Below, piece after piece: positions 1 through 64,000 of a stretch of DNA of 64,000 nucleotides (its first letter is position 1; each line of letters begins with the position of its first letter). Under the pieces are notes generated by a model. The model made no database searches. It was not told the origin of the DNA and saw only the letters and a program-made list of their open reading frames with translations. The DNA comes from Streptomyces sp. Q6 (GTDB lineage Bacteria > Actinomycetota > Actinomycetes > Streptomycetales > Streptomycetaceae): contig NZ_CP146022.1 in the NCBI RefSeq assembly GCF_036967205.1, positions 2,108,001 through 2,172,000 on the forward strand, written 5' to 3'. The position numbers were made by a program, and so were the translations under genes.

Positions 1-5
1 ACAAC

Positions 6-36
6 ACCGCCACCGAGGGCGGGATTTTGTGGCGGT
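6..36 (-). terminator. Hairpin downstream of uvrB (possible terminator)
   Basis: Eight-base arms ACCGCCAC (6-13) and GTGGCGGT (29-36) form an inverted repeat around a 15-base loop, 40 bases past the uvrB stop. There is no clear T-tract in the uvrB direction, so this is a weak candidate. Confidence 0.3.
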
Positions 37-75
37 CTTGCAACACACCGACGCGGTCCCGCCCGTCGAGGCAGG

Positions 76-2211
76 TCAGGCGATGCCTGCCTCCTTCATC
101 TGGCGCAGCTCCTTCTTCATCTCCGACACCTCGTCGCGCAGCCGCGCCGCGATCTCGAACTGCAGGTCGGCGGCCGCGGCCCGCATCCGCTCGGTCATCT
201 CCTCGATCTGCTCGGCGAGTTCGGCCGCGGGGCGGTCGGTGGGGACGGTCTCCGCCGCCTTGCCGCGCTTCTTCTTGCCGGTGTCCGCCTTGCCGAGGGA
301 CGGCACGGGGGCCTTGGCACCCTTGCCGTCCTTTCCGCCCTTGCGGTACCCCGTGCCGAGCAGCTCCTCCGTGTCGACGTCCTCGCGCGCGATGGACGCG
401 ACGATGTCGTTGATCTTCTTCCGGAGGGGCTGGGGGTCGATGCCCCGCTCCTCGTTGTACGCGATCTGCTTCTCCCGGCGGCGATTGGTCTCCTCAATGG
501 CCTTCTCCATCGCCGGGGTGATCTTGTCGGCGTACATGTGCACCTGGCCCGACACGTTACGAGCCGCACGGCCGATGGTCTGGATCAGCGACGTACCGGA
601 GCGCAGGAAGCCCTCCTTGTCGGCGTCGAGGATCGCGACCAGGGAGACCTCGGGCAGGTCGAGGCCCTCACGGAGCAGGTTGATGCCGACCAGGACGTCG
701 TACTCGCCCGCGCGCAGCTCCCGCAGGAGCTCCACCCGGCGCAGGGTGTCGACGTCGCTGTGGAGGTAGCGCACCTGGATGCCGAGCTCCAGGAAGTAGT
801 CCGTGAGGTCCTCGGCCATCTTCTTGGTGAGCGTGGTGACCAGGACGCGCTCGTCCTTCTCCGTGCGCGTGCGGATCTCGTGCACCAGGTCGTCGATCTG
901 CCCCTCGGTCGGCTTGACGACGACCTCCGGGTCGATCAGGCCGGTGGGGCGGATGATCTGCTCCACGTAGCCGTCCGAGCGGGCGAGCTCGTACTTGCCC
1001 GGGGTCGCCGACAGGTAGACGGTCTGGCCGATGCGCTCCTGGAACTCCTCCCACTTCAGCGGGCGGTTGTCGAGCGCGGAGGGCAGCCGGAAGCCGTGGT
1101 CCACGAGGGTGCGCTTGCGGGAGGCGTCGCCCTCGTACATGGCGCCGATCTGCGGGACGGTGACGTGCGACTCGTCGATGACGAGCATGAAGTCGTCCGG
1201 GAAGTAGTCGAGCAGCGTGTTCGGCGGGGAGCCGGGCTCGCGGCCGTCGAAGTGCATCGAGTAGTTCTCCACGCCGGAGCAGGAGCCGATCTGGCGGAGC
1301 ATCTCGATGTCGTACGTGGTGCGCATGCGCAGCCGCTGGGCCTCGAGCATCTTGCCCTGCTTCTCCAGGGTGGCGAGGCGCTCGCCCAGCTCCTTCTCGA
1401 TGTCGTTGACCGCGCGCTCCAGGCGCTCGGGGCCCGCCACGTAGTGCGTGGCAGGGAAGATGTACAGCGACTCGTCGTCGCTGATGACCTCGCCGGTGAG
1501 GGGGTGGAGCGTCGAGAGGGCCTCGATCTCGTCGCCGAACATCTCGATCCGGACCGCGAGCTCCTCGTAGACCGGGAAGATCTCGATGGTGTCGCCGCGC
1601 ACCCGGAAGGTGCCGCGCTGGAACGCCACGTCGTTGCGCGTGTACTGGATGTCGACGAAGCGGCGCAGCAGGTCGTCGCGGTCGATCTCCTCGCCGACCT
1701 TCAGGGAGACCATGCGGTCCACGTACTCCTGCGGCGTGCCGAGGCCGTAGATGCAGGACACGGAGGCGACCACCACGACGTCGCGGCGGGTCAGCAGCGA
1801 GTTCGTCGCGGAGTGGCGCAGGCGCTCCACCTCCTCGTTGATCGAGGAGTCCTTCTCGATGTACGTGTCCGACTGCGGAACGTACGCCTCGGGTTGGTAG
1901 TAGTCGTAGTACGAGACGAAGTACTCGACCGCGTTGTTCGGCAGGAGCTCCCGGAACTCGTTCGCCAGCTGCGCGGCCAGCGTCTTGTTCGGCGCCATCA
2001 CGAGGGTGGGCCGCTGGAGCTTCTCGATCATCCACGCCGTGGTGGCGGACTTGCCGGTGCCGGTGGCGCCGAGCAGGACGACGTCCTTCTCGCCTGCCTT
2101 GATGCGCTTCTCCAGCTCGGCGATGGCCGCGGGCTGGTCACCGCTGGGCTGGTACGGGCTGACGACCTCGAAAGGCGCCACCGTGCGTTCGATCTTGGAT
2201 ACGGGCCGCAT
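76..2211 (-). CDS. uvrB: Excinuclease ABC subunit B (UvrB)
   Basis: UvrB is the DNA-damage verification helicase of nucleotide excision repair: it is loaded on lesions by UvrA and then recruits UvrC for incision. The 711-residue product carries Walker A GATGTGKS near residue 48, the tyrosine-rich damage-binding beta hairpin ([12 protein letters not shown]), the DESH Walker B box, the SATP helicase motif, QTIGRAARN (motif VI) and a C-terminal UVR domain ([16 protein letters not shown]) that contacts UvrC. The ATG at 2211 ([10 protein letters not shown]) is preferred over an upstream in-frame start at 2241 because family proteins begin there. Length is close to the usual 670-710 residues. Identification is certain. 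Confidence 0.97.
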
Positions 2212-2285
2212 GGAATCAACCGTACGACCCCGCACTGACAACGGGGTCCGATCACGGCTGCGGCCGGGCTCTCAGGGGTGCCGGA

Positions 2286-3140
2286 TCACCAGTTCTGCGG
2301 GGTGCGCGGGCTCGGCCGGCCGGGGACGCGGCGGGGCCGCGGGACGGTCGGCGAGGCGGGGGCGCCGGGGCGGGCGGCGGCCTCCCGCGCGTCGCGCCAG
2401 TCCGGGCGGCCCATGACCATCAGGGGGTCGAACATGACCACCACTCCGGCCAGGAGGAGGAAGCACAGGGGGCCGATCAGCATCGGGGCGAGGATGCCGG
2501 CGGCCGAGTCGCCACCGGGGGAACCGCCGGCACTGCCGTGCAGCTGCACGCTGACGGCCGCCATACCGGTGTAGTGCATGCCGGAGACGGCGAGCCCCAT
2601 GATGAGGCTCGCGCCGAGGCTCCACATGATGCCGCGGACCTGGACGGCGGCCCACAGGGCGGCCGTCGCCGCCACCATGGCGATCACCACGGAGGCCCCC
2701 ACGGTGAACGTGTTGTACTCGATCGTCCCGTGAAGGCGCATTCCGGCCATTCCGAGGTAGTGCATGGACGCGACGCCCAGGCCGGTGATCGTGCCCCCGG
2801 TGAACAGGGCCGGGCCGGTCGCGCCCTTGTAGCCGACGATGAACACGCCGATGCCGACCATGACGATGGCGACGCCGAGGCTCGCGAACGTGGTGGGCTG
2901 GTCGTAGTGGATCGGCACTCCTCTGACGGTGAACCCCATCATCGCGATGAAGTGCATCGTCCAGATCCCGGAGCCGATCGCCGCGGACCCGAGGGCGAGC
3001 CAGCCGGCCCGCCAGGTGTTCATCACCAGAAGCGATCTGGTGGTGCAGCGCAGACCGAGCGCACCTCCCAGGAAGGCCATGAGGTACGCCACTACCGGGG
3101 TGACGAGTCCGTAACTGAAACCGTCGACCGTGCCCTGCAT
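2286..3140 (-). CDS. MHYT-domain integral membrane protein
   Basis: A 284-residue protein of about seven membrane segments. Three copies of the MHYT signature are visible: MHFIAMMGF, MHYLGMAG and MHYTGMAA, each with the His and Met residues thought in this family to bind copper near the outer membrane face. MHYT domains usually serve as membrane sensors for gases or metals and are often fused to GGDEF/EAL output domains; here no output domain follows, only a short proline/arginine-rich cytoplasmic tail, so the signalling partner is unknown. It ends 74 bases before the uvrB start on the same strand and is divergent from the glycerophosphodiesterase gene. Family assignment is firm, function is not. 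Confidence 0.88.
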   Translation of the reverse strand: MQGTVDGFSYGLVTPVVAYLMAFLGGALGLRCTTRSLLVMNTWRAGWLALGSAAIGSGIWTMHFIAMMGFTVRGVPIHYDQPTTFASLGVAIVMVGIGVFIVGYKGATGPALFTGGTITGLGVASMHYLGMAGMRLHGTIEYNTFTVGASVVIAMVAATAALWAAVQVRGIMWSLGASLIMGLAVSGMHYTGMAAVSVQLHGSAGGSPGGDSAAGILAPMLIGPLCFLLLAGVVVMFDPLMVMGRPDWRDAREAAARPGAPASPTVPRPRRVPGRPSPRTPQNW

Positions 3141-3317
3141 GCGACGCAGCCCTTTCGCCCTGTTATGCCCTGAGATGCCCTGCTCGCTCCCCCGTCAACG
3201 ACCATCAGGCCAGCCACGGTTGAGGCTGAGATTAAAGCTCACGCGGGAACGCCCGAACGATTTTCCGGCAAAGAATCCCTGCTTCCTCCACGGGGTCGGC
3301 CGCAGTTGAATAACTCC

Positions 3318-3339
3318 GTTCAACCTGTGACCATCCTTC
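3318..3339 (+). promoter_or_regulatory. Candidate PHO box upstream of glpQ-type gene
   Basis: GTTCAACCTGT followed by GACCATCCTTC gives two 11-base units, the first matching well and the second weakly the Streptomyces PhoP direct repeat (GTTCAYYYRG-like). It lies 71 bases upstream of a secreted glycerophosphodiesterase, a class of gene known to be PhoP-activated in S. coelicolor (glpQ1/glpQ2). The second unit is poor, so this is a tentative call. Confidence 0.33.
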
Positions 3340-3410
3340 GCCTGTTTTCTGTTGGCTCCAGGCTGCCAGGCTCGTGCCGTCCGTGGTCTCACGACGCATG
3401 AGGAGCAGAC

Positions 3411-4286
3411 GTGTACGCACGCGCAGCAGCCGCAGTAGCCACAGTGACAGGTTCCGTCATCATCGGTGTCCTGGTCCTGCCCACTGCCGCACAAGCCGCC
3501 ACCGCACACGACAGACCGGTCGTCGTCGCACACCGCGGCGCGTCCGCCTACGCCCCCGAGAACACGCTGGAGGCCGTCGACAAGGCGGACGACCTGGGCA
3601 TCACCTGGGTCGAGAACGACGTGCAGCGCACCAAGGACGGCGCGCTCGTCGTCATCCACGACACCACGCTGGCCCGCACCACGAACGTCGAACAGCTCTA
3701 CCCGGACCGCGCCCCGTGGAACGTGGGCGACTTCACCGCCGCGGAGATCGCCGCACTGGACGCGGGCAGCTGGAAGGGCGCCGAGTTCACCGGCGCGCGG
3801 ATCCCGACGCTCCATCAGTACCTGGACCGCGTCGAGGACAACCACCAGAAGCTGCTCCTGGAGATCAAGGCGCCCGAGCTCTACCCGGGCATCGAGGCGC
3901 AGATCCTGCGGCAGCTGCGCAAGGACGGCTGGCTGCGGCACGGGCACGTGAAGCACCGGCTGGTCCTCCAGAGCTTCAGCGCGGACAGCATGCGCAGCGT
4001 CCACGCGCAGCGCCCGGACCTCACGACCGGGTTCCTGGGCACCCCCGCCGTCGCCGACCTGCCCGCGTACGCGGAGTTCGTCGACCAGATCAACCCGTCC
4101 CACTCCACGATCTCCACGGCCTACGTCGACGCGGTGCACGCGCTCAAGGGTCCCCACGACAAGCCGCTCGACATCTTCACCTGGACGGTCAACGACGCCG
4201 CGACCGCGCAGCGCGTGGCCGGGTACGGCGTCGACGGGATCATCACCAACACCCCGGACGTGGTGCGCGAGGCCGTCGGCGGCTGA
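3411..4286 (+). CDS. glpQ: Secreted glycerophosphodiester phosphodiesterase
   Basis: This enzyme hydrolyses glycerophosphodiesters (deacylated phospholipid head groups, teichoic-acid fragments) to glycerol-3-phosphate and an alcohol, outside the cell. The 291-residue product has a Sec-type signal peptide (about residues 1-29, ending TAAQAA) and the GDPD catalytic signature: AHRGASAYAPENT with the acid-base His and Glu, a second metal ligand in the EN dyad of WVEND, and VVIHDTTLART. GTG at 3411 is chosen because AGGAG sits at 3401-3405 with a five-base spacer. A candidate PHO box lies upstream, consistent with scavenging phosphate. It corresponds in position to S. coelicolor glpQ2 (from memory). 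Family is certain; the symbol is by analogy. Confidence 0.92.
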   Translation: MYARAAAAVATVTGSVIIGVLVLPTAAQAATAHDRPVVVAHRGASAYAPENTLEAVDKADDLGITWVENDVQRTKDGALVVIHDTTLARTTNVEQLYPDRAPWNVGDFTAAEIAALDAGSWKGAEFTGARIPTLHQYLDRVEDNHQKLLLEIKAPELYPGIEAQILRQLRKDGWLRHGHVKHRLVLQSFSADSMRSVHAQRPDLTTGFLGTPAVADLPAYAEFVDQINPSHSTISTAYVDAVHALKGPHDKPLDIFTWTVNDAATAQRVAGYGVDGIITNTPDVVREAVGG

Positions 4287-4292
4287 TCGCGC

Positions 4293-4315
4293 ACCGGGCG
4301 TTGTCAGTGCCCGGT
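4293..4315 (+). terminator. Short hairpin between glpQ and ogt
   Basis: ACCGGGC (4293-4299) and GCCCGGT (4309-4315) form a 7-bp stem with a 9-base loop in the 44-base gap between two same-strand genes. No T-tract follows, so termination would be at best partial. Confidence 0.3.
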
Positions 4316-4330
4316 CGTACCGTGGTCGCC

Positions 4331-4891
4331 ATGGACGCCACTGGGCAGAACGAGGAGGCGCGACGGGTCGTGTGGACCGTCGTGGGCAGCGACATCGGGC
4401 CGCTGCTGCTCGCCGCGACGGACGAGGGTCTGGTGTACCTCGCCTTCCACGCCACCGACGCGGTGCGGGACAAGGCACTCGCCCGGCTCGGCTCCCGTTT
4501 CGGGACCGAGCCGGTCGAGGCGCCGGACGCGCCGCTGCTGGCCGAGGCGGTACGACAGCTCGGGGAGTACTTCGCCGGCCGGCGGCGCGACTTCGACCTG
4601 CCGCTCGACTGGTCGCTCATCGCCGGGTTCCACCGCGAGGTGCTGCGCGAGCTGGCGGCGGGCGTGTCGTACGGCGCGGTCGTGGGGTACGGGGATCTGG
4701 CCCGGCGGGTCGGGCAGCCGGGGGCCGCGCAGGCGGTCGGCACGGCGATGGGGGCGAACCCGTTGCCGGTCGTGGTGCCGTGCCACCGGGTCGTGGAGAG
4801 CGACGGCGGGATCGGCGGGTTCGGCGGCGGGCTGGAGACGAAGCGCAAGCTGCTGGCGCTGGAGGGGGTTCTGCCCGAGCCGTTGTTCTGA
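4331..4891 (+). CDS. ogt: Methylated-DNA--[protein]-cysteine S-methyltransferase
   Basis: A suicide DNA-repair protein that transfers the alkyl group from O6-alkylguanine (or O4-alkylthymine) to its own cysteine. The 186-residue product has the active-site PCHRVV motif with the acceptor Cys at about residue 151, preceded by the helix-turn-helix with its arginine finger (YGDLARRVGQPGAAQAVGTAMGANP). No AdaA-type zinc domain is fused, so it is the Ogt/AGT form. ATG at 4331 lies 44 bases after the preceding stop; no strong ribosome site is visible, and another start cannot be excluded. Together with uvrB 2 kb away it makes a small repair-rich stretch, but on the opposite strand. Confidence 0.95.
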   Translation: MDATGQNEEARRVVWTVVGSDIGPLLLAATDEGLVYLAFHATDAVRDKALARLGSRFGTEPVEAPDAPLLAEAVRQLGEYFAGRRRDFDLPLDWSLIAGFHREVLRELAAGVSYGAVVGYGDLARRVGQPGAAQAVGTAMGANPLPVVVPCHRVVESDGGIGGFGGGLETKRKLLALEGVLPEPLF

Positions 4892-4939
4892 GAGGGTCCC
4901 GGGCGGTGCGAGGTTCTTTTCGGGGTGGGGGTGGTGCCG

Positions 4940-6222
4940 ATGAGCGCGGGTGACGTGCGTTCCGATCGCGTCGAGGACGCGTCCTGGGAGGCCGGTCGGG
5001 TCGAGGCGCTTCAGCGGCGTACGCAGCGGGTGCTGGTCGCCTCGCAGATCCTCGGCGGGCTCGGGACCGCCACGGGGATCGCGCTGGCGGCCGTGCTCGC
5101 CAAGAAGGTCAGTGGGGACGAGGCGCTGTCGGGGCTCGCGTCCACGGCGAGCGTCGCCGGGACGGCGATCCTGTCGGTACCACTGGCCGCGCTGATGAAC
5201 GCGCGGGGGCGGCGGGCCGGGCTCGTGCTCGCCTATCTGATCGGCGCGGTGGGCGCCGTGGTGACCGTGCTGGCCGCCGCGGCCGGGAACTTCGCGCTGC
5301 TGCTCGTCGGGCTGGCGGGGTTCGGCGCGGCGTCGTCGGCCAATTTGCAGGCCAGGTACGCGGCGGCCGACCTCGCCGCGCCCGACCGGCGGGCCCGCGC
5401 CATCTCCACCGTCGTGTGGGCCACCACGATCGGCGCCGTGCTCGGGCCGAACATCGCCGCGCCCGCCGGCCGGAGCGTCTCCGGCCTCGGCATACCCGAC
5501 GAGTCCGGGCCGTTCGTCTGGGCGGCCGGGGTGTTCCTGATATCCGCGGTCCTGGTGCACGTACTGCTGCGTCCCGATCCGCTGCTGACGGCGAGGAGTC
5601 GGCTCCCGCCGAGGAGCGGTCGCCCGCGGCGCGCTCCCTGCGCGCGGGGTTCGCCGCGGTGTCCGGGTCGCCGCGGGCCCGGCTCGCGCTGGTGACGGTC
5701 GCGGTGTCGCACACCGCGATGGTCTCGGTCATGTCGATGACGCCGGTGGATCTCGAACACCACGGCGCGGGCATCGAGTTGATCGGGCTCGTCATCAGCG
5801 GACACATCGCCGGGATGTACGCGTTCTCGCCGGTGATGGGGCGTCTCGCCGATCGTTTCGGGCGGCTGACGGTGATCGGCCTCGCGGTGGGGCTGCTGGC
5901 CTGTGCGGCGATGCTGGCCGGGACGGCGGGCGGCAGTCACGCGCAGAGCGCCGCCGGCCTGTTCGTCCTCGGGCTCGGCTGGTCGGCGGGGCTCGTCGCG
6001 GGCTCCGCGCTGCTCACCGACTCCGTGCCGCAGGCCGCGCGGGCCGCCGCGCAGGGCCTGTCCGATCTGACGACGAGCCTGTCGGCGGGCATCGGCGGCG
6101 CCACCGCGGGCCTGGTCGTGGCGACGGCGAGCTACGCGTGGCTGAACCTGGCGGCGGCCTGCCTGCTTGTACCGCTGGGCGCACTGGCCCTGTTCACTCG
6201 GCGGCGCACCCAACAGGCTTAG
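4940..6222 (+). pseudogene. MFS transporter, frameshifted at about 5590
   Basis: Two overlapping reading frames encode the two halves of one major facilitator superfamily permease. The first (from ATG 4940; GTG 4925 is an alternative) gives six hydrophobic segments up to VLVHVLLRPDPLL; the second resumes with GEESAPAEERSPAARS and continues through six more segments, including the MFS loop GRLADRFGRLT, to the stop at 6222. Inserting one G at the GG of 5590-5591 joins them as RPDPLLTGEES with no other change. Substrate is unknown; the layout resembles drug or sugar exporters. Because the rest of both halves is intact, a sequencing deletion is more likely than a dead gene. Confidence 0.82.
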
Positions 6223-6235
6223 CGGGCAAGGGAGT

Positions 6236-6613
6236 TCAGCTCAGCGTGATGTGGTAGGCCTTGCGCAGCGTCTCGTGCACGGTCCACGTCGCGCGGTCGC
6301 CCTCGCGCAGTACGGCGGCGGTGCCGGGGCCGAGTTGCAGGGTGTCCCCGCCCTCGATCTCGACGGTGGCGCGGCCGCTGACGACCACGAACAGCTCGTT
6401 CGCCTCCGTGTCGGTGACGACGCCGGGCGTGATCTGCCAGATGCCGCGCAGCTGCTTGCCGTCGGGCGACTCCCACAGGACCGCGCCGGTGACGACGGGT
6501 GCGCCGGAGACGATCTGCGCGGGGTCGAGCGGCTCCGGTTCGAGTACGACGTCCGGGACGTGGACGGCGAAGGAGGCGTCGTCGGGGGCTGCGGTCAGAT
6601 CGTTCGTGGTCAT
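6236..6613 (-). CDS. Cupin-domain protein (DUF861-like)
   Basis: A 125-residue protein made of one small beta-barrel cupin. Visible features are the GIWQITPGVVTDTEANELFVVVSGRATVEIEGG stretch, broken here as ITPGVVTDTEANE and VVSGRATVEIEGG, and the second strand pair GPGTAAVLREGDRATW, the pattern of DUF861/ethanolamine-utilisation-like cupins. The canonical metal-binding histidines of cupin motif 1 are largely replaced, so enzymatic activity is doubtful; sugar or small-molecule binding is possible. It converges on the MFS gene with a 13-base gap. Function not known. Confidence 0.78.
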   Translation of the reverse strand: MTTNDLTAAPDDASFAVHVPDVVLEPEPLDPAQIVSGAPVVTGAVLWESPDGKQLRGIWQITPGVVTDTEANELFVVVSGRATVEIEGGDTLQLGPGTAAVLREGDRATWTVHETLRKAYHITLS

Positions 6614-6750
6614 GGCCGGTCACCCTAGTTGACCTGCGCCTCTGCTCTCACTGGACGGCCCGTAAGGTCCGGGCCCCGCCGACTGGACGGCCCGTCGAGG
6701 GGAAGACGGACCGTACATCGCATCGGAGCGGACAAGGAGTTCGTAGGGAC

Positions 6751-7005
6751 ATGGAGATCTCCGGCATATTCAGCGCGATCGTGATCGGCATCGTCATCGG
6801 CGTGATCGGGCGTCTGGTGCTGCCAGGTCGGCAGCGCATCGGGATTCTGGCGACGATCGTCGTCGGCATCGTGGCGGCCCTGCTCGGCACGGCGATCGCC
6901 GCGGGCTTCGACGTGGCCGACACCAAGGGCGTCGACTGGACGGAGTGGCTGATCCAGATCGGCCTCGCGACGTTCGGCGTCGCGCTGCTCGACCGCCGCC
7001 GCTGA
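6751..7005 (+). CDS. GlsB/YeaQ/YmgE-family small membrane protein
   Basis: An 84-residue hydrophobic protein with three predicted membrane segments (about residues 4-22, 31-50, 64-80) and the glycine-rich IGRLVLPG turn and GIVAALLGTAIA segment of the transglycosylase-associated/GlsB-YeaQ family. Members are general-stress membrane proteins whose biochemical role is not established. Start at ATG 6751; the best Shine-Dalgarno (AAGGAG at about 6734) is rather far upstream, with a weaker TAGGGA nearer. Stands alone between a divergent cupin gene and formaldehyde dehydrogenase. Confidence 0.85.
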   Translation: MEISGIFSAIVIGIVIGVIGRLVLPGRQRIGILATIVVGIVAALLGTAIAAGFDVADTKGVDWTEWLIQIGLATFGVALLDRRR

Positions 7006-7144
7006 CCCCCACGCCGTTCCCGCTTCAACAACGTGCCCCGGCAGGGCTCCTCAGCGGGCCGTTTCGGTAGCAGACTCCGCCGTGCGCACAGCCGGAACAT
7101 CCGCCGTTGAACGAGTCATGGAGCCGAAGGGACGGCGATCACGC

Positions 7145-8371
7145 ATGAGCGGAAACAGGGCAGTCGCATACCTCAAGCCGGGTGCGGTCGAGGTCAGGAC
7201 CATCGACCACCCCACGCTCGAACTGAAGGACGGCCCGGGGGTGGCGGCCGCGAATGTCGGCCGCACGTGCCGGCACGGAGTGATCCTCAAGGTGCTCGCC
7301 ACCAACATCTGCGGCAGCGACCAGCACATGGTGCGCGGTCGGACGACGGCGCCCGAAGGGCTCGTCCTGGGCCACGAGATCACCGGCGAGATCGTCGAGA
7401 GGGGACCGGACGTCGAGTTCCTTGACGTCGGGGACATCGTCTCGGTGCCGTTCAACATCGCCTGCGGGCGCTGCCGCAACTGCAAGGAGCGCAAGACCGG
7501 CATCTGCCTGAACGTCAATCCCGCGCGCCCCGGGGCGGCTTACGGCTATGTCGACATGGGCGGCTGGGTCGGCGGGCAGGCCGAGTACGTCATGATCCCC
7601 TACGCGGACTTCAACGTGCTGCGGTTCCCGGACGCGGACCAGGCGCGCGAGAAGCTCCTCGACCTGACGATGCTGTCGGACATCTTCCCGACCGGTTTCC
7701 ACGGCGCGGTGACCGCGGGGACGACCGTCGGCTCGACGGTGTACGTGGCCGGGGCGGGGCCGGTCGGGCTCGCGGCGGCCGCGTCGGCGCAGTTGCTGGG
7801 TGCGGCCGTGGTGATCGTCGGGGATCTGAACGCCGAACGGCTCGCACAGGCGCGGAGCTTCGGCTGCGAGACCGTCGATCTGACGCGTGGCACGGTCGAG
7901 GACCAGGTCGCCCAGATCCTCGGGGTGCCCGAGGTGGACGCGGCCGTCGACGCGGTCGGCTTCGAGGCCCGCGCGCACGGCCCGGACTCCCCCGAGGCAC
8001 CCGCGACCGTCCTCAACTCGCTGATGGGCCTCACGGCGGCGGGCGGCGCCCTCGGCATCCCCGGCCTCTACGTCACGGACGATCCGGGCGGCGTCGACCA
8101 GGACGCGCGGACCGGGACGCTGAAGGTGCGACTCGGCCTCGGCTGGGCCAAGAGCCACCGGCTCACGACCGGCCAGTGCCCCGTCATGACGTACCACCGG
8201 GGTCTGATGATGGCGATCCTGCACGAGCGGGTGCACATCGCGAAGGCCGTCAACGCGACGGTGATCGGTCTGGACGACGCACCGCGCGGTTACGCGGAGT
8301 TCGACCAGGGCGCGAGCAGGAAGTACGTCCTCGATCCGCACGGTGCGCTGAGCGGCGTACGGCCTGTGTGA
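7145..8371 (+). CDS. fdhA: Glutathione-independent formaldehyde dehydrogenase
   Basis: A zinc-dependent medium-chain dehydrogenase that oxidises formaldehyde to formate with tightly bound NAD, without glutathione (Pseudomonas putida PFDH type). In the 408-residue product the catalytic zinc ligands are Cys56 (NICGSDQH) and His77 (VLGHE); the structural zinc loop is CGRCRNCKERKTGIC; the Rossmann motif is GAGPVGLAAA. The long insertion typical of PFDH (NPARPGAAYGYVDMGGWVGGQAEYV) is present and distinguishes it from ordinary alcohol dehydrogenases. ATG 7145 (MSGNRAVAY) matches family N-termini better than the in-frame start at 7082. Likely role: detoxifying formaldehyde from demethylation reactions. 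Confidence 0.93.
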   Translation: MSGNRAVAYLKPGAVEVRTIDHPTLELKDGPGVAAANVGRTCRHGVILKVLATNICGSDQHMVRGRTTAPEGLVLGHEITGEIVERGPDVEFLDVGDIVSVPFNIACGRCRNCKERKTGICLNVNPARPGAAYGYVDMGGWVGGQAEYVMIPYADFNVLRFPDADQAREKLLDLTMLSDIFPTGFHGAVTAGTTVGSTVYVAGAGPVGLAAAASAQLLGAAVVIVGDLNAERLAQARSFGCETVDLTRGTVEDQVAQILGVPEVDAAVDAVGFEARAHGPDSPEAPATVLNSLMGLTAAGGALGIPGLYVTDDPGGVDQDARTGTLKVRLGLGWAKSHRLTTGQCPVMTYHRGLMMAILHERVHIAKAVNATVIGLDDAPRGYAEFDQGASRKYVLDPHGALSGVRPV

Positions 8372-8504
8372 GTCGAGGGATCGCCGGGGGCGGGGCCCAC
8401 GCGCGCGTGGAGCCCCGATTCCGTCCTTCATGTCGCGTGTTTGAGCGGGGCGCCGGGCCGCCAGTGATGACAGGGACGAGTTCCAACCGGCGGAAGGCGT
8501 ACGC

Positions 8505-9410
8505 ATGTTGGTCGTGGCGGACGAGGTACGGGAAGCACTCCTGGACGGGCGTCCGGTGGTGGCTCTGGAGTCGACGATCATCGCGCACGGGCTGCCGCGG
8601 CCCCGCAATCTGCGGGTCGCGGCGGAGCTGGAGAAGCTCGTACGGTCCGAGGACGCGGTGCCCGCGACGATCGCCGTTCTGGACGGGCACCCGTACGTCG
8701 GCCTGGACAAGCAGCAGTTGGAGCGGATCGCGACCGAGGACGGGATCCGCAAGCTGAGCCACCGCGATCTGCCGCTCGCCGCGGCGGCGGGCGCGAGCGG
8801 GGCCACCACGGTGTCGGCCACCGCCCTGCTCGCGGAGGCCGCCGGGATCCGGGTGTTCGCCACCGGCGGGCTCGGCGGCGTGCACCGGGGGTGGACGCAG
8901 ACGCAGGACGAGTCGGCGGACCTGGGGCTGCTCGCGCGGACCCGGATCACAGTGGTGTGCGCCGGGGTCAAGTCGATCCTGGACGTACCGGCGACGCTCC
9001 AGCGCCTGGAGACCCTGGGGGTGTCCGTCGCGGGGTTCGGGACGGAGCGCTTCCCCGGGTTCTATCTCGCCGACTCCGGTGAGCCCGTGGACTGGACGCT
9101 GCACACGCCCGCCGAGGTGGCACGGGTGATGCGGGCCCAGGACGAGCTGGGCAGCCCGGATTCCGCGCTGATCGTCGCCAACCCCGTACCGGAGGAGGAG
9201 CAGCTCGATCCGGCGCTGCACGCGCGCGTGCTGGAGAACGGGCTGCGGGAGTGCGCGGAGCGGAAAATCAGCGGGCAGGCCGTGACGCCGTTCCTGCTGG
9301 ACTACTTGGCGCGGCACACCGAGGGCGCCTCTCTGGAGGCCAATCTGGCCGCCGTCCGCGGGAACGTGCGGCTCGCGGGGCAGATCGCGGCGGCCCTGGC
9401 CGAGGTGTGA
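8505..9410 (+). CDS. psuG: Pseudouridine-5'-phosphate glycosidase
   Basis: PsuG cleaves the C-C glycosidic bond of pseudouridine 5'-phosphate, giving uracil and ribose-5-phosphate. The 301-residue product covers the whole indigoidine-synthase-A-like fold: ESTIIAHGLPRP near the N terminus, the active-site Lys region (CAGVKSILDVP), GGLGGVHRG, GTERFPGFY and the C-terminal GGQA-type segment SGQAVTPFLL. Length equals the family norm. The next gene, a PfkB kinase, starts inside its stop codon (GTGA at 9407-9410), so the two are translationally coupled, matching the psuG-psuK pathway in which the kinase phosphorylates pseudouridine before glycosidic cleavage. Confidence 0.95.
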   Translation: MLVVADEVREALLDGRPVVALESTIIAHGLPRPRNLRVAAELEKLVRSEDAVPATIAVLDGHPYVGLDKQQLERIATEDGIRKLSHRDLPLAAAAGASGATTVSATALLAEAAGIRVFATGGLGGVHRGWTQTQDESADLGLLARTRITVVCAGVKSILDVPATLQRLETLGVSVAGFGTERFPGFYLADSGEPVDWTLHTPAEVARVMRAQDELGSPDSALIVANPVPEEEQLDPALHARVLENGLRECAERKISGQAVTPFLLDYLARHTEGASLEANLAAVRGNVRLAGQIAAALAEV

Positions 9411-10326
9411 CGCGCGCGGGCGGCCGGGCGCTGCTCGTGGTCGGCGACGTCGTCACGGATGTCGTCGCGCGGCACCGCGGGCCGTTGGCGGCGGGGACGG
9501 ACACGGTGGCCGCCATTCGCACGGTGCCGGGCGGGGCGGGCGCCAACGTGGCGTGCTGGGCGGCGTACGCGGGTTGCCGGGACGTCGCGATGCTGGGGCG
9601 GGTGGGGGCGGAGTCCGCTCGGTGGCACGAGGACGCGCTCAGGCGGGCCGGGGTGCGGCCGCGGCTCGTCGTGGACGCGCAGGCCCCGACCGGGGCGGTG
9701 ATCTGCCTGGTGGACGGGGAGGCCGGAGCCGAGCGGACGTTCCTGACGGACAGCGGGGCGAGTCTGCGGATCGGGCCCGAGGACTGGTCGCCCGCCTCGT
9801 TGGAGGGGGTGGGGTGGTTGCACCTGTCCGGGTATCTGTTCTTCTCCCCCACGGCGCGGGAGTTGGTGTCGGTCGCGCTGAACGACGCACGCGCGCGCGG
9901 GGTGCCGGTGAGCGTGGATCCGGCGTCGGCGGGGTTCCTTCGGGAGAGGGGGACCCAGGCGTTTCTGGCGCTCGCGGACGGGGTGGAGCTGCTGGTGCCG
10001 AGCCGGGACGAGGCGGTGCTGCTCAGCGGGGCGGCGGAGGTGGAGGACGCTGCGGCCAAGTTGAGCGGCCGGTTCCCTGTGGTCGTGGTGAAGAACGGGG
10101 CGGAGGGGGCTTGTGTGGCGCGGGGTGGAGTGGTGCGGGAGCGGGTGGCGGTGCCGGGGGCCGCGGAGGTGGTGGTGCGGGATTCGACCGGGGCCGGGGA
10201 CGCGTTCACCGGCGGTCTGCTCGCCGCGCGGCTTCGGGGAGCGGGGTGGCCGGAGGCGGTGGCGGAGGGATGCCGGGCGGGGAGTCACGCCGTGGGGCGG
10301 ATCGGGGGCGGCCGCCGGAGCGGTGA
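9407..10326 (+). pseudogene. PfkB-family carbohydrate (pseudouridine-like) kinase, C-terminal frameshift
   Basis: Starts at GTG 9407, overlapping the psuG stop by GTGA. About 300 codons encode a ribokinase/PfkB kinase: GDVVTDVVARH at the N terminus, the GGAGANVACWAA substrate loop, and the anion-hole/catalytic motif DSTGAGDAFTGGLLA with the base Asp. Context suggests pseudouridine kinase (PsuK) activity, but PfkB kinases are broad. As written, the frame does not stop and runs antisense through the neighbouring methyltransferase to 11278. Adding one G to the G5 run 10304-10308 gives the natural end ...GRIGGRPPER with TGA at 10324-10326. The catalytic core lies upstream of the shift, so even the read-through version might fold. 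Confidence 0.8.
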
Positions 10327-10500
10327 GGTGGAGGCGGGTCGGCTGTCGAACGCGGGTGCCCGGCGCGGCGGGAGGCCCCCCGGCCCCGACGCGCCTTCCC
10401 GGTACGGGGCCTTGGTGAGGGACCGTCGATCGCGCAGTACCCCGCACCTCGGAAAGGCCCGAAAGGCTGCCCGCGCCCCTCGACGTCCCTGGTCGTGCCG

Positions 10501-11301
10501 TCAGGGCTTGCGGCCCCACGTCGAGATCAGGGGGGCCGTCGCCAGGTCCATCGTGCCCTCGGCCACGTTCGCCAGGTGGCGGTCGATCTCCTCGTTCGTG
10601 GCCAGTCCGGCCTCGACCAGGGACCCGCGGATCTGCTCGACCGTCGCCGCTTCCAGGGCCGTGCAGGCGGGGGACGTCAGAGGGAAGTACGCGTCGGCCT
10701 CCACCCTCTGCATGCCCGCCTCGCGCAGCAGGCGCGGGAGTTTGCGGCCGTACGAGAGGTCGGCGCCGCGATCGGCGAGCAGGCTGCGGAAGCCGTGCCG
10801 CAGCCGGTTGGCCAACTGCTGTTCGGGGCCTGACTCGTCGGGGCAGAGCAGGGGCTGGAGCGCGGGGTCGGCGTCCTCGATCAGCAGCCGGCCGCCGGGG
10901 CGCAGGGCGCGGATCATGGACGCCAACGCCCGCTCCCGGTCCGGGACATGGACCAGGACGAGGCGCGCGTGGACCAGGTCGAACCCCTCGACGGGTGGCT
11001 CGTCGACGCCCACGTCGTGTCGGCGCACCTCGACGGGCGTGCGGGGCGTGCTGGTCTGCCAGGACGTGTCGATGTCGGTGGCCAGGACCCGGCCGGTCGG
11101 GCCGACCTTGCGCGCCAGCCAGTCCACCACCGAGCTCCCGCCGGCGCCGACCTCCCAGCACCGCCACCCGGAACCGATGCCGAGGCGCTCGATGTGCCGG
11201 AACGTCGTGGGGTCGAACAGGGTCGAGAGGGCGTTGAAGCGCCGCCCCGCCTCGGCCTGTTGGTTGTCGAGGAGATAGGCGTGGCCACCGGATCGCATCA
11301 T
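10501..11301 (-). CDS. Class I SAM-dependent methyltransferase
   Basis: A 266-residue Rossmann-fold methyltransferase. Motif I is EVGAGGSSVVDWLA, motif II LATDID with the acidic ribose-binding residue, then LVHARLVLVHVPDRERALASM and the post-motif RALRPGGRLLIEDADP, the pattern of ubiquinone/menaquinone-biosynthesis-like small-molecule methyltransferases. Substrate not predictable. Two adjacent ATG codons (11301 and 11298) could start it. It is divergent from corA with a 267-base gap in which I see no strong promoter pair. The read-through extension of the frameshifted kinase overlaps it on the other strand but is not real coding. Confidence 0.85.
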   Translation of the reverse strand: MMRSGGHAYLLDNQQAEAGRRFNALSTLFDPTTFRHIERLGIGSGWRCWEVGAGGSSVVDWLARKVGPTGRVLATDIDTSWQTSTPRTPVEVRRHDVGVDEPPVEGFDLVHARLVLVHVPDRERALASMIRALRPGGRLLIEDADPALQPLLCPDESGPEQQLANRLRHGFRSLLADRGADLSYGRKLPRLLREAGMQRVEADAYFPLTSPACTALEAATVEQIRGSLVEAGLATNEEIDRHLANVAEGTMDLATAPLISTWGRKP

Positions 11302-11568
11302 GGCCCGATCATCCCAGCCCACCTGTCGGATACCGGGCATTTGGGCAGCTCGGGCCCCTCTCGGCGGAAATCGGAAGGGCGGCGGACGCCGGTGAGACGA
11401 CCGGTGGCACGATGGCCGTACACCCCTCGACATGGAGCGGAATCTTCCGTTCCCACAGGGCTGGACACGATGTCGGCGATCGCTGGCAGACTGGCTCGCC
11501 AGGTCACCCCACCGAACGGGGGGACAGTCGGACACGAGTGTGTACGGACGCGGCGCGAGGAGCCGAAC

Positions 11569-12696
11569 ATGTCGATGGCGGGCAACCTGCGAAGGGTCGG
11601 CAGCCTGCGCAAGGTGGGCGGGCTGCGGAAGGTGGCGCGGCTGGCGCGGCGGCGGCCCCGGGTCGATCTGAGTCACCCGGCGCGCTCTCCGCTCGGGTCG
11701 GCGGTGGTGAACTGCGTGACGTACCGCGAGGGCGTGCGGGAGTTGGGCGGACGCGATCTCGTCGAGGCGGTTCGGCGGGTGCGCAAGACCGAGGACGGTT
11801 TCGTCTGGCTGGGGCTGCACGAGCCGTCGGAGCTGGAGTTCGCGGATGTCGCCGAGCTGTTCGACCTGCATCCGCTGGCCGTGGAGGACGCGGTCCACGC
11901 GCATCAGCGGCCGAAGGTCGAGCGGTACGGGCAGACGCTCTTCGCGGTCCTGAAGACGGTCTGCTACGTCGAGCACACCGAGCTCACCGCGACCAGCGAA
12001 GTGGTGGAGACCGGCGAGATCATGGTGTTCGTCGGGCACGACTTCGTGATCACGGTGCGGCACGGGTCGCACGGCTCGCTCGGGCCGGTGCGCGAGCAAC
12101 TGGAGTCGGAGCCCGAGCAACTGGCCCAGGGCCCGGCGGCAGTGCTGCACGCGATCGCGGACAACGTGGTCGACGACTACCTGACGGTGATCGACGACGT
12201 CCAGTCGGACATCGACGAGGTCGAGGCCGACGTGTTCGCGCAGAACGGGGCGCGGGCCGACCCCGGCCGCATCTACCAGCTCAAGCGTGAACTCCTTGAG
12301 CTGAAGCGGGCGGTCATGCCACTGGCCCGGCCGATACAGGAACTGTCCGGCCGGCCGTTCCCGGCCGTGCCGCCGCAGATACAGGCGTACTTCCGTGACG
12401 TCTCGGACCACCTGCTGCGCGCGTCCGAGCAGATAGCGGCCTTCGACGAACTGCTGAACTCGATCCTGCAAGCGCATCTGGCGCAGGTGACGGTCGCGCA
12501 GAACGAGGACATGCGCAAGATCACGGCGTGGGCGGCGATCGTCGCGGTGCCCACGATGGGCTGCGGCGTCTACGGCATGAACTTCGACAACATGCCGGAG
12601 CTGCACTGGCGGTTCGGATATCCGCTCGTGCTGTCCGGCATAGCTGTCATCTGTTTCGTCGTCTACCGCGGCTTCAAGCGCAACGGATGGCTGTGA
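11569..12696 (+). CDS. corA: CorA-family magnesium/cobalt transporter
   Basis: A homopentameric divalent-cation channel (Mg2+, Co2+) driven by membrane potential. The 375-residue product has a large soluble N-terminal funnel domain, the long stalk helix around DDVQSDIDEVEADVFA, and two C-terminal membrane helices (about residues 315-335 and 345-365) joined by the selectivity loop YGMNFDNMPEL with the diagnostic GMN. A basic N-terminal extension (GNLRRVGSLRKVGGLRKVARLARRR) is present in Streptomyces paralogues. ATG 11569 follows GAGGAG at 11557-11562. It converges with the CBS-domain gene after a 10-base gap. Confidence 0.95.
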   Translation: MSMAGNLRRVGSLRKVGGLRKVARLARRRPRVDLSHPARSPLGSAVVNCVTYREGVRELGGRDLVEAVRRVRKTEDGFVWLGLHEPSELEFADVAELFDLHPLAVEDAVHAHQRPKVERYGQTLFAVLKTVCYVEHTELTATSEVVETGEIMVFVGHDFVITVRHGSHGSLGPVREQLESEPEQLAQGPAAVLHAIADNVVDDYLTVIDDVQSDIDEVEADVFAQNGARADPGRIYQLKRELLELKRAVMPLARPIQELSGRPFPAVPPQIQAYFRDVSDHLLRASEQIAAFDELLNSILQAHLAQVTVAQNEDMRKITAWAAIVAVPTMGCGVYGMNFDNMPELHWRFGYPLVLSGIAVICFVVYRGFKRNGWL

Positions 12697-12706
12697 GGGG
12701 GCGGGA

Positions 12707-13126
12707 TCACCCCTTGGCGTAGACGCTCTCCACCCACGACGCGATCTGGTCCTCGGACAGATGGGTGGCGAGGTCGGCCTCGCTGATCATGCCGACGAGG
12801 CGCTTGTTCTCGATGACCGGGAGACGGCGGATCTGGTGGTCCTGCATCTCGTGCAGGACGGCGTCGACATCGGCGCCCGCGTCGATCCAGCGGGGCGTGC
12901 CCCTGGCCATCTCGCCGGCGGTGATCTTGGCCGGGTCGTGGCCCATCGCCACGCAGCCGACGACGATGTCGCGGTCGGTGAGGATGCCGCAGAGCCGCTC
13001 GTTCTCGTCGCTGATGGGCAGCGCGCCGACGTTCAGTTCGCGCATCAGCTGGGCGGCGCGGTCGAGGGTCTCGTGGGCGGGGATCCAGCGTGCACCGGGG
13101 TGCATGATGTCCGCGGCGGTGGTCAT
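12707..13126 (-). CDS. CBS-domain pair protein
   Basis: A 139-residue soluble protein consisting of two CBS motifs (about residues 1-62 and 70-130), which fold into a Bateman module that binds adenine nucleotides or SAM. Diagnostic elements are ADIMHPGARWIPAHETLDRAAQLM, broken as ADIMHPGARW and DRAAQLM, then GILTDRDIVV, VLHEMQDHQIRRLPV and LVGMISEADLATHL. No effector domain is attached, as in the hypoxic-response/stress type (Hrp1-like). ATG 13126 is preceded by GGGAGG; an upstream in-frame ATG at 13219 would add a low-complexity tail and is rejected. Regulated partner unknown. Confidence 0.88.
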   Translation of the reverse strand: MTTAADIMHPGARWIPAHETLDRAAQLMRELNVGALPISDENERLCGILTDRDIVVGCVAMGHDPAKITAGEMARGTPRWIDAGADVDAVLHEMQDHQIRRLPVIENKRLVGMISEADLATHLSEDQIASWVESVYAKG

Positions 13127-13220
13127 GAGGTGCCTCCCGTCGCCGGGATGAGTGGGGTGGGGGTGGGGGGTGTTCCCGGCGCCGTCCCTCATTCTCGCCG
13201 CGGTGTCCGTGGGGCGCATG

Positions 13221-13320
13221 TCAGCCGTTCCACGCCGGGTGACGGCCTGGGGCGTGGGTCAGCCGTTCCACGCCGGGTGGCGGCATGGGGCGTGGGTCAG
13301 CCGTTCCACGCCGGGTGGCG
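13221..13320. repeat. 38-bp tandem repeat carrying the stop codon of the next gene
   Basis: Units begin at 13221, 13259 and 13297 (each TCAGCCGTTCCACGCCGGGT...), giving 2.6 copies of a 38-base unit. The third copy is the real 3' end of the uridine-kinase-like gene (complement of PAWNG-stop). The gene end has thus been duplicated downstream twice, in non-coding DNA; 38 is not a multiple of three. Confidence 0.9.
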
Positions 13321-13938
13321 CGGGTCGTCGGCGCGGACGACGACATCCGCGGTGGCGGCGGGGTCGGTCTCGGTGTCGTAGCGGGCGAAGGCGGGGAGCG
13401 TCCACTGCTCGCCCTCGGGGGTCCGGCGTCGCAGGGCGCCCGGGGACAGCTGGACGTGGACCGTCAGATCGAAGGGGAACCAGTGATGCAGGAGCAGTGG
13501 GCCGTGCAGCAACAGAGGCCCTCCGGGCGGGAGTTGGACGTACGGGCTGCGGGTCGCGCGGTCGGTGGCCGGATCCCACAGGTCGGGCAGGACGCGCCCC
13601 GTGCCGTCCGGTTCGAGGGGGCCGAACACCTCGCGCCACAGCGCGCCCGTGTCGAACCAGCTGCCGTAATACGCCTCGACGTCCTGGCGTCCGTACTCGA
13701 ACCGCAGTGAGGCGGGGCGCAGGAAGCCCTCCGTGCCGACGACCAGCGAGGTGCGGCCGCGCACGCGCAGGGCGTCGGCGACGCGGGCCGCGAGGTCGCC
13801 GGGGCGGGCGGCCGGGGCCCCGTCGAAGGCGACCTTGGGCCAGGGGCCGCCGTCGGCCGGCTTCAGGTCGAGCAGGCGCTCGGCGAGGGTGTCGCCGAGC
13901 CGTTCCCAGGTGATCGCTTGGAGTCGCACACGGTCCAT
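13297..13938 (-). CDS. Uridine kinase-like protein with degenerate P-loop
   Basis: A 213-residue protein of the actinobacterial uridine-kinase family. The N-terminal phosphate-binding region reads VAFDGAPAARPGDLA, where a normal kinase would have GxxxxGK(S/T); the lysine is missing. Later features fit the fold: an acidic Asp-Glu-Tyr region (FEYGRQDVEAYYGSWFD), LLLHGPLLLHHWFPFDLTVHV resembling the Walker-B/hub strand, and a C-terminal RYDTETDP segment. So either the phosphate loop works differently or the protein is no longer a kinase. Its 3' end is the third copy of a 38-base repeat. Start ATG 13938 is the only good one. Confidence 0.75.
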   Translation of the reverse strand: MDRVRLQAITWERLGDTLAERLLDLKPADGGPWPKVAFDGAPAARPGDLAARVADALRVRGRTSLVVGTEGFLRPASLRFEYGRQDVEAYYGSWFDTGALWREVFGPLEPDGTGRVLPDLWDPATDRATRSPYVQLPPGGPLLLHGPLLLHHWFPFDLTVHVQLSPGALRRRTPEGEQWTLPAFARYDTETDPAATADVVVRADDPRHPAWNG

Positions 13939-14003
13939 GATGCCGGGGCGCGCGATGGGCCCGAGGGGGGTGGTCGACCGGGTGGGGCGGGCATGACGTC
14001 CGT

Positions 14004-14692
14004 ATGAGCAGCGCCGTCGCCTCGTCCCGTGCCGTCCGTGGTCCGCTCGTCTTCCAGCCGGTCAGACGCAGACGGTGCGTCGCGTGCCGGGTCGGGCCGC
14101 TCGCGCTGGTGGCGATCGAGGACGGGCAGCCGCGCTGTATGGACTGCGCGGACCTGGGGCATCTGGTGTATCTGCCGCGCGGCGACACGGCGTTGACCCG
14201 GCGGGCCCGTGAGGAGAGCGCGCTGTCGGCGGTCGTGGTGCGGTTCCATCGGCGGCGCGGGCGGTACGAGCGGCAGGGCGTGCTCGTCGAGGAGGCGGCG
14301 CTGGCGCGGGCCGAGGCGCGGTGCCTGGCGGACGCGGAGGCGCGGGCGCGGCGGCGGGCTCGGGACGCGGTGCGGAGGGCGGCGCAGGACGAGCGGTTCG
14401 TCGCGGCGTTCGCGGCGGAGATCCGGCGACTGTTCCCCGGCTGCCCGGCGGAGCGCGCCGTCGCGATCGCCGGGCACGCGGGGGTGCGGGGCAGTGGGCG
14501 GGTGGGGCGGAGCGCGGCGGGACGGGCGCTGACGGAAGGAGCGGTGGTCGCGGCGGTGCGGGCCGCGGTACGACACGTGGACACGCCGTACGACCGGTTG
14601 CTGATGGAGGGGTGCCGAGGCGGGAGGCACGGTCGCGGGTGGCGGCGGGCGTCGCGGCCGTGCTGGACGCGTGGCGGTCGGCGGCGTCCTGA
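14004..14692 (+). pseudogene. DUF2293-domain protein, frameshifted near its 3' end
   Basis: About 229 codons after repair. The N terminus has a CxxC pair (RRCVACRVGP and RCMDCADLGHL) suggestive of a small zinc site, then an alanine/arginine-rich helix, and the DUF2293 core (FAAEIRRLFPGCPAERAVAIAGHA ... RHVDTPYDRLLMEG). At the G4 run 14609-14612 the frame changes; with one more G the sequence continues GVPRREARSRVAAGVAAVLDAW and stops at 14692, as in relatives. As written, the frame runs instead into the G-rich repeat region and stops near 14993 with meaningless residues. Function of DUF2293 is unknown; common in Streptomyces. Confidence 0.8.
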
Positions 14693-14725
14693 GTCGAGGA
14701 AGGCTGCGGCAGAAGGTGAACGTTC

Positions 14726-14816
14726 CGGGGGCGCGGGTCCGGGGGCGGGTCCGGGGGTGGGTCCGGGGGTGGGTCCGGGGGGCGGGTCCGGGGCGCGGTT
14801 CCGGGGGGCGCAGTGC
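14726..14816. repeat. 12-bp G-rich tandem repeat (possible G-quadruplex)
   Basis: GGGTCCGGGGG(C/T) units start at 14735, 14747, 14759, 14771 and 14784, with several runs of five or six G on the plus strand. This lies directly after the true DUF2293 end and could fold as G-quadruplex DNA. Part of a 373-base gene-free stretch (14693-15065). Confidence 0.85.
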
Positions 14817-14843
14817 CGCTGCGCACGCCCACCTCGCCGCCAC

Positions 14844-14980
14844 ACACCTGCCAGGTCATGGTGCCCGCACCCCTACGGGGTCGTGTCCGCACACCTGCCA
14901 GGTCATGGTGCCCGCACGCCCTACGGGGTCGTGTCCGTACGCCTACGAGTCGTGGTGTCCGTACGCCTACGGATCGTGAC
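14844..14980. repeat. 47-bp direct repeat and derived shorter repeats
   Basis: ACACCTGCCAGGTCATGGTG... begins at 14844 and again at 14891 (period 47, almost identical), each ending CTACGGGGTCGTGTCCG. It is followed by two diverged shorter units of CGTACGCCTACG (about 14936 and 14961). No ORF with codon bias covers it. Completes the gene-free stretch 14693-15065. Confidence 0.85.
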
Positions 14981-15065
14981 GCGGCAGCGGTGAACTGCTG
15001 TCCGGAATGGGCCCGTTGAGGCATGATCCCTTGCAGAGCCAGGGGGCTGAGATGAGGGGGCTGGG

Positions 15066-15551
15066 ATGATCGAGGGACCGTATTTCGTACTCGTCGTGCT
15101 CGCGGCGCTGTGGTGCGGTGTCGCGGCGGGGGTCTTCGTCGCGTTCTCCACGTTCGTGATGCGCGGGCTCGGGGCGCTGCCCGCCGCGCGCGGGATCGCG
15201 GCGATGAACTCCATCAACGTCGCGGCCGTGAACCCGGCGTTCATGATCGTCTTCATGGGCGCGGCCGTGCTGTGCGCGGTGATCGCCGTGGTGACGTTCG
15301 TGCTGTGGCCGGACGAGGGCACGGTGGAACTGCTGCTGGGGTGCGTCCTGTACCTGGTGGGGTCGTTCGGGGTGACGGTCGTGGCGAACATTCCGCGCAA
15401 CGACGCCCTCGCCAAGCTCGCCGGTGACGAGGAGTCCGAGCGCGCCGCGGCGCAGTGGCGTACGTATCTCAGCGAGTGGGCGAGGTGGAACCACATACGG
15501 GGCGGGGCCGCGATCGCCGCCTCGGCGTCGTTCGTGCTGGCGCTGACCTGA
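15066..15551 (+). CDS. DUF1772 (anthrone-oxygenase-like) membrane protein
   Basis: A 161-residue integral membrane protein with four hydrophobic segments (about residues 5-30, 58-78, 85-106, 139-158). The invariant family pattern is present: NSINVAAVNPAFM and the NIPRNDALA motif followed by WRTYLSEWARWNHIR, typical of DUF1772 proteins. Some members act as cofactor-free anthrone oxygenases in polyketide pathways, but there is no such pathway here, so function is unknown. ATG 15066 has GGGGCTGGG just upstream. Confidence 0.87.
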   Translation: MIEGPYFVLVVLAALWCGVAAGVFVAFSTFVMRGLGALPAARGIAAMNSINVAAVNPAFMIVFMGAAVLCAVIAVVTFVLWPDEGTVELLLGCVLYLVGSFGVTVVANIPRNDALAKLAGDEESERAAAQWRTYLSEWARWNHIRGGAAIAASASFVLALT

Positions 15552-15579
15552 GGGTGGGCCGGTGTGCGGCGGCCCACCC
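15552..15579. terminator. Hairpin between convergent genes
   Basis: GGGTGGGCC (15552-15560) pairs with GGCCCACCC (15571-15579) across a 10-base loop, in the 45-base gap between DUF1772 (plus) and DUF397 (minus). Probably a bidirectional terminator. Confidence 0.6.
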
Positions 15580-15596
15580 CTCACGGTGCGGTGGCG

Positions 15597-15869
15597 TCAG
15601 GACAGCAGGAAGTCCGCCGCTCCCGCCTTGGCCCCCTCGATGAACGCGGTGATCTCCGCCGGGGTGTAGATCAGGGCCGGGCCGTCGGGGTCCGAGGACT
15701 GGCGTACGGCGACGCGGCCGTCGGCGAGCTTCATGGCTTCGAGGCAGTTGCCGCCGTTGCCGCCGCTCCACGGCTTGTGCCAGCCGTCCGTGCCGAGTTC
15801 GCGCGCCGGCATGCCGTTGTAGATCGGCTCGCCGTCGACGCCTCGTATTCGGTCCTTGATCGAGTCCAT
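15597..15869 (-). CDS. DUF397-domain small protein
   Basis: A 90-residue protein with the DUF397 core: WHKPWSGGNGGNCLEAMKLADGRVAVRQSSDPDGPALIYTPAEITAFI, seen here as the SGGNGGNCLE, VAVRQSSDP and TPAEITAFI elements. DUF397 proteins are typically encoded next to XRE-family DUF5753 regulators in Streptomyces and are thought to act with or against them (WhiJ-like loci). Here the ATG directly follows the TGA of the regulator (TGAATG) and its ribosome site AAGGAGCT lies inside the regulator's last codons, so translation is coupled. Likely a partner or modulator of that regulator; this is inference from context. Confidence 0.92.
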   Translation of the reverse strand: MDSIKDRIRGVDGEPIYNGMPARELGTDGWHKPWSGGNGGNCLEAMKLADGRVAVRQSSDPDGPALIYTPAEITAFIEGAKAGAADFLLS

Positions 15870-16739
15870 TCACAGCTCCTTGCGAAGATCGCGGAGGATC
15901 TCCTTTGTGCGTTGCGCCGTCGCGGCATGTGCCGCCATGCGGTCCATGACCTCCAGGTGGGTGGCCACCTCGGGGCGCCCGTCGAGATAGACGGCGCCGG
16001 TCAGGTACTCGCTGTAGACCATGTCCGGCAGTTCTGACATGGCAAATCGGAACAGGACGAAGGGTCCGTACGTGCCCGGGTGAGGCCCGGACGCGAACTC
16101 CGCGACCTGAAGCGTGACGTTCGGCAGCTCCATCGCTTCGAGCAGCCGGTCGATCTGCGCGCGCATCACGGCCGCGTCGCCGACGGGGCGGCGCAGGGCG
16201 GTCTCGTCCATGACGACCCAGAAGCGGGGCGCGTCCTCCCGGGTGAGCAGGGCCTGGCGCCGCATGCGCAGGGCGACGTGCCGGTCGACGACGTCCGGGT
16301 CGTCGGCGAGCGCACGGCCTATGGCGCCGGAGGCGAGCACCCCGCGCGCGTACTCCTCGGTCTGGAGCAGGCCGGGAACGAAGTGCGGCTCGTACGTCCT
16401 GATGAGCGCGGCGGCGCCTTCCAGGCTCACGTACATCGAGAACCAGCCAGGGAGGATGTCATGGAACCGCTGCCACCAGCCCGGCCTGTTCGCCTCCTCC
16501 GCGAGCTGCACGAACGCGTCAGCCTCGTCCTCGGCGACGCCGTAGGACTTCAGGAGCAGCTGGAGGTACGGGATCTTGAGCGCGACCTCGGCGGTCTCCA
16601 TGCGGCGGACGGTCGCGGCGGTTACACGGAGTACTTTCGCGGCGTCCTCGCGCTTGAGCCCGGCGCCCTCGCGCAGGTCCTGGAGGCGCCGGCCCAGAAC
16701 GACCTGTCCGACCGTCGGCGCGGACCGCGGTTCGCTCAC
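15870..16739 (-). CDS. XRE-family helix-turn-helix regulator with DUF5753 domain
   Basis: A 289-residue DNA-binding protein. Residues about 15-70 form the XRE helix-turn-helix (LQDLREGAGLKREDAAKVL and RVTAATVRRME); the rest is a DUF5753 ligand/partner-binding domain (YEPHFVPGLLQTEEYARGVL, DETALRRPVG, VAEFASGPHPGTYGPFVLF). This is the WhiJ-type architecture that in S. coelicolor modulates development and antibiotic production. It is the first gene of a two-gene unit with DUF397 and is divergent from the HATPase gene at 16963; the 220 bases between hold several inverted repeats that could be its operators. Specific role unknown. Confidence 0.93.
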   Translation of the reverse strand: MSEPRSAPTVGQVVLGRRLQDLREGAGLKREDAAKVLRVTAATVRRMETAEVALKIPYLQLLLKSYGVAEDEADAFVQLAEEANRPGWWQRFHDILPGWFSMYVSLEGAAALIRTYEPHFVPGLLQTEEYARGVLASGAIGRALADDPDVVDRHVALRMRRQALLTREDAPRFWVVMDETALRRPVGDAAVMRAQIDRLLEAMELPNVTLQVAEFASGPHPGTYGPFVLFRFAMSELPDMVYSEYLTGAVYLDGRPEVATHLEVMDRMAAHAATAQRTKEILRDLRKEL

Positions 16740-16877
16740 GACCCCTACCTCCCCGTAGTCGGACCGATGGTCCGGGTGTCCGAATCCAGCCGCGGGAGGA
16801 GAACCGGAGAGGGTCGTTCACCGGCCAATTCCCCGCGGTTCGCCCCCAATGGGCGCCGCGCGACGAGCTGTTGCGAG

Positions 16878-16970
16878 CAGTGTGCCATGTCCGCTCCGCG
16901 AGGCACACTGCACTCTGCACTTTTCAGAGTGGCTCTTGCCAAGTGTTCCCGACGGGGCGATAGTGGCAAG
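16878..16970. promoter_or_regulatory. Three stacked inverted repeats in a divergent promoter region
   Basis: Within 93 bases: (1) CAGTGTGCC (16878-16886) / GGCACACTG (16902-16910), 9 bp perfect, 15-base spacer; (2) CACTCTG (16911-16917) / CAGAGTG (16925-16931), 7 bp, 7-base spacer; (3) CTTGCCA (16935-16941) / TGGCAAG (16964-16970), 7 bp. They abut one another and lie between an XRE-DUF5753 regulator and a HATPase gene. Good candidate operators for autoregulation; the third overlaps the proposed HATPase start. Confidence 0.6.
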
Positions 16971-17514
16971 CGTGACTCCGTCCGCGCCCTTAGGAACAGA
17001 AGCCGGCGAGGCTACGCTCGGTGACCATTCGGGTACTTCGCCCGAGGCCCAGGTCCGCCGCAGCAGCTTCGAACTGGCTCCCCACCCGGGATCCGCCGCA
17101 CAGGCCCGGCGTATGACGCGTGCCCACCTCAGCGGGTGGGGCGCGTGCGAGGACACCTGCGACGCGGCGGCCCTCGTCGTGTCCGAGCTGGTCACGAACG
17201 CGATCGTGCACACCGCGAGCCGCCGCATCCACTGCGAGCTGCACGATCTGCGCGACGCGGCGGGCGAGCGCGTACGGATAGCGGTCCGCGACGAAGGCTG
17301 TATCCCCGGTGACACGCGTACGGCGGGCCGGATCGCGCCCGAGGAGGAGCACGGCAGGGGGCTCCTGCTCGTGGCGGCCGTGTCCACCGCGTGGGGAGCG
17401 CAGGAGACCGGCCCCGGCCTGGTGGTCTGGGCGGAGCTGCCGCGCGACGCGCAGGCGGTGACGGGCCCGGGGCCCGTGCCCGACGCCTCCGACGGAGCGG
17501 GATGGGCCTGGTGA
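16963..17514 (+). CDS. HATPase_c anti-sigma-factor-like ATP-binding protein
   Basis: About 183 residues with a GHKL/HATPase_c_2 fold of the SpoIIAB/RsbW serine-kinase type: N box ELVTNAIVHTASR, G1 box VRDEG, and G2 box GRGLLLVAAVS. Streptomyces carry dozens of such stand-alone proteins, many beside XRE-DUF5753/DUF397 genes as here; they may bind and inhibit sigma factors or act as kinases on anti-anti-sigma proteins. The N terminus is uncertain: GTG 16963 and GTG 16972 are both plausible, and the open frame extends upstream to 16849. Its start overlaps an inverted repeat that may control it. Target unknown. Confidence 0.83.
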   Translation: MASVTPSAPLGTEAGEATLGDHSGTSPEAQVRRSSFELAPHPGSAAQARRMTRAHLSGWGACEDTCDAAALVVSELVTNAIVHTASRRIHCELHDLRDAAGERVRIAVRDEGCIPGDTRTAGRIAPEEEHGRGLLLVAAVSTAWGAQETGPGLVVWAELPRDAQAVTGPGPVPDASDGAGWAW

Positions 17515-17568
17515 ACCTCCGCCCCGGTCGGGCGGACGGAGAACGACGAGCGTGCTGAGCGGGAACGG

Positions 17569-18000
17569 ATGGGCGTGGTGACGACGCGGACGATGCACCT
17601 GGACTCGCTGGTCGGACTGGCCCGTCGACGCGTGCCACGCCCGCCCTCCCCCGTGCGTCTCGGGGTGCCCGCGGGGATGACGGCCCCGCTGGGCTGCGAC
17701 GCCGTCGCGGTGCCCGAGGCGTTCGCCCGCGCCATGACCGCCCGGCTGCCGCGCATGGGGTGCGTGTACGCGGACGAGGCGCACTGGTGGTGGCTGGTCC
17801 CGTCGGATTCCGACGTGGCGCTGGAGTGGCCCGCGCCCGCGCGCTACACGGCGGGCGCCGTGGTGCTCGACGCGCGCCGGGCCCCGGATCTCATCCACTG
17901 CCCCGACGGCTCGGTCCCCTACACCCCGCCGATCCCGCTGTACCTGGCGCTGTGCCGGGTGACGGGGACGACGCCGGCCTGGTCCACGACCCGCGCCTGA
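17569..18000 (+). CDS. Conserved hypothetical protein beside HATPase gene
   Basis: A 143-residue protein that I do not recognise as a named domain. It is mostly soluble, with aromatic-rich ADEAHWWWLVPSDSDVALEWP and a proline-rich C-terminal part (LIHCPDGSVPYTPPIPLYLALCRVTG). Codon bias is typical for the window. It starts 54 bases after the HATPase gene on the same strand and so may be in the same transcript; similar small proteins commonly sit there in Streptomyces. GTG 17578 is an alternative start. Confidence 0.6.
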   Translation: MGVVTTRTMHLDSLVGLARRRVPRPPSPVRLGVPAGMTAPLGCDAVAVPEAFARAMTARLPRMGCVYADEAHWWWLVPSDSDVALEWPAPARYTAGAVVLDARRAPDLIHCPDGSVPYTPPIPLYLALCRVTGTTPAWSTTRA

Positions 18001-18276
18001 GGCGGCCGCCCCCGGCGCTTCCCTGCGCATCCTCCTGAACCTCTTCGCCGCCGCATCCCGGGGCGCGACCCCGGTTCACCCGGTGGGATCTCGGTCATCA
18101 TCGCCTCCACGTCGACGTGGTCGGCGTACTCGGCGATGCGGTGGCCGTGGCCGCGCCGGGTGGAGGCGAAGACCCCGCGGGGGTCGTCCGGCCCACCGCA
18201 CACAGCGGTCGCGCACGTCTCCTCACCTGCGTAGACGAGGGGCGAAGCCGGGAGTGTCCCAGGGGGCGCACTCGTC

Positions 18277-18780
18277 GTGGCGGCGTTCCTCGAACGCGCG
18301 GATGGTGCGCGTCGTACGGGACCTGCCGCGCGGCCTCGACACACTGCTCGCCCGCGCGGTCAGCGGCGGTCACGAAGCTGTCGGGCGGGCGGTGGCAGCG
18401 GCTCGGCATCGCATGGGCCGCGTACCGCAGGGGCCGCGTACCGCAAGGGCCGCGTACCGCAGGGGCCGCGTACCGCAAGGGCCGCGTACCGCAAGGGCCG
18501 CGTGCCGCAAGGGCCGCATCCTCATCCTCGACGAGCCGACGGCGGCGCTCGACGCACGGGCCGCACGCGAAGTCTTCGAGAAGATGCGGGCGTTGGCGGG
18601 CACCGGCCAGACGGTCTGGCTGATCACGCACCGGCCGGCCGGCGCCCGTGCGGCATGCGGATCTCGTGCACGTCCTGGAACAGGGCCGCCCGGTGGAGTC
18701 GGGATCGCCGGGGAAACTGCTCGCCTCCGGCGCGCTCTACGCGGAGCTGTACGCGCTCCAGGCCGACCACTTCACCCGGC
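18277..18780 (+). pseudogene. Remnant of ABC transporter ATPase (half-transporter type)
   Basis: Pieces of one ABC ATPase C-terminal half lie in different frames: AAFLERADGAR, VVRDLPRGLDTLLARAVSGGHE, the signature LSGGRWQRLGIAWAAYRRGR, Walker B ILILDEPTAALDARAAREVFEKMRALAGTGQ (DEP at about 18533), the H-loop LITHR, and RHADLVHVLEQGRPVESGSPGKLL. The Walker A half and the membrane domain are absent; 18001-18276 shows nothing matching. Frame changes are insertion-type (+1), for example GAAGCTG where GAGCTG is expected before the signature, and five extra 16-base units (80 bases) sit between signature and Walker B. This is genuine decay, not a single sequencing slip. Confidence 0.82.
18415..18510. 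repeat. 16-bp tandem repeat, six copies, inside the ABC remnant
   Basis: GGGCCGCGTACCGCA(A/G) begins at 18415, 18431, 18447, 18463, 18479 and 18495, then a partial unit leads into Walker B. Intact relatives have one unit (AAYRRGRILILDEP), so five units, 80 bases, were added; 80 mod 3 = 2, which accounts exactly for the frame difference across the array. Confidence 0.93.
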
Positions 18781-18798
18781 GGGTGCCCGACGCCGGTC

Positions 18799-18981
18799 TC
18801 ACCCCACCGGTTCCGGCGCGGCCTCCCGCACGATCACCAGGAACGCGTCCGTCGCCAGGTCCATGACGACCTCGGCCCGTCGGCCCTCCCTGCGGAGCCG
18901 GTTCGCGAACTCCTCGGCGGGCCAGGAGCCGCGAGGCCCGCCGGCCGGGAAGCGTTGCAGTACCACTCGTCCATTGATCAT
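18799..18981 (-). CDS. Small conserved hypothetical protein
   Basis: A 60-residue protein starting MINGRVVLQRFPAGG and containing WPAEEFANRLRREGRRAEVVMDLATDAFLVIV, here cited in parts: WPAEEFANRL and VVMDLATDAFLVIV. The pattern of two beta strands around a helix and the strongly conserved-looking MDLATDxFLV stretch resemble short Streptomyces proteins of unknown function. ATG 18981 is used; the open frame upstream to 19104 has poorer bias. It runs antisense to the end of the ABC remnant. No function proposed. Confidence 0.5.
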   Translation of the reverse strand: MINGRVVLQRFPAGGPRGSWPAEEFANRLRREGRRAEVVMDLATDAFLVIVREAAPEPVG

Positions 18982-19140
18982 TTTCCGTCCCTGCCCCCGT
19001 GATCGTGCTGATGTACCTGCCCGTGCGGCCGATGCCGGTCCGGGCTGTATGAGGGAGAACGCTGACAGGGCGGGTATGGACTCGCAACGTGACGAGAATG
19101 ACACCGACTTGAGACGAGGTCAGAGCCTGGGGCGCGTTCG

Positions 19141-19833
19141 TCAGTCGACGTATTCGTCGTGATACCGGACGCGGGCGCTGCCCGCCGGCGCCCCGAGAGA
19201 CGACGCTCGTCCCTCTGGTTTCTCCCATTCCTCCTGTCGGCCCAGGGCGGTGAGGTCGAGGAGGTTGGCGATGAAGCCGAGGTTGTCGAGGCCGCGGTCG
19301 AACGTCGAGTAGGTGTGGAAGATCCGCTCGCCCTCGCGCAGGAAGCAGCTGATGGCGGGACGCTCCTGAAGGGTGCCGTCGTCGGCCCTGACGGTGGCGC
19401 CGAAGTCCAGGTTGAACTCGCTGAGGTGCGAGGAGTACCAGGGCACGGTCCAGCCCATGCGGGCCTTGAACGGCAGGATCTTCGTGAACGGGGCGCGGGA
19501 GACGGCCGCGAACGCCGTGCCGCGGGCGCGCAGATGGGCCAGGTGCCCGATCTGGTCGAGGAACCCGGAGCAGCTGGTGCAGCCCGCGTCCCACTCCGGG
19601 TCGAACATGAAGTGGTAGACGACGAGTTGGGGGCGCCCTTCGAAGAGGTCGTGCAACTCGCTCTTGCCGTCCGGCCCTTCAAAGACGTAGAGCTTGTCGA
19701 CCTCCACCATCGGCAGCTCGCGCCGCCGGGTGTTCAGGGCGTCGCGCGCACGGGTCGCCGCCTTCTCCAGGGCGAGCAGCTCCTCGCGGGCGGCGCGCCA
19801 TTCCTCACGCGTGACCACCTTCGGCAGCCCCAT
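19141..19833 (-). CDS. DUF899 family thioredoxin-like protein
   Basis: A 230-residue protein of the DUF899 family, a thioredoxin/peroxiredoxin-like fold. Diagnostic parts are LLALEKAATRARDALNTRRRELP, the VYHFMFDPEWDAGCTSCSGF segment with a CTSC motif in the position of the redox CxxC, FAAVSRAPFTKI and the C-terminal FHTYSTFDRGLD. Biochemical role is unproven. ATG 19833 is preceded by GAGGAGGAACC, an excellent ribosome site, so the longer frame to 19917 is rejected. A 20-base repeat array lies just upstream. Confidence 0.88.
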   Translation of the reverse strand: MGLPKVVTREEWRAAREELLALEKAATRARDALNTRRRELPMVEVDKLYVFEGPDGKSELHDLFEGRPQLVVYHFMFDPEWDAGCTSCSGFLDQIGHLAHLRARGTAFAAVSRAPFTKILPFKARMGWTVPWYSSHLSEFNLDFGATVRADDGTLQERPAISCFLREGERIFHTYSTFDRGLDNLGFIANLLDLTALGRQEEWEKPEGRASSLGAPAGSARVRYHDEYVD

Positions 19834-19928
19834 GGTTCCTCCTCGGATCGGTTCTCCGAAGGGGTGACCGGGGGTGGCACCGGAACTCATCGCTACCGCC
19901 GAAGAATTCTTTCCCACTTCCTTTCCCT

Positions 19929-20070
19929 CGTGAGATCCGTTCGTGCCTCGTGAGATCCGTTCGTCCCCCGTGAGGTCCGTTCGTCCCCCGTCAGGTCCGT
20001 TCGTCCCCCGTCAGGTCCGTTCGTCCCCCGTGAGGTCCGCTTGTCCTCCGTGAGGTCCGCTCAGGTGTCG
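19929..20070. repeat. 20-bp tandem repeat, seven copies
   Basis: Units of the form GTGAGGTCCGTTCGTCCCCC recur with exact 20-base spacing; the TGAG/TCAG(A/G)TCCG core starts at 19931, 19951, 19971, 19991, 20011, 20031 and 20051, the last two changed to TCCGC. The array sits in the 569-base space between DUF899 (start 19833) and the endonuclease-like gene (20403), and its last unit touches the stop of a possible minus-strand remnant. Confidence 0.95.
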
Positions 20071-20355
20071 TACCGCTGGATGCGCCTGCCGTGGCCGCGC
20101 TCCACGAGATCCGGCGGCAGCGCGCTCAACTCCGCTGCCACGGACGGCACATCGACGGTCGGTGACGTCGGCGATGACGCCGTCGTGTACGACGAGCGCG
20201 GTGTCGGGCCTGAAGTACAGCCCGTTGGCGCCGCGCAGCGGCCGGGTCGGGGCGGCACCGCGTACGCCCGTCTCCGTACGTCCGCGTCCGCCGCCGCGGG
20301 GACCCGCGCCGCACATCCACCCCGCCCTCTGTCCCGTCGGCGGAGCCGCTGGCAC
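20061..20355 (-). pseudogene. Possible minus-strand gene remnant, unrecognised
   Basis: Two minus frames carry protein-like sequence with Streptomyces codon bias: RPLRGANGLYFRPDTALVVHDGVIADVTD (20-residue core GANGLYFRPDTALVVHDGVI) and then, after a net change of frame near 20155, VDVPSVAAELSALPPDLVERGHG and a TGA at 20061. I do not recognise the family. No start codon or ribosome site is convincing and the upstream side runs into the promoter of the endonuclease gene, so it looks like a truncated relic; it could also be an intact small gene with two base-call errors. Confidence 0.3.
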
Positions 20356-20402
20356 TCTGGCGCCCCCGGCCCGCCCGGGCCGGCCCGAGGACGGAGCGCA
20401 CC

Positions 20403-21365
20403 ATGCTCGTCGGCACCTGGAACCTGGAGAACCTCTACCGCCCCGGCAGCCCCTACGGTCCCCGTGACAAGGCGGCGTACGAGGCGAAGCTGGCGGCGCT
20501 GGCCGCGACCGTCGACCGGTTGCGGCCCACGCTGCTCGGCATCCAGGAGGTCGGCGACCCGGCGGCGCTCGACGACCTGGTGGGGATGCTGGACGGGCGC
20601 TACCACGTGCGGCTCTCGGCGTTCCCCGACGAGCGGGGCATCCGGGTCGGCTTCCTCAGCGACATCGTCGTGAACGTCGTCGAGGACACGCCCGCGTTCC
20701 CGGGCGCCCTGCGCCCGGTGCAGGTCGACGACAGCGGCCGGACGACGGAACGCGCCGGGCGTGGTGTGCTCGCGGTGAACTTCTCGACGCGGGCGACCTG
20801 GCTGACGGCCGTCGTCTGCCACCTCAAGTCGAAGCTCCTCAGCTATCCGGGCGGTCGGTTCGCCCCGCGCGACGAGGGCGAGCGCGCCCGGTACGCGGCC
20901 TACGCGCTCCAGCGCCGCGCGGCGGAGGCGGCGGGGGTGCGGGCGATCGCCGATCCCCTGATCGGCGAGGACGGCCGGCGCGAACGGCTCGTCGTGCTCG
21001 GCGACTTCAACGACGAGCCGCACGCCGCGACCACCCAGATCCTCCAGGGCCCGCCGGGTTCGGAGATCGGTACGCCGGGCTTCGACCGCCCGGACAAGGG
21101 CGACGCGGCGCGGCTGTGGAACGTGGCTCCGCTCATCCCGGAGGAGCAGCGCTACTCGCGCGTGTACGCGGGCCGCCGCGAGCTGATCGACCATGTCTTC
21201 GTCACGCACGCGCTGGTGGGCCGCGTCTCGCGGGCCGGCACCGGCGTCCCGCACGAGGCGGCGGCGGAGCTGCACCCGATCGCGTCGGTCGGCGACGACC
21301 CGGCCGAGCGCAGGGACGCGGCGGGCTCGGACCACGCGCCGGTGTGGATCGACCTGATGCCCTGA
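20403..21365 (+). CDS. Endonuclease/exonuclease/phosphatase family protein
   Basis: A 320-residue metal-dependent phosphodiesterase of the DNase I/EEP superfamily. The ordered motifs are all visible: TWNLENL (metal-site Asn), LLGIQEVGD with the metal Glu, a VCHLKSK His region, VVLGDFNDEPH (catalytic Asp-Asn pair), IDHVFVT and the final SDHAPVWIDL Asp-His. There is no signal peptide, so it acts in the cytoplasm or is released otherwise. Substrate (nucleic acid, phosphoinositide or nucleotide) cannot be told. ATG 20403 follows GGACGGAGC. Length is normal. Confidence 0.9.
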   Translation: MLVGTWNLENLYRPGSPYGPRDKAAYEAKLAALAATVDRLRPTLLGIQEVGDPAALDDLVGMLDGRYHVRLSAFPDERGIRVGFLSDIVVNVVEDTPAFPGALRPVQVDDSGRTTERAGRGVLAVNFSTRATWLTAVVCHLKSKLLSYPGGRFAPRDEGERARYAAYALQRRAAEAAGVRAIADPLIGEDGRRERLVVLGDFNDEPHAATTQILQGPPGSEIGTPGFDRPDKGDAARLWNVAPLIPEEQRYSRVYAGRRELIDHVFVTHALVGRVSRAGTGVPHEAAAELHPIASVGDDPAERRDAAGSDHAPVWIDLMP

Positions 21366-21455
21366 ACCGGGTGGCTGATCCAAGGCCGATCCACGGCCGT
21401 TCGACGGCTTGTCAACGGCTTGTCAACGGCTGATCGATGGCTGAACCGGGTGGCT
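21363..21455. repeat. Direct repeats after the endonuclease gene
   Basis: TGAACCGGGTGGCT occurs at 21363 and 21442; between them ACGGCTTGTCA is tandemly repeated at about 21404 and 21415. The first copy includes the TGA stop of the upstream gene. A short non-coding repeat cluster with no evident function. Confidence 0.7.
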
Positions 21456-21564
21456 TCTCTCTGTTCGCTCAGTGCGCCCTGTTGTCCGCTGAGCCGTACA
21501 GCCTCACAATGCTCATGCCAAACAGGCGACAGGCAACGTGAGAAACGTGAGAGAGGCCCCCCAC

Positions 21565-22401
21565 ATGAAGAAGTCTCTCGTCGGCGCGCTCTTCGGCGTC
21601 GTCCTCTTAGGAGCAACGGCCGCACCGGCAACGGCGGTTGACGCTCCCTCGGCGAACGTGCGGGCCAAGGCGGTGAACTTCGCCGGAACGGTAGCGCTCA
21701 GCAACTGCTCCGGCTCGGTCGTCCGCGTCCCCGCCTCGCAGTCCACCGATCCGGCCCTGGTCATGTCCAACGGCCACTGCCTGGAGTCCGGTTTCCCGGG
21801 CCCCGGCGAGGTCGTGGTCGACCAGCCCTCGACGCGTACGTTCAGCCTCCTCAACTCTGCGGGCAGCAAGGTCGCGACGCTGCGGGCGAGCAAGGTGGCG
21901 TACGGCACGATGACCGACACGGACGTCTCGCTGTACGAACTGACCAGCACGTACGCGCAGATCGAGAGCGCGTACGGGATCAAGGCCCTGGAGCTGTCGG
22001 CCGCCCACCCGGTCAAGGGCACGGCGATCAGCGTGGTGTCCGGCTACTGGAAGCGGATCTACAACTGCTCGATCGACGGGTTCGCGTACCGCCTCAAGGA
22101 GGGCGACTGGACCTGGAAGGACTCGGTCCGCTACACCTCCGCCTGCAAGACGATCGGCGGCACGTCCGGCTCCCCGGTCGTCGACCAGGCGACCGGAAAG
22201 GTCGTCGCGGTCAACAACACCGGGAACGAGAGCGGCGAGCGGTGCACGGACAACAACCCGTGCGAGGTCGACGAGAACGGCACCGTGACCGTCCGCGAGG
22301 GCATCAACTACGCGCAGCAGACGTACGGGATCGTGCCGTGCGTCGGGATCGGCAACAAGATCGACCTGTCGGCGGCAGGGTGCGCGCTGCCGAAGCCGTG
22401 A
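21565..22401 (+). CDS. Secreted trypsin-like serine protease (S1 family)
   Basis: A 278-residue secreted protein: signal peptide about residues 1-25 (MKKSLVGALFGVVLLG ... ATA), then a chymotrypsin-fold protease. The catalytic triad is readable: His in VMSNGHCLESG, Asp in TDTDVSLYEL and Ser in GGTSGSPVVD. Cysteine pairs (NCS...GHC; CSIDG...SACK; RCTDNNPC) suggest disulfides, as expected outside the cell. No propeptide of the alpha-lytic kind is obvious, unlike SGPA/SGPB-type proteases. ATG 21565 (MKKS) is chosen over 21538. Converges with the FUSC gene, 12 bases apart. Natural substrate unknown. Confidence 0.9.
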   Translation: MKKSLVGALFGVVLLGATAAPATAVDAPSANVRAKAVNFAGTVALSNCSGSVVRVPASQSTDPALVMSNGHCLESGFPGPGEVVVDQPSTRTFSLLNSAGSKVATLRASKVAYGTMTDTDVSLYELTSTYAQIESAYGIKALELSAAHPVKGTAISVVSGYWKRIYNCSIDGFAYRLKEGDWTWKDSVRYTSACKTIGGTSGSPVVDQATGKVVAVNNTGNESGERCTDNNPCEVDENGTVTVREGINYAQQTYGIVPCVGIGNKIDLSAAGCALPKP

Positions 22402-22413
22402 CCTGAAGGGCGG

Positions 22414-24238
22414 TCAGGCGGCCAGTTCCGCGAGCAGCACGCCGATCCGTTCGGCGTGCTGTTCCGGCACCCGCCCGGTGTCGTCGACCTGCACGGCGCA
22501 CGCGGTGGTCGTGTCGACGAGGCTCTCCAGGACGACGGTGACGTGCCGGGACCCGTCGGAACGGCGCGCGAGCACGGGCAGTTCGGCGGCGGCCAGGTCC
22601 ACGGCGGCCCGCGCCTCGGCGAGCGTGCGGTACGCCTCGCGCCGCAGCGCCCACCGCCCCGCCGGGTCGGCCACCCCGTCGGCGTCCTCGCGCAGCACAT
22701 GCCGTACGTAGGCCTGGGCGGCCTCGCGGGCGACGGCGAGCCGCACCCGTACACCGCCTCCGCCGTGCGCGCCCGGCCACGGCAGATGTCCGGCGACCAG
22801 CACGATGGCGCAGGCGAGGAGCGTCTCGGTGATCCGGCTCCAGGAGGCCTGCGGTTCGCCGCCGACCATGACGAGGGACAGCACGAGCACGGTGATCACG
22901 GCGGTCTGCGCGGCGAAGTGCCGGGTGGCGACGGGGATCAACGCCCCGCACAGCGCCACGAGCGCGACGAGCCCGAAGGGCCTGGACAGCAGCGCGGCGA
23001 GCCCGGCGAAGGCGGCGGCGCCCGCGACGGTGCCCGCGGCCCGGCACAGGACGCGGGAGGCGAGCGGCCCGAGGTCGGGCTTGACGAGGAACACGGCGGT
23101 GGCGGGCAGCCAGTACCAGTGTCCGGGGTGCAACGCCTGGGCGACCGCGGCGCCGGCCCCGAAGCTCAGGCCGACACGGGCGCCGTACTCGCGCCCCGCG
23201 GGACCGAGCGCCCGGCGCAGCGAAGCCGTCGCGGGGACCCGCCGCCGCGCGGGAGCCCGTACGTCACCGCCGTCGAACGCCTCGGCGGCCCGCAGCAGCG
23301 CCTCGTCCAGGGCGCGCAGCCCGCGTCGGCGCGGACGGGCGCGGGCAGCGGTCCCGACGGCTCCCCGGAGCGTACGGCGGCGGCGAGGCGCCGCGGCCCT
23401 CGGCGACGCGTTCCGGCAGGGTCTTCCCGGCCCAGGCCAGCGCGGTGGCGGCCTCGGCGAGCGGCAGCGCGGCGACGTACAGCGCGCGCAGCCGCCGGGT
23501 CGCGGCGGCCCCGCCGCGCAGGGCGTCCTGGGCCTGGTCGAGCGCGGCGGTCAGGGCGGCGCGGCGGGCCCTGGCGTGGGGTCCGCCGACGGCGTCGAGC
23601 AGTCCGGCGACAGCGTCGTACACGGCGGCGACGGCGACGCGTTCACCGTCGTAGAGATAGTCGAGGCGCTTGGCGCCGAGCCCCTTCCTGCGAGTCGTAC
23701 GGGTACGGGTACGGCCGACGGGTGAGGGCAGGACGAGGCGGAGCACGATCAGCCAGCCGCCGCCCGCGGCGAACAGCAGCGCCCGCTGCCACCCGGCCTC
23801 CGGCAACGGCATCCCGGCCCCGACGGCGACGGTCACCAGGAACTGCGTCCCCGCCGCCGACGCGACGGGCCCGACGGCGCTGAACGCGCCCCCGATCATG
23901 CCGAGCACGGCGAAGACCCCGACGACGGCGATCCCGCTCCCCGCCATCCCGCTCCCGGCGAGCCCGCTGCCGATCAGCATCCCCAGCGCCCCGGCGAGCG
24001 CGGGCCCGCCCAGCCGGGTGACGGCGGCCCAGCGCGGCCCCGGCCGGTCGTTCACCCCGGCGAGCATCGCCCCGAGCGCGAGCAGGACTCCGCACGACGC
24101 CCGCCCGGCGCCGACCGCGACGAGCAGCAGCGGACCGGCGGCGAGGACGCCGCGCACGACGGCGGGCCAGGGGACGGGGGCGCGCTGGGCGCGCAGGGCG
24201 TGACCGAGCCAGGGCGGAAGCGAGTGGAGGCGGCTCAT
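22414..24238 (-). pseudogene. FUSC-family membrane protein, two frameshifts
   Basis: Two halves of one aromatic-acid-exporter-like/FUSC protein. The N-terminal half (from about 24238, MSRLHSLPPWLG) has six membrane segments rich in Gly/Ala, then a cytoplasmic helical part ending GKTLPERVAEG; the C-terminal half has ALHPGHWYWLPATAVFLVKPDLG and five more segments. Between them three frames are used in succession: PRRLAAAVRSGEPSGPLPAPVRADAG sits in the third. Restoring one base in the CCC at 23397-23399 and one in the CCC at 23320-23322 yields a continuous protein of about 609 residues. Function (efflux of aromatic or small acids) is inferred from family. Confidence 0.8.
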
Positions 24239-24369
24239 GGGGAGGTGCGAACTCCTGTCGGGCGGTGTCGGGGTGGTGCTGGACGACATCGGCCAACCTG
24301 AACTTCTGCTCCCACCGTAAAGGGAGGTGTGGAAGGGAACGAAACGCCCAGGTTTCCGCAATGTGACAC

Positions 24370-24927
24370 TTGACCGTGACCACGCCCCGAGAAGACCCGC
24401 CGGCCGACGACGGCTGGCCGGACGCCCCCGGCGACACGGCGCTGACGATCCACGTCCCCGAGGCGGACCACCTGGTCCGCACGGGGTCCCGCGCCCATGT
24501 GACGCTGCTCTATCCGTTCCTGCCGCTGTCCGAGATCGACGACCGGACGGAGCGCGCGCTCCGCGACCTCTTCGCGGCGGCCCCGCCCCTGACGCTCACG
24601 TTCTCGGGCGCGGAGCTGCGCCGCTGGCCCGGCGTCCTCTATCTCTCCCCGTCCCCCGCGGACCCGCTGCGCGCGCTCACGAAGGCCCTGCGGGAACGCT
24701 GGCCGCGGGCGGTGCCGTACCGGGGGATCTTCGGCGACGAGGGGCTCGACCCGCATCTGACGCTGGTGGCGGGTCCGGGTACGGACGACGTCCCGGACTG
24801 CGACTTCACCCCGCACCTCCCCCTGTCGACGACGGTCGACACGGTCCGTCTGATCGTCACGGACGGCCGGGGCACGGGCTGGCGCGACGCCCGCGCCTAC
24901 CCGCTGGCGCCGTCGCCGTCGCCCTGA
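24370..24927 (+). CDS. 2'-5' RNA ligase-like 2H phosphoesterase
   Basis: A 185-residue protein with the two His-x-Thr motifs of the 2H phosphoesterase superfamily: HVTLLYPFLP near residue 43 and HLTLVAGPG near residue 137, placed in the two symmetric lobes. Such proteins open 2',3'-cyclic phosphates or ligate RNA 2'-5' ends in vitro; the in vivo role is unclear. The start is uncertain between TTG 24370 and GTG 24376. It is divergent from FUSC and its last 31 bases overlap the convergent nucleotidyltransferase gene. Confidence 0.85.
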   Translation: MTVTTPREDPPADDGWPDAPGDTALTIHVPEADHLVRTGSRAHVTLLYPFLPLSEIDDRTERALRDLFAAAPPLTLTFSGAELRRWPGVLYLSPSPADPLRALTKALRERWPRAVPYRGIFGDEGLDPHLTLVAGPGTDDVPDCDFTPHLPLSTTVDTVRLIVTDGRGTGWRDARAYPLAPSPSP

Positions 24928-25733
24928 CGGCCGTCGTTCGCGCGGTCGTTCACCGCCTCGCTCACGGCCCGGTCCACGGCCCGCCCGCACAGGTCCCGCG
25001 CGCGATCGGCCAGCTCATCGAGCGGCAGGCCAGGATCGGCGAGCAGCGCGTCGACCTCCCGCAGCCCGGCCCGCTCCAGCAGCCGCTTCTCGTTGGTCAC
25101 CCACTCCCCGCGCGCGGCGAGCACGGCGTGCCCGGCGCACATCGCGGCGACGGCGACGGCCCCGAGGACCTCGGCCCGCCCGCCGAGCGGCGCGTTCCCG
25201 GCGCGGGCGTACCCCAGGGTGGCGGCGCCCCTCCCCCACCACACGTCGGGCGCGGCCTCGCGCAGCGCGGCCGGATACCCGTCGGGCCGCGGGACGGTGC
25301 CGCGCAGCACCCGGTTGACCGCGAGTTCGGCGACGACGAGGTACGAGGGGATGCCGGCGAGGTGGAACATCAGGGGCTCCCAGTGGAACCGCCCGGCGCG
25401 GGCCTGCGCGAGTTCGTGCTCGACGACGTCGAGATCCCGGTAGTGCACGTCGACGCGCCGCCCGTCGACGACGAGCCAGGCCCCGCCGTTGAACACGCCT
25501 CCGCCCCACCCGCCGATCTCGGAGAACTCCCCCTCCCACCCCACGTCCCGAAGGTCGCGGGGCGCGAACTCCCCTTCGCTCCCCCGGTAGTACACGGCGG
25601 TGTCCCAGTCACTGGCGTCGGTGTGGGTGCCCTGGGCGCGTGAGCCGCCGAGGGAGACGGCGCGGACCCCGGGGAGGGCGGCGAGGCGGTCGGCGAGGTG
25701 GTCGAGGAAGCGGGCGTCGGTCAGCTCGGACAT
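24897..25733 (-). CDS. MNT-type nucleotidyltransferase-domain protein
   Basis: A 278-residue protein with the polymerase-beta-like nucleotidyltransferase signature GGSRAQGTHTDASDWDTAVYY: the GS motif followed by the metal-binding DxD-like DWD. The third carboxylate is likely in RRVDVHYRDLD. The C-terminal two thirds are helical (VVAELAVNRVLRGTVP, EVLGAVAVAAMCAGHAV), like the DUF4037/HEPN-like tails of aminoglycoside-adenylyltransferase relatives. No toxin-antitoxin partner is adjacent. ATG 25733 is used; 25742 is a GTG-free alternative three codons upstream. Substrate unknown. Confidence 0.82.
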   Translation of the reverse strand: MSELTDARFLDHLADRLAALPGVRAVSLGGSRAQGTHTDASDWDTAVYYRGSEGEFAPRDLRDVGWEGEFSEIGGWGGGVFNGGAWLVVDGRRVDVHYRDLDVVEHELAQARAGRFHWEPLMFHLAGIPSYLVVAELAVNRVLRGTVPRPDGYPAALREAAPDVWWGRGAATLGYARAGNAPLGGRAEVLGAVAVAAMCAGHAVLAARGEWVTNEKRLLERAGLREVDALLADPGLPLDELADRARDLCGRAVDRAVSEAVNDRANDGRQGDGDGASG

Positions 25734-25760
25734 GTCCCTCACGCTACCGACGCGCCGACG

Positions 25761-26795
25761 TCAGCCTTTCGCGTTGCGCGCCAGCTCCAGGGCCCGGCCC
25801 GGCCACCACTTCCCCGCCGAGGGTCCGCCGCGGCACGTGCCGTCCGACTCTCCGGGACGCTTCACCCACAGGTACGCGTCCAGCGCCGCGTCGCCCGTGC
25901 GCGTGGTCGGTGGGGTGCCCAGGGCGCGGCCCGGCGGATTGCACCAGGCGTCCGTGCCCTGCCACGGGCCGTTGCCGTTGCGGCTCGTGTCGATCACGAA
26001 GTGCTTGCCGCCGCCCAGCGCCGCCACCAGGCGGTGTCCGTAGGCCGAGGACTCCTTGTCCGTACGGTAGTTGGAGACGTTCAGGGCCACGCCGTCGGCC
26101 GCTGCGACACCCGCCGAGCGCAGCGGGCCCACCAGTCGCTGCACGTCGGGGATCCAGCTCGCGTTGCCCGCGTCCAGGTAGACGCGGGTGTGCGGCTGGC
26201 GCTTGAGGCGGTGGACGGCGTACGCCAGCAGGGCGGAGCGCTCGCGGACGTTCGCCCCGGCGCAGCCGGCCACGGTCGCCGCCACCGCGTCGGGTTCCAG
26301 GATCACGTACGCGCCCCGTGAGCCCAGGCCCGCCGCGAAGGAGTCGACGTACGCGCGGTAGGCGGCGGCGTCGCGCGCGCCGCCCGAGGAGTACGCGCCG
26401 CAGTCCCGGTGCGGGATGTGGTACGCCACCAGGACCGCGGTGCGGTGGGTGCGGGACGCCTCCGTGGTGACGGCGCGGACCGCGGGGCCGGGGTTCGGGT
26501 CGTTGAGCCAGGCCGCCTGGGGGCGGGTGGCGATGCGGTCGATCAGGCGGGCCTCGGCCCAGCGGTGCTGCTTCCGGTACGCGGCCGCCTGCCGGGCCGC
26601 CGCCGTGTGCGGGTCGACCCAGAAGGTGGTCCGCGGGGCCGCCGCCGGGGGTGCGGGGGCGGAGGCGGACGGCGCGGAGGGTTCCGGGGGCGTGGGGGCC
26701 GCCCCCGTGGCGGGGGTCATTGTCAGGAACGCCGCCAGCGCCGCCCCGAGGACGGGGCGCGCCAGAGGCGGGAAGGGCATGTCGAACAGGGGCAT
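25761..26795 (-). CDS. Secreted glycoside hydrolase family 6 (cellulase-like)
   Basis: A 344-residue extracellular glycosidase. Residues about 1-32 form a signal peptide; a Pro/Ala/Ser linker (PTPPEPSAPSASAPAPPAA) follows, then a GH6 barrel. The family signatures are complete: LVAYHIPHRDCGAYSSGG, the general acid in YVILEPDAVA, NVSNYRTDKES, and the C-terminal FVIDTSRNGNGP plus WCNPPGRALG. GH6 enzymes cleave beta-1,4-glucan with inversion. There is no cellulose-binding module, so it may act on soluble or oligomeric glucans. Twenty-eight bases separate it from the racemase gene upstream on the same strand. Confidence 0.92.
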   Translation of the reverse strand: MPLFDMPFPPLARPVLGAALAAFLTMTPATGAAPTPPEPSAPSASAPAPPAAAPRTTFWVDPHTAAARQAAAYRKQHRWAEARLIDRIATRPQAAWLNDPNPGPAVRAVTTEASRTHRTAVLVAYHIPHRDCGAYSSGGARDAAAYRAYVDSFAAGLGSRGAYVILEPDAVAATVAGCAGANVRERSALLAYAVHRLKRQPHTRVYLDAGNASWIPDVQRLVGPLRSAGVAAADGVALNVSNYRTDKESSAYGHRLVAALGGGKHFVIDTSRNGNGPWQGTDAWCNPPGRALGTPPTTRTGDAALDAYLWVKRPGESDGTCRGGPSAGKWWPGRALELARNAKG

Positions 26796-26823
26796 TTCCG
26801 GATGATGCGCGGGGCCGCTCGGC

Positions 26824-27600
26824 CTACCCGTGCGTGACGGGACCGGTTACCCGGGGGTGCACTCGTTCGGCCTCACGGGGAGGCCGCCCCCAGGCCCGCC
26901 CCTTCCGCTCCGGCCGCGCGTAGCCGCCCGCCCTGCTCGTGCCGAGGCCGAGGCCCACGAGGGACTCCGCGAGGCGGACCGCCGCCGCGACGCCGTCGAC
27001 GACCGGCACCCCGAGCCGCGCGGAGACGGCCCGTTCCAGGCCCGTCATGCCCGCGCAGCCGAGGACGAGGACCTCCGCGCCGGCCGCGAGCACCTTCCGC
27101 GCGGCCGCCACGAAGGCCTCCTCCACCCGTGCCGGATCGCCGAGTTCCAGGACGCCGAGGCCGGTGCCCGCCACGGCCGCGCAGTGCGCGCCGACCCCCG
27201 CCGTCAGCAGGCTGTCCTCGATCTGGCCGCGGGCGCGGTCGAGGGTGGTGACCACTCCGTAGCGGCGGCCGAGCAGGCATGCCAGGTGGGCGGCCGCCTC
27301 GGTGATGTCGACGACCGGGACCCCCACCAACTCCCGTGCGCCTTCCCGCCCGTGCTCGCCGAAGCCGGCCATGACGACGGCGTCGTACGGTGCGCCCTCG
27401 TACGTCCGCAGGGCGTCCAGGACCGCCGCCGCCGACAGATAGCTGTCCAGCCAGCCCTCCGCCGACTCGACGCCCCACGACGGTGTCAGTCCCGTGATCG
27501 TCGTGCCGGGGGACGCCGCGACCCGCGCGCCCGCCGTGATCTCGTCCGTCATGGCGAGCGTGGTGTTGCAGTTGGTGACAAGGATGTGCGTGCGGCTCAT
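26824..27600 (-). CDS. Aspartate/glutamate (hydantoin/allantoin) racemase-family protein
   Basis: A 258-residue member of the Asp/Glu/hydantoin racemase superfamily. Two catalytic cysteines are expected in symmetric positions; the second is clear in EVLVLGCAGMTGLE, while the first position reads DAVVMAGFGEHGRE, where hydantoin racemases usually have a Cys, so one catalytic residue may be absent. Other matches are NCNTTLAMTDE and PVVDITEAAAHLACLLG. It starts 15 bases after the NCS1 permease stop, in the same transcript, which points to hydantoin or allantoin stereo-inversion after uptake. GTG 27609 is an alternative start. Confidence 0.85.
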   Translation of the reverse strand: MSRTHILVTNCNTTLAMTDEITAGARVAASPGTTITGLTPSWGVESAEGWLDSYLSAAAVLDALRTYEGAPYDAVVMAGFGEHGREGARELVGVPVVDITEAAAHLACLLGRRYGVVTTLDRARGQIEDSLLTAGVGAHCAAVAGTGLGVLELGDPARVEEAFVAAARKVLAAGAEVLVLGCAGMTGLERAVSARLGVPVVDGVAAAVRLAESLVGLGLGTSRAGGYARPERKGRAWGRPPREAERVHPRVTGPVTHG

Positions 27601-27615
27601 GGTGCTCACGGTTCG

Positions 27616-29109
27616 TCAGACCCCCGTCGTCGCGTCGGACACGACGGCCGCGTCGGTCACGGTGGTGGTCGCCGCGCGTTCCGCCCGGCAGATCACGCCG
27701 TAGAGCCCCGCCGCGACCGCCGTCCCGATGAACCACGAGTACGCGGCCACCTGGTCGAAGTACGGGACGAGGGCGAGGACGACCGCGAGCGCCGCCGACG
27801 GTACGAAGGCCGCCAGGGCCTTGGGGTTCACACCGTGCCGGTAGTAGTAGCGCGAGCCGGGCGTCGCGTCGAAGAGTGCCGCGTCGTCGATCCGGCCGCG
27901 CTTCACCCAGAAGTAGTCGAGCATGATGATCCCGAACAGCGGTCCCAGGAAGGCTCCGAGCCCGCCCAGGAAGTAGTTCACGACGTTCGGGTTCGAGTAG
28001 AGGTTCCACGGGGTGACGACGAGCGCCGCCACCGTCGAGATCGCTCCGCCGACCTTGAACGTGATCTTCTGCGGCCAGACGTTGGCCAGGTCGTACGCGG
28101 GTGAGACGAAGTTGGCGACGATGTTGACGCCCATCGTGGCGATGGCGAAGGTCAGCGCGCCGAAGACGAGGACCCAGGTGTTGCCGATCTTCGCGACGAG
28201 CAGCGCCGGGTCGGTGATGGCCTCGCCGAACACCTCCAGGCTGCCGGCGGTCACGACGACCGAGAGGACCACGAACGCCGTGGAGTTGACCGGCAGGCCC
28301 CAGAAGTTGCCGCGGCGCACGGTCCTGTAGTCCGGCGCGAAGCGGGAGAAGTCGCAGAAGTTGAGCATCAGCGTGCCGTAGGTGGCCAGGATCAGGCCGA
28401 TCGCGCCGAACCACTGGCGGAACTGCTCGCCCGTCGACACCGGGTGCGGTGTCGTGGTCAGGGAGATCGTCCAGCCCGCCTTCGCCCAGATCCAGACGGC
28501 CAGGGCGAGCATCACGACCCAGATCGCCGGGCCGCAGAAGTCCTGGAACTTGCGGACCGATTCCATGCCCTGAGTGATGATCAGGGACTGGATCAGCCAC
28601 AGGGCCAGGAACGACGCCCAGCCGAGCGCGTGCAGGCCGAGGAACGAGTGGCGGGTCCAGGAATCCATGCCGGGGAAGGCGGCGAGCACCATGACGTTGA
28701 CCGCCACGGACGCCAGGTATGTCTGGATTCCGTACCACATGATGGCGATGACGGCACGGACGAGCGCGGGGATGTTGGCTCCCCAGACGCCGAAGCTGAT
28801 GCGGCTGACCACGGGGAACGGGACGCCGTGGCGCTGGCCTATGCGCCCCATCGCGTTGCAGCCGGCGTAGATGAGCACGAAGCCGATGAGCAGGGCCGTA
28901 AAGATCTGCCAGGCGTTGAGACCGAGCACCAACAGGCCCGCGGCGAAGGTGTAGTTGCCCAGGTTGTGGACGTCGGACATCCACAGCGCGAAGAGGTCGA
29001 AGACCTTCCACTTGCGTTCCGCGGCGGGGGCGAGGTCCTCGTTGACCAGGCGCGGATCGGGGACGACGTCGCGGCTGTTTCGCGTCTGCACGGGTTCGGC
29101 GACAGACAT
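27616..29109 (-). CDS. NCS1 nucleobase/hydantoin:cation symporter
   Basis: A 497-residue permease with about 12 membrane segments and the NCS1 pattern: NEDLAPAAERKWKVFDLFALWMSDVHNLGNYTFAAG, seen as the RKW and WMSDVHNLGNY elements of TM1, then PVVSRISFGVWGANIPALVRA and FCDFSRFAPDYRTVRRGN. This family includes Mhp1 (hydantoin), PucI (allantoin) and uracil/cytosine permeases; the adjacent racemase favours hydantoin or allantoin. ATG 29109 has GGGAGG seven bases upstream. Expression is probably controlled by the divergent GntR regulator through the palindrome at 29175-29194, 66 bases upstream of the start. Confidence 0.92.
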   Translation of the reverse strand: MSVAEPVQTRNSRDVVPDPRLVNEDLAPAAERKWKVFDLFALWMSDVHNLGNYTFAAGLLVLGLNAWQIFTALLIGFVLIYAGCNAMGRIGQRHGVPFPVVSRISFGVWGANIPALVRAVIAIMWYGIQTYLASVAVNVMVLAAFPGMDSWTRHSFLGLHALGWASFLALWLIQSLIITQGMESVRKFQDFCGPAIWVVMLALAVWIWAKAGWTISLTTTPHPVSTGEQFRQWFGAIGLILATYGTLMLNFCDFSRFAPDYRTVRRGNFWGLPVNSTAFVVLSVVVTAGSLEVFGEAITDPALLVAKIGNTWVLVFGALTFAIATMGVNIVANFVSPAYDLANVWPQKITFKVGGAISTVAALVVTPWNLYSNPNVVNYFLGGLGAFLGPLFGIIMLDYFWVKRGRIDDAALFDATPGSRYYYRHGVNPKALAAFVPSAALAVVLALVPYFDQVAAYSWFIGTAVAAGLYGVICRAERAATTTVTDAAVVSDATTGV

Positions 29110-29174
29110 GGGTGAGCCTCCCAGGGGACGGGGATGTGCGGCACGTACGGCACGGCGGTGCTCGCCTCGGGCAC

Positions 29175-29194
29175 CTGTTTGGTATACCAAACAG
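29175..29194. promoter_or_regulatory. 20-bp perfect palindrome, likely GntR operator
   Basis: CTGTTTGGTATACCAAACAG is a perfect palindrome centred between 29184 and 29185, in the 190-base region between the NCS1 permease (minus) and a GntR-FCD regulator (plus). The core TTGGTATACCAA is the type of site bound by FCD-class GntR proteins. It is the most AT-rich stretch in the region. Confidence 0.82.
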
Positions 29195-29299
29195 CCGTCA
29201 TGCTCCCGCTCCCGACGGCACTCGGCAATGTCCGCGCGGTTACGGCTCGGTAAAACACCCCGGGCCCGAACACCCGCCCCCATCGGCGAAGATGGGGGC

Positions 29300-29956
29300 A
29301 TGACGACGGTGGAACCTCTGGGCGCGGTACGCGAACGGGTCCTCGGCACGCTGCGGCAGGACATCATCGGCGGCCGGCTGCGCCCCGGCGACCGGCTGGT
29401 CGAGCGGGAACTCGCGGACCGGTTCGGGGTGTCGCGGGTCCCGGTGCGCGAGGCGATCCGGGCGCTGCTCGCCGAGGGCTTCGTGACGTTCGAGACGCCG
29501 CGCAGGGCCGTGGTGCGCACCCTGACGCGGACCGATGTCACCGAGCTCTTCGAACTGCGCGAGGCCCTTGAGGTCTACGCGGCCGGGCTGGCCGCCGAGC
29601 GAGCGACGCGTGACGACCTCGCGCACCTGGAGGAGCTGCTCGACCTCGCGGCCCGCGCCACACGCGGCGACGACGCCGAGACCATCACCGACATCAACAC
29701 CCGCTTCCACGACCGGCTCCTCGCCATGGCGGGCAACGGCCTGCTCAGCACGGTGATGCAGCCGGTCGACGGGCGGCTGCGCTGGATGACGCGGCGCAAC
29801 GAGGAATGGCCCCAACAGCTCGCCGAGCACCGGGAGTTGTACGACGCCGTGGCCGCGGGCGACCCGGAACGGGCGAGGGCGGTGGCGCTCGCCCACGTAC
29901 GGACCAACTACCGTTCCACGGTCAGCCACCTGTTCGGCGACGACGCCGAGCACTGA
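29300..29956 (+). CDS. GntR-family transcriptional regulator (FCD class)
   Basis: A 218-residue repressor-type protein: winged helix-turn-helix at residues about 10-75 (LRQDIIGGRLRPGDRLVERELADRFGVSRVPVREAIRAL, recognised by GDRLVERELA and SRVPVREAI), then a helical FCD ligand domain with the metal-binding pattern of Asp and three His (FELREALEVYAAG, INTRFHDRLLAMAGN, QQLAEHRELYDA, AVALAHVRTNYRS). Divergent from the permease-racemase unit; probably derepresses it when a ureide or hydantoin binds. ATG 29300 is preceded by GATGGGGGC. Ligand is inferred from neighbours only. Confidence 0.92.
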   Translation: MTTVEPLGAVRERVLGTLRQDIIGGRLRPGDRLVERELADRFGVSRVPVREAIRALLAEGFVTFETPRRAVVRTLTRTDVTELFELREALEVYAAGLAAERATRDDLAHLEELLDLAARATRGDDAETITDINTRFHDRLLAMAGNGLLSTVMQPVDGRLRWMTRRNEEWPQQLAEHRELYDAVAAGDPERARAVALAHVRTNYRSTVSHLFGDDAEH

Positions 29957-30018
29957 TCCCCGTACCCGACCTCACCCGTAGCGGATCCCGCACGACCGCA
30001 GCGGACGACTGGAGAGCC

Positions 30019-30426
30019 TTGCCCACCCTGATAGGCGCCGCCCGCACCCGCCCCTGCACCCTCGTCGTGTGCCGCGGCTGCTGCTGCGGCGACACCCGCA
30101 AACACCCCGGATACGACCACGACTGGCAGCTGGAGCGGCTGCGGGTGGCGGCGCGGGCGTCCGGCGGACGGTTCGCGGTGCGGGTCAGCGACTGCCTCGG
30201 GCCCTGCGACCAGGCGAACGTGGTCGTGCTCCAGCCGTCCGCCCAGGGCCGCGCCCGCGGCGGCCGGGCCGCGTGGATCGGCTGGTCCATGGGGGACGAC
30301 GCGACGGACGAGATCCTGGCGTGGGCCGAGGCCGGCGGGCCGGGCGTGGCGCCCGCGCCGGTCGCCCTGGAGCTTCAGTTCATCGAGCCCCAGGGCGAGC
30401 GCGTCAGGCGGCGCCGGGGCCGCTGA
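30019..30426 (+). CDS. Thioredoxin-like (2Fe-2S) ferredoxin-domain protein
   Basis: A 135-residue protein with the cysteine pattern of thioredoxin-like [2Fe-2S] ferredoxins: VVCRGCCCGDT near the N terminus and DCLGPCDQANVVV about 45 residues later, separated by a helix. No ATG is available; TTG 30019 is chosen because GGAGAG lies five bases upstream, and it gives the expected short N terminus (xPTLIGAARTRPCTLVV). It follows the GntR gene by 62 bases and converges on a NarK-type transporter 26 bases away. A redox or metal-handling role linked to nitrate metabolism is possible but unsupported. Confidence 0.8.
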   Translation: MPTLIGAARTRPCTLVVCRGCCCGDTRKHPGYDHDWQLERLRVAARASGGRFAVRVSDCLGPCDQANVVVLQPSAQGRARGGRAAWIGWSMGDDATDEILAWAEAGGPGVAPAPVALELQFIEPQGERVRRRRGR

Positions 30427-30452
30427 CCCCGGCGGAACGGTGCGGCGGGCGG

Positions 30453-31652
30453 CTACTGCGGTTTGATCGTCCGCATCCGCCCGTACGCGTACACGCAGCC
30501 GGCGAGGGCCAGGTCGGACAGGAGCATGAAGCCGATGGAGTACGAGCCCTTGGCGCTGTAGATCGCGCCCATCACGAGCGGCGGCACGAAGCCGCCGAGG
30601 CCGCCCATCGCGCCGACGATGCCGGTCACCGAGCCGACCTTCTCCTGTGGGGTGACCTGGGAGACGAGAGCGAAGACGCTGCCGCTCGCCGTGCCGAGGC
30701 CCGCGGCCATGACCAGCAGGTCGACGGTGCCCCCGGGCGCGAGCGACGGTTCGAATGCCTGCACGATGGCCCACACCGCCACGACGCCCAGCGCCCAGGC
30801 GGTGACGATCGCCGGGTGGACACGGTCGGAGAGGAACCCGCCGATCGGCCGGAAGACCACGGTGACGAGGGCGAATCCGGCGGCCTTGGTGCCCGCGTCG
30901 ACGGGATCGAGGTCGTACCAGGTCTTCAGGTACGTCGGCAGGTACGTGCCGTAGGCGACGATGCCGCCGAAGCCGATCGCGTAGAGCGCCGACAGCTCCC
31001 ACGTCACCCGCAGCTTCCCGGCGCTGCCGAGCCGCTGGCCGAGCGAGGTGGTGGGAACGAGGCGGTCCGGGTGGTCGCTGAGGAGGAACCAGGAGACCAC
31101 CACGTAGGCGGCGAGGGCGATCGCCACGATGTAGAACGGCAGGTTCTCGCCGTGCTTGGCGATGCGCGGCGTGAAGTAGCCGGACAGGGCGACACCGCCC
31201 ATGCCCATGCCGAAGATGCCGAGGGCCGCGCCGCGCTTGGCGGGCGGGAACCAGGAGTTCACCAGCGGGATGCCGATGGCGAACGTGGTGCCGCCGAGCC
31301 CCAGCAGGAAGCCGACGAGGATCATCGCGAGGTACGAGTCGCGGGCCAGCGGCACGAGCAGCACCGGGATGATCGTGAGCGCGGTGACCAGCGGGAACAT
31401 CATCTTGGCGCCGTAGCGGTCGGTCAGGGCGCCGGCCGGGATGCGGCCGAGCGAGCCGACGATGACCGGCACGGCGACCAGGAACGACTGCTCGAACGAG
31501 CTGAGTCCCAGACTGTCGCCGAAGGTACTGCCGAGCGGCGCGATGAGGTTCCACGCCCAGAAGGTGAGCGTGAAGCCGACCGTGGCCACCGCGAGGTTCA
31601 GGTACGCCGCGGCCGGTGGCCTGGTGGAGGGCTGCGCGGTCGTCGTAGGCAT
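30453..31652 (-). CDS. narK: NarK/NasA-type nitrate/nitrite MFS transporter
   Basis: A 399-residue, 12-segment major facilitator of the nitrate/nitrite porter family. Family-specific features are the conserved Arg regions and glycine signatures: LGRIPAGALTDRYGAKMMF, the nitrate-signature-like FGMGMGGVALSGYF, FRPIGGFLSDRVHPA and GIVGAMGGLGGFVPPLVMG. It would import nitrate for assimilation or exchange nitrate for nitrite. No nitrate reductase gene is in the window. ATG 31652 is used; a GTG at 31658 is two codons upstream. Ends 15 bases beyond the convergent ferredoxin-like gene... no shared promoter. Confidence 0.9.
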   Translation of the reverse strand: MPTTTAQPSTRPPAAAYLNLAVATVGFTLTFWAWNLIAPLGSTFGDSLGLSSFEQSFLVAVPVIVGSLGRIPAGALTDRYGAKMMFPLVTALTIIPVLLVPLARDSYLAMILVGFLLGLGGTTFAIGIPLVNSWFPPAKRGAALGIFGMGMGGVALSGYFTPRIAKHGENLPFYIVAIALAAYVVVSWFLLSDHPDRLVPTTSLGQRLGSAGKLRVTWELSALYAIGFGGIVAYGTYLPTYLKTWYDLDPVDAGTKAAGFALVTVVFRPIGGFLSDRVHPAIVTAWALGVVAVWAIVQAFEPSLAPGGTVDLLVMAAGLGTASGSVFALVSQVTPQEKVGSVTGIVGAMGGLGGFVPPLVMGAIYSAKGSYSIGFMLLSDLALAGCVYAYGRMRTIKPQ

Positions 31653-31667
31653 CGTCACTCTCTCACG

Positions 31668-32401
31668 CTAAGAAGAGTCGCCCGAACGCTCCTGATCTGC
31701 TGCTCCGTTCGGGGTCACCTGGAGGCCCGCCGCGCGCGCCGCCGTGCTCAGCGTCCCGCGCAGCATCTCCGGGGTGAGTCGTCCGGTGAAGGTGTTGCGC
31801 CGGCTGACGTGGTAGCAGCCGACGAGGGCGAGTCCGCCGAGGTCGGCGCGGGCGCCGTGCGCGAAGACCGGCCGGGGCGCGGCACCGGCCACCCGGCCGC
31901 GGCGAACGCGGGCAGTGCCGCCTGCCAGCCGAACGCGCCGAGCACGACGACCGCGCGCAGGGTGGGCCGCAGCAGGTCGAGCTCCCGCACCAGCCAGGGG
32001 CGGCAGGTGTCGCGCTCGGCCGGGGTCGGCTTGTTGGCTGGTGGCGCGCAGTGCACGGGCGCGGTGACGCGGACGCCGCGCAGGGTCAGACCGTCGTCGG
32101 CGCTCACCGCGTCGGGGCGGGAGGCCGGCCCGATGTCGTACAGGGCGCGGAAGAGCACGTCACCCGACCTGTCGCCGGTGAACATGCGGCCCGTGCGGTT
32201 GCCGCCGTGCGCGGCGGGCGCGAGGCCCACGATCAGGAGCGACGCGTCGTGCGGCCCGAAGCCGGGGACCGGGCGGCCCCAGTAGGTCTGATCGGCGAAG
32301 GCCGCCCGCTTGGTGCGGGCGACCTCCTCGCGCCAGGCGACGAGCCGCGGACAGGCCCGGCAGTGGGTGATCCGCTCGTCGAGTTCTCCGAGTCCGTCCA
32401 T
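31668..32401 (-). pseudogene. udgB: Family 5 uracil-DNA glycosylase (UdgB), one frameshift
   Basis: UdgB removes uracil and other deaminated bases from DNA. The N-terminal part has the 4Fe-4S cysteines ([14 protein letters not shown]), the family-5 active-site loop [21 protein letters not shown] (in which the activating Asp of other families is replaced, as normal for family 5) and [13 protein letters not shown]. The C-terminal part, in another frame, has [18 protein letters not shown], the CYHxSxxNTFTG motif with the catalytic His. One extra G in the G4 run 31874-31877 joins them ([13 protein letters not shown]). About 245 residues after repair. Both halves are perfectly conserved, so a read error is likely. 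Confidence 0.85.
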
Positions 32402-32448
32402 CGTCCTCACGGTAGGGGGGCGCCCGACGCCCGCGGCCCTGCAGGCGG

Positions 32449-33984
32449 CTAGGTGAAGGCGGCGCCCAGGGCCACGAACGCGCAGATCAGCACGAACAGG
32501 ATGGCCAGGAGCGGCCACACGAACCGCAGGTACTTGTCGTAGCCGACCTTGGCGAGGGCGACGCCACCGATGGTGACGGCGGTGGTCGGCACCCACAGGT
32601 TCATCCAGCCGCTGGCCGACTGCCAGGCGGTGACGACGACCGCGCGCGAGACGCCCGCGAAGTCGGCGAGCGGCGCGAGGATCGGCATGGCGAGGGTGGC
32701 ATGGCCCGAGGTGGACGGGATGAGGAAGGCGAGCGGCAGGTTCACGACGAAGACGATGATCGCGAAGACGCCGGACGAGGTGCCCTTCACGACGCCCTCG
32801 ATCGCGTGCAGCACGGTGTCGGTGATCTTCGAGTTGTTCATGATCACGGTGACGCCGCGGGCCAGCAGGATGACGAGCGCGGGCGAGATGAAGTCGGCCG
32901 CGCCCTGGATGATCGTCGAGCTGATCTTCTGCTCGCCCATCCGCGCGACGAGCCCGACGAGCACGGCCGCGCACAGGAACAGCGCCGCCAACTGCGGGAA
33001 GGACCAGTCGAGTTCGAAGCCGTACGGGGTCGCGTCCGCGTCACCGGTCAGGGCGCTCGCCCACGGCACGACCGAGAAGATCATGAAGACGAAGACCAGG
33101 GCGGTGACGACCAGGACCGCCTTGTGCAGCGCGGTCAGTTCGGGGACCTCGGCGGCGTCGGAGGCGGCCTGGTCGCGGTCCTGGTCTCCGGGCAGGAATC
33201 CGGACAGGGACCGCGCCGGGTTCTTCTGGACGCGCTTGGCGTACCGGATGACGTAGGCGACCGTGACCGCGGTCAGCACGATCCACATCGCGAAGCGCAG
33301 CGCGATGCCGTCGCCCAGGGAGATGTCGGCGGCGGAGGAGGCGACGCCGGTCGCGAACGGGTTGACCGTCGAGCAGAGCACACCGACACCCGCGCCGAGG
33401 ATGATCGCGCCGACGGCCGTCATCCGGTCGTAGCCGAGCGCGAGCATCAGCGGCACGATCAGGCCGTAGAACCCGAGGGTCTCCTCGGCGAAGCCCTCGA
33501 CCGTGCCGAGGACCGAGAAGACGACCATGACGCCCGCGATGAGCAGCGCGCCGCGCTCGCGCAGCCGGTGGGCGAGGCGGCCGATGCCTCGGTCCAGGGC
33601 GCCGGTCGCGAAGACGACGGTGATGAACGCGCCGATGGCGAGGACGAAGAGGAAGACGCCCGCGCTGCCGTACAGGTCACCGGAGTTGTCCGGGCCGACC
33701 AGGGAGGTCTTGGGGTCCTGGATGCCGTAGAGGCCGTTGACCGGGGAGAGGAACAGGTCGTTGAGGCGGTCGACGAAGGACTGGCCGGAGCCGACGCGGT
33801 GGTAGGTGCCCTCGACCGGGGCGCCGTCGCCGTTCCTGTCGTACGTCCCGGACGGGATCAGGAAGGCGAGGAGCCAGACCGCGACGGTGACGACGGCGAG
33901 GACGGTCAGGGCGCTGGGGAACGTGAACTTCTTCTTGGCCGGCGGCCGCGCGGGTTCCTGTGAGGTGTCGACCCCGGTGCTCAT
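32449..33984 (-). CDS. YfcC-family basic amino-acid/dicarboxylate-type permease
   Basis: A 511-residue membrane protein with about 12 segments, of the YfcC/C4-dicarboxylate anaerobic carrier (ArsB/NhaD-like fold) family. Useful marks are the first helix [69 protein letters not shown] and the mirrored [21 protein letters not shown] (PSTSGHA hairpin). Substrates in this family are poorly known, with arginine/ornithine and peptides suggested. Its ATG overlaps the TGA of the upstream M20 peptidase (ATGA, 33981-33984), so the pair is translationally coupled and probably acts on the same peptide. Confidence 0.87.
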
Positions 33985-35414
33985 GACGTGACCCCCTTCC
34001 TGAAGTCGTCCGCGTAGCGGCGCACGAACGCGCACATCGCGACGACGGTGGCGCGCAGTTCCGAGAACAGGACGCGTTCGTTCGGTGCGTGCAGGTTGCA
34101 GAGGCTGTCCTGGGCGCCGAAGAGGAGCACCTCGGCGTCGGGGGCGGCCTGGGCGAGCCCGTTGACCAGGGGGATGGAGCCGCCGGTCGCGACGTACGAG
34201 GCGTCGCTGCCCCAGGCCTCCTTGAGCGCGGCGCGGGCGGCGCGGTAGGCGGGGCCGCCGGTCGCCGCCTCGTAGCCGGGGCCGGTGTCGCCCGGGGTGA
34301 CCGTGAGCGGGATGCCGAAGGGCCGCAGGGCGCGCAGGTGGCGGACGAGGTGGTCCTGGGCCTCGTGCGGGTCCTGCTTCGGGTGGAAGCGCAGGTTCAG
34401 CTTGGCGCGGGCGTACGGGACCACGGCCGACGCGGCGCCGTCGACGCCGGGGGCGTCGAGGCCGATGACGGTGATCGCGGGGCCGGACCACAGGCGTTCA
34501 CCGAGGGTGCCGCTGCCGAGCAGCGGAAGGTCCTCGGCGACGGAGGCGAGGTCGCGGAACTCGTCCTCGGTGTAGCTGGTGCCGGTCCACTCCTCGCGCC
34601 GCAGCCCCTCGACGGCGACGTCGCCGTGGACGTCGTGGAGGGTGGCGAGGGCCTTGAGGAGGGTGAGCAGCGCGTCGGGGGCGGCGCCGCCGAACTCCCC
34701 GCTGTGGCGCGGCTCCTGGAGGGTGCGGACCTCGACCATGACCTCGGCGGCGCCGCGCAGGCCGGTGGTGAGGGTGGGGGTGCCGGGGCGCAGGTTGCCC
34801 AGGTCGGCGATGACCATGGCGTCGCAGGCGAACCGGTCGGGGTCGGTGGGCGGGTAGCCGTCGAAGGGGCTGCCGTACTCCTCCTGCCCCTCGAAGACGA
34901 TCTTGACGCCGACGGGCGGGCGGCCGCCGAAGGCACGGAGCATGCCGAGGTGGGCGATGACGTTCGACTTGTCGTCGGCGATGCCTCGGGCACGCAGGCC
35001 GCCCTCGATCGGGGTCGGTTCGAACGGCGGCGACCGCCACAGGCTCTCGTCGCCCGGGGGCTGGACGTCGTAGTGCGAGTAGAGCAGGACGGTGGGAGCG
35101 ACGGGGGTCGGCGGCGGGATCTCGGCGAAGACGACGGGGGCGGTGTCGGGCAGGTCGATCCGCTCGACGTGCGGGACGCCGACATCGTGCAGGAGGCCCA
35201 CGAGCAGGTCGTGCGCCTCCTGGACCGGCCCGGCGGGGAAGCCGGGGAAGGCGATGGACGGGATGGCGGCGAGCCGCTCCAGGTCGGCCACGAGACCGTC
35301 CATCAACCGGTCGACCCGGCCGGGCAGGTCGCTGTCGTCGACGAGGTCGCTCACCTCGTCGAGGTCGTTGAGGTCGTTCGGTTCGTTGTCCGGATCCCGG
35401 TCCGTCGCGGCCAT
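33981..35414 (-). CDS. M20-family dipeptidase
   Basis: A 477-residue cytosolic zinc peptidase of the M20/M25/M40 family. Metal-binding residues are visible: LLYSHYDVQPPGD (His and the neighbouring Asp), RGIADDKSNVIAHL (bridging Asp), the catalytic Glu in FEGQEEYGSP, Asp in MVIADLG, and the final His in LCNLHAPNERV. The N terminus before residue 35 is acidic and repetitive (EPNDLNDLDEVSDLVDDSD), unusual for the family. ATG 35414; the longer frame to 35558 has poor bias. First gene of a two-gene operon with the YfcC permease, suggesting peptide uptake or efflux plus hydrolysis. Confidence 0.93.
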   Translation of the reverse strand: MAATDRDPDNEPNDLNDLDEVSDLVDDSDLPGRVDRLMDGLVADLERLAAIPSIAFPGFPAGPVQEAHDLLVGLLHDVGVPHVERIDLPDTAPVVFAEIPPPTPVAPTVLLYSHYDVQPPGDESLWRSPPFEPTPIEGGLRARGIADDKSNVIAHLGMLRAFGGRPPVGVKIVFEGQEEYGSPFDGYPPTDPDRFACDAMVIADLGNLRPGTPTLTTGLRGAAEVMVEVRTLQEPRHSGEFGGAAPDALLTLLKALATLHDVHGDVAVEGLRREEWTGTSYTEDEFRDLASVAEDLPLLGSGTLGERLWSGPAITVIGLDAPGVDGAASAVVPYARAKLNLRFHPKQDPHEAQDHLVRHLRALRPFGIPLTVTPGDTGPGYEAATGGPAYRAARAALKEAWGSDASYVATGGSIPLVNGLAQAAPDAEVLLFGAQDSLCNLHAPNERVLFSELRATVVAMCAFVRRYADDFRKGVTS

Positions 35415-35542
35415 GACGTACACGCCTCTCACTGTCGGATACGAGCGTTTCGCCCGGATTATCCGTGTGGGGTGAGGGGTGTCGGCCGGTGGCTCGCCGA
35501 GGGCCCCGGCATCGGGGACGCGATCCGCATTAGGGTCGGCGC

Positions 35543-36025
35543 ATGGCATCGCAGACATCAGGGACGCCGAAGAGCACGGCGGGTGCGCCGGACCCGGTGG
35601 CTGCCGCGCGGGCGGCGGCTCCGGGCGGCGGCGAGACCGTGCGCGTCGACAGCTGGATCTGGTCCGTGCGCCTGGTCAAGACGCGCGCGGCCGGCGCCGC
35701 GGCCTGCAAGGGCGGGCACGTCAAGGTCAACGGCGCGAGCGCGAAGCCGGCGCACGCGCTGCGCGTCGGCGACGAGGTGCGGCTGCGCCAGCCCGGCCTC
35801 CACGAGCGGGTGGTGGTCGTGAAGCGCCTGCTCCGCAAGCGGGTCGGCGCGCCGGTGGCGGTCGAGGCCTACGTCGACAACAGTCCGCCGCCCCCGCCGC
35901 GCGAGGTGGTGGCCCCGGTCGGCATGCGCGACCGCGGCACGGGCCGCCCGACCAAACGCGACCGCCGCGAACTGGAGCGCCTGCGGGGCATCTTCGGGCA
36001 GGGTCCTGATTCCGGCGGGGAGTGA
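35543..36025 (+). CDS. S4-domain RNA-binding protein (Hsp15-like)
   Basis: A 160-residue protein with one S4 RNA-binding domain at residues about 34-95: RVDSWIWSVRLVKTRAAGAAACKGGHVKVNG (core VDSWIWSVRLVKTRAAG and GHVKVNG), then a basic C-terminal tail (GRPTKRDRRELERLRG). E. coli Hsp15 recycles free 50S subunits that carry nascent chains; actinobacterial homologues are assumed to bind rRNA. The N-terminal 30 residues are low-complexity Ala/Gly. ATG 35543 is used. Divergent from the peptidase operon. The 170 bases after it hold a CCCGGG-rich low-complexity run (about 36040-36075). Confidence 0.9.
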   Translation: MASQTSGTPKSTAGAPDPVAAARAAAPGGGETVRVDSWIWSVRLVKTRAAGAAACKGGHVKVNGASAKPAHALRVGDEVRLRQPGLHERVVVVKRLLRKRVGAPVAVEAYVDNSPPPPPREVVAPVGMRDRGTGRPTKRDRRELERLRGIFGQGPDSGGE

Positions 36026-36198
36026 CGGGAGCGGAGCCGGCCCGGGTCCAGGCCCGGGCCCGGGCCCGGGCATGGGTGATCAGAGCCGGTCGCACCGCCC
36101 GCACGCGCGGCACTGAGCCGGCCCTGTCGCCGAAGCCCACCGGAGGTGGGCCCAGGCCACAAGGCCGGCTGGAGCGGGCGGTGGTGCCCGGCGCACGC

Positions 36199-36636
36199 TC
36201 AGGCTCCGCGCCTCACCAGGGCGAGCAGGTCGCGGTTGCGTCCTCGGTTGGCTCGGGCCAGGAAGGCCAGGGGGACGAGGAGGATGAGCGGCGTCGCCGC
36301 GTTCTCCCCGCCGAAGGAGACGATCTGTGTGACGCACGCGCCGACCATCAGGGCGCTCAGCGCGATCGGCGTCACTCCGGAGAGGACCGGCACCAACAGG
36401 CCGATCGCCCCCGCGAGTTCGAGCACGCCGATCGCGTACATGCCGGCCGCTCCCCAGCCGATCGTGTCGAACGCCTCGACCGCCGTCGGGTGCGCGATCA
36501 GCTTGGGCAGGGCGCTCGCGAGGCCGAAGAACAGGGCGAGCACGACGGTGACCGTGCGCAGCGTGACACGGGCGGCACGGGACCGGACGGGGGCGCCGGA
36601 GGCGGCAGGGGCGGCGGGGGTGGCGATGTTCGTCAT
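36199..36636 (-). CDS. DoxX-family membrane protein
   Basis: A 145-residue, four-segment membrane protein of the DoxX/DoxX-like family: LALFFGLASALPKLIAHPTAVEAFDTIGW, recognised by FGLASALPKL and AFDTIGW, then GVLELAGAIGLLVPVLSG and ALMVGACVTQI. DoxX-like proteins are linked to quinone/thiol redox or oxidative-stress responses in mycobacteria (SodA-DoxX-SseA complex), but function here is unknown. ATG 36636 is preceded by GAGGAGCC, which fixes the start. Confidence 0.87.
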   Translation of the reverse strand: MTNIATPAAPAASGAPVRSRAARVTLRTVTVVLALFFGLASALPKLIAHPTAVEAFDTIGWGAAGMYAIGVLELAGAIGLLVPVLSGVTPIALSALMVGACVTQIVSFGGENAATPLILLVPLAFLARANRGRNRDLLALVRRGA

Positions 36637-36747
36637 GGTGGCTCCTCGGTGACGTGGCTGCACGATGTGCTGTCACGGAGATAGACCGGGCATCGCCGCG
36701 GAACTCATCGGTCCCGGCGCGAACTCGACCGCCACCGCCCCTCGCCG

Positions 36748-37437
36748 CTACGCGGGCACCACGCGCACCCACCGCTCGTCGTCCGTGAGCACCCGGTCGA
36801 CCTTCAAGTCGGCCTCCGCCAGCGCCTGTTCGAACTGCTCCCGGGTCAGCGGGCGGGCCCGGTAGGTCTGCGTCCACACCACGTCGGGGAAGACGTACTC
36901 GACCTTCACCGAGCGGACGCCGTCCCCGACGGGCTCCGAGGACAGCTTGCGGATGGTGCAGCCGCCCGGGATCGTGACCTCCCGCGGCAGGTTGTCGTGC
37001 GCGCCGTCGCCCTCGCGCTGGATCAACACGCAGCCCCCGTCGGCGACATGGCGCCGGCAGGCGTCCAGCATGCCGCGCCGCACCGCCGCGTCCCCGGTGT
37101 GCACGAGGATCGACGCGAGCACCACGACGTCGAACGTCTCGCCGAGGTCGAGGCCCTCGATGGTGCTGCGCACGGTGCGCGCGCCGCGCACCCGCTCCAG
37201 CATCTCCGGCGACTCGTCCACCGCCGTCACCGTGAAGCCGCGCTCGACGAGCGGGTGCGTCATCCGGCCCACCCCGCAGCCGAGTTCGAGCAGTGTGGCG
37301 CCCGCGGGCACGGCGGCCGCGATGATCTCCGACTCGCCCTCTTCGGGCATTCTCGAATACAGCTCGACCGCGCAGCCGTCGGGCGTGATCGCGCCCGGTC
37401 CTGTCCCTTCGTATCCCGCTCGCATCTCCAGGCTCAT
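36748..37437 (-). CDS. Class I SAM-dependent methyltransferase
   Basis: A 229-residue methyltransferase: motif I LLELGCGVGRMTHPL at about residue 50, the acidic end of strand 2 (VTAVDESPEML), FDVVVLASILVHTGD and the later HVADGGCVLIQREG. The C-terminal third (VKVEYVFPDVVWTQTYRARPLTREQFEQAL) forms a substrate-cap typical of small-molecule methyltransferases. Substrate unknown. It lies 39 bases downstream of the acyltransferase-like gene on the same strand, so the two may be cotranscribed. Confidence 0.87.
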   Translation of the reverse strand: MSLEMRAGYEGTGPGAITPDGCAVELYSRMPEEGESEIIAAAVPAGATLLELGCGVGRMTHPLVERGFTVTAVDESPEMLERVRGARTVRSTIEGLDLGETFDVVVLASILVHTGDAAVRRGMLDACRRHVADGGCVLIQREGDGAHDNLPREVTIPGGCTIRKLSSEPVGDGVRSVKVEYVFPDVVWTQTYRARPLTREQFEQALAEADLKVDRVLTDDERWVRVVPA

Positions 37438-37476
37438 GGACCGGGAACGAACGGCCCCCGCACCCCGGTTCCCGCC

Positions 37477-38487
37477 TCATTCCCCCGGCATCGGGAACCA
37501 GCCGTGCCCCGCGTACCAGTGCCCGCCCGCGTCGAGGTGGCCGAGCACGGCGCGCTGCACACCGGAGCGGCGCGGCAGCAGGTCGCGGGGTGTCTCCGTA
37601 CCGCCGAAGACGAAGGCGACGGGCGTGTCGTCCTCCGGCTCGTCGGACATGTACGCGATGCGGAAGCGGTCCTGGAAGCGGACGATGTTGGAGTCGGCGG
37701 GCAGGTACCGCCCCAACTGCCGGTCCAGCAGCCATGAGTGGCACACGGCCACCCGCATCGGTTCCTCGGGGAAGTGCCGCGCGAAGAACGCCGACGCCCG
37801 CCGGATCGAGTCGTCGCACGCCTCGGGCGTCATCGGCCCGCGGAAGTCGGGGATGTGCACGCTGAGGCAGGGCTCGCCGGGTCCGGCCGGCCCGCCGGAC
37901 CCGGCGATCGCCGTCCCCGTACGCCGGCCGAGCCGCGCCCGCTCGAACTGGAGCCGCCCCAGTTGGTAGAGGTCGCCGCGGAAGTGCCGGGTCGGCCACC
38001 ACGGTACGAGCAGCCCGGTCGTACCGAACCGCCTGCGGTGCACGGCGAGGTTGCGGCCGAGGTCGGCGAGGCTGCGCCGGGACACGTCGTCGGGGATGCC
38101 GCGCGAACGGTGGAAGGCGCGCGTGTACGGCAGCGCGGCGACGAACACGAACACCGCGAAGCAGCGCCCCATGACTCCGGCCGCCGCGGGGAACTCCGGC
38201 AGTCCGGTCCCCTCGCCCGGCTCGTCCCGCTTCCACAGCAGCCCGCTGACGGCCCGCCCGAGCAGCGCGAGCAGCTCGGGAGAGCCCTCCAGTTCCCGCC
38301 TCAAAGACAGCAGTTGGGCGATGTCCTCATGGGGTACGGCGAGGTCCACAAGGACGTCGGGCAGGTCGAGCGCGTCCGGCAGCTCGACGGCCAGCCGCGG
38401 TATCGCCGGGTCGTCCAGCGCCTTCAGCCACGCGGCGCACGCCTCGTCGCCCTTCAGTACTTGCATGACGTCCAGTCCGTACGGCAC
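37477..38487 (-). CDS. Acyltransferase-domain (GNAT-like) protein
   Basis: A 336-residue protein of the actinobacterial acyltransferase-domain family with split GNAT-like N and C domains. The N-terminal half is helical (LSLRRELEGSPELLALLGRAVSGLLW); the second half has YQLGRLQFERARL, the LSVHIPDFRGPMTPEACDDSI stretch (VHIP element) and AVCHSWLLDRQLGRYLP. Acceptor substrate is unknown. GTG 38487 is preferred over ATG 38466 because AAGGAGAGG precedes it at a proper distance. Upstream of the methyltransferase gene on the same strand. Confidence 0.75.
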   Translation of the reverse strand: MPYGLDVMQVLKGDEACAAWLKALDDPAIPRLAVELPDALDLPDVLVDLAVPHEDIAQLLSLRRELEGSPELLALLGRAVSGLLWKRDEPGEGTGLPEFPAAAGVMGRCFAVFVFVAALPYTRAFHRSRGIPDDVSRRSLADLGRNLAVHRRRFGTTGLLVPWWPTRHFRGDLYQLGRLQFERARLGRRTGTAIAGSGGPAGPGEPCLSVHIPDFRGPMTPEACDDSIRRASAFFARHFPEEPMRVAVCHSWLLDRQLGRYLPADSNIVRFQDRFRIAYMSDEPEDDTPVAFVFGGTETPRDLLPRRSGVQRAVLGHLDAGGHWYAGHGWFPMPGE

Positions 38488-38550
38488 ACCCTCTCCTTCG
38501 GCCGTGGCACCCTGGAAAGGGAGCCTCTTCGCGTCGAGGGGATGGTGACC

Positions 38551-38829
38551 ATGCGTCTGGTGCGCACCGGTGACGAGCCGGTCACCGCCCGCAGTCCCCT
38601 GCGCCTGCGGCTCGGCCTCGCCCTGTTCGGCCTGGTCTGGACCGTCGTCGGCACGGTCGCCTTCCTGCTGGCGCACCGGCCGGGATGGGCGCTGGCCTGC
38701 GGTGTGCTGTGGCTGATCACGACGGTCGATCTGTTCATGATCCTCCGCCACCTCCGCCAGGGCCCCCACTACCAGCCGAGCCGAGACGTCCCACCGTACC
38801 GAAAACCGCCGCAGCCCCCGCTGGAATAG
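38551..38829 (+). CDS. DUF6343-type small membrane protein
   Basis: A 92-residue protein with two hydrophobic segments (about residues 22-42 and 46-66) and a proline-rich, positively charged C-terminal tail (YQPSRDVPPYRKPP). The RTGDEPVTARSPLRLRLGLALFG start is typical of DUF6343 proteins of Streptomyces. ATG 38551 lies nine bases after GAGGGG; in-frame ATG 38542 and GTG 38545 are too close to it. Function unknown. Divergent from the acyltransferase gene with only 63 bases between starts. Confidence 0.75.
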   Translation: MRLVRTGDEPVTARSPLRLRLGLALFGLVWTVVGTVAFLLAHRPGWALACGVLWLITTVDLFMILRHLRQGPHYQPSRDVPPYRKPPQPPLE

Positions 38830-38855
38830 ACCTCGGGATCGGTCCGGCGGGCCCG

Positions 38856-38886
38856 GGGCCTGTCCGGCGGCGCGTCAGACAGGCCC
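38856..38886. terminator. Hairpin between convergent genes
   Basis: GGGCCTGTC (38856-38864) pairs perfectly with GACAGGCCC (38878-38886), 13-base loop, in the 56-base gap between the DUF6343 gene and the TPR gene. Likely bidirectional terminator; the right arm touches the TPR stop. Confidence 0.65.
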
Positions 38887-39248
38887 TAGTCGTCGAAGCG
38901 GGCCGCCGCCAGGTACTCCGGCTGCGGGTCGAGCGCGGCGGCGAGGCGGAAGTGGCGGCGGGCCTGCTGCGGGCGTGCGCCGCGCTCGTACGTCCTCGCC
39001 AGCGCGAAGTGCGCGAACGCGTTGTCCGGCTCGCGCTCCAGGACGATGGAGAACTCCAGCTCGGCGGCGCGCAGTTGGGCCGCCGCGAAGAACGCGCGGG
39101 CGCGCAGCAGCCGGGCCGCCGTGTGCTCGGGGTGGGCGGCGATCACGTCGTCGAGCAGCTTGACCGCGCCGCGCGGATCGCGTGCGGCGAGGAGTTGCTC
39201 GGCGGCGCGGTAGTCGATGACGTGCGTCTCCGGGGTGGCGTCGGGCAC
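38886..39248 (-). CDS. Tetratricopeptide-repeat protein
   Basis: A 120-residue soluble protein with about two and a half TPR units: YRAAEQLLAARDPRGAVKLLDDVIAAHPEH, then ARLLRARAFFAAAQLRAAELEFSIVLEREPDN, then AFAHFALARTYERGARPQQARRHFRLAAALDP, each showing the A/G-8, A-20, P-32 pattern. TPRs mediate protein contacts; no other domain is present, so the partner is unknown. ATG 39248. Confidence 0.88.
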   Translation of the reverse strand: MPDATPETHVIDYRAAEQLLAARDPRGAVKLLDDVIAAHPEHTAARLLRARAFFAAAQLRAAELEFSIVLEREPDNAFAHFALARTYERGARPQQARRHFRLAAALDPQPEYLAAARFDD

Positions 39249-39338
39249 GGCGAACTCCCTTCTGGTGCCGACCTGTCGGTCACGTCAACACCGCGGACCG
39301 TAGGTGCTATTCCTGCCCGCCCGGCGCCCCCGGGACAC

Positions 39339-39722
39339 TCAGCTCAGGGCCACCGCGAGCACCATGCCCACCAGGACGAGCGCCGCTCCGGCGATCATGA
39401 ACCCGCGGTCGACGCCGGGTCGTTCCCCGCCGAGCACCACCGTCTCGCGCGGGTCCTCGACGTCGTACGCGACGCTGACGACGGCGCCCGCGGTCAGCGG
39501 GGTGCGCTTGCTGGGCGGCACCGGCGAGACGACCTCCACGACGCGCCCGTCGACCGTCTCGAACTGGAGCAGCGGGCGCTCGGCACCGGGCTGCGGAGGT
39601 TTGACGAGCGCGTCCACCACGTTGCCCGCGGTCTGTATGCGGCGGGTGCGCCGCACTCCGTACGCCCCCGCGATCAGGGCGATCAGACCGCCGATCGCGG
39701 TGGACGCGGCGAGGACGATCAC
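39339..39722 (-). CDS. DUF3592-domain membrane protein
   Basis: A 127-residue protein with an N-terminal membrane helix (residues 2-22), a beta-rich middle domain ([18 protein letters not shown] ... [18 protein letters not shown]) and a C-terminal helix ([19 protein letters not shown]), the DUF3592 layout. Its GTG start (39720-39722) overlaps the coaE stop as GTGA, so the two are translationally coupled. Function unknown; no link to CoA synthesis is evident beyond the coupling. Confidence 0.8.
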
Positions 39723-40327
39723 GCGGTGGCGGCACGCGCCCGGCGCACCAGGTCGGCCCAGACCGCGTCGACCTGCTCCGTGAGCCTCTCCAGCGGTACG
39801 TCGTTGTCGATGACGACGTCGGCGATCTCGCGGCGCTTCTCGCGGGTGGCCTGCGCGGCCATCCGGGCCCGCGCGTCCTCCTCGCTCATGCCGCGCAGCC
39901 GGATCAGGCGGTCCAGCTGGGTCTCGGGGCTCGCGTCGACGACGATGACGAGGTCGTAGAGCGGGGCGAGGCCGTTCTCGGCGAGCAGCGGGACGTCGTG
40001 GACGACGACGGAGTCGGGACCGGCCGCGCGCTCCAGCTCCGCGGACCGGGCGCCCACCAGCGGGTGGACGATCGCGTTCAGGGTGGCGAGCCGGTCGGGG
40101 TCGGCGAAGACGATCGAGCCGAGGCCCGGCCGGTCCAGGCTGCCGTCGGGGGCGAGCACCTGATCGCCGAACGCCTCGACGACGGCCGCGAGCCCCGGCG
40201 TACCGGGCTCGACGACCTCGCGCGCGATCTTGTCGGCGTCGATCAGAACGGCCCCGCGCGCCACGAGCAGCCGGGACACCTCGCTTTTGCCGGCACCGAT
40301 TCCGCCGGTCAGCCCCACCTTCACCAT
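39719..40327 (-). CDS. coaE: Dephospho-CoA kinase
   Basis: CoaE phosphorylates the 3'-hydroxyl of dephospho-CoA, the last step of coenzyme A synthesis. The 202-residue product has the P-loop [17 protein letters not shown] at the N terminus, the [16 protein letters not shown] segment that binds dephospho-CoA, HPLVGARS, and the lid [30 protein letters not shown] (lid core [13 protein letters not shown]). Length is normal for the stand-alone form; there is no fused GrpB domain as in mycobacteria. Start ATG 40327, just 23 bases downstream of the PAC2 gene on the same strand. Confidence 0.95.
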
Positions 40328-40350
40328 GAGCGGCAGCTTAGGCGCTGTGA

Positions 40351-41289
40351 TCAGGCGTCGCCTTCCCGTTCCGCCAGGAACTTCTCGAACTCGAGGCCGA
40401 TCTCGTCAGCGGACGGGATGTCCGCGGGCTCGGCCAGCATGTTGCCCCGGGACTCGGCCCCCGCGGCGGCGTCGTACTGGTGCTCAAGGCCCTGCACCAG
40501 GGCGACGAGCTCCTCGTCGCCCTCCTGGATCTGCCGGTCGATCTCGGTCTGCGTGCGGTGCGCCTCGGTGCGCAGGCCGTGCGCGACGCCCGGCAGGACC
40601 AGGCCGGTCGCGCCGGTGATGGCCTCGACGACGGTCAGCGCGGCGTCCGGGTACGCGGAGCGCGCGATGTAGTGCGGAACGTGCGCGGCGACGCCGAGGA
40701 CGTCGTGCCCGGACTCCATGAGGCGGTACTCGACGAGCGCTGCCGCGCTGCCGGGCACCTGTGCCTCCTCGAAGGGGCTGCGGTGGCCGGGGACCAGTTC
40801 CGTGCGGTTGCCGTGCGGCGTCAGGCCGACCGGCCGGGTGTGCGGGACGCCCATCGGGATGCCGTGGAAGTTGACCGCGAGGCGCACGCCGAGGCGCTCC
40901 ACGATCTGCTGGACGGCGGCCGCGAAACGCTCCCACTCGACATCGGGCTCGGGCCCGGCGAGCAGCAGGAACGGCGCGCCGGTGGCGTCCTGGACGAGCC
41001 GCACCTCGATCGAGGGCACCTCGTACGCGGTCCAGCGGTCACGCTTGAACGTCAGCAGCGGGCGGCGCGCCCGGTAGTCCACGAGCCGGTCGTGGTCGAA
41101 GCGTGCCACCACCTGGTGGGGCAGCGAGTCGAGGACCCGGTCGACGATCTGGTCGCCGGTCTCGCCCGCGTCGATGTACCCGTCGAAGTGATAGAGCATG
41201 ACCAGGCCCGCCGACTCCTGGGCGAGCGCCATGTCGACCACGGCGAGACCCTTCGGCTCCCATGTGTACAACTCCTGCGGATCAAGCAC
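40351..41289 (-). CDS. PAC2-family (proteasome-assembly-chaperone-like) protein
   Basis: A 312-residue protein of the PAC2/DUF75 family: [44 protein letters not shown] (GPEPD turn), [22 protein letters not shown] and [13 protein letters not shown]. The fold resembles purine-nucleoside-phosphorylase-like chaperones of eukaryotic and archaeal proteasome assembly; Streptomyces do have 20S proteasomes, but a role there is only inferred. The GTG at 41289 is chosen because GAGGAGCGGTCACT precedes it. It lies upstream of coaE and may be cotranscribed. Confidence 0.88.
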
Positions 41290-41341
41290 AGTGACCGCTC
41301 CTCGCTCTTCTACGGTGACTCCTAGACAGAACGCGCGGTGG

Positions 41342-41367
41342 GGGCGCGGGCATTCCCGCCCGCGCCC
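41342..41367. terminator. Strong hairpin between amine oxidase and PAC2 genes
   Basis: GGGCGCGGGC (41342-41351) pairs with GCCCGCGCCC (41358-41367) around ATTCCC; TTT follows on the plus-strand side. It lies in the 155-base gap between two minus-strand genes, so it should end the amine-oxidase transcript although the T-tract is on the wrong side. Confidence 0.5.
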
Positions 41368-41444
41368 TTTCTCAGCGGCCTCTTACGGAGCGTCTTCGCA
41401 GGGAGAAGTCAGGGAGGGGTCAGGGCGAGGCCAGAGCGAGGTCC

Positions 41445-43046
41445 TCAGCCGGCCATCACGCGCGTGTGCAGCTTGGTCACGGCCCGGCGCGCGGACGTGA
41501 ACGCGCCGTGCTGCCAGGCGTCGGTGTAGCTGAGCCAGTCACCGGCGAAGTAGACGCGCCCGGTGGGCTCGTTGAGCGGCTTGTAGCGGGGGTCGTCGGG
41601 CCCGCCCGGGGTGTCGTGCCAGGCGCCTTCCAGGTGCGGCGTCTGCCGCCAGTGGTGCGAGAACGACGACGCCAGCTCCGTGCGGTACTTCTCCCCGTAG
41701 ATCTTCACGCCCTGCGCGACGGCCCGTGCCTCCCGCGCGGCCGGGCTGAGCTTCGCGTACGCGTCGGCGTCCTTGTCGTAGTTGTAGTAGCCGATCATGA
41801 CGCCGCGCTCGCCGTGGAACCCGTAGCTGGGGTGCCAGATGTGGCTGAGGTCCATGTCGGTCTCGGTGATGCCGCCGTAGATCCGGTGGTCGGTCTCCCA
41901 CCAGCGGGACCGGTACTCCAGGCCGATCTTGCCCGCGGACTGCGGCGTGATCGCCTCCAGGGCGCTCTGCACACCGGAGCCGAGGTTGTGCGGGATCCTG
42001 GCGAGGATGTTGGGCGGCAGCGCGCCGACGCAGTAGTCGGCGTCGACGACCTTGGTCCGCCCGTCCTGCGTGTACGTGACGGACACCCCGCGTCCGGTGT
42101 CGGTGATCTTGCTGACGACGGCTCCGGTGCGCACTCTGTGGGCGCCGATCGCCCGGGTCAGCGCCTTCGGTATCCGGTCCATTCCCCCGACCGGCTGGAA
42201 CATCAGCATGGCCTGGTCGAAGCCGAACTCGAAGGAGAAGTAGCGTCCGACCCCGCTCGCGAAGACCTCCGACGCGGAGGGCACGTCGCCGAGCAGCACA
42301 CCCGGTGTCCCGGTCGCGGCGGGCACGGTGGTGTAGCCGCGCCGCTCTCCGCCCTCGTAGGTGAGCTTGTCGCCCAGCTCCCCGAAGTCCTTGAGGAACT
42401 CGACGAGCCGCTCCTGGTCCCCCACAGTCAGTTCCTTGTCCAGGGCGCCCTTGTCGGACGCCTTGGCGAGCAGCTCGGACAGATAGCCGTACACGTCGGC
42501 CTTGGCGGTCCGGTAGCGCATGGGCTCGGTCATGCCGGCCGACTCGTTGAAGAGGTAGGCGTCGGCGTTGGTGTTGGTGAACACCTCGATGGGGACGCCG
42601 AGTTCGCGACAGTAGTCGAGCGTCACCATCCACTGCGGCAGCCGGGCGGGCCCCGCGTTCATGTACTGCCCGTCGCTGAACCGCGCCGTCTGCTTGTTGC
42701 CGTACGTGTCGACGGTGGTGTCGCCGCCCCGCACGGTGAAGTTGCGCCCGCCGGTCCGCCCTCTGGCCTCCAGGACCGTACAGTCGTACCCCGCCTTGCC
42801 CAGTTCGTAGGCGGTCGCGAGTCCGGCGATGCCGCCGCCCACGATCACGACCTTCGCGGCGCCGCGCCCGCTGAGCGTGAAGTCGCCCGACCGCGGTGCG
42901 CGGTACGGGAGTTCGCGCTGGGCGGCCTGCGCGGTGGGGGCGAGGCCGAGCGCTCCCATGGTCGCGAACATGGCACCCGCGCCCCCGGTGAGCCCGACGC
43001 TCCGGAGAAATCCCCGCCGACTGGTTCCCTGCCGTACTGCTGCCAT
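41445..43046 (-). CDS. Tat-exported flavin monoamine/L-amino-acid oxidase
   Basis: A 533-residue FAD enzyme. A twin-arginine signal (SRRGFLRSVGLTGG, residues 9-22, cleavage after about AQA) predicts export as a folded protein. The dinucleotide site is VVIVGGGIAGLATAYELGKAG; then LEARGRTGGRNFT, the GG-motif substrate region, and the C-terminal FAD contact GRVYFAGDWLSYTDAWQHGAFTSA, typical of the amine oxidase/L-amino-acid oxidase family. It would oxidise an amine or amino acid outside the membrane, releasing hydrogen peroxide and ammonia. Substrate not predictable. A long A/T-less leader separates it from the rpsA terminator. Confidence 0.9.
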   Translation of the reverse strand: MAAVRQGTSRRGFLRSVGLTGGAGAMFATMGALGLAPTAQAAQRELPYRAPRSGDFTLSGRGAAKVVIVGGGIAGLATAYELGKAGYDCTVLEARGRTGGRNFTVRGGDTTVDTYGNKQTARFSDGQYMNAGPARLPQWMVTLDYCRELGVPIEVFTNTNADAYLFNESAGMTEPMRYRTAKADVYGYLSELLAKASDKGALDKELTVGDQERLVEFLKDFGELGDKLTYEGGERRGYTTVPAATGTPGVLLGDVPSASEVFASGVGRYFSFEFGFDQAMLMFQPVGGMDRIPKALTRAIGAHRVRTGAVVSKITDTGRGVSVTYTQDGRTKVVDADYCVGALPPNILARIPHNLGSGVQSALEAITPQSAGKIGLEYRSRWWETDHRIYGGITETDMDLSHIWHPSYGFHGERGVMIGYYNYDKDADAYAKLSPAAREARAVAQGVKIYGEKYRTELASSFSHHWRQTPHLEGAWHDTPGGPDDPRYKPLNEPTGRVYFAGDWLSYTDAWQHGAFTSARRAVTKLHTRVMAG

Positions 43047-43163
43047 TGCCCGGCTCCCCTCAGATCGTGCGCGATCTTGGCTGACCCGGGGATGGTGGCA
43101 ACGAGGTGTTACGGGGGAACGGCAACTGGTGTATCGGCCAAGTTTCTACCGCGTCGGGTACGC

Positions 43164-43198
43164 CAGTGGGCCCGCACCCAAGGGGTGCGGGCCCACTG
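43164..43198 (-). terminator. rpsA transcription terminator
   Basis: A 16-bp perfect stem, CAGTGGGCCCGCACCC (43164-43179) with its complement at 43183-43198, and a three-base loop AAG, 31 bases beyond the rpsA stop. No T-tract, as is usual for Streptomyces hairpin terminators. Confidence 0.8.
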
Positions 43199-43228
43199 TC
43201 GACTACCGGTCAGTCAGCGCAGAGCGGT

Positions 43229-44734
43229 TCAGCTCTGGCCGCCCGCCAGCTTCTCGCGGAGAGCGGCAAGCGCCTCGTCCGACGCCAGGGCGCCGGAGTT
43301 GTCGTCCGACTCCGAGGAGTACGAACCGCCACCGGAGGCGGCCGGAGCCGCACCGGAGGCACCGGCGACGGCACCCTCGGCCTCGGCCTGGGCGTCCGCC
43401 TCGCGGGACTTGATGACCTGCGCCTGGTGCTGCTCGAAGCGCTGCTGCGCCTCGGCGTACTGGCCCTCCCAGGCCTCGCGCTGGGTCTCGTAGCCCTCGA
43501 GCCAGTCGTTGGTCTCGGGGTCGAAGCCCTCGGGGTAGATGTAGTTCCCCTGGTCGTCGTACGACGCGGCCATGCCGTACAGGGTCGGGTCGAACTCGAC
43601 GGCCGACGGGTCGGCGCCGAAGGCCTCGTTGGCCTGCTTCAGCGAGAGGCTGATGCGGCGGCGCTCGAGGTCGATGTCGATGACCTTGACGAAGATCTCG
43701 TCGTTGACCTGGACGACCTGCTCCGGGATCTCCACGTGGCGCTCGGCCAGCTCGGAGATGTGGACCAGACCCTCGATGCCCTCGTCCACGCGGACGAACG
43801 CACCGAACGGAACCAGCTTCGTGACCTTACCCGGGACGACCTGGCCGATCTGGTGGGTACGGGCGAACTGCTGCCACGGGTCCTCCTGCGTCGCCTTCAG
43901 CGACAGGGAGACACGCTCGCGGTCCATGTCCACGTCGAGAACCTCGACGGTGACTTCCTGGCCGACCTCGACAACCTCGGACGGGTGGTCGATGTGCTTC
44001 CAGGACAGCTCGGAGACGTGCACGAGACCGTCGACGCCACCCAGGTCCACGAAGGCACCGAAGTTGACGATCGAGGACACGACGCCGGAGCGTACCTGAC
44101 CCTTCTGGAGGGTCGTGAGGAACGTCTGGCGGACCTCGGACTGGGTCTGCTCGAGCCAGGCGCGGCGGGACAGGACCACGTTGTTGCGGTTCTTGTCCAG
44201 CTCGATGATCTTGGCCTCGAGCTCCTTGCCCACGTAGGGCTGGAGGTCGCGGACGCGGCGCATCTCGACGAGGGAGGCCGGCAGGAAGCCACGGAGGCCG
44301 ATGTCGAGGATGAGACCACCCTTGACGACCTCGATGACGGTGCCGGTGACGATCCCGTCTTCTTCCTTGATCTTCTCGATGGTGCCCCAGGCACGCTCGT
44401 ACTGAGCGCGCTTCTTCGAGAGGATCAGGCGGCCTTCCTTGTCCTCCTTCTGGAGAACCAGGGCCTCGATCTCGTCACCAACCGCGACGACCTCGTTCGG
44501 GTCGACGTCGTGCTTGATGGAGAGCTCGCGGCTCGGGATGACACCTTCGGTCTTGTAACCGATGTCGAGGAGAACCTCGTCCCGGTCAACCTTGACGATG
44601 ACGCCGTCGACGATGTCGCCATCGTTGAAGTACTTGATCGTCTCGTCGATGGCGGCGAGGAATGCTTCCTCGTTACCGATGTCGTTGACCGCAACCTGCG
44701 GGGTGGTGGCGGTGGTCTCGGTGCTGCTCGTCAT
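43229..44734 (-). CDS. rpsA: 30S ribosomal protein S1
   Basis: S1 binds single-stranded mRNA and helps the 30S subunit initiate. The 501-residue product has four S1 (OB-fold) repeats at about residues 35-105, 122-190, 206-278 and 293-365; repeats 3 and 4 are the best, each ending in the VHVSELSW or VHISELAE signature. The actinobacterial form has four repeats, against six in E. coli, and a Gln/Glu-rich then Ala/Ser-rich C-terminal tail. ATG 44734 (MTSSTETTAT) is the conserved Streptomyces start; the frame is open up to 44950 but that segment is the leader. A consensus promoter lies 222 bases upstream. Confidence 0.97.
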   Translation of the reverse strand: MTSSTETTATTPQVAVNDIGNEEAFLAAIDETIKYFNDGDIVDGVIVKVDRDEVLLDIGYKTEGVIPSRELSIKHDVDPNEVVAVGDEIEALVLQKEDKEGRLILSKKRAQYERAWGTIEKIKEEDGIVTGTVIEVVKGGLILDIGLRGFLPASLVEMRRVRDLQPYVGKELEAKIIELDKNRNNVVLSRRAWLEQTQSEVRQTFLTTLQKGQVRSGVVSSIVNFGAFVDLGGVDGLVHVSELSWKHIDHPSEVVEVGQEVTVEVLDVDMDRERVSLSLKATQEDPWQQFARTHQIGQVVPGKVTKLVPFGAFVRVDEGIEGLVHISELAERHVEIPEQVVQVNDEIFVKVIDIDLERRRISLSLKQANEAFGADPSAVEFDPTLYGMAASYDDQGNYIYPEGFDPETNDWLEGYETQREAWEGQYAEAQQRFEQHQAQVIKSREADAQAEAEGAVAGASGAAPAASGGGSYSSESDDNSGALASDEALAALREKLAGGQS

Positions 44735-45195
44735 GTGGGAAAGGGCTCCGGCGGACATTGAAGTCGTAGGTACTGCTACGCCGGGAGCCTGTTTCGCACC
44801 GAAGAAGCCGGACAGCCTAGGAGGCGCCGAATCCGGCGAACTCCCACGGACACTGTCCGAAGGAACCGGTGGCGCCTCGATAACCGAGGGGACATACAAC
44901 AGATGCGAGCACAGCCTGCTATGTCTGAGGTGCGCAGGCCCGCAGCGCAACTTGTAGCATACGGGGGCAGCCGGACAGGGTCAATGCGCGAAGGCGCACA
45001 CCCGGGGCGGAACGCCGCATACCCGGCACAAAACCTGTCGCACGAGGCTACGAGGGCCGCAGAGCCCGCTCGTGACGCCCTTCCTCGCGGCAGGTTGGAC
45101 GGAAGATTACGACGAGGGAGCCGATCATCCAAGAGTCCGGACCAAGGGAAGCGCACGAGCCGTCGGCGGCGGGTGCGGCACAAGCGGCGAACTCC
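44735..45195. other. rpsA leader and divergent intergenic region
   Basis: 461 bases without a convincing gene. From about 44950 to 44735 it is the untranslated leader of rpsA, containing GGAGCCC near the ATG and several short self-complementary segments (for example GGCGCC around 44825 and 44871). The remaining part to 45195 precedes a methyltransferase gene and holds a TGA-limited open frame but no ATG/GTG/TTG start. Confidence 0.6.
44956..44984 (-). promoter_or_regulatory. Strong housekeeping-type promoter for rpsA
   Basis: On the minus strand TTGACC (complement of 44979-44984), a 17-base spacer, then TATGCT (complement of 44956-44961). Both hexamers are close to the HrdB (sigma-70) consensus, rare in this GC-rich DNA, and fit a ribosomal-protein gene. 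Transcription would begin near 44949. Confidence 0.8.
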
Positions 45196-45996
45196 GTGGA
45201 CGAGGACTCCACGGCGACCCGCCGCGCCGCGGACACCACGGAGAGTGCGCGGGCCAACCGCGGCTGGTGGGACCGGAACGCGGACGACTATCAGGTCGAG
45301 CACGGCACGTTCCTCGGGGACGACCGCTTCGTGTGGGGTCCCGAGGGCCTCGACGAGGTGGAGGCCGAGCTCCTCGGCCCGGCCGAGGAGCTGGCCGGCA
45401 AGGACGTCCTGGAGATCGGGGCCGGCGCCGCGCAGTGCTCGCGCTGGCTGGCCGCCCAGGGCGCGCGGCCCGTCGCGCTCGACCTCTCGCACCGCCAGCT
45501 CCAGCACGCGCTGCGCATCGACGGCGGCAAGGTGCCGCTGGTGGAGGCGGACGCGGGAGCACTGCCCTTCAAGGACGGGTCCTTCGACCTGGCCTGCTCC
45601 GCGTACGGCGCGCTCCCCTTCATCGCGGACTCCGTGCGCGTGCTGCGGGACGTGCACCGGGTGCTGCGGCCCGGCGGCCGGTTCGTCTTCTCCGTCACGC
45701 ACCCCATCCGCTGGGCGTTCCCGGACGAGCCGGGGCCCGAGGGCCTGAGCGTGGCCTCCTCCTACTTCGACCGCACCCCTTATGTGGAGCAGGACGACGA
45801 GGGGCGTGCCGTGTACGTGGAGCACCACCGCACGATCGGCGACCGGGTGCGCGATGTCGTGGCGGGCGGCTTCCGGCTCGTCGACCTCGTGGAGCCGGAG
45901 TGGCCCGCGTGGAACACGCAGGAGTGGGGCGGCTGGTCCCCGCTGCGCGGGAACCTGATCCCGGGCACGGCGATCTTCGTCTGTGAGCGTCTGTAG
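45196..45996 (+). CDS. Class I SAM-dependent methyltransferase
   Basis: A 266-residue methyltransferase of the Methyltransf_11 type: NRGWWDRNADDYQVEHG at the N terminus, motif I VLEIGAGAAQCSRWLA, LDLSHRQLQHAL, LVEADAGALPFKDGSFDLACSAYGALPF (core FKDGSFDLACS), then HRVLRPGGRFVFSVTHPIRWAFP and a C-terminal substrate part ending PEWPAWNTQEWGGWSPLRG. The WWDRNADxYQ start is characteristic of an actinobacterial subgroup. GTG 45196 is the first standard start in frame; no strong ribosome site. Substrate unknown. Confidence 0.87.
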   Translation: MDEDSTATRRAADTTESARANRGWWDRNADDYQVEHGTFLGDDRFVWGPEGLDEVEAELLGPAEELAGKDVLEIGAGAAQCSRWLAAQGARPVALDLSHRQLQHALRIDGGKVPLVEADAGALPFKDGSFDLACSAYGALPFIADSVRVLRDVHRVLRPGGRFVFSVTHPIRWAFPDEPGPEGLSVASSYFDRTPYVEQDDEGRAVYVEHHRTIGDRVRDVVAGGFRLVDLVEPEWPAWNTQEWGGWSPLRGNLIPGTAIFVCERL

Positions 45997-46172
45997 GTAG
46001 GACGGCGCGCGGGGGGATCGACCGTCAGCCACAGGGCCGCTGTCTCCTCGGCCGTCTTCCGGCCGGCGCGCTGCCTGATGAGACCCTCCTGCGCCGCTCC
46101 CCCTATAAGAGGTGACGACGGCCGGGCCGGGACCGCCCGGGGGCCCACCCGCGCGTCAAGGAGACTGGGGGC

Positions 46173-48677
46173 GTGATCCGCAGCGACCTCCTCGACCAGT
46201 TGCCCGTCCGCTCCGCGCTGCCCGCGCTGCGTTCCGCGCTCGACACGGGCGGCGTCGCGGTGCTCGTGGCACCGCCGGGCACCGGCAAGACGACGCTGGT
46301 GCCCCTCGCGCTAACCGGACTCCTGACGCCGGACGGCCCGGCGCGGCGGGTCGTGGTCGCCGAGCCGCGGCGGATCGCCGCGCGCGCGGCGGCCCGGCGG
46401 ATGGCGTGGCTGCTCGGCGAGGAGGTCGGCGGGCGCGTCGGCTACACGGTGCGCGGCGAGCGGGTCGTGGGCCCCGGCACACGCGTCGAGGTCGTCACGA
46501 CCGGCGTGCTGCTCCAGCGCCTCCAGCGGGACCAGGAGCTGAGCGGCGTCGACGCCGTCCTTCTCGACGAGGTCCACGAGCGGCATCTGGACGCGGACAC
46601 CGTCGCGGCCTTCCTGTGCGACGTGCGGGAGGCGCTGCGCCCGGATCTGGAGCTGGTCGCGGCGTCCGCGACGACGGACGCCGAGGGGTGGGCGCGGCTG
46701 CTCGGGGACGTGCCGGTCGTCGAGGCGCGGGGCACCGCCCATCCGGTGGAGGTGGTGTGGGCGCCGCCCGCGCGCCCGGTGCGGCCGCCGCACGGGATGC
46801 GGGTGGATCCGGCGCTCCTGACGCATGTGGCGGCCGTGGTGCGCCGCGCCCTGGGCGAGCGGGACGGGGACGTGCTGTGCTTCCTGCCGGGTGTCGGTGA
46901 GATCGCCCGGGTCGCGGGGCAGCTGGGGGCCTGGGCGACGTCGACGTGCTCCAGGTGCACGGCCGGGCACCGGCCGCCGTGCAGGACGCGGTGCTCGCGC
47001 CGGGGTCCCGGCGGCGGGTCGTCCTGGCCACGGCCGTCGCGGAGTCGTCACTGACGGTGCCGGGCGTACGGATCGTCGTGGACGCGGGCCTCGCGCGCGA
47101 GCCCCGGGTGGATCACGCCCGGGGCTGAGCGCGCTGACGACCGTACGGGCTTCGCGCGCGGCGGGGACGCAGCGGGCGGGGCGGGCCGGGCGGGAGGCGC
47201 CGGGCGCGGTGTACCGGTGCTGGGACGAGGCGGAGGACGGGCGGCTCGCGCGGTTCCCGTCCCCGGAGATCAAGGTGGCGGACCTGACGGCGTTCGCGTT
47301 GCAGGCGGCGTGCTGGGGCGACCCGGAGGCGTCGGGGCTCGCGCTGCTCGACGCGCCGCCGGGCGGGGCGATGGCGGCGGCCCGATCGGTACTGACGGCG
47401 GTCGGGGCGGTGGAGCCGGGTGCGGGCCGGGTGACGGAGCGCGGGGTACGGCTGGCCCGGCTCGGGCTGCACCCGCGCCTGGGGCGCGCACTGGTCGACG
47501 CGGCGCCGGTGGTGGGCGCGCGGGCGGCGGCCGAGGTGGTCGCGCTGCTGAGCGAGGAGCCGCCGCGCGACTACGGGGACGATCTGGGCGGGGCGCTGCG
47601 GGCGGCCCGGCGCGGCGGGGACGCCTACGGTGCGCGGTGGCGCCAGGAGGTGCGACGGCTGACGGGGCTCGTCCCGGGGCGGGCAAAGCGGCGCGCGGCG
47701 GCGGGGACGATCACGTCGCCGGGGTGGTCGCCGCCCTCGCGTTCCCCGAGCGGGTCGCCCGCAAGGACAAGGGCTCGTATCTGATGGTGTCGGGGACGCG
47801 GGCGGAGGTGTCGGACGGGTCGGCGCTGCGGGACGCCGCGTGGGTGGCCGCCGCTGTCGCCGACCGGCCGGTGGGCGCGGGGCACGCGCGGTTGCGGCTC
47901 GGGGCGGTCGTGGACGAGGAGACGGCGCGCTGGGCCGCCGCGTCGTTCTCCGCCGAGGGTGACGAAGTGGCGTGGAGCGAGGGGGAGTTGATCGCGCGGC
48001 ACGTGACCCGGCTGGGCGCCGTCGAACTCGCCGTGCGCCCGTTGAGGAACCCCGCGCCCGGTCTCGTACGGGACGCTCTGCTGGACGGGCTGCGGCGGGA
48101 GGGGCTGGGTCTTCTGCGGTGGGACCGGGACGCGGAGGCGCTGCGGCGGCGGCTCGCGTTCGTGCGGCGGCAGGCCGGGGAGCCGTGGCCCGACGTGAGC
48201 GACGAGGGGCTGCTGGCGCGCGCCGGCGAGTGGCTGGAGCCGGAGTTGAGCGCGGCGCGGCGCCGGGCCGACCTCGGGCGGATCGACGCCGGGCAGGCGC
48301 TGAAGCGGCTGCTGCCGTGGGCCAGCGGCGACGCCGCGCGGTTCGACGCGCTGGCGCCGGAGCGGATCGAGGTGCCGAGCGGGTCACGGGTGCGGGTCGA
48401 CTACGCCGATCCCGAACAGCCCGTGCTGGCCGTGAAGTTGCAGGAGATGTTCGGGTTGCAGGAGACGCCGCGGGTGGCGGGGGTCCCCGTTCTGGTGCAT
48501 CTGCTGTCGCCCGCCGGGCGGCCCGCCGCCGTGACCGCCGATCTCGCCTCGTTCTGGCGCGACGGGTACCGGTCGGTGCGGGCCGATCTGCGGGGCCGCT
48601 ACCCGAGGCATCCGTGGCCCGAGGACCCGGCGACGGCCGAGCCCACCCGGCACACGAACGCCCGCCTCAGGCGATGA
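46173..48677 (+). pseudogene. hrpB: ATP-dependent helicase HrpB, three frameshifts
   Basis: A DEAH-type RNA helicase-like protein of about 835 residues after repair (E. coli HrpB: 809). First frame: APPGTGKTTLVPLAL (Walker A), VVVAEPRRIAARAA, DEVHERHLDAD (motif II), SATTDAEGW, then LCFLPGVGEIARVAGQLG. Second frame: VLQVHGRAPAAVQDAVLAPG, RRVVLATAVAESSLTVPGV. Third frame: the winged-helix part GRVTERGVRLARLGLHPRL. Fourth: the HrpB-specific C-terminal domain, to ...TNARLRR. Each junction is repaired by one G: runs 46925-46929, 47121-47124 and 47703-47706. All motifs are intact, so the gene is probably functional. GTG 46173 follows GGAG. Confidence 0.85.
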
Positions 48678-49659
48678 CCGGTTCCGGTTCCCTGGCGGGT
48701 TCCGGTTCCGGTCCGCCGGGCCTGCGGCCGCGCGCCTCCAGCCACAGGGCGAGCGCGAGCAGCAGGACGCCGAGGGTCAGGAAGCCCCACGGGAGGTACG
48801 AGGTGAGCAGGAGGACCAGGACGCGGTTGGAGTTGACCAGGTCGACGGTCGACCTGATGTAGTCCTCGCGCATCTTCACGTGGCCCTTGAAGACGGTGAC
48901 CTTGTCGCGGCCGCCGAGGAGGGTGCCGCCGCGCAGCTCGTTGTTCTGGATCTCCTCGCCGTACACGGGCGCCCCGGTGGTCGGCTCGACCCAGAACTTG
49001 CGGACGGTCGTGTACCAGCGGGTGGTGCCCGTCTTGGCGACGGACTCCGGTGTGATGCCCTTGACCGGCATCGACTTCGGCAGCGGCACCTTCGTCCAGG
49101 GGATGGTCTGCTCAAAGTAGTAGACCTTCACGCCGCGGAACGTGGTGGTGCCCTTGTAGTGGATGGGGCGGGTGACGCGGGCCTGCGCGTCGTAGTACTC
49201 GTAGTCGCGCTTCTCCGTCAGGAAGGGCCACTTGAACTCGATGCCCTCGCGCTTGACCTGGTCGCCATCGACCATCTCGCCGGTGGCGTGGACGGGTTCC
49301 TGGCTGTGCGCGTCGAAGATGTAGCGCTCGGGGACCTTGGAGACCATCTCGCCGTCGGGCCCGACGATGTACGACAGCGCGTCCCAGACGACGACATCGC
49401 GCCCCGCGCTCTTCTCGATCTTGTCCGACTCCTCGACGTTGCCCTTGAGGGTCTGGACGACGGTGACCTTGGAGACCTTCTTGGCCTGGAGGGAGCCGTA
49501 GTCGAGGAGGGTGGGGTTCTTCGCCTCCAGGACGGCGGTCTGGTACTGGTCGGCCGGGATCTTGGCCAGGCGCGGGAACACGTACCAGCGCATCAGTGGG
49601 GACAGCGCCGTGCAGAACACGGCGAGGGCGAGCAGGATCAGGCTGGCCTTGCGGCGCAT
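48667..49659 (-). CDS. DUF3068-domain membrane-anchored protein
   Basis: A 330-residue protein with an N-terminal membrane helix (residues 5-24), a large extracellular beta-rich domain (RDVVVWDALSYIVGPDGEMVSKVPERYIFDAHS, cited by VVVWDALSYIV and ERYIFDAH; later GVKVYYFEQTIPW, TRWYTTVRKFWVEPTTGAPVYGEE) and a C-terminal helix (LLLTSYLPWGFLTLGVLLLALALWL). This is the DUF3068 architecture, related to porin PorA-like surface proteins of mycolic-acid bacteria, but role in Streptomyces is unknown. Its 3' end overlaps the hrpB stop by 11 bases. Confidence 0.88.
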   Translation of the reverse strand: MRRKASLILLALAVFCTALSPLMRWYVFPRLAKIPADQYQTAVLEAKNPTLLDYGSLQAKKVSKVTVVQTLKGNVEESDKIEKSAGRDVVVWDALSYIVGPDGEMVSKVPERYIFDAHSQEPVHATGEMVDGDQVKREGIEFKWPFLTEKRDYEYYDAQARVTRPIHYKGTTTFRGVKVYYFEQTIPWTKVPLPKSMPVKGITPESVAKTGTTRWYTTVRKFWVEPTTGAPVYGEEIQNNELRGGTLLGGRDKVTVFKGHVKMREDYIRSTVDLVNSNRVLVLLLTSYLPWGFLTLGVLLLALALWLEARGRRPGGPEPEPAREPEPVIA

Positions 49660-49717
49660 CTCGGCGGCCCTCCTCGGCGACTCGTGGACAACGGCGCGCT
49701 CCTGGGCGACGGCCCGG

Positions 49718-49852
49718 TCATGGATGCGCGGGGACGGTGGTGAGCAGTGGTTTCGGGGACGTCTCGCCCGCGGGTGAGCCCACTGCCGTGAGGGTGAGGA
49801 CGAGGGCGAAGGCCGCGGCGAGCCCGATCGCCGCGGCTATGAGGGCACGCAT
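49718..49852 (-). CDS. SPW_0924-family short membrane peptide
   Basis: A 44-residue peptide: one membrane helix (ALIAAAIGLAAAFALVLTLTA) followed by a conserved-looking tail GSPAGETSPKPLLTTVPAHP. It matches my memory of the short Streptomyces family named SPW_0924, whose function is unknown. ATG 49852; the frame extends upstream to 49909 without a better start. It lies 58 bases upstream of the DUF3068 gene on the same strand. Confidence 0.6.
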   Translation of the reverse strand: MRALIAAAIGLAAAFALVLTLTAVGSPAGETSPKPLLTTVPAHP

Positions 49853-49949
49853 GTCCGACCTCCGCGGATCTGATGGTGCGTCAGCCTTTGGGTCGGTGCA
49901 CCGTAGCAACGGCGGTGAAGAATGAGAACACGTCGCGCAGGACCGAAAA

Positions 49950-49980
49950 GAGCCCCCGGCCGTAGGACGGCCGGGGGCTC
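49950..49980 (-). terminator. Rho-independent terminator of the transglycosylase gene
   Basis: A 14-bp perfect stem GAGCCCCCGGCCGT (49950-49963) / ACGGCCGGGGGCTC (49967-49980) with loop AGG, 24 bases past the minus-strand stop at 50004; on the minus strand it is followed by TTTT (complement of 49946-49949). A textbook terminator. Confidence 0.92.
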
Positions 49981-50003
49981 ATGTGCGCCGTGCGCGCGGT
50001 GGG

Positions 50004-51766
50004 TTACGCGGACGGGCTCGCGGACGCCGTGGGGGTCTCGCTCGCCCCGCCGGTCGGCGCGGCGGTCACCTTCAGCTCGATCGTCAGCGTCGCGCCGCCG
50101 GTGGTGGTGACGCGGAGCAGGAACGTGCCGGCGGTGTCGTCCGCGTACAGCTTCGGCAGCGTGAGCTTGCCGTCGGCGTCCGTCTTCAGGCCCGTGAGGG
50201 TGCGGACCGTCGTGCCGTCCGCGTTCTTGAAGTACGGGCCCTTGGTGGCCGCGGTCGGGTCGTCGGCGGACGTGATCAGCGTGGCGGTCGCGGCGACGCC
50301 GTCGGCGACCGCTCCCTTGTACGTCGCCTTCACCTCGACGGCGTCGGCGAACGTGCCGCCGGCGACGCAGGTGAGCGCCGTGTCGCCGGTACGGGCCAGC
50401 GCGTCGGCCGCGCGGGCGGTGACGGTCGCCGCGTAGTCGAGGCCGCTCAGGGTGCGGCCGACGACGGTGGCGCGGACCGTGAACCGCCCGGTGTTCTCCC
50501 CGCGCGCAGGACCGGTGCCGTGGCGGTGCCCGCGCCGGTGGTGGTGACGACGGCGCTGGTCGCGCCGCCGGAGAACGTCGCGTCCGTGGTGCCGACGATC
50601 GTGAAGCGGATCCGGACGTCGGCGACGCCGGTGCCCGCCGCGTTCTTCGCGCGCACCGCGACCCGCTCGCCGAAGGTGTCCCCGGCCATCGCGCTGAGCG
50701 TGCCGGTGCCCGCGTCGGCGAGCTTGCGGACGGACTCGGTGGGCGTGGGGGTGGCGGGCGGTGTCGTCGGATCGGCCGGCGAGGGGCTCGTGGAACCGCC
50801 GCCTCCACCACTGCCGCTGCCGCCTCCGCCGCCGGGCGTGCTCGGGGCCCTCGGCGGCGTCGGGGACGGGCTTCCCGTGTTGCCGCCGGTGCCGCTGCCG
50901 GATCCCGAGCCCGAGCCGGTACCGCCGCCATTGCCGGTGGGGTACTTCGGCAGCGGGCCGGTGCCGTCGGGGACCTCGTGCGTGCCCTTGCGGTAGAACT
51001 CCAGCCACGACAGGACCTTGCCGAGGTAGTCCGAGGAGTTGTTGTAGCTGAGGATCGCCTTGTTCAGGTCCGTCGCGTTCGACAGATCCCAGCCGTTGCG
51101 GCACAGGTAGTGGCCGGCGGCGAGGGCGGCGTCGTAGACGTTGTTGGGGTCCTTCTTGCCGTCGTCGTTGCCGTCGCGGCCGGCCCACTCCCAGGTGGAG
51201 GGGATGAACTGCATGGGGCCGACGGCCCGGTCGTGGACCGTGTCGCCGTCGTACGAGCCACCGTCGGTGTCGGTGATCTTCGCGAAGCCGTTGCCGTCGA
51301 GGGGCGGGCCCTTGATGGGGTCCTTCGTGTCGCCGTTCGCGAAGACGTTGCCGCCGTCGGCATGGCCCGACTCGACCCTGCCGATCGCCGCGAGCAGCTC
51401 CCACGGCAGGTTGCAGCCGGGCTTGGACGTCGCGAGTTCGGCCTCGGCCTTCTTGTACGCGTCGAGGACGGTCGCCGGTATCTCGGAGTCCTCGTCGGTC
51501 GCGGTACCACTGCCGCTGCCGCCGCCGGGTGAGGCCGACGGGGAGTCGGTGGGGCTGTTGAGGTCCGGCAGGTCCTTGTAGTAGTCCGGGCCGGACGCCG
51601 CGTCGGGGACGTCGTCGGCACGGTCCGAGGCCGAGTGCCCGCTGTCCGCCTGCGCCGGTGGGGTCACGCCCGGTGCCTGGGACGCGGAGAGCGCCGCCAC
51701 CGCGACCGCGGCGACCGCTGCCGTCATCGCACCCCTACGCAACCGCCTGCCGAAAACCGCAGCCAT
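50004..51766 (-). pseudogene. Secreted lytic transglycosylase with Ig-like domains, one frameshift
   Basis: After repair about 588 residues. A signal peptide (residues 1-40, ending PPAQA) precedes an SLT-type lytic transglycosylase domain: LPWELLAAIGRVESGHADGG with the catalytic Glu in RVESG, DRAVGPMQFIPSTWEWAG, and NNVYDAALAAGHYLCRNGWDL. A long Gly/Ser/Pro linker follows, then two beta-sandwich (Ig/Big-like) repeats: LADAGTGTLSAMAGDTFGERVAVRAKNAAGT and LARTGDTALTCVAGGTFADAVEVKATYKG. The frame breaks in the second region: one extra base in the CCCC at 50498-50501 restores AGENTGRFTVRATVVG. It would cleave peptidoglycan glycan strands at the cell surface. ATG 51766. Confidence 0.85.
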
Positions 51767-51995
51767 GCCGCGAGTCCTCCCCTGTCGCCTGATCCAGCCC
51801 TGTATCCGGGCGCCCCGGGTCACGGAGCGATCCGGACCCGCACGCTCCCCAGCGCACGGACCCGCCCGACACTACGACAACTTCCGCCGCGCAGACACCT
51901 GTTCGTGACCGTTATTTGCCGGTTGGCCAAGTACGCGGTGCCGTATCCTTCGACGCTTGTCCGAATACGTCCCGCCTACACCCCGAGGGGGCCTC

Positions 51996-52865
51996 GTGCC
52001 GTTCACGATCAGCCACGCCGCGGCGGTGCTGCCGCTCGTGCGCCGCGACGGCTCGGGGCGGGGGCCGTTCGTGCCCGCGCTGCTCGTCGCCGGGTCGTTC
52101 GCGCCGGACGTCACGTACTTCGCGGCGAGCGCGGTCCCCGGGGCGATGGAGTTCGGCGCGTTCACGCACTCGTTCCCCGGGGTCTTCACCGCGGACGTCC
52201 TGATCGCGCTCGCCCTGGTGGCACTGTGGCGGCTGGTCCGCGAACCGGTGCTGGCGCTGGTCCCGGGGCGGGTGCGGGGACGGGTGTGGGCGGTGGCCCG
52301 GGGACGCGCGCGGGGCCGCTGGTGGCCGCTGTGGTGGTACGTCTCGGCGGCCCTCGGTGCCCTGACGCACGTGGTGTGGGACGCGTTCACGCATCTCGAC
52401 CGGTGGGGCATGCGGGTGCTGCCGGTCCTCGGCGAGGAGATCGCAGGTTCGCCGCTCTACTGGTACGCGCAGTACGGGGGTTCGGCGATCGCGCTGGCCG
52501 TCATCGGGTGGTTCGTGTGGCGGTCGGTGCGCGGCGCCGGTGCCGCTCCCGGTCTCGCGGCCGCGACCCCGGGCGAGCGGTGGCTGGCCTGCGCGCTGAT
52601 CGGCGGATGCGCGTGCGGCTGCGGCGCCGTACGGGTGGTGCGCTGGCTCTCGTACGTGGACGAGGCCCGGCTCGCCTGGAAGCCGTGGGAGATCGTCCCG
52701 ACGGTGTGCTTCGGGGCGGGTGCGGGCCTGGTCCTCGGTCTGATCCTGTACGCGGTGGTGGTCAGGGCGCGTCGGCGCCCCACACCGGCCGAGGGTTCAA
52801 CCGGTCCCGGAGATCGGGGAGTTCCGGAGCGTCCGGCGGAACCGAGCCGTCGGACCGTTCACTGA
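51996..52865 (+). CDS. DUF4184 integral membrane protein
   Basis: A 289-residue membrane protein with about six segments. The DUF4184 signature is clear: VPFTISHAAAVLPL at the start, SFAPDVTYFA (PD metal-like motif), GAFTHSFPGVF and ALTHVVWDAFTHLDRWG, with conserved His/Asp in the membrane boundary reminiscent of the YdjM/metal-dependent hydrolase-like family. GTG 51996 is chosen over TTG 51957 because GAGGGGG lies six bases upstream and homologues begin xPFTxSHAA. Its last 104 bases overlap the convergent serine hydrolase gene. Function unknown. Confidence 0.87.
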   Translation: MPFTISHAAAVLPLVRRDGSGRGPFVPALLVAGSFAPDVTYFAASAVPGAMEFGAFTHSFPGVFTADVLIALALVALWRLVREPVLALVPGRVRGRVWAVARGRARGRWWPLWWYVSAALGALTHVVWDAFTHLDRWGMRVLPVLGEEIAGSPLYWYAQYGGSAIALAVIGWFVWRSVRGAGAAPGLAAATPGERWLACALIGGCACGCGAVRVVRWLSYVDEARLAWKPWEIVPTVCFGAGAGLVLGLILYAVVVRARRRPTPAEGSTGPGDRGVPERPAEPSRRTVH

Positions 52866-53745
52866 TCTCGCTGTCCGGGGTGGCGCCGCGCGCGAGGGAG
52901 CGGCCCTTGTTGAGGGCCTTGTGGACGGCCTGCGCGACGCGTTCCACGGTGCGCACGCCGTACTTCATCGACGGATTGCCGTGGCTGAGGACGGCGATGC
53001 GGTAGGTGCGGCCGCCGCCGGTGAACGCGCCGATGCTGTGGACGCGCCAGCCGTGCGTGGCGCGCGGCAGCCAGCCGTTCTTCAGGTGCGCGCGCAGGCC
53101 GCGCGGCATCCCGGCGCTCACCCCCCACCGCTGGTCCTTCCTGACCTCGCTCATCAGCCGCAGCCCGTACGCGCGGGCGCCGGTGCTCAGGAACGAACGG
53201 GGGCCGGTGAGCGCGCCGAGCAGCCGCAGCTGGTCGTTGACCGTGGTCCTGGTCAGGCCCCAGTACCCGTACGGGCCGAGGCCGGTGCGGGTGGTGCCGG
53301 CGCGGTGCAGCGTGCCGGCGAGGTAGGTGCGGCCGAGGTCGCTCCAGATACGGCTCGCGGCGGCGTTGTCCGAACTGCGGATCATGGGGCGGAGGTTGCG
53401 CCGCTCCCAGGCGGTGAGGGGGCGGCCCCAGCCCGCGGCGCGGCGCAGGGTGGCCTCCAGCATCAGGACCTTGACGACGGACGCCGCGTCGTAGCGGGTG
53501 CCTCCGGCGAGGGTGCAGCTGAGGCGGGTGCGGTCGTCGTACAGGGCGACGGAGACGGTGCCGCCGCGCCCGGCCAGGGCGGTGCGCAGATCGCGGGTGA
53601 CCCGCTTGGCGAGGGCCGGGCTCTTGGGGGCGCGGCAGATCGGGTTCCGGTCCGCGGCGGTGGCGGCGACGGGGACGGCGGCGATCAGTGCGGTGCCGGT
53701 CAGTACGGCGAGGGCGGTTCGCCTGCGGCGACGTCGGTGCGGCAT
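52762..53745 (-). CDS. Secreted beta-lactamase-like serine hydrolase
   Basis: A 327-residue secreted protein: basic signal peptide (residues 1-31, VAATAA), then a class A beta-lactamase/DD-peptidase-fold. Motif 1 is SVVKVL (Ser-x-x-Lys), motif 2 SSDNAAAS (SDN), and the third, KTG-equivalent, appears as LKNGWLP. Class A enzymes need Glu166 in the omega loop, which is not obvious, so it may be a penicillin-binding or esterase-like hydrolase rather than a resistance enzyme. ATG 53745. The C-terminal tail (SDGSVPPDAPELPDL) lies in the 104-base overlap with DUF4184 and may be over-extended. Confidence 0.87.
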   Translation of the reverse strand: MPHRRRRRRTALAVLTGTALIAAVPVAATAADRNPICRAPKSPALAKRVTRDLRTALAGRGGTVSVALYDDRTRLSCTLAGGTRYDAASVVKVLMLEATLRRAAGWGRPLTAWERRNLRPMIRSSDNAAASRIWSDLGRTYLAGTLHRAGTTRTGLGPYGYWGLTRTTVNDQLRLLGALTGPRSFLSTGARAYGLRLMSEVRKDQRWGVSAGMPRGLRAHLKNGWLPRATHGWRVHSIGAFTGGGRTYRIAVLSHGNPSMKYGVRTVERVAQAVHKALNKGRSLARGATPDSEISERSDGSVPPDAPELPDLRDRLNPRPVWGADAP

Positions 53746-53929
53746 TCGCCCATCGTGGGGGCGGGGGGTGCGCGGGGCCCGGCGTGACGGCTGAACGGGT
53801 GTGCGGTGCTACGCCGTGGGGGTGGGGTGCGCCGGTGCGGGTTTCGCCGTGACCGGGCGTGCCCCTGGGACGCCGCACCGAAGGCGCGCGTCAGGGGCGC
53901 GGGGAACGCGCGACCGGCCCTTAGCGAGT

Positions 53930-54028
53930 CCGTACCCGTACCCGTACCCGTACTCGTACCCGTACTCGTATCCGCACTCGCCCTCGCATACGCATCCGCA
54001 TACGCATACGCATACGCATACGCATACG
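53930..54028. repeat. Hexanucleotide repeat array next to polA
   Basis: About 16 units of six bases: first (CGTACC)n with CGTACT variants from about 53930, then (GCATAC)n from about 53985. It reads as alternating Val-Pro/Tyr-type peptides in several frames but has no gene bias. It directly borders the polA terminator hairpin. Confidence 0.93.
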
Positions 54029-54077
54029 ACGGTGGGGCGGACCCGGTGGACGCGCCTCCGGGTCCGCCCCACCGTCG
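54027..54077 (-). terminator. Long hairpin terminator downstream of polA
   Basis: A 20-bp perfect stem (54027-54046 with 54058-54077; CGACGGTGGGGCGGACCCGG and its complement) around an 11-base loop, five bases from the polA stop. Very stable; no T-tract follows on either side. Confidence 0.85.
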
Positions 54078-54082
54078 GAGGG

Positions 54083-56821
54083 CTAGTGCGCGGCCGACTC
54101 CCAGTCCGTGCCCAGGCCCACCGACACGTCCAGCGGCGCGCGGAGCGACACTGCTCCGGCCATCTCGCGGCGCACCAGCTCCTCCGCGACGGCGGCCTCG
54201 CCGGGCGCGATCTCCAGGACGATTTCGTCGTGGACCTGGAGCAGCATCCGGGACCGCAGATCCGCCTCGGTGAGCGCCTTGTCCACGTTCAGCATCGCGA
54301 TCTTGACGATGTCCGCGGCCGTGCCCTGGATCGGCGCGTTCAGCGCCATCCGCTCGGCCATCTCGCGGCGCTGCCGGTTGTCCGAGTTCAGGTCGGGCAG
54401 GTAGCGGCGACGGCCGAGCATCGTCTCCGTGTATCCGGTGGCCCGCGCCTCGTCGACGGCCCGCCGGAGGTAGTCCCGTACGCCGCCGAACCGCTCGAAG
54501 TACGTGTCCATCAGGCCGCGGGCCTCGCCCGGGTCGATGTTCAGCTGCCCGGCGAGACCGAACGCGGAGAGACCGTACGCGAGGCCGTACGACATCGCCT
54601 TGATCTTGCGGCGCATCTCCGCGTCGACCGCGGACCGCTCCACGCCGAACACCTGCGAGGCGACCGTGGTGTGCAGGTCCTCGCCGGAGGTGAACGCCTC
54701 GATGAGGCCCTCGTCCTCGGAGAGGTGAGCCATGACGCGCAGTTCGATCTGGCTGTAGTCGGCGGTCATCAGGGAGTCGAAGCCCTCGCCCACCACGAAG
54801 CCCCGCCGGATCGCGCGGCCCTCGTCGGTGCGGACCGGGATGTTCTGGAGGTTCGGGTCGGTCGACGACAGCCGGCCGGTCGCCGCGACCGTCTGGTTGA
54901 ACGTGGTGTGGATGCGGCCGTCCGCGGCGATCGTCTTGATCAGGCCCTCGACGGTGACGCGGAGCTTGGCCTGCTCACGGTGGCGCAGCATGATCACGGG
55001 CAGTTCGTGGTCGGTCTGCGTCGCCAGCCAGGCGAGCGCGTCCGCGTCCGTCGTGTAGCCGGTCTTCGTCTTCTTCGTCTTCGGCAGGTCCAGCTCGCCG
55101 AAGAAGACTTCCTGGAGCTGCTTGGGCGAGCCGAGGTTGAACTCGTGGCCGACGGAGGCGTGGGCCTCCTTCACCGCCTGCTGCACGGCGCCCGCGAACA
55201 TCTGCTCCATCGACTCCAGGTGGGCGCGGTCGGCGGCGATGCCGTGCCGCTCCAGGCGGGCGAGGAGCGTGGACGTGGGCAGCTCGATGTCCGTGAGGAG
55301 GTCCGCCGCGCCGACCTCCTTGAGGCGCTCACCGAACGCCTCGCCCAGGTCGAGGATCGCGCGGGCCTGCACCATGAGGGCGTCGGCCTCGGCCTGGTCG
55401 TCCTCGTCGATGCCGAAGGCCAGCTGCCCGTCGGCGGCGCCCGCCGGGGCGAGCTCGCGGCCCAGGTACTCCAGGGACAGCGCGTCGAGCGCGAAGGAGC
55501 GGCGCCCCGGCTTGACCAGGTACGCGGCGAGCGCGGTGTCCATGGTGATGCCCTCGACGCTCCAGCCGTGCTCGGCGAAGACCCGCATGACGGCCTTGGC
55601 GTTGTGCAGCACCTTGGGCTTCGTGGCGTCGGCGAGCCACGCCGAGAACGCCTCTTCGTCGCCCTGGTCGAGCTGCGCCGGGTCGAACCAGGCGGCCTCT
55701 CCGCCGGCGGCGGCGAGCGCGACCTCGGTGACGGAGCCGGTGCCGAGCGCCCAGGTGTCGACGCTCGCGAGGCCCAGGACCGCCTGGGCGTGCTCGGCCA
55801 GCCACGGCGCCAACTCGCCGGTGGCGAGCACCTTGCCGTCGACGTCGACACCCGGCTCGGCCGGGGTCTCCTCGGCCTCGGCGGCGCCCGGGTCGACGGC
55901 GAACAGGCGCTCGCGCAGCGACGGGTTACGGATCTCCAGGGTGTCCAGGATCATCGCGATCGCCGTGCGGTCGTACGCCGCGCGCTCCAGGTCGGCGACC
56001 GTCTTGGGCAGCTCGACGTCGCGCACCATCTCGGTGAGGCGGCGGTTCAGCTTGACGGCGTCCAGGTGCTCCCGCAGGTTCGCCCCCGCCTTGCCCTTGA
56101 CCTCGTCGGCGCGCTCGACCAACTCGGCGAACGAGCCGAACTGGTTGATCCACTTCGCGGCGGTCTTCTCGCCGACGCCAGGGATGCCCGGAAGGTTGTC
56201 CGACGGGTCGCCGCGCAGCGCCGCGTAGTCCGGGTACTGGGCCGGGGTCAGCCCGTACTTCTCCTGGACCTTCTCCGGGGTGAAGCGCGTCAGCTCGGAG
56301 ACGCCCTTGGTCGGGTACAGAACCGTCACGTGGTCGGTGACCAGCTGGAAGGAGTCGCGGTCACCGGTGACGATGAGGACGTCGAACCCGGCGGCCTCGG
56401 CCTGGGTGGCGAGCGTGGCGATGATGTCGTCGGCCTCGAAGCCGTCGACCGCGAAGCGCGGGGTGTGCATCGCGTCGAGGAGCTCGCCGATCAGCTCGAC
56501 CTGCCCCTTGAACTCGTCCGGCGTCTTCGACCGGTTCGCCTTGTACTCGGTGAACTCCTCGGAGCGCCACGTCTTGCGGGACACGTCGAACGCCACCGCG
56601 AAGTGCGTGGGCGACTCGTCGCGCAGGGTGTTCGCCAGCATGGACGCGAAACCATAGATCGCGTTCGTCGGCTGCCCCGTCGCCGTCGTGAAGTTCTCCG
56701 CGGGCAGCGCGAAGAACGCCCGGTACGCCAGCGAGTGCCCGTCCATGAGCATCAGGCGGGGGCGCCCACCCGCGCTGTTGTCTGCTGCCGTCTGCGCCGT
56801 CTTTGCTGCTTTCTCTGCCAC
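54083..56821 (-). CDS. polA: DNA polymerase I
   Basis: Repair and Okazaki-fragment polymerase with flap nuclease. The 912-residue product has the 5'-3' exonuclease domain (residues about 18-320; LMLMDGHSLAYRAFFALP, FEADDIIATLA, VTGDRDSFQLV, GIPGVGEKTA), a middle 3'-5' exonuclease-fold domain lacking the DxE and later carboxylates (the expected FDTETD position reads GLASVDTWALG), so proofreading should be inactive, and a family A polymerase domain: DYSQIELRVMAHLS (motif A), the O-helix RRKIKAMSYGLAYG and VHDEIVLE (motif C). GTG 56821 after GGGGAC. The same frame stays open antisense to 59263, which is coincidence. Confidence 0.97.
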   Translation of the reverse strand: MAEKAAKTAQTAADNSAGGRPRLMLMDGHSLAYRAFFALPAENFTTATGQPTNAIYGFASMLANTLRDESPTHFAVAFDVSRKTWRSEEFTEYKANRSKTPDEFKGQVELIGELLDAMHTPRFAVDGFEADDIIATLATQAEAAGFDVLIVTGDRDSFQLVTDHVTVLYPTKGVSELTRFTPEKVQEKYGLTPAQYPDYAALRGDPSDNLPGIPGVGEKTAAKWINQFGSFAELVERADEVKGKAGANLREHLDAVKLNRRLTEMVRDVELPKTVADLERAAYDRTAIAMILDTLEIRNPSLRERLFAVDPGAAEAEETPAEPGVDVDGKVLATGELAPWLAEHAQAVLGLASVDTWALGTGSVTEVALAAAGGEAAWFDPAQLDQGDEEAFSAWLADATKPKVLHNAKAVMRVFAEHGWSVEGITMDTALAAYLVKPGRRSFALDALSLEYLGRELAPAGAADGQLAFGIDEDDQAEADALMVQARAILDLGEAFGERLKEVGAADLLTDIELPTSTLLARLERHGIAADRAHLESMEQMFAGAVQQAVKEAHASVGHEFNLGSPKQLQEVFFGELDLPKTKKTKTGYTTDADALAWLATQTDHELPVIMLRHREQAKLRVTVEGLIKTIAADGRIHTTFNQTVAATGRLSSTDPNLQNIPVRTDEGRAIRRGFVVGEGFDSLMTADYSQIELRVMAHLSEDEGLIEAFTSGEDLHTTVASQVFGVERSAVDAEMRRKIKAMSYGLAYGLSAFGLAGQLNIDPGEARGLMDTYFERFGGVRDYLRRAVDEARATGYTETMLGRRRYLPDLNSDNRQRREMAERMALNAPIQGTAADIVKIAMLNVDKALTEADLRSRMLLQVHDEIVLEIAPGEAAVAEELVRREMAGAVSLRAPLDVSVGLGTDWESAAH

Positions 56822-56989
56822 GTCCCCGATCCTGCCACGCCCCACTGACACTGCGGCCCATCCCGGACCGGCCCGGGGCGCTGTCAGCCGTACGTGCGAG
56901 GATCGGAGACGTACCTCACACGCGCGATCCACACGCGCACCACGCTCGTACGCGCACGTCCGCAGCACCCGCTCGAAGGGGAGCACGAC

Positions 56990-59278
56990 ATGGCCAGCAA
57001 GCCGCCGGCATCCGATCCGGTTCAGGACGCACCGCAGGTGGCGGCGCCGCAGCACCATGCCGCCGGGCTCCCCGCCGTCAAGCACTCCCTGAAGATCGCC
57101 CGGGAGCAGATGGGCGTGAAGCGGACCGCGCTGACGCTGCTGCGCGTCAACCAGAAGGACGGCTTCGACTGTCCCGGCTGCGCCTGGCCCGAGCCGGAGC
57201 ACCGGCACGCGGCGGAGTTCTGCGAGAACGGCGCGAAGGCGGTCGCCGAGGAGGCCACGCTGCGCCGCGTGACCCCGGAGTTCTTCGCGGCCCACCCGGT
57301 CGCGGACCTCGCGACGCGCTCCGGCTACTGGCTGGGCCAGCAGGGCCGCCTCACCCACCCCATGTACCTGGCCGAGGGCGCCACGCACTACGAGCCGGTG
57401 GCGTGGGAGCGGGCCTTCGACATCATCGGCGAGGAGCTGGAGGCCCTCGACTCCCCCGACGAGTCGGTCTTCTACACGTCGGGCCGTACGAGCAACGAGG
57501 CCGCGTTCCTGTACCAGTTGTTCGCCCGCGAGTGGGGCACGAACAACCTGCCCGACTGCTCGAACATGTGCCACGAGTCGTCCGGTTCGGCGCTCGTGGA
57601 GACCATCGGCATCGGCAAGGGCAGCGTCCTCCTGGAGGACCTGTACAAGTCCGACCTGATCATCGTGGCCGGGCAGAACCCGGGCACGAACCATCCCCGC
57701 ATGCTCTCCGCCCTGGAGAAGGCGAAGGCCGGCGGCGCGAGGATCATCTCCGTGAATCCGCTCCCGGAGGCGGGGCTGGAGAAGTTCAAGAACCCGCAGA
57801 CGCCGAAGGGCCTCACCAAGGGCGCCTCGCTCACCGACCTGTTCCTCCAGATCCGGCTCGGCGGCGACCAGGCGCTGTTCCGCCTCCTCAACAAGCTCGT
57901 CCTGGAGACCGAGGGCGCCACCGACGAGGCCTTCATCGCCGAACACACCCATGGGTACGAGGAGTTCGCCGCGGCCGCCCGCGCCGCCGACTGGGGCGAG
58001 ACCCTGAAGGCGACCGGTCTGTCGCGCGCCGACATCGAGCGCGCCCTGGAGATGGTCCTCGCCTCCAAGCGGACCGTCGTGTGCTGGGCGATGGGCCTCA
58101 CCCAGCACAAGCACTCCGTGCCGACGATCCGCGAAGTGGTCAACTTCCTTCTGCTGCGCGGCAACATCGGACGGCCCGGCGCCGGCGTCTGCCCCGTGCG
58201 CGGCCACAGCAACGTGCAGGGCGACCGCACCATGGGCATCTTCGAGCGCCCAGCGCCCGCCTTCCTGCACGCCCTGGAGAAGGAGTTCGGCTTCGCGCCG
58301 CCGCGCGAGCACGGCTTCGACGTCGTACGGGCCATCCGTGCCCTGCGCGACGGCGAGGCGAAGGTCTTCTTCGCCATGGGCGGCAACTTCGTGTCGGCGT
58401 CCCCCGACACCGAGGTCACCGAGGCGGCCATGCGCCGCGCCCGGCTCACCGTCCACGTGTCGACGAAGCTGAACCGCTCGCACGTCGTCACCGGCGCCCG
58501 CGCGCTCATCCTGCCGACCCTCGGCCGCACCGAACGCGACCTCCAGGGCAGTGGCGAGCAGTTCGTGACCGTCGAGGACTCCATGGGCATGGTGCACGCC
58601 TCGCGCGGCCGCCTGGACCCGGCGAGCACGCACCTGCTGTCCGAGCCCGCGATCGTGGCCCGCCTCGCCCGCCGCGTCCTCGGCCAGGACTCCCGCACCC
58701 CCTGGGAGGAGTTCGAGAAGGACTACGCGACGATCCGCGACCGCATCGCCCGTGTCATCCCCGGCTTCGAGGACTTCAACGCGCGCGTGGCGAACCCGTC
58801 GGGTTTCGCGCTGCCGCACGCCCCGCGCGACGAGCGCCGCTTCCCGACGGCCACCGGCAAGGCCAACTTCACAGCCGCGCCCGTCGAGTACCCGCGGCTG
58901 CCCGAAGGCCGTCTGCTGCTCCAGACGCTGCGCTCGCACGACCAGTACAACACCACGATCTACGGCCTCGACGACCGCTACCGGGGGATCAGGAACGGCC
59001 GCAGGGTCGTCCTCGTGAACGCCGACGACGCCAAGGAGCTCGACCTCGCCGAGGGCAGTTACGTCGACCTCGTGAGTGAGTGGGAGTCCGAAGGGTCTTC
59101 GTCCGAGCGCAGGGCGCCCGGCTTCCGCGTCGTGCACTACCCGACGGCCCGCGGCTGCGCGGCCGCGTACTACCCGGAGACCAATGTGCTGGTGCCGCTG
59201 GACGCCACGGCGGACACCAGCAACACCCCCGCCAGCAAGTCCGTCGTCGTACGCCTGGAACAATCGAGGACCGACTGA
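56990..59278 (+). CDS. FdhF/YdeP-family molybdopterin oxidoreductase
   Basis: A 762-residue molybdenum enzyme of the formate-dehydrogenase/YdeP superfamily. The N terminus has CPGCAWPEPEHRHAAEFCENG, an unusual cysteine set (CPGC ... FCENG) in place of the classical 4Fe-4S motif; then the Moco domains: WGTNNLPDCSNMCHESSG, NPGTNHPRML, RGNIGRPGAGVCPVRGHSNVQGDRTMG and the C-terminal beta barrel ending TSNTPASKSVVVRLEQ. A Cys or SeCys Mo ligand is not visible (CSNMCHESSG supplies the only candidates). Members are linked to acid stress and formate or sulfur metabolism, but the substrate is unknown. ATG 56990 follows AAGGGGAG; divergent from polA. Confidence 0.92.
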   Translation: MASKPPASDPVQDAPQVAAPQHHAAGLPAVKHSLKIAREQMGVKRTALTLLRVNQKDGFDCPGCAWPEPEHRHAAEFCENGAKAVAEEATLRRVTPEFFAAHPVADLATRSGYWLGQQGRLTHPMYLAEGATHYEPVAWERAFDIIGEELEALDSPDESVFYTSGRTSNEAAFLYQLFAREWGTNNLPDCSNMCHESSGSALVETIGIGKGSVLLEDLYKSDLIIVAGQNPGTNHPRMLSALEKAKAGGARIISVNPLPEAGLEKFKNPQTPKGLTKGASLTDLFLQIRLGGDQALFRLLNKLVLETEGATDEAFIAEHTHGYEEFAAAARAADWGETLKATGLSRADIERALEMVLASKRTVVCWAMGLTQHKHSVPTIREVVNFLLLRGNIGRPGAGVCPVRGHSNVQGDRTMGIFERPAPAFLHALEKEFGFAPPREHGFDVVRAIRALRDGEAKVFFAMGGNFVSASPDTEVTEAAMRRARLTVHVSTKLNRSHVVTGARALILPTLGRTERDLQGSGEQFVTVEDSMGMVHASRGRLDPASTHLLSEPAIVARLARRVLGQDSRTPWEEFEKDYATIRDRIARVIPGFEDFNARVANPSGFALPHAPRDERRFPTATGKANFTAAPVEYPRLPEGRLLLQTLRSHDQYNTTIYGLDDRYRGIRNGRRVVLVNADDAKELDLAEGSYVDLVSEWESEGSSSERRAPGFRVVHYPTARGCAAAYYPETNVLVPLDATADTSNTPASKSVVVRLEQSRTD

Positions 59279-59292
59279 GCGTTTGCTCAGTC
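59273..59292 (+). terminator. Hairpin over the FdhF stop codon
   Basis: GACTGAGC (59273-59280) and GCTCAGTC (59285-59292) form an 8-bp perfect stem with a GTTT loop; the TGA stop lies in the left arm. Could attenuate transcription before the thioesterase gene. Confidence 0.4.
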
Positions 59293-59335
59293 ACGCAGAC
59301 TCTCAGGTATGGCACGACGGACGGAGCCGGGCCCC

Positions 59336-59830
59336 ATGGGCGAGCAGAACCACGTGAAGTTCCCGCAAGAGGTCATCGACGAGTACGCGGCGCTCGGCGT
59401 CGACCTGCCCGCCCTGTTCTCCGCCGGGCACCTCGGCACCCGGATGGGCATCGAGGTCAAGGAGGCCTCCGCCGACCGCGTCGTCGGCACGATGCCCGTC
59501 GAGGGGAACACCCAGCCCTACGGACTGCTGCACGGCGGCGCCTCCGCCGTCCTCGCCGAGACCCTCGGCTCGGTCGGCTCGATGCTGCACGGCGGCATCG
59601 GCAAGCTCGCCGTCGGCGTCGACCTGAACTGCACCCACCACCGCAGCGCCCGCTCCGGCCTCGTCACCGGTGTGGCCACGCCCGTGCACCGCGGCCGCAC
59701 CACGGCGACGTACGAGGTCGTCATCACCGACGAGCAGGACAGGCGGGTCTGCACGGCCCGCCTGACCTGCGTCCTCAAGGACTCCGCGCTGGTGCCGCCT
59801 ACGGCCGGTCAGGCGCCACCGGCAGCGTGA
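59336..59830 (+). CDS. PaaI-family (hotdog) acyl-CoA thioesterase
   Basis: A 164-residue hotdog-fold thioesterase: LPALFSAGHLGTRMGIEVKEASADRVVGTMPVEGNTQPYGLLHGGASAVLAETLGSVGS, in which the family active-site motif YGLLHGGASAVLAE (HGG with the catalytic Asp/Glu in LAE) is clear, then DLNCTHHRSARSG and a final beta sheet. It hydrolyses acyl- or aryl-CoA, with possible links to phenylacetate or menaquinone (DHNA-CoA) pathways. ATG 59336 is chosen over 59309 because relatives begin MGEQNHVKFP. It follows FdhF by 57 bases, and its last 32 bases overlap the convergent peptidase gene. Confidence 0.9.
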   Translation: MGEQNHVKFPQEVIDEYAALGVDLPALFSAGHLGTRMGIEVKEASADRVVGTMPVEGNTQPYGLLHGGASAVLAETLGSVGSMLHGGIGKLAVGVDLNCTHHRSARSGLVTGVATPVHRGRTTATYEVVITDEQDRRVCTARLTCVLKDSALVPPTAGQAPPAA

Positions 59831-61721
59831 GCGAGCTGACCCCGGCGCGCACGGTCATCACCGTGCCCGCCGGGTGGCGCAGCGTGTAGTCGTAGTCCGT
59901 CGAGATCAGGACCACGCCGAGCCGGTGACCGGCCTTGAAGACGTAGTCCTGGGGCTGCATGTCCCAGCTCAGCCGGTACTCGCGGCCCTCGACGACCTTG
60001 GACTGGCGCGCGTACGAGACGCGGTTGCGCGCGTCCAGCCAGCCCCGCGTCACGATCTTGAAGTCCGCCGTCTCGGTGGCGTGTCTGGTCCGGTACGCGC
60101 AGCCCGTCTCGCCGGGCAGCCCCGGCACGCCCTCCCCGTAGCAGACCTGCCGCGACGTGTCGGTGACCGTGCCGGACGTCGCGCGGGTGTCGCGGCCGTA
60201 GTCGACGAGCAGGGCGGTCACGTAGGGCGACGTTCCGTCGAGCGAGGCCCGCACGTCGACCTCCGGGACGCCGTTCAGCCGCAGGTCCTTCGTCAGGGCT
60301 CCCGTCGTGTACGCGAGCCGGTTCGGGTTCGCCGTGTCCGGCGACGTGACGAGTTGCTCGGCGGGCACCGTGCGCCCCGCGTCGGTCAGGGACCGGACGG
60401 TGGCCGGGCCCGCGGCGCGTCCCAGGGTGCCGTCGGCGTTCAGCCGCAGCGCCGTGTCACGGGTGCCGGTGGCCGGCCAGTCGTTCTGCCGTTTCCAGCT
60501 GAAGTCGGCCTGCTCGACGTCGACCCGGGGCTCGGACGTGATGCCGTTGTCGAGGCCGTAGAGGTAGTGGTCGAACCAGTGGTGCACCTGGCGCAGCCAC
60601 TCCTCCATGCGCAGGGGCATCGGGTTGGCGTGCCCGGCCTGGTGCAGCCACAGCTTGCGCGGCACATGGTTCTTCTTCAGCGCCTCCCACAACCGGTCCG
60701 CGTTCTTGGTCTTCACGTTCCAGTCGTTGAGGCCGTGCACGACGAACGTCGCCGCTTTGATCCGGTCGGCGTCCTTGAGGTAGTCCCGCTCCCGCCAGTA
60801 CGCCGACCAGTCGCCGGTCGCCCGGTCCTGGTCGCGCTCCAGGGCGTCGAGGACCGGCGCGCAGATCTCGCGGTCGGCCCGCGAGTACACGTACTTGGCG
60901 AGGACGTCGGTGTCCTCGCCCTGGTAGGTGCCGGGGGCGACGACCCCGCCGTTCGCCCGGTAGTAGTCGTACCAGGAGGAGATCCCGGAGATCGGCACGA
61001 TCGCCTTGAGGCCCTCGACGCCCGTGGTGGCGACGGCCGTCGGCAGCGTGCCGTTGTAGGAGATGCCCATCATCGCGGCGTCGCCGGTGGACCAGTTCGC
61101 GCGGGTCTCCTCGCCGTCGAGGTCCCAGCCCTTGGCGCGGCCGTTCAGCCAGTCGATCGCGGCCTTCGCGCCGAGCGTCTCGTTGCGTCCGCCGGACGTC
61201 GGGCAGCCGGTGGAGCCGCCGGTGCCGAGGCTGTCGACCTGCGCGACGGCGTATCCGCGCGGCAGGAAGTAGTTGTCGTAGTACCCGGAGTAGGCGACGG
61301 CAGGACCGGTCAACCCGGGCTTCCGCGGGTCGAGTCGGTGGCTCTTGTTCGCGGGGAGTCCGTCCTCGTCGAGGTCGACGACATGGTTCGGGACATCGTT
61401 GCCACCCGCCCAGTACGGGCTCGCCTCCACGACCGTGGCGACCTTCAGACCCGCCGTGTCGGTCTCCTTGGGGCGCAGGATCCGCATCCGTACGGTGTCG
61501 CGCTCCCCGTCCCCGTCGCTGTCTACCTCCGTCTGGACGTCGACCTGTTGCAGCACGGCGTCGGCCCGGGAGAAGACGGGTTGCGTCTCCCCGCCGGATA
61601 TCTTCAACTCCGCCCGTTCGGGAGCTGGTTGAGCGGCGTGGGCGGACGGCGTGGCCAGCACCGCGGCCATCGCGCACACCACGGCGATGCCGGTGCGTCT
61701 GTTGCCGGTGGATCTCACCAT
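59799..61721 (-). CDS. Secreted Xaa-Pro dipeptidyl-peptidase (S15)
   Basis: A 640-residue serine peptidase releasing Xaa-Pro dipeptides from peptide N-termini. Signal peptide residues 1-29 (PSAHAA). The alpha/beta-hydrolase core has the nucleophile elbow GISYNGTLP, preceded by GYAVAQVDSLGTGGSTGCP; the Asp/His of the triad lie in FVVHGLNDWNVK and LHQAGHANPMPLR. The C-terminal jelly-roll domain (LTKDLRLNGVPEVDVRASLD, KAGHRLGVVLISTDYDYTLRHPAGT, cited in parts) is typical for S15/CocE relatives. ATG 61721. It likely works with other secreted proteases in protein recycling. Its 3' end overlaps the thioesterase gene by 32 bases. Confidence 0.93.
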   Translation of the reverse strand: MVRSTGNRRTGIAVVCAMAAVLATPSAHAAQPAPERAELKISGGETQPVFSRADAVLQQVDVQTEVDSDGDGERDTVRMRILRPKETDTAGLKVATVVEASPYWAGGNDVPNHVVDLDEDGLPANKSHRLDPRKPGLTGPAVAYSGYYDNYFLPRGYAVAQVDSLGTGGSTGCPTSGGRNETLGAKAAIDWLNGRAKGWDLDGEETRANWSTGDAAMMGISYNGTLPTAVATTGVEGLKAIVPISGISSWYDYYRANGGVVAPGTYQGEDTDVLAKYVYSRADREICAPVLDALERDQDRATGDWSAYWRERDYLKDADRIKAATFVVHGLNDWNVKTKNADRLWEALKKNHVPRKLWLHQAGHANPMPLRMEEWLRQVHHWFDHYLYGLDNGITSEPRVDVEQADFSWKRQNDWPATGTRDTALRLNADGTLGRAAGPATVRSLTDAGRTVPAEQLVTSPDTANPNRLAYTTGALTKDLRLNGVPEVDVRASLDGTSPYVTALLVDYGRDTRATSGTVTDTSRQVCYGEGVPGLPGETGCAYRTRHATETADFKIVTRGWLDARNRVSYARQSKVVEGREYRLSWDMQPQDYVFKAGHRLGVVLISTDYDYTLRHPAGTVMTVRAGVSSLTLPVAPDRP

Positions 61722-61820
61722 CGTGCCTCCAGGGCGCGGTAAGGGAGTTCACTCGCGGGACAGGCGTATTCCATCGCGCCGCACCCCCACCCACCAGAGG
61801 GCCCGCACAACTTCCTTGAT

Positions 61821-61900
61821 CCGTTGGGCCGTTGGGCCGTTGAGCGGTTGAGCCGCTGAGCCGCTGAGCCGTTGGGCCGTTGGGCCGTTGGGCCGTTGGC
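61821..61900. repeat. 9-bp tandem repeat between peptidase and hypothetical gene
   Basis: CCGTTGGGC-type units (CCGTTGGGC, CGTTGAGCG, CCGCTGAGC variants) repeat with 9-base period about nine times. It lies in the 209-base divergent gap and encodes nothing with codon bias; three bases per helical-turn fraction means no simple operator reading. Confidence 0.9.
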
Positions 61901-61930
61901 GGAGCCGAACGCTCCGGCCTATCGTCGAGC

Positions 61931-62533
61931 ATGACCGGCATCGGGCCCGTCGAGCCGTACGACCCCGGCACGGACAGCCCCGCGCACCCCGGCGAGGCGA
62001 TCGGCACCGACGCGCCCCGCCCCGGCGACCGCTGGGCCGCGCTCCCCGCCCGCCGGCGCCGCACCGCCGCGGCTCTCGTCGCCGCGGTCGCCGCCACCGC
62101 CACCTTCCTGGTGACACGCCCCGACCCGCCGCCCCCGGCCCCCGCGTCCTGGCCCTCCCAGACCACCACGCTGCACTACGACGGCCCCGGCAAGCACGCG
62201 GGCCGCTTCGCCTTCACCGTCAGCATCACCGGCGAGGATCCGGTGATCGTCCGTCACCTCGGCACGGGGATACCTCAGTTGGCCGCGACGGTCACCCCGG
62301 CACTGCCACGGATCGTGCAACCGGACTCCCCCGCGCGGCTGAGCGTCCGGATCGCCGTCCAGGACTGCGCCACCCTGCCCGCCGGTATCAACCAGCCCTA
62401 CGTGGAGCTGACCCTGCGCAACCGCCGCGCCCAGCAGAGGCACAGCTTCATCTTCGAGGGCCGCTACCCCCGCGACCTGTGGCGGTGGATCCACACCGTC
62501 TGCGACGCGCGGAACGATCTCACACGCCGGTAA
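61931..62533 (+). CDS. Membrane-anchored hypothetical protein
   Basis: A 200-residue protein: a charged N-terminal segment rich in Pro/Asp, one membrane helix at about residues 45-62 (TAAALVAAVAATATFLV) after an RRRR stop-transfer, a Pro-rich stretch (RPDPPPPAPASWP) and an extracytoplasmic beta-rich domain (TLHYDGPGKHAGRFAFTVSI) with one cysteine pair possibility (QDCATLPAG; HTVCDARND). Similar Streptomyces proteins are annotated only as Tat/signal-domain proteins. No function can be proposed. ATG 61931 has a weak ribosome site. It lies 402 bases before the ABC binding-protein gene. Confidence 0.65.
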   Translation: MTGIGPVEPYDPGTDSPAHPGEAIGTDAPRPGDRWAALPARRRRTAAALVAAVAATATFLVTRPDPPPPAPASWPSQTTTLHYDGPGKHAGRFAFTVSITGEDPVIVRHLGTGIPQLAATVTPALPRIVQPDSPARLSVRIAVQDCATLPAGINQPYVELTLRNRRAQQRHSFIFEGRYPRDLWRWIHTVCDARNDLTRR

Positions 62534-62935
62534 CACTCCGTTACCAGGGGCGCAACACGGCAAGGGAAGGATCGCGCGCCGCCTTTTACACCCGCGCGAC
62601 CCCCCGCACAACCCTTGGGACATCACGGAATACATCATTCCGCCCCGCTCAAGATCGTCTCAAGTCCCTTAGCGGAACAGGGCGTTCTCGAAATGCGAAC
62701 ATCACGACTCGGTATGCATACGCCCCAAACACCCCCACTGCACCCCCGCGGACACACCTCGGCATAACAAGAGCGTCACATCCTCACCCGCGCCGCTCCC
62801 CACGCCCCGACCTGCGCTTATAGTCACGGCCAGTTACCGCGCCGCCGGGCGCGTCACTTGCACGGCCCCTGTACCAGACCAGTACGGCCCGGCGAGACAC
62901 ACGGCCCCCGACCGGGAGCCGCGCCAGGGAGAGGA
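62534..62935. other. Intergenic promoter region of the binding-protein gene
   Basis: 402 bases with no gene. It is less GC-rich than its surroundings. It contains the 10-base palindrome GTATGCATAC at 62712-62721, a TATAGT hexamer (62819-62824) that could be a -10 element about 100 bases before the start at 62936, and TCAAG repeats near 62650. No terminator for the upstream gene is obvious. Confidence 0.45.
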
Positions 62936-64000
62936 ATGATCGTGCGACACCGTTCTCTGCTCATACTCACGACCGTGCTCACCACCGGAGCCCTCACGCT
63001 CACCGCTTGCGGATCGCGTGACGACGACAAAGAGGGGTCGAGCAGCGACAAGAAGACCACCGTGGTCATCGGCGTCGACGCCCCCCTGACCGGCGCCAAC
63101 TCCGCCACCGGCCTCGGCATCCAGTACGGCGCCAAGATCGCTGTCGATGACGCCAACAAGAACAACACCGTCCCCGGTGTCACCTTCAAGCTCGTGGCCA
63201 AGGACGACAAGGCGCAGCCCGCCACCGGCCAGCAGAACGCCACCGCGCTGGTCGCCGACAAGGACGTCCTCGGCGTCGTCGGCCCCCTGAACTCCGGTGT
63301 GGCCACCCAGATGCAGCAGGTCTTCGCCACCGCCAACCTGGTGGAGATCTCGCCCTCGAACACCGCACCCGAGCTCACCCAGGGCAAGAACTGGCAGACG
63401 GACAAGAAGCGCGCCTACAAGACGTACTTCCGCACCGCCACCACCGACGCGCTCCAGGGCGGCTTCGCCGCCGACTACGCGTACAACACGCTCAAGAAGA
63501 AGAAGGTCTTCGTCGTCGACGACAAGCAGACCTACGGCGCGGGCCTCGCCAAGCTCTTCACCGCCGGCTTCAAGGACGCGGGCGGCAAGGTCGTCGCCAC
63601 CGACCACGTCAACACCGGTGACCGCGACTTCTCCACCCTCGTCACCAAGATCAAGAACTCCGGCGCCGACCTGCTCTACTACGGCGGCCAGTACGACGAG
63701 TCGCAGGTCCTCACCAAGCAGCTCAAGGAAGCCGGCGCCGACATCCCGCTCTTCGGCGGCGACGGCATGTTCACCCCGACCTACATCAAGACCGCGGGCA
63801 AGGCCGCCGAGGGCGACCTCGTCACCTCCATCGGCGTCCCCGTGGACACCCTGCCCGCCGCCAAGACGTTCGTCGACACGTACAAGGCCAAGAAGTACCC
63901 CGGTGACTACGGCACCTACGGCGCCTACGCCTACGACGCCGCCACCGCCATCATCAAGGCCGTCGGCACCGTCGTGAAGGACGGCAAGGTCCCCTCCGAC
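62936..64000 (+). CDS. Branched-chain amino-acid ABC transporter substrate-binding lipoprotein (partial)
   Basis: The first 355 codons of a solute-binding protein; the 3' end lies beyond the window. A lipoprotein signal ends in LTAC, with the acylated Cys at residue 25, followed by an acidic/Ser linker (GSRDDDKEGSSSDKK). The type I periplasmic-binding fold is of the LivJ/BraC family: VVIGVDAPLTGANSATGLGIQYGAKIAVDD, here as IGVDAPLTGANS and GAKIAVDDAN, then GVVGPLNSGVATQM, KVFVVDDKQTYGAGLA, ADLLYYGGQYDESQVL and GDYGTYGAYAYDA. It should capture Leu/Ile/Val or related ligands for a LivHMGF-type importer expected downstream. ATG 62936 follows GGGAGAGG. Confidence 0.93.
   Translation, partial: MIVRHRSLLILTTVLTTGALTLTACGSRDDDKEGSSSDKKTTVVIGVDAPLTGANSATGLGIQYGAKIAVDDANKNNTVPGVTFKLVAKDDKAQPATGQQNATALVADKDVLGVVGPLNSGVATQMQQVFATANLVEISPSNTAPELTQGKNWQTDKKRAYKTYFRTATTDALQGGFAADYAYNTLKKKKVFVVDDKQTYGAGLAKLFTAGFKDAGGKVVATDHVNTGDRDFSTLVTKIKNSGADLLYYGGQYDESQVLTKQLKEAGADIPLFGGDGMFTPTYIKTAGKAAEGDLVTSIGVPVDTLPAAKTFVDTYKAKKYPGDYGTYGAYAYDAATAIIKAVGTVVKDGKVPSD

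Follow-up and report, generated by a model that had tools for sequence, protein, structure and literature searches.

Ten one-base breaks in seven genes of a Streptomyces genome and their probable origin in homopolymer undercalling

Ten breaks and the genes that carry them

The window, which is the whole 64,000-nucleotide stretch analysed here, belongs to the Streptomyces chromosome of genome G000 (8.95 Mb, 2 contigs), and seven of its genes are interrupted by a total of ten apparent frameshifts. A sequence-only reading had described all ten as shifts in the loss sense, and comparison with relatives confirmed this at every site: all the breaks are present, and at each of them every syntenic relative whose alignment spans the site has one base more (modulo 3) than the window. 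The alignments were made with blastn against five syntenic relatives, and with MAFFT for the PfkB gene; a deficit was counted when it was 1, or 1 plus a multiple of three. The direction is the same in 10 of 10 breaks (sign test, p = 0.002), and the relatives aligned across the sites, the comparison which that reading had recommended as a check, lack the shifts. At each site the lost base is presumed to be a G or a C.

On the forward strand, an MFS transporter gene (4943..6204) is split near 5588-5604 into two pieces (4943-5584 and 5602-6204) that both match MFS_1. The window is short of three of three aligned relatives at 5588-5600, a codon-usage hidden Markov model (HMM) places a call at 5585, and the ORF of relative G103 falls in two frames (86% and 94% identity by tblastn); the position of this break is uncertain within 5588-5604, where the longest G/C run is 2. 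The second break, in a forward-strand gene matching PfkB carbohydrate kinases (9353..10309), touches only the last codons and takes away the stop, the frame continuing to 11278. Its position, 10304-10308, is where the blastn alignments stop; in the MAFFT alignment, which is poor beyond the gene end, the window has one base fewer than three of three relatives. A DUF2293 gene (13989..14690 with an approximate end, forward strand) has the domain in its first piece and its break at about 14606-14612, with a deficit against four of four relatives at 14606-14611 and a G103 ORF that matches 13989-14612 in one frame.

A FUSC/YccS-like gene on the reverse strand (22417..24442) matches FUSC_2 in the piece 22417-23310 and is broken at 23319-23326 and 23394-23399, each site showing the deficit against four of four relatives; no domain match was found for the upstream piece. 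The HMM call at 23371 is of the kind that two losses would give, and the ORF of G059 falls in two frames. The sixth break (31874-31878) lies in a reverse-strand gene of the uracil-DNA glycosylase superfamily (31710..32422), which the sequence-only reading named udgB; the deficit holds against three of three relatives at 31834-31878, and the G059 and G103 ORFs each match in two frames. The hrpB helicase gene (46122..48674, forward strand) is struck three times: at 46924-46931 and 47121-47124, in each case against five of five relatives, and at about 47703 against the four of four relatives that align across it, the alignment of the fifth (G236) ending four bases after a plus one at 47662. The three shifts total minus three and enclose a stop (47052-47054); matches to DEAD helicase and HrpB_C domains accompany TIGR01970 (HrpB) in both end pieces. 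Finally, a reverse-strand gene for a transglycosylase with an SLT domain (50007..51868, SLT_2 match) is broken at about 50498-50501, with a deficit against five of five relatives at 50484-50513, an HMM call at 50498, and two frames with the ORFs of G312, G059 and G103. The gene names proposed earlier are borne out by domain matches to the separate pieces, with the UDG superfamily matched for udgB; the matches to HrpB (in each end piece) and to UDG family 4 fall below the NCBIfam whole-protein cut-offs.

Scans of the window and of the wider genome

The HMM is reference-free and uses no relative at the site. In the window it made 6 calls, compared with 1, 1, 1 and 2 for the same region in four relatives; the 6 account for 7 of the 10 sites and miss PfkB, DUF2293 and the middle hrpB break. 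A strict pairwise test likewise flagged seven sites, leaving MFS, PfkB and DUF2293 unflagged; it additionally marked a single gain relative to G312, at 7109 and close to a gene start. With the relatives' ORFs as tblastn queries, two frames were seen for the MFS, UdgB, transglycosylase and FUSC genes; only rows with clean splits were used, the choice of ORF by summed bits being wrong for hrpB, PfkB and others. As a control, ORFs compared with the window gave splits in 16 of 137 cases, versus 14 of 414 among relatives, 7 of the 16 lying at the described sites and the other 9 elsewhere, mostly at ORF ends; this control did not pick up the hrpB, FUSC, DUF2293 and PfkB breaks.

Beyond the window, the HMM was applied to 1.25 of the 8.95 Mb of G000, where it made 67 loss-type and 22 gain-type calls (21 and 7 of them on the second contig); other Streptomyces, over 2.93 Mb, had 39 and 36, respectively. 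Loss-type calls are therefore at 53.6 per Mb in G000 and 13.3 per Mb in the others (p 2e-12), with no significant rise in gain-type calls between the same sets (p 0.20). The window, two further chromosomal blocks of 400 kb each and the second contig (386 kb) all showed this excess of losses. The model was trained on G103 and G308, both of which also served as controls; on 68 named loci outside the training set, together 1.415 Mb, it called 23 losses and 19 gains, figures in which a little sequence may be counted twice, since two of the loci (L009 and L011) could share genomes with G312 and G059. Alignment gave a similar picture: in 576.5 kb of the two other blocks aligned to G103, G000 had 21 minus-one breaks versus 1 plus-one, and G103 had 3 versus 3 (Fisher p 0.022 between genomes). 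Inspection by eye of the 31 HMM calls in block B found about 8 to be plain one-base deficits against an aligned relative and 3 ambiguous; 5 were unsupported or too untidy to read, and 15 lay in places that no alignment crossed.

By raw count, ten breaks in a 64-kb window exceed the 2.3 to 3.7 expected at the average density (p 0.0002 to 0.004), although the excess is not significant when one strict method is applied throughout (p 0.17). A contrast between the centre of the chromosome and its outer parts, suspected initially, was not significant with a stricter method. Estimates for the whole genome were 326 and 361 losses before correction for sensitivity, with an overall range of about 326 to 515.

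Run length, composition and constraint

Among 27 localised events, 21 have a G/C run of at least four bases no more than 5 nt away, compared with 12.6% of random positions, and two have no nearby run longer than two. When each loss was assigned to the longest run in the 5 nt around it, the implied losses by true run length in the two other blocks were 1 of 16,987 runs of three, 1 of 4,116 runs of four, 13 of 997 runs of five and 2 of 120 runs of six, corresponding to rates of 0.006%, 0.024%, 1.3% and 1.7%, the last based on 2 events. The earlier placement of the breaks in G/C runs was mostly correct, with the exception of the MFS site, where there is no run of three or more. The limitation of the bias to G/C, also proposed from the sequence, mostly reflects base composition: the window has 730 runs at least four bases long, of which 716 are G/C and 14 A/T, so that composition alone would give such a restriction. 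The overall distribution of homopolymer lengths was unremarkable when compared with G103, G059 and 1.52 Mb of named loci; the error touches too small a number of runs to show up in it. We also considered a special motif or base modification as the cause, as some events, GG-N-GG in relatives, at first looked like loss of the middle base; these few events are explained equally well by a synonymous third-position change to G together with a shorter run.

Pooled over the seven genes, lineage-specific substitutions in the window fall at third codon positions in 210 of 410 cases, compared with 210 of 407 for G103, 376 of 828 for G308, 172 of 301 for G312 and 139 of 249 for G059, and relaxed constraint in the broken genes was not seen in this pooled count (51% versus 45-57% in relatives). 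In hrpB, third positions are favoured both before and after the breaks. Counts for individual segments are low, and in some of them, such as the short end of UdgB (4 of 15 in the window), third-position changes are not enriched; the PfkB count (21 of 69 in the window) is noisy, having also taken in a neighbouring gene. Conservation flanking 17 events was slightly lower than around other runs (0.843 versus 0.858, p 0.18), with 7 of the 17 in the lowest quartile and 4 in the highest.

Probable undercalling of runs, and rival readings

We consider it very probable that all ten breaks arose from errors in the assembled consensus, in which homopolymers were undercalled. The losses are one-sided, depend on run length, occur on both contigs and are absent from relatives, and constraint is unrelaxed, a combination that fits consensus undercalling and supports, with the corrections given above, what had been proposed from the letters of the window. 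Under this explanation, a long-read assembly (PacBio or nanopore) without enough accurate short-read polishing would have omitted one base from short G or C runs at a few hundred genome positions, and those falling inside genes would appear as frameshifts; the reads would be expected to contradict the consensus. As the consensus almost certainly dropped one base at these breaks, mainly in short G or C runs, the genes should not be called dead. Most likely they are intact in the organism, and the earlier warning that annotation as pseudogenes would mislead is supported.

An improbable alternative is that the deletions are real and recent, with a replication or repair process that shortens G/C runs of five or more by one base across the genome and almost never lengthens them, and with several hundred freshly broken genes tolerated or read through by transcriptional slippage. 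Slippage also rises with run length, and the nameable broken genes look dispensable: scanning 25 of 26 broken ORFs found no clearly essential gene among those that could be named, while five of five long essential genes (dnaE, carB, infB, rpoC and leuS) are unbroken, a sample of about 17 kb that is too small to weigh because only 0.6 to 1 break would be expected in it. However, ordinary slippage is not expected to produce a bias as one-sided as 21 losses for a single gain over 576.5 kb, hrpB is struck three times and FUSC twice with no overall sign of decay, and flanking conservation is not significantly lower. Ordinary decay of genes in the G000 lineage would account for frames that are truly broken in the given sequence, yet third positions remain favoured about as in relatives, including both hrpB flanks, and the excess across 1.25 Mb is of losses and not of gains; we regard this reading as very improbable. 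Equally so is programmed frameshifting or compensation between shifts, suggested chiefly by hrpB, whose 3′ part returns to the physical frame of the 5′ part; the shifts are absent from all aligned relatives, the shifted stretch of hrpB is closed by its internal stop, and seven unrelated genes are affected.

Consensus undercalling would be a fault of a type already well known, and the breaks are almost certainly not a real biological feature. Actinobacterial PacBio consensus sequences tend to miss G or C in homopolymers (PMC4849082), and the cases described there resemble ours in that the base is missing from the final consensus, Streptomyces genes are shifted, and frame plots and BLAST revealed the shifts; they were checked with Sanger or Illumina sequencing, whereas the G000 breaks are known from the assembled sequence. 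PacBio-only Streptomyces genomes differed from their Illumina-corrected versions at 70, 295 and 335 positions, the vast majority single-base homopolymer insertions (PMC6923854), and correction of another Streptomyces PacBio assembly with Illumina concerned 205 indels, G/C homopolymers accounting for nearly all of them (PMC4832174). These numbers are comparable to the G000 estimate, although G000 itself apparently had no, or not enough, Illumina correction. The indel errors in nanopore assemblies described in the Kastor paper (PMC12007338) likewise fragment genes, are mostly false deletions and most often follow runs of four to five; in contrast to G000, with its almost exclusively G/C long runs, A/T runs dominated there, in a Pseudomonas genome of 59% GC.

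The consequences concern annotation only. By these estimates, several hundred genes of G000 that are whole may carry annotations as pseudogenes or split ORFs, and studies of gene loss, pathways and pan-genomes that use this genome would be misled, for example on vitamin B12 synthesis, as CobN and CobS are among the broken ORFs. The one-sided, run-length-dependent pattern, recovered without reads from a codon-usage scan and relatives, is a usable quality check for high-GC assemblies.

Ten one-base deficits in the window

The sequence-only reading had placed ten frameshifts in seven genes, namely MFS (5590-5591), PfkB (10304-10308), DUF2293 (14609-14612), FUSC (23320-23322 and 23397-23399), udgB (31874-31877), hrpB (46925-46929, 47121-47124 and 47703-47706) and a transglycosylase gene (50498-50501), and had ascribed each to one G or C dropped from a homopolymer. 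Alignment with five syntenic Streptomyces relatives confirmed all ten: at nine sites the window lacks one base, modulo three, compared with every relative aligned across. The tenth site lies at the end of PfkB, where a MAFFT alignment shows a one-base deficit against three out of three relatives; the shifts are absent from the relatives aligned across the sites. One relative, G236, has a plus one at 47662, short of the 47703 site and directly before its alignment breaks off. The three hrpB shifts, with a stop between them, total minus three, so that the two ends of the gene share a common frame.

Using tblastn with ORFs of the relatives, we found that MFS, UdgB, transglycosylase and FUSC fall in two frames. 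An automatic tblastn count gave 16 split ORF comparisons out of 137 with the window versus 14 of 414 among relatives, with only 7 of the 16 at the ten sites and four of the seven broken genes not flagged. A codon-usage HMM scanning for frame changes made six calls in the window, covering 7 of the 10 sites, and one or two in the same region of each of four relatives. The strict pairwise test used for the wider survey also flags one gain in the window, at 7109 versus the relative G312.

Some particulars of the initial description required adjustment. Tested on separate pieces, the gene names hold at Pfam family level, except that udgB matched its superfamily only. The MFS site lies outside any run of three or more, and composition alone would confine breaks to G/C runs (716 G/C versus 14 A/T runs of at least four). 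The conclusion does not hinge on an added G or C being the correct repair. The PfkB frameshift is present but alters the last codons and stop only; because the loss is near the gene end, the frame is open without a stop from 10309 to 11278, probably overlapping a gene on the opposite strand, and a spurious long ORF could arise there in automatic annotation. Small length differences from most relatives, not multiples of three, were also seen in apparent leader or intergenic sequences at 19834-19856 and 62869-62913, and losses of the one-base type may occur outside genes too.

Excess of losses beyond the window

The excess of breaks is not local to the window. Our strict test required the frame to be continuous in the relative by both genomes' codon usage, and the relative to be open across the site. 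For two 400-kb blocks of the Streptomyces sp. Q6 chromosome (4.3-4.7 Mb and 2.17-2.57 Mb; 576.5 kb aligned to the relative G103), it found 21 minus-one and 1 plus-one breaks in Q6 versus three of each in G103; net plus two and net minus two each occurred three times in Q6. In the comparison with G308, which covered 231.7 kb of the first block, Q6 had four breaks of minus one, none of plus one, and one each of minus two and plus two, and G308 had one of minus two.

HMM calls of loss and gain numbered 26 and 5 in the first block, 15 and 9 in the second, 21 and 7 on the second contig, and 5 and 1 in the window, where the gain call is two FUSC losses combined (67 and 22 altogether in 1.25 Mb). Controls gave 8 and 8 for G103 (880 kb), 7 and 8 for G308 (480 kb), 0 and 1 for G059 (70 kb), 1 and 0 for G312 (80 kb), and 23 and 19 for 68 named loci (1.415 Mb). 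Loss calls were four times as frequent in Q6 as in controls (p 2e-12), of which G103 and G308 also formed the training set, and still about three times as frequent relative to the named loci only; gain calls showed no significant excess over controls (p 0.20). Not every single call is reliable: inspection by eye of the first block's 31 calls gave about 8 with a plain one-base deficit versus an aligned relative, 3 that were ambiguous, 5 that were not borne out, and 15 with no alignment across. Break density is higher in the window than in the rest by raw count, but when one and the same method is applied throughout it does not differ significantly.

Outside the window, a second DnaE-type polymerase (chromosome positions 1789410-1792147) is split between open frames, its first 69 profile positions lying in another frame than positions 85-895, possibly a further break of like kind.

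Probable undercalling of runs versus gene decay

Among 27 base-placed events, 21 had a G/C homopolymer at least four long within 5 bases, as did 12.6% of random places; the 27 include three window sites (near 5590, 10306 and 14610) that had failed the strict filter and were added by hand. If each of the two blocks' 17 strict events is assigned to the longest run no more than 5 bases away, the implied loss by true run length was 1/16,987 for three, 1/4,116 for four, 13/997 for five and 2/120 for six.

Published accounts describe PacBio consensus sequences of actinobacteria as prone to missing G or C in homopolymers, misses that frame plots reveal, with 454 tending to the opposite error (PMC4849082). 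PacBio-only and Illumina-corrected Streptomyces genomes differed at 70, 295 and 335 places, and single-base insertions in homopolymers made up the vast majority of these differences (PMC6923854); another account lists 205 indels, almost every one of them in a homopolymer of G or C (PMC4832174), and in a nanopore assembly indel errors were mostly false deletions, the majority following runs four to five long (PMC12007338). Extrapolated from 1.25 of 8.95 Mb, Q6 would carry 326 (strict count) or 361 (HMM excess) losses, or about 515 if the HMM detects 7 in 10, the same order of magnitude as the published per-genome corrections.

Overall the broken genes show no sign of decay. Third positions took 210/410 of the substitutions unique to the window, versus 210/407, 376/828, 172/301 and 139/249 of the relatives' own, a count that is noisy for PfkB and varies in short single segments. 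To either side of the breaks in hrpB, mismatches with G103 fall mostly at third positions of the original frame, and event flanks are about as conserved as those of other runs. That hrpB really underwent three separate deletions, and FUSC two, without decay is very unlikely. Other evidence is neutral or points the other way. Of 26 broken ORFs, 25 were scanned using the intact version from the relative; among those given a name (MobA-like, CobN, CobS, AfsR-like, NsdA-family, SLATT, YccS-like, MFS and others) none is clearly essential. All five essential genes tested were unbroken, which decides nothing because at most about one break would be expected in them. The ten breaks are confirmed, undercalling of homopolymers is supported with high confidence, and the breaks are most likely an assembly artefact of known kind rather than a biological feature.

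Nearest genomes and the second contig

No second genome of the same species was among the 392 compared, the nearest having 84% identity at hrpB; at one conserved stretch, scored in 142 of the 392, identity to the nearest was 89%. The Q6 genome totals 8,951,745 bases in contigs of 8,566,166 and 385,579. A 20-kb portion of the smaller resembles Streptomyces plasmids, its best match being Streptomyces sp. NBC_00028 (90.8% identity over 51% coverage), and contains 3.7 kb that are 99.9% identical to a region of an S. anulatus plasmid whose annotation includes merB and a Tn3-family transposase.
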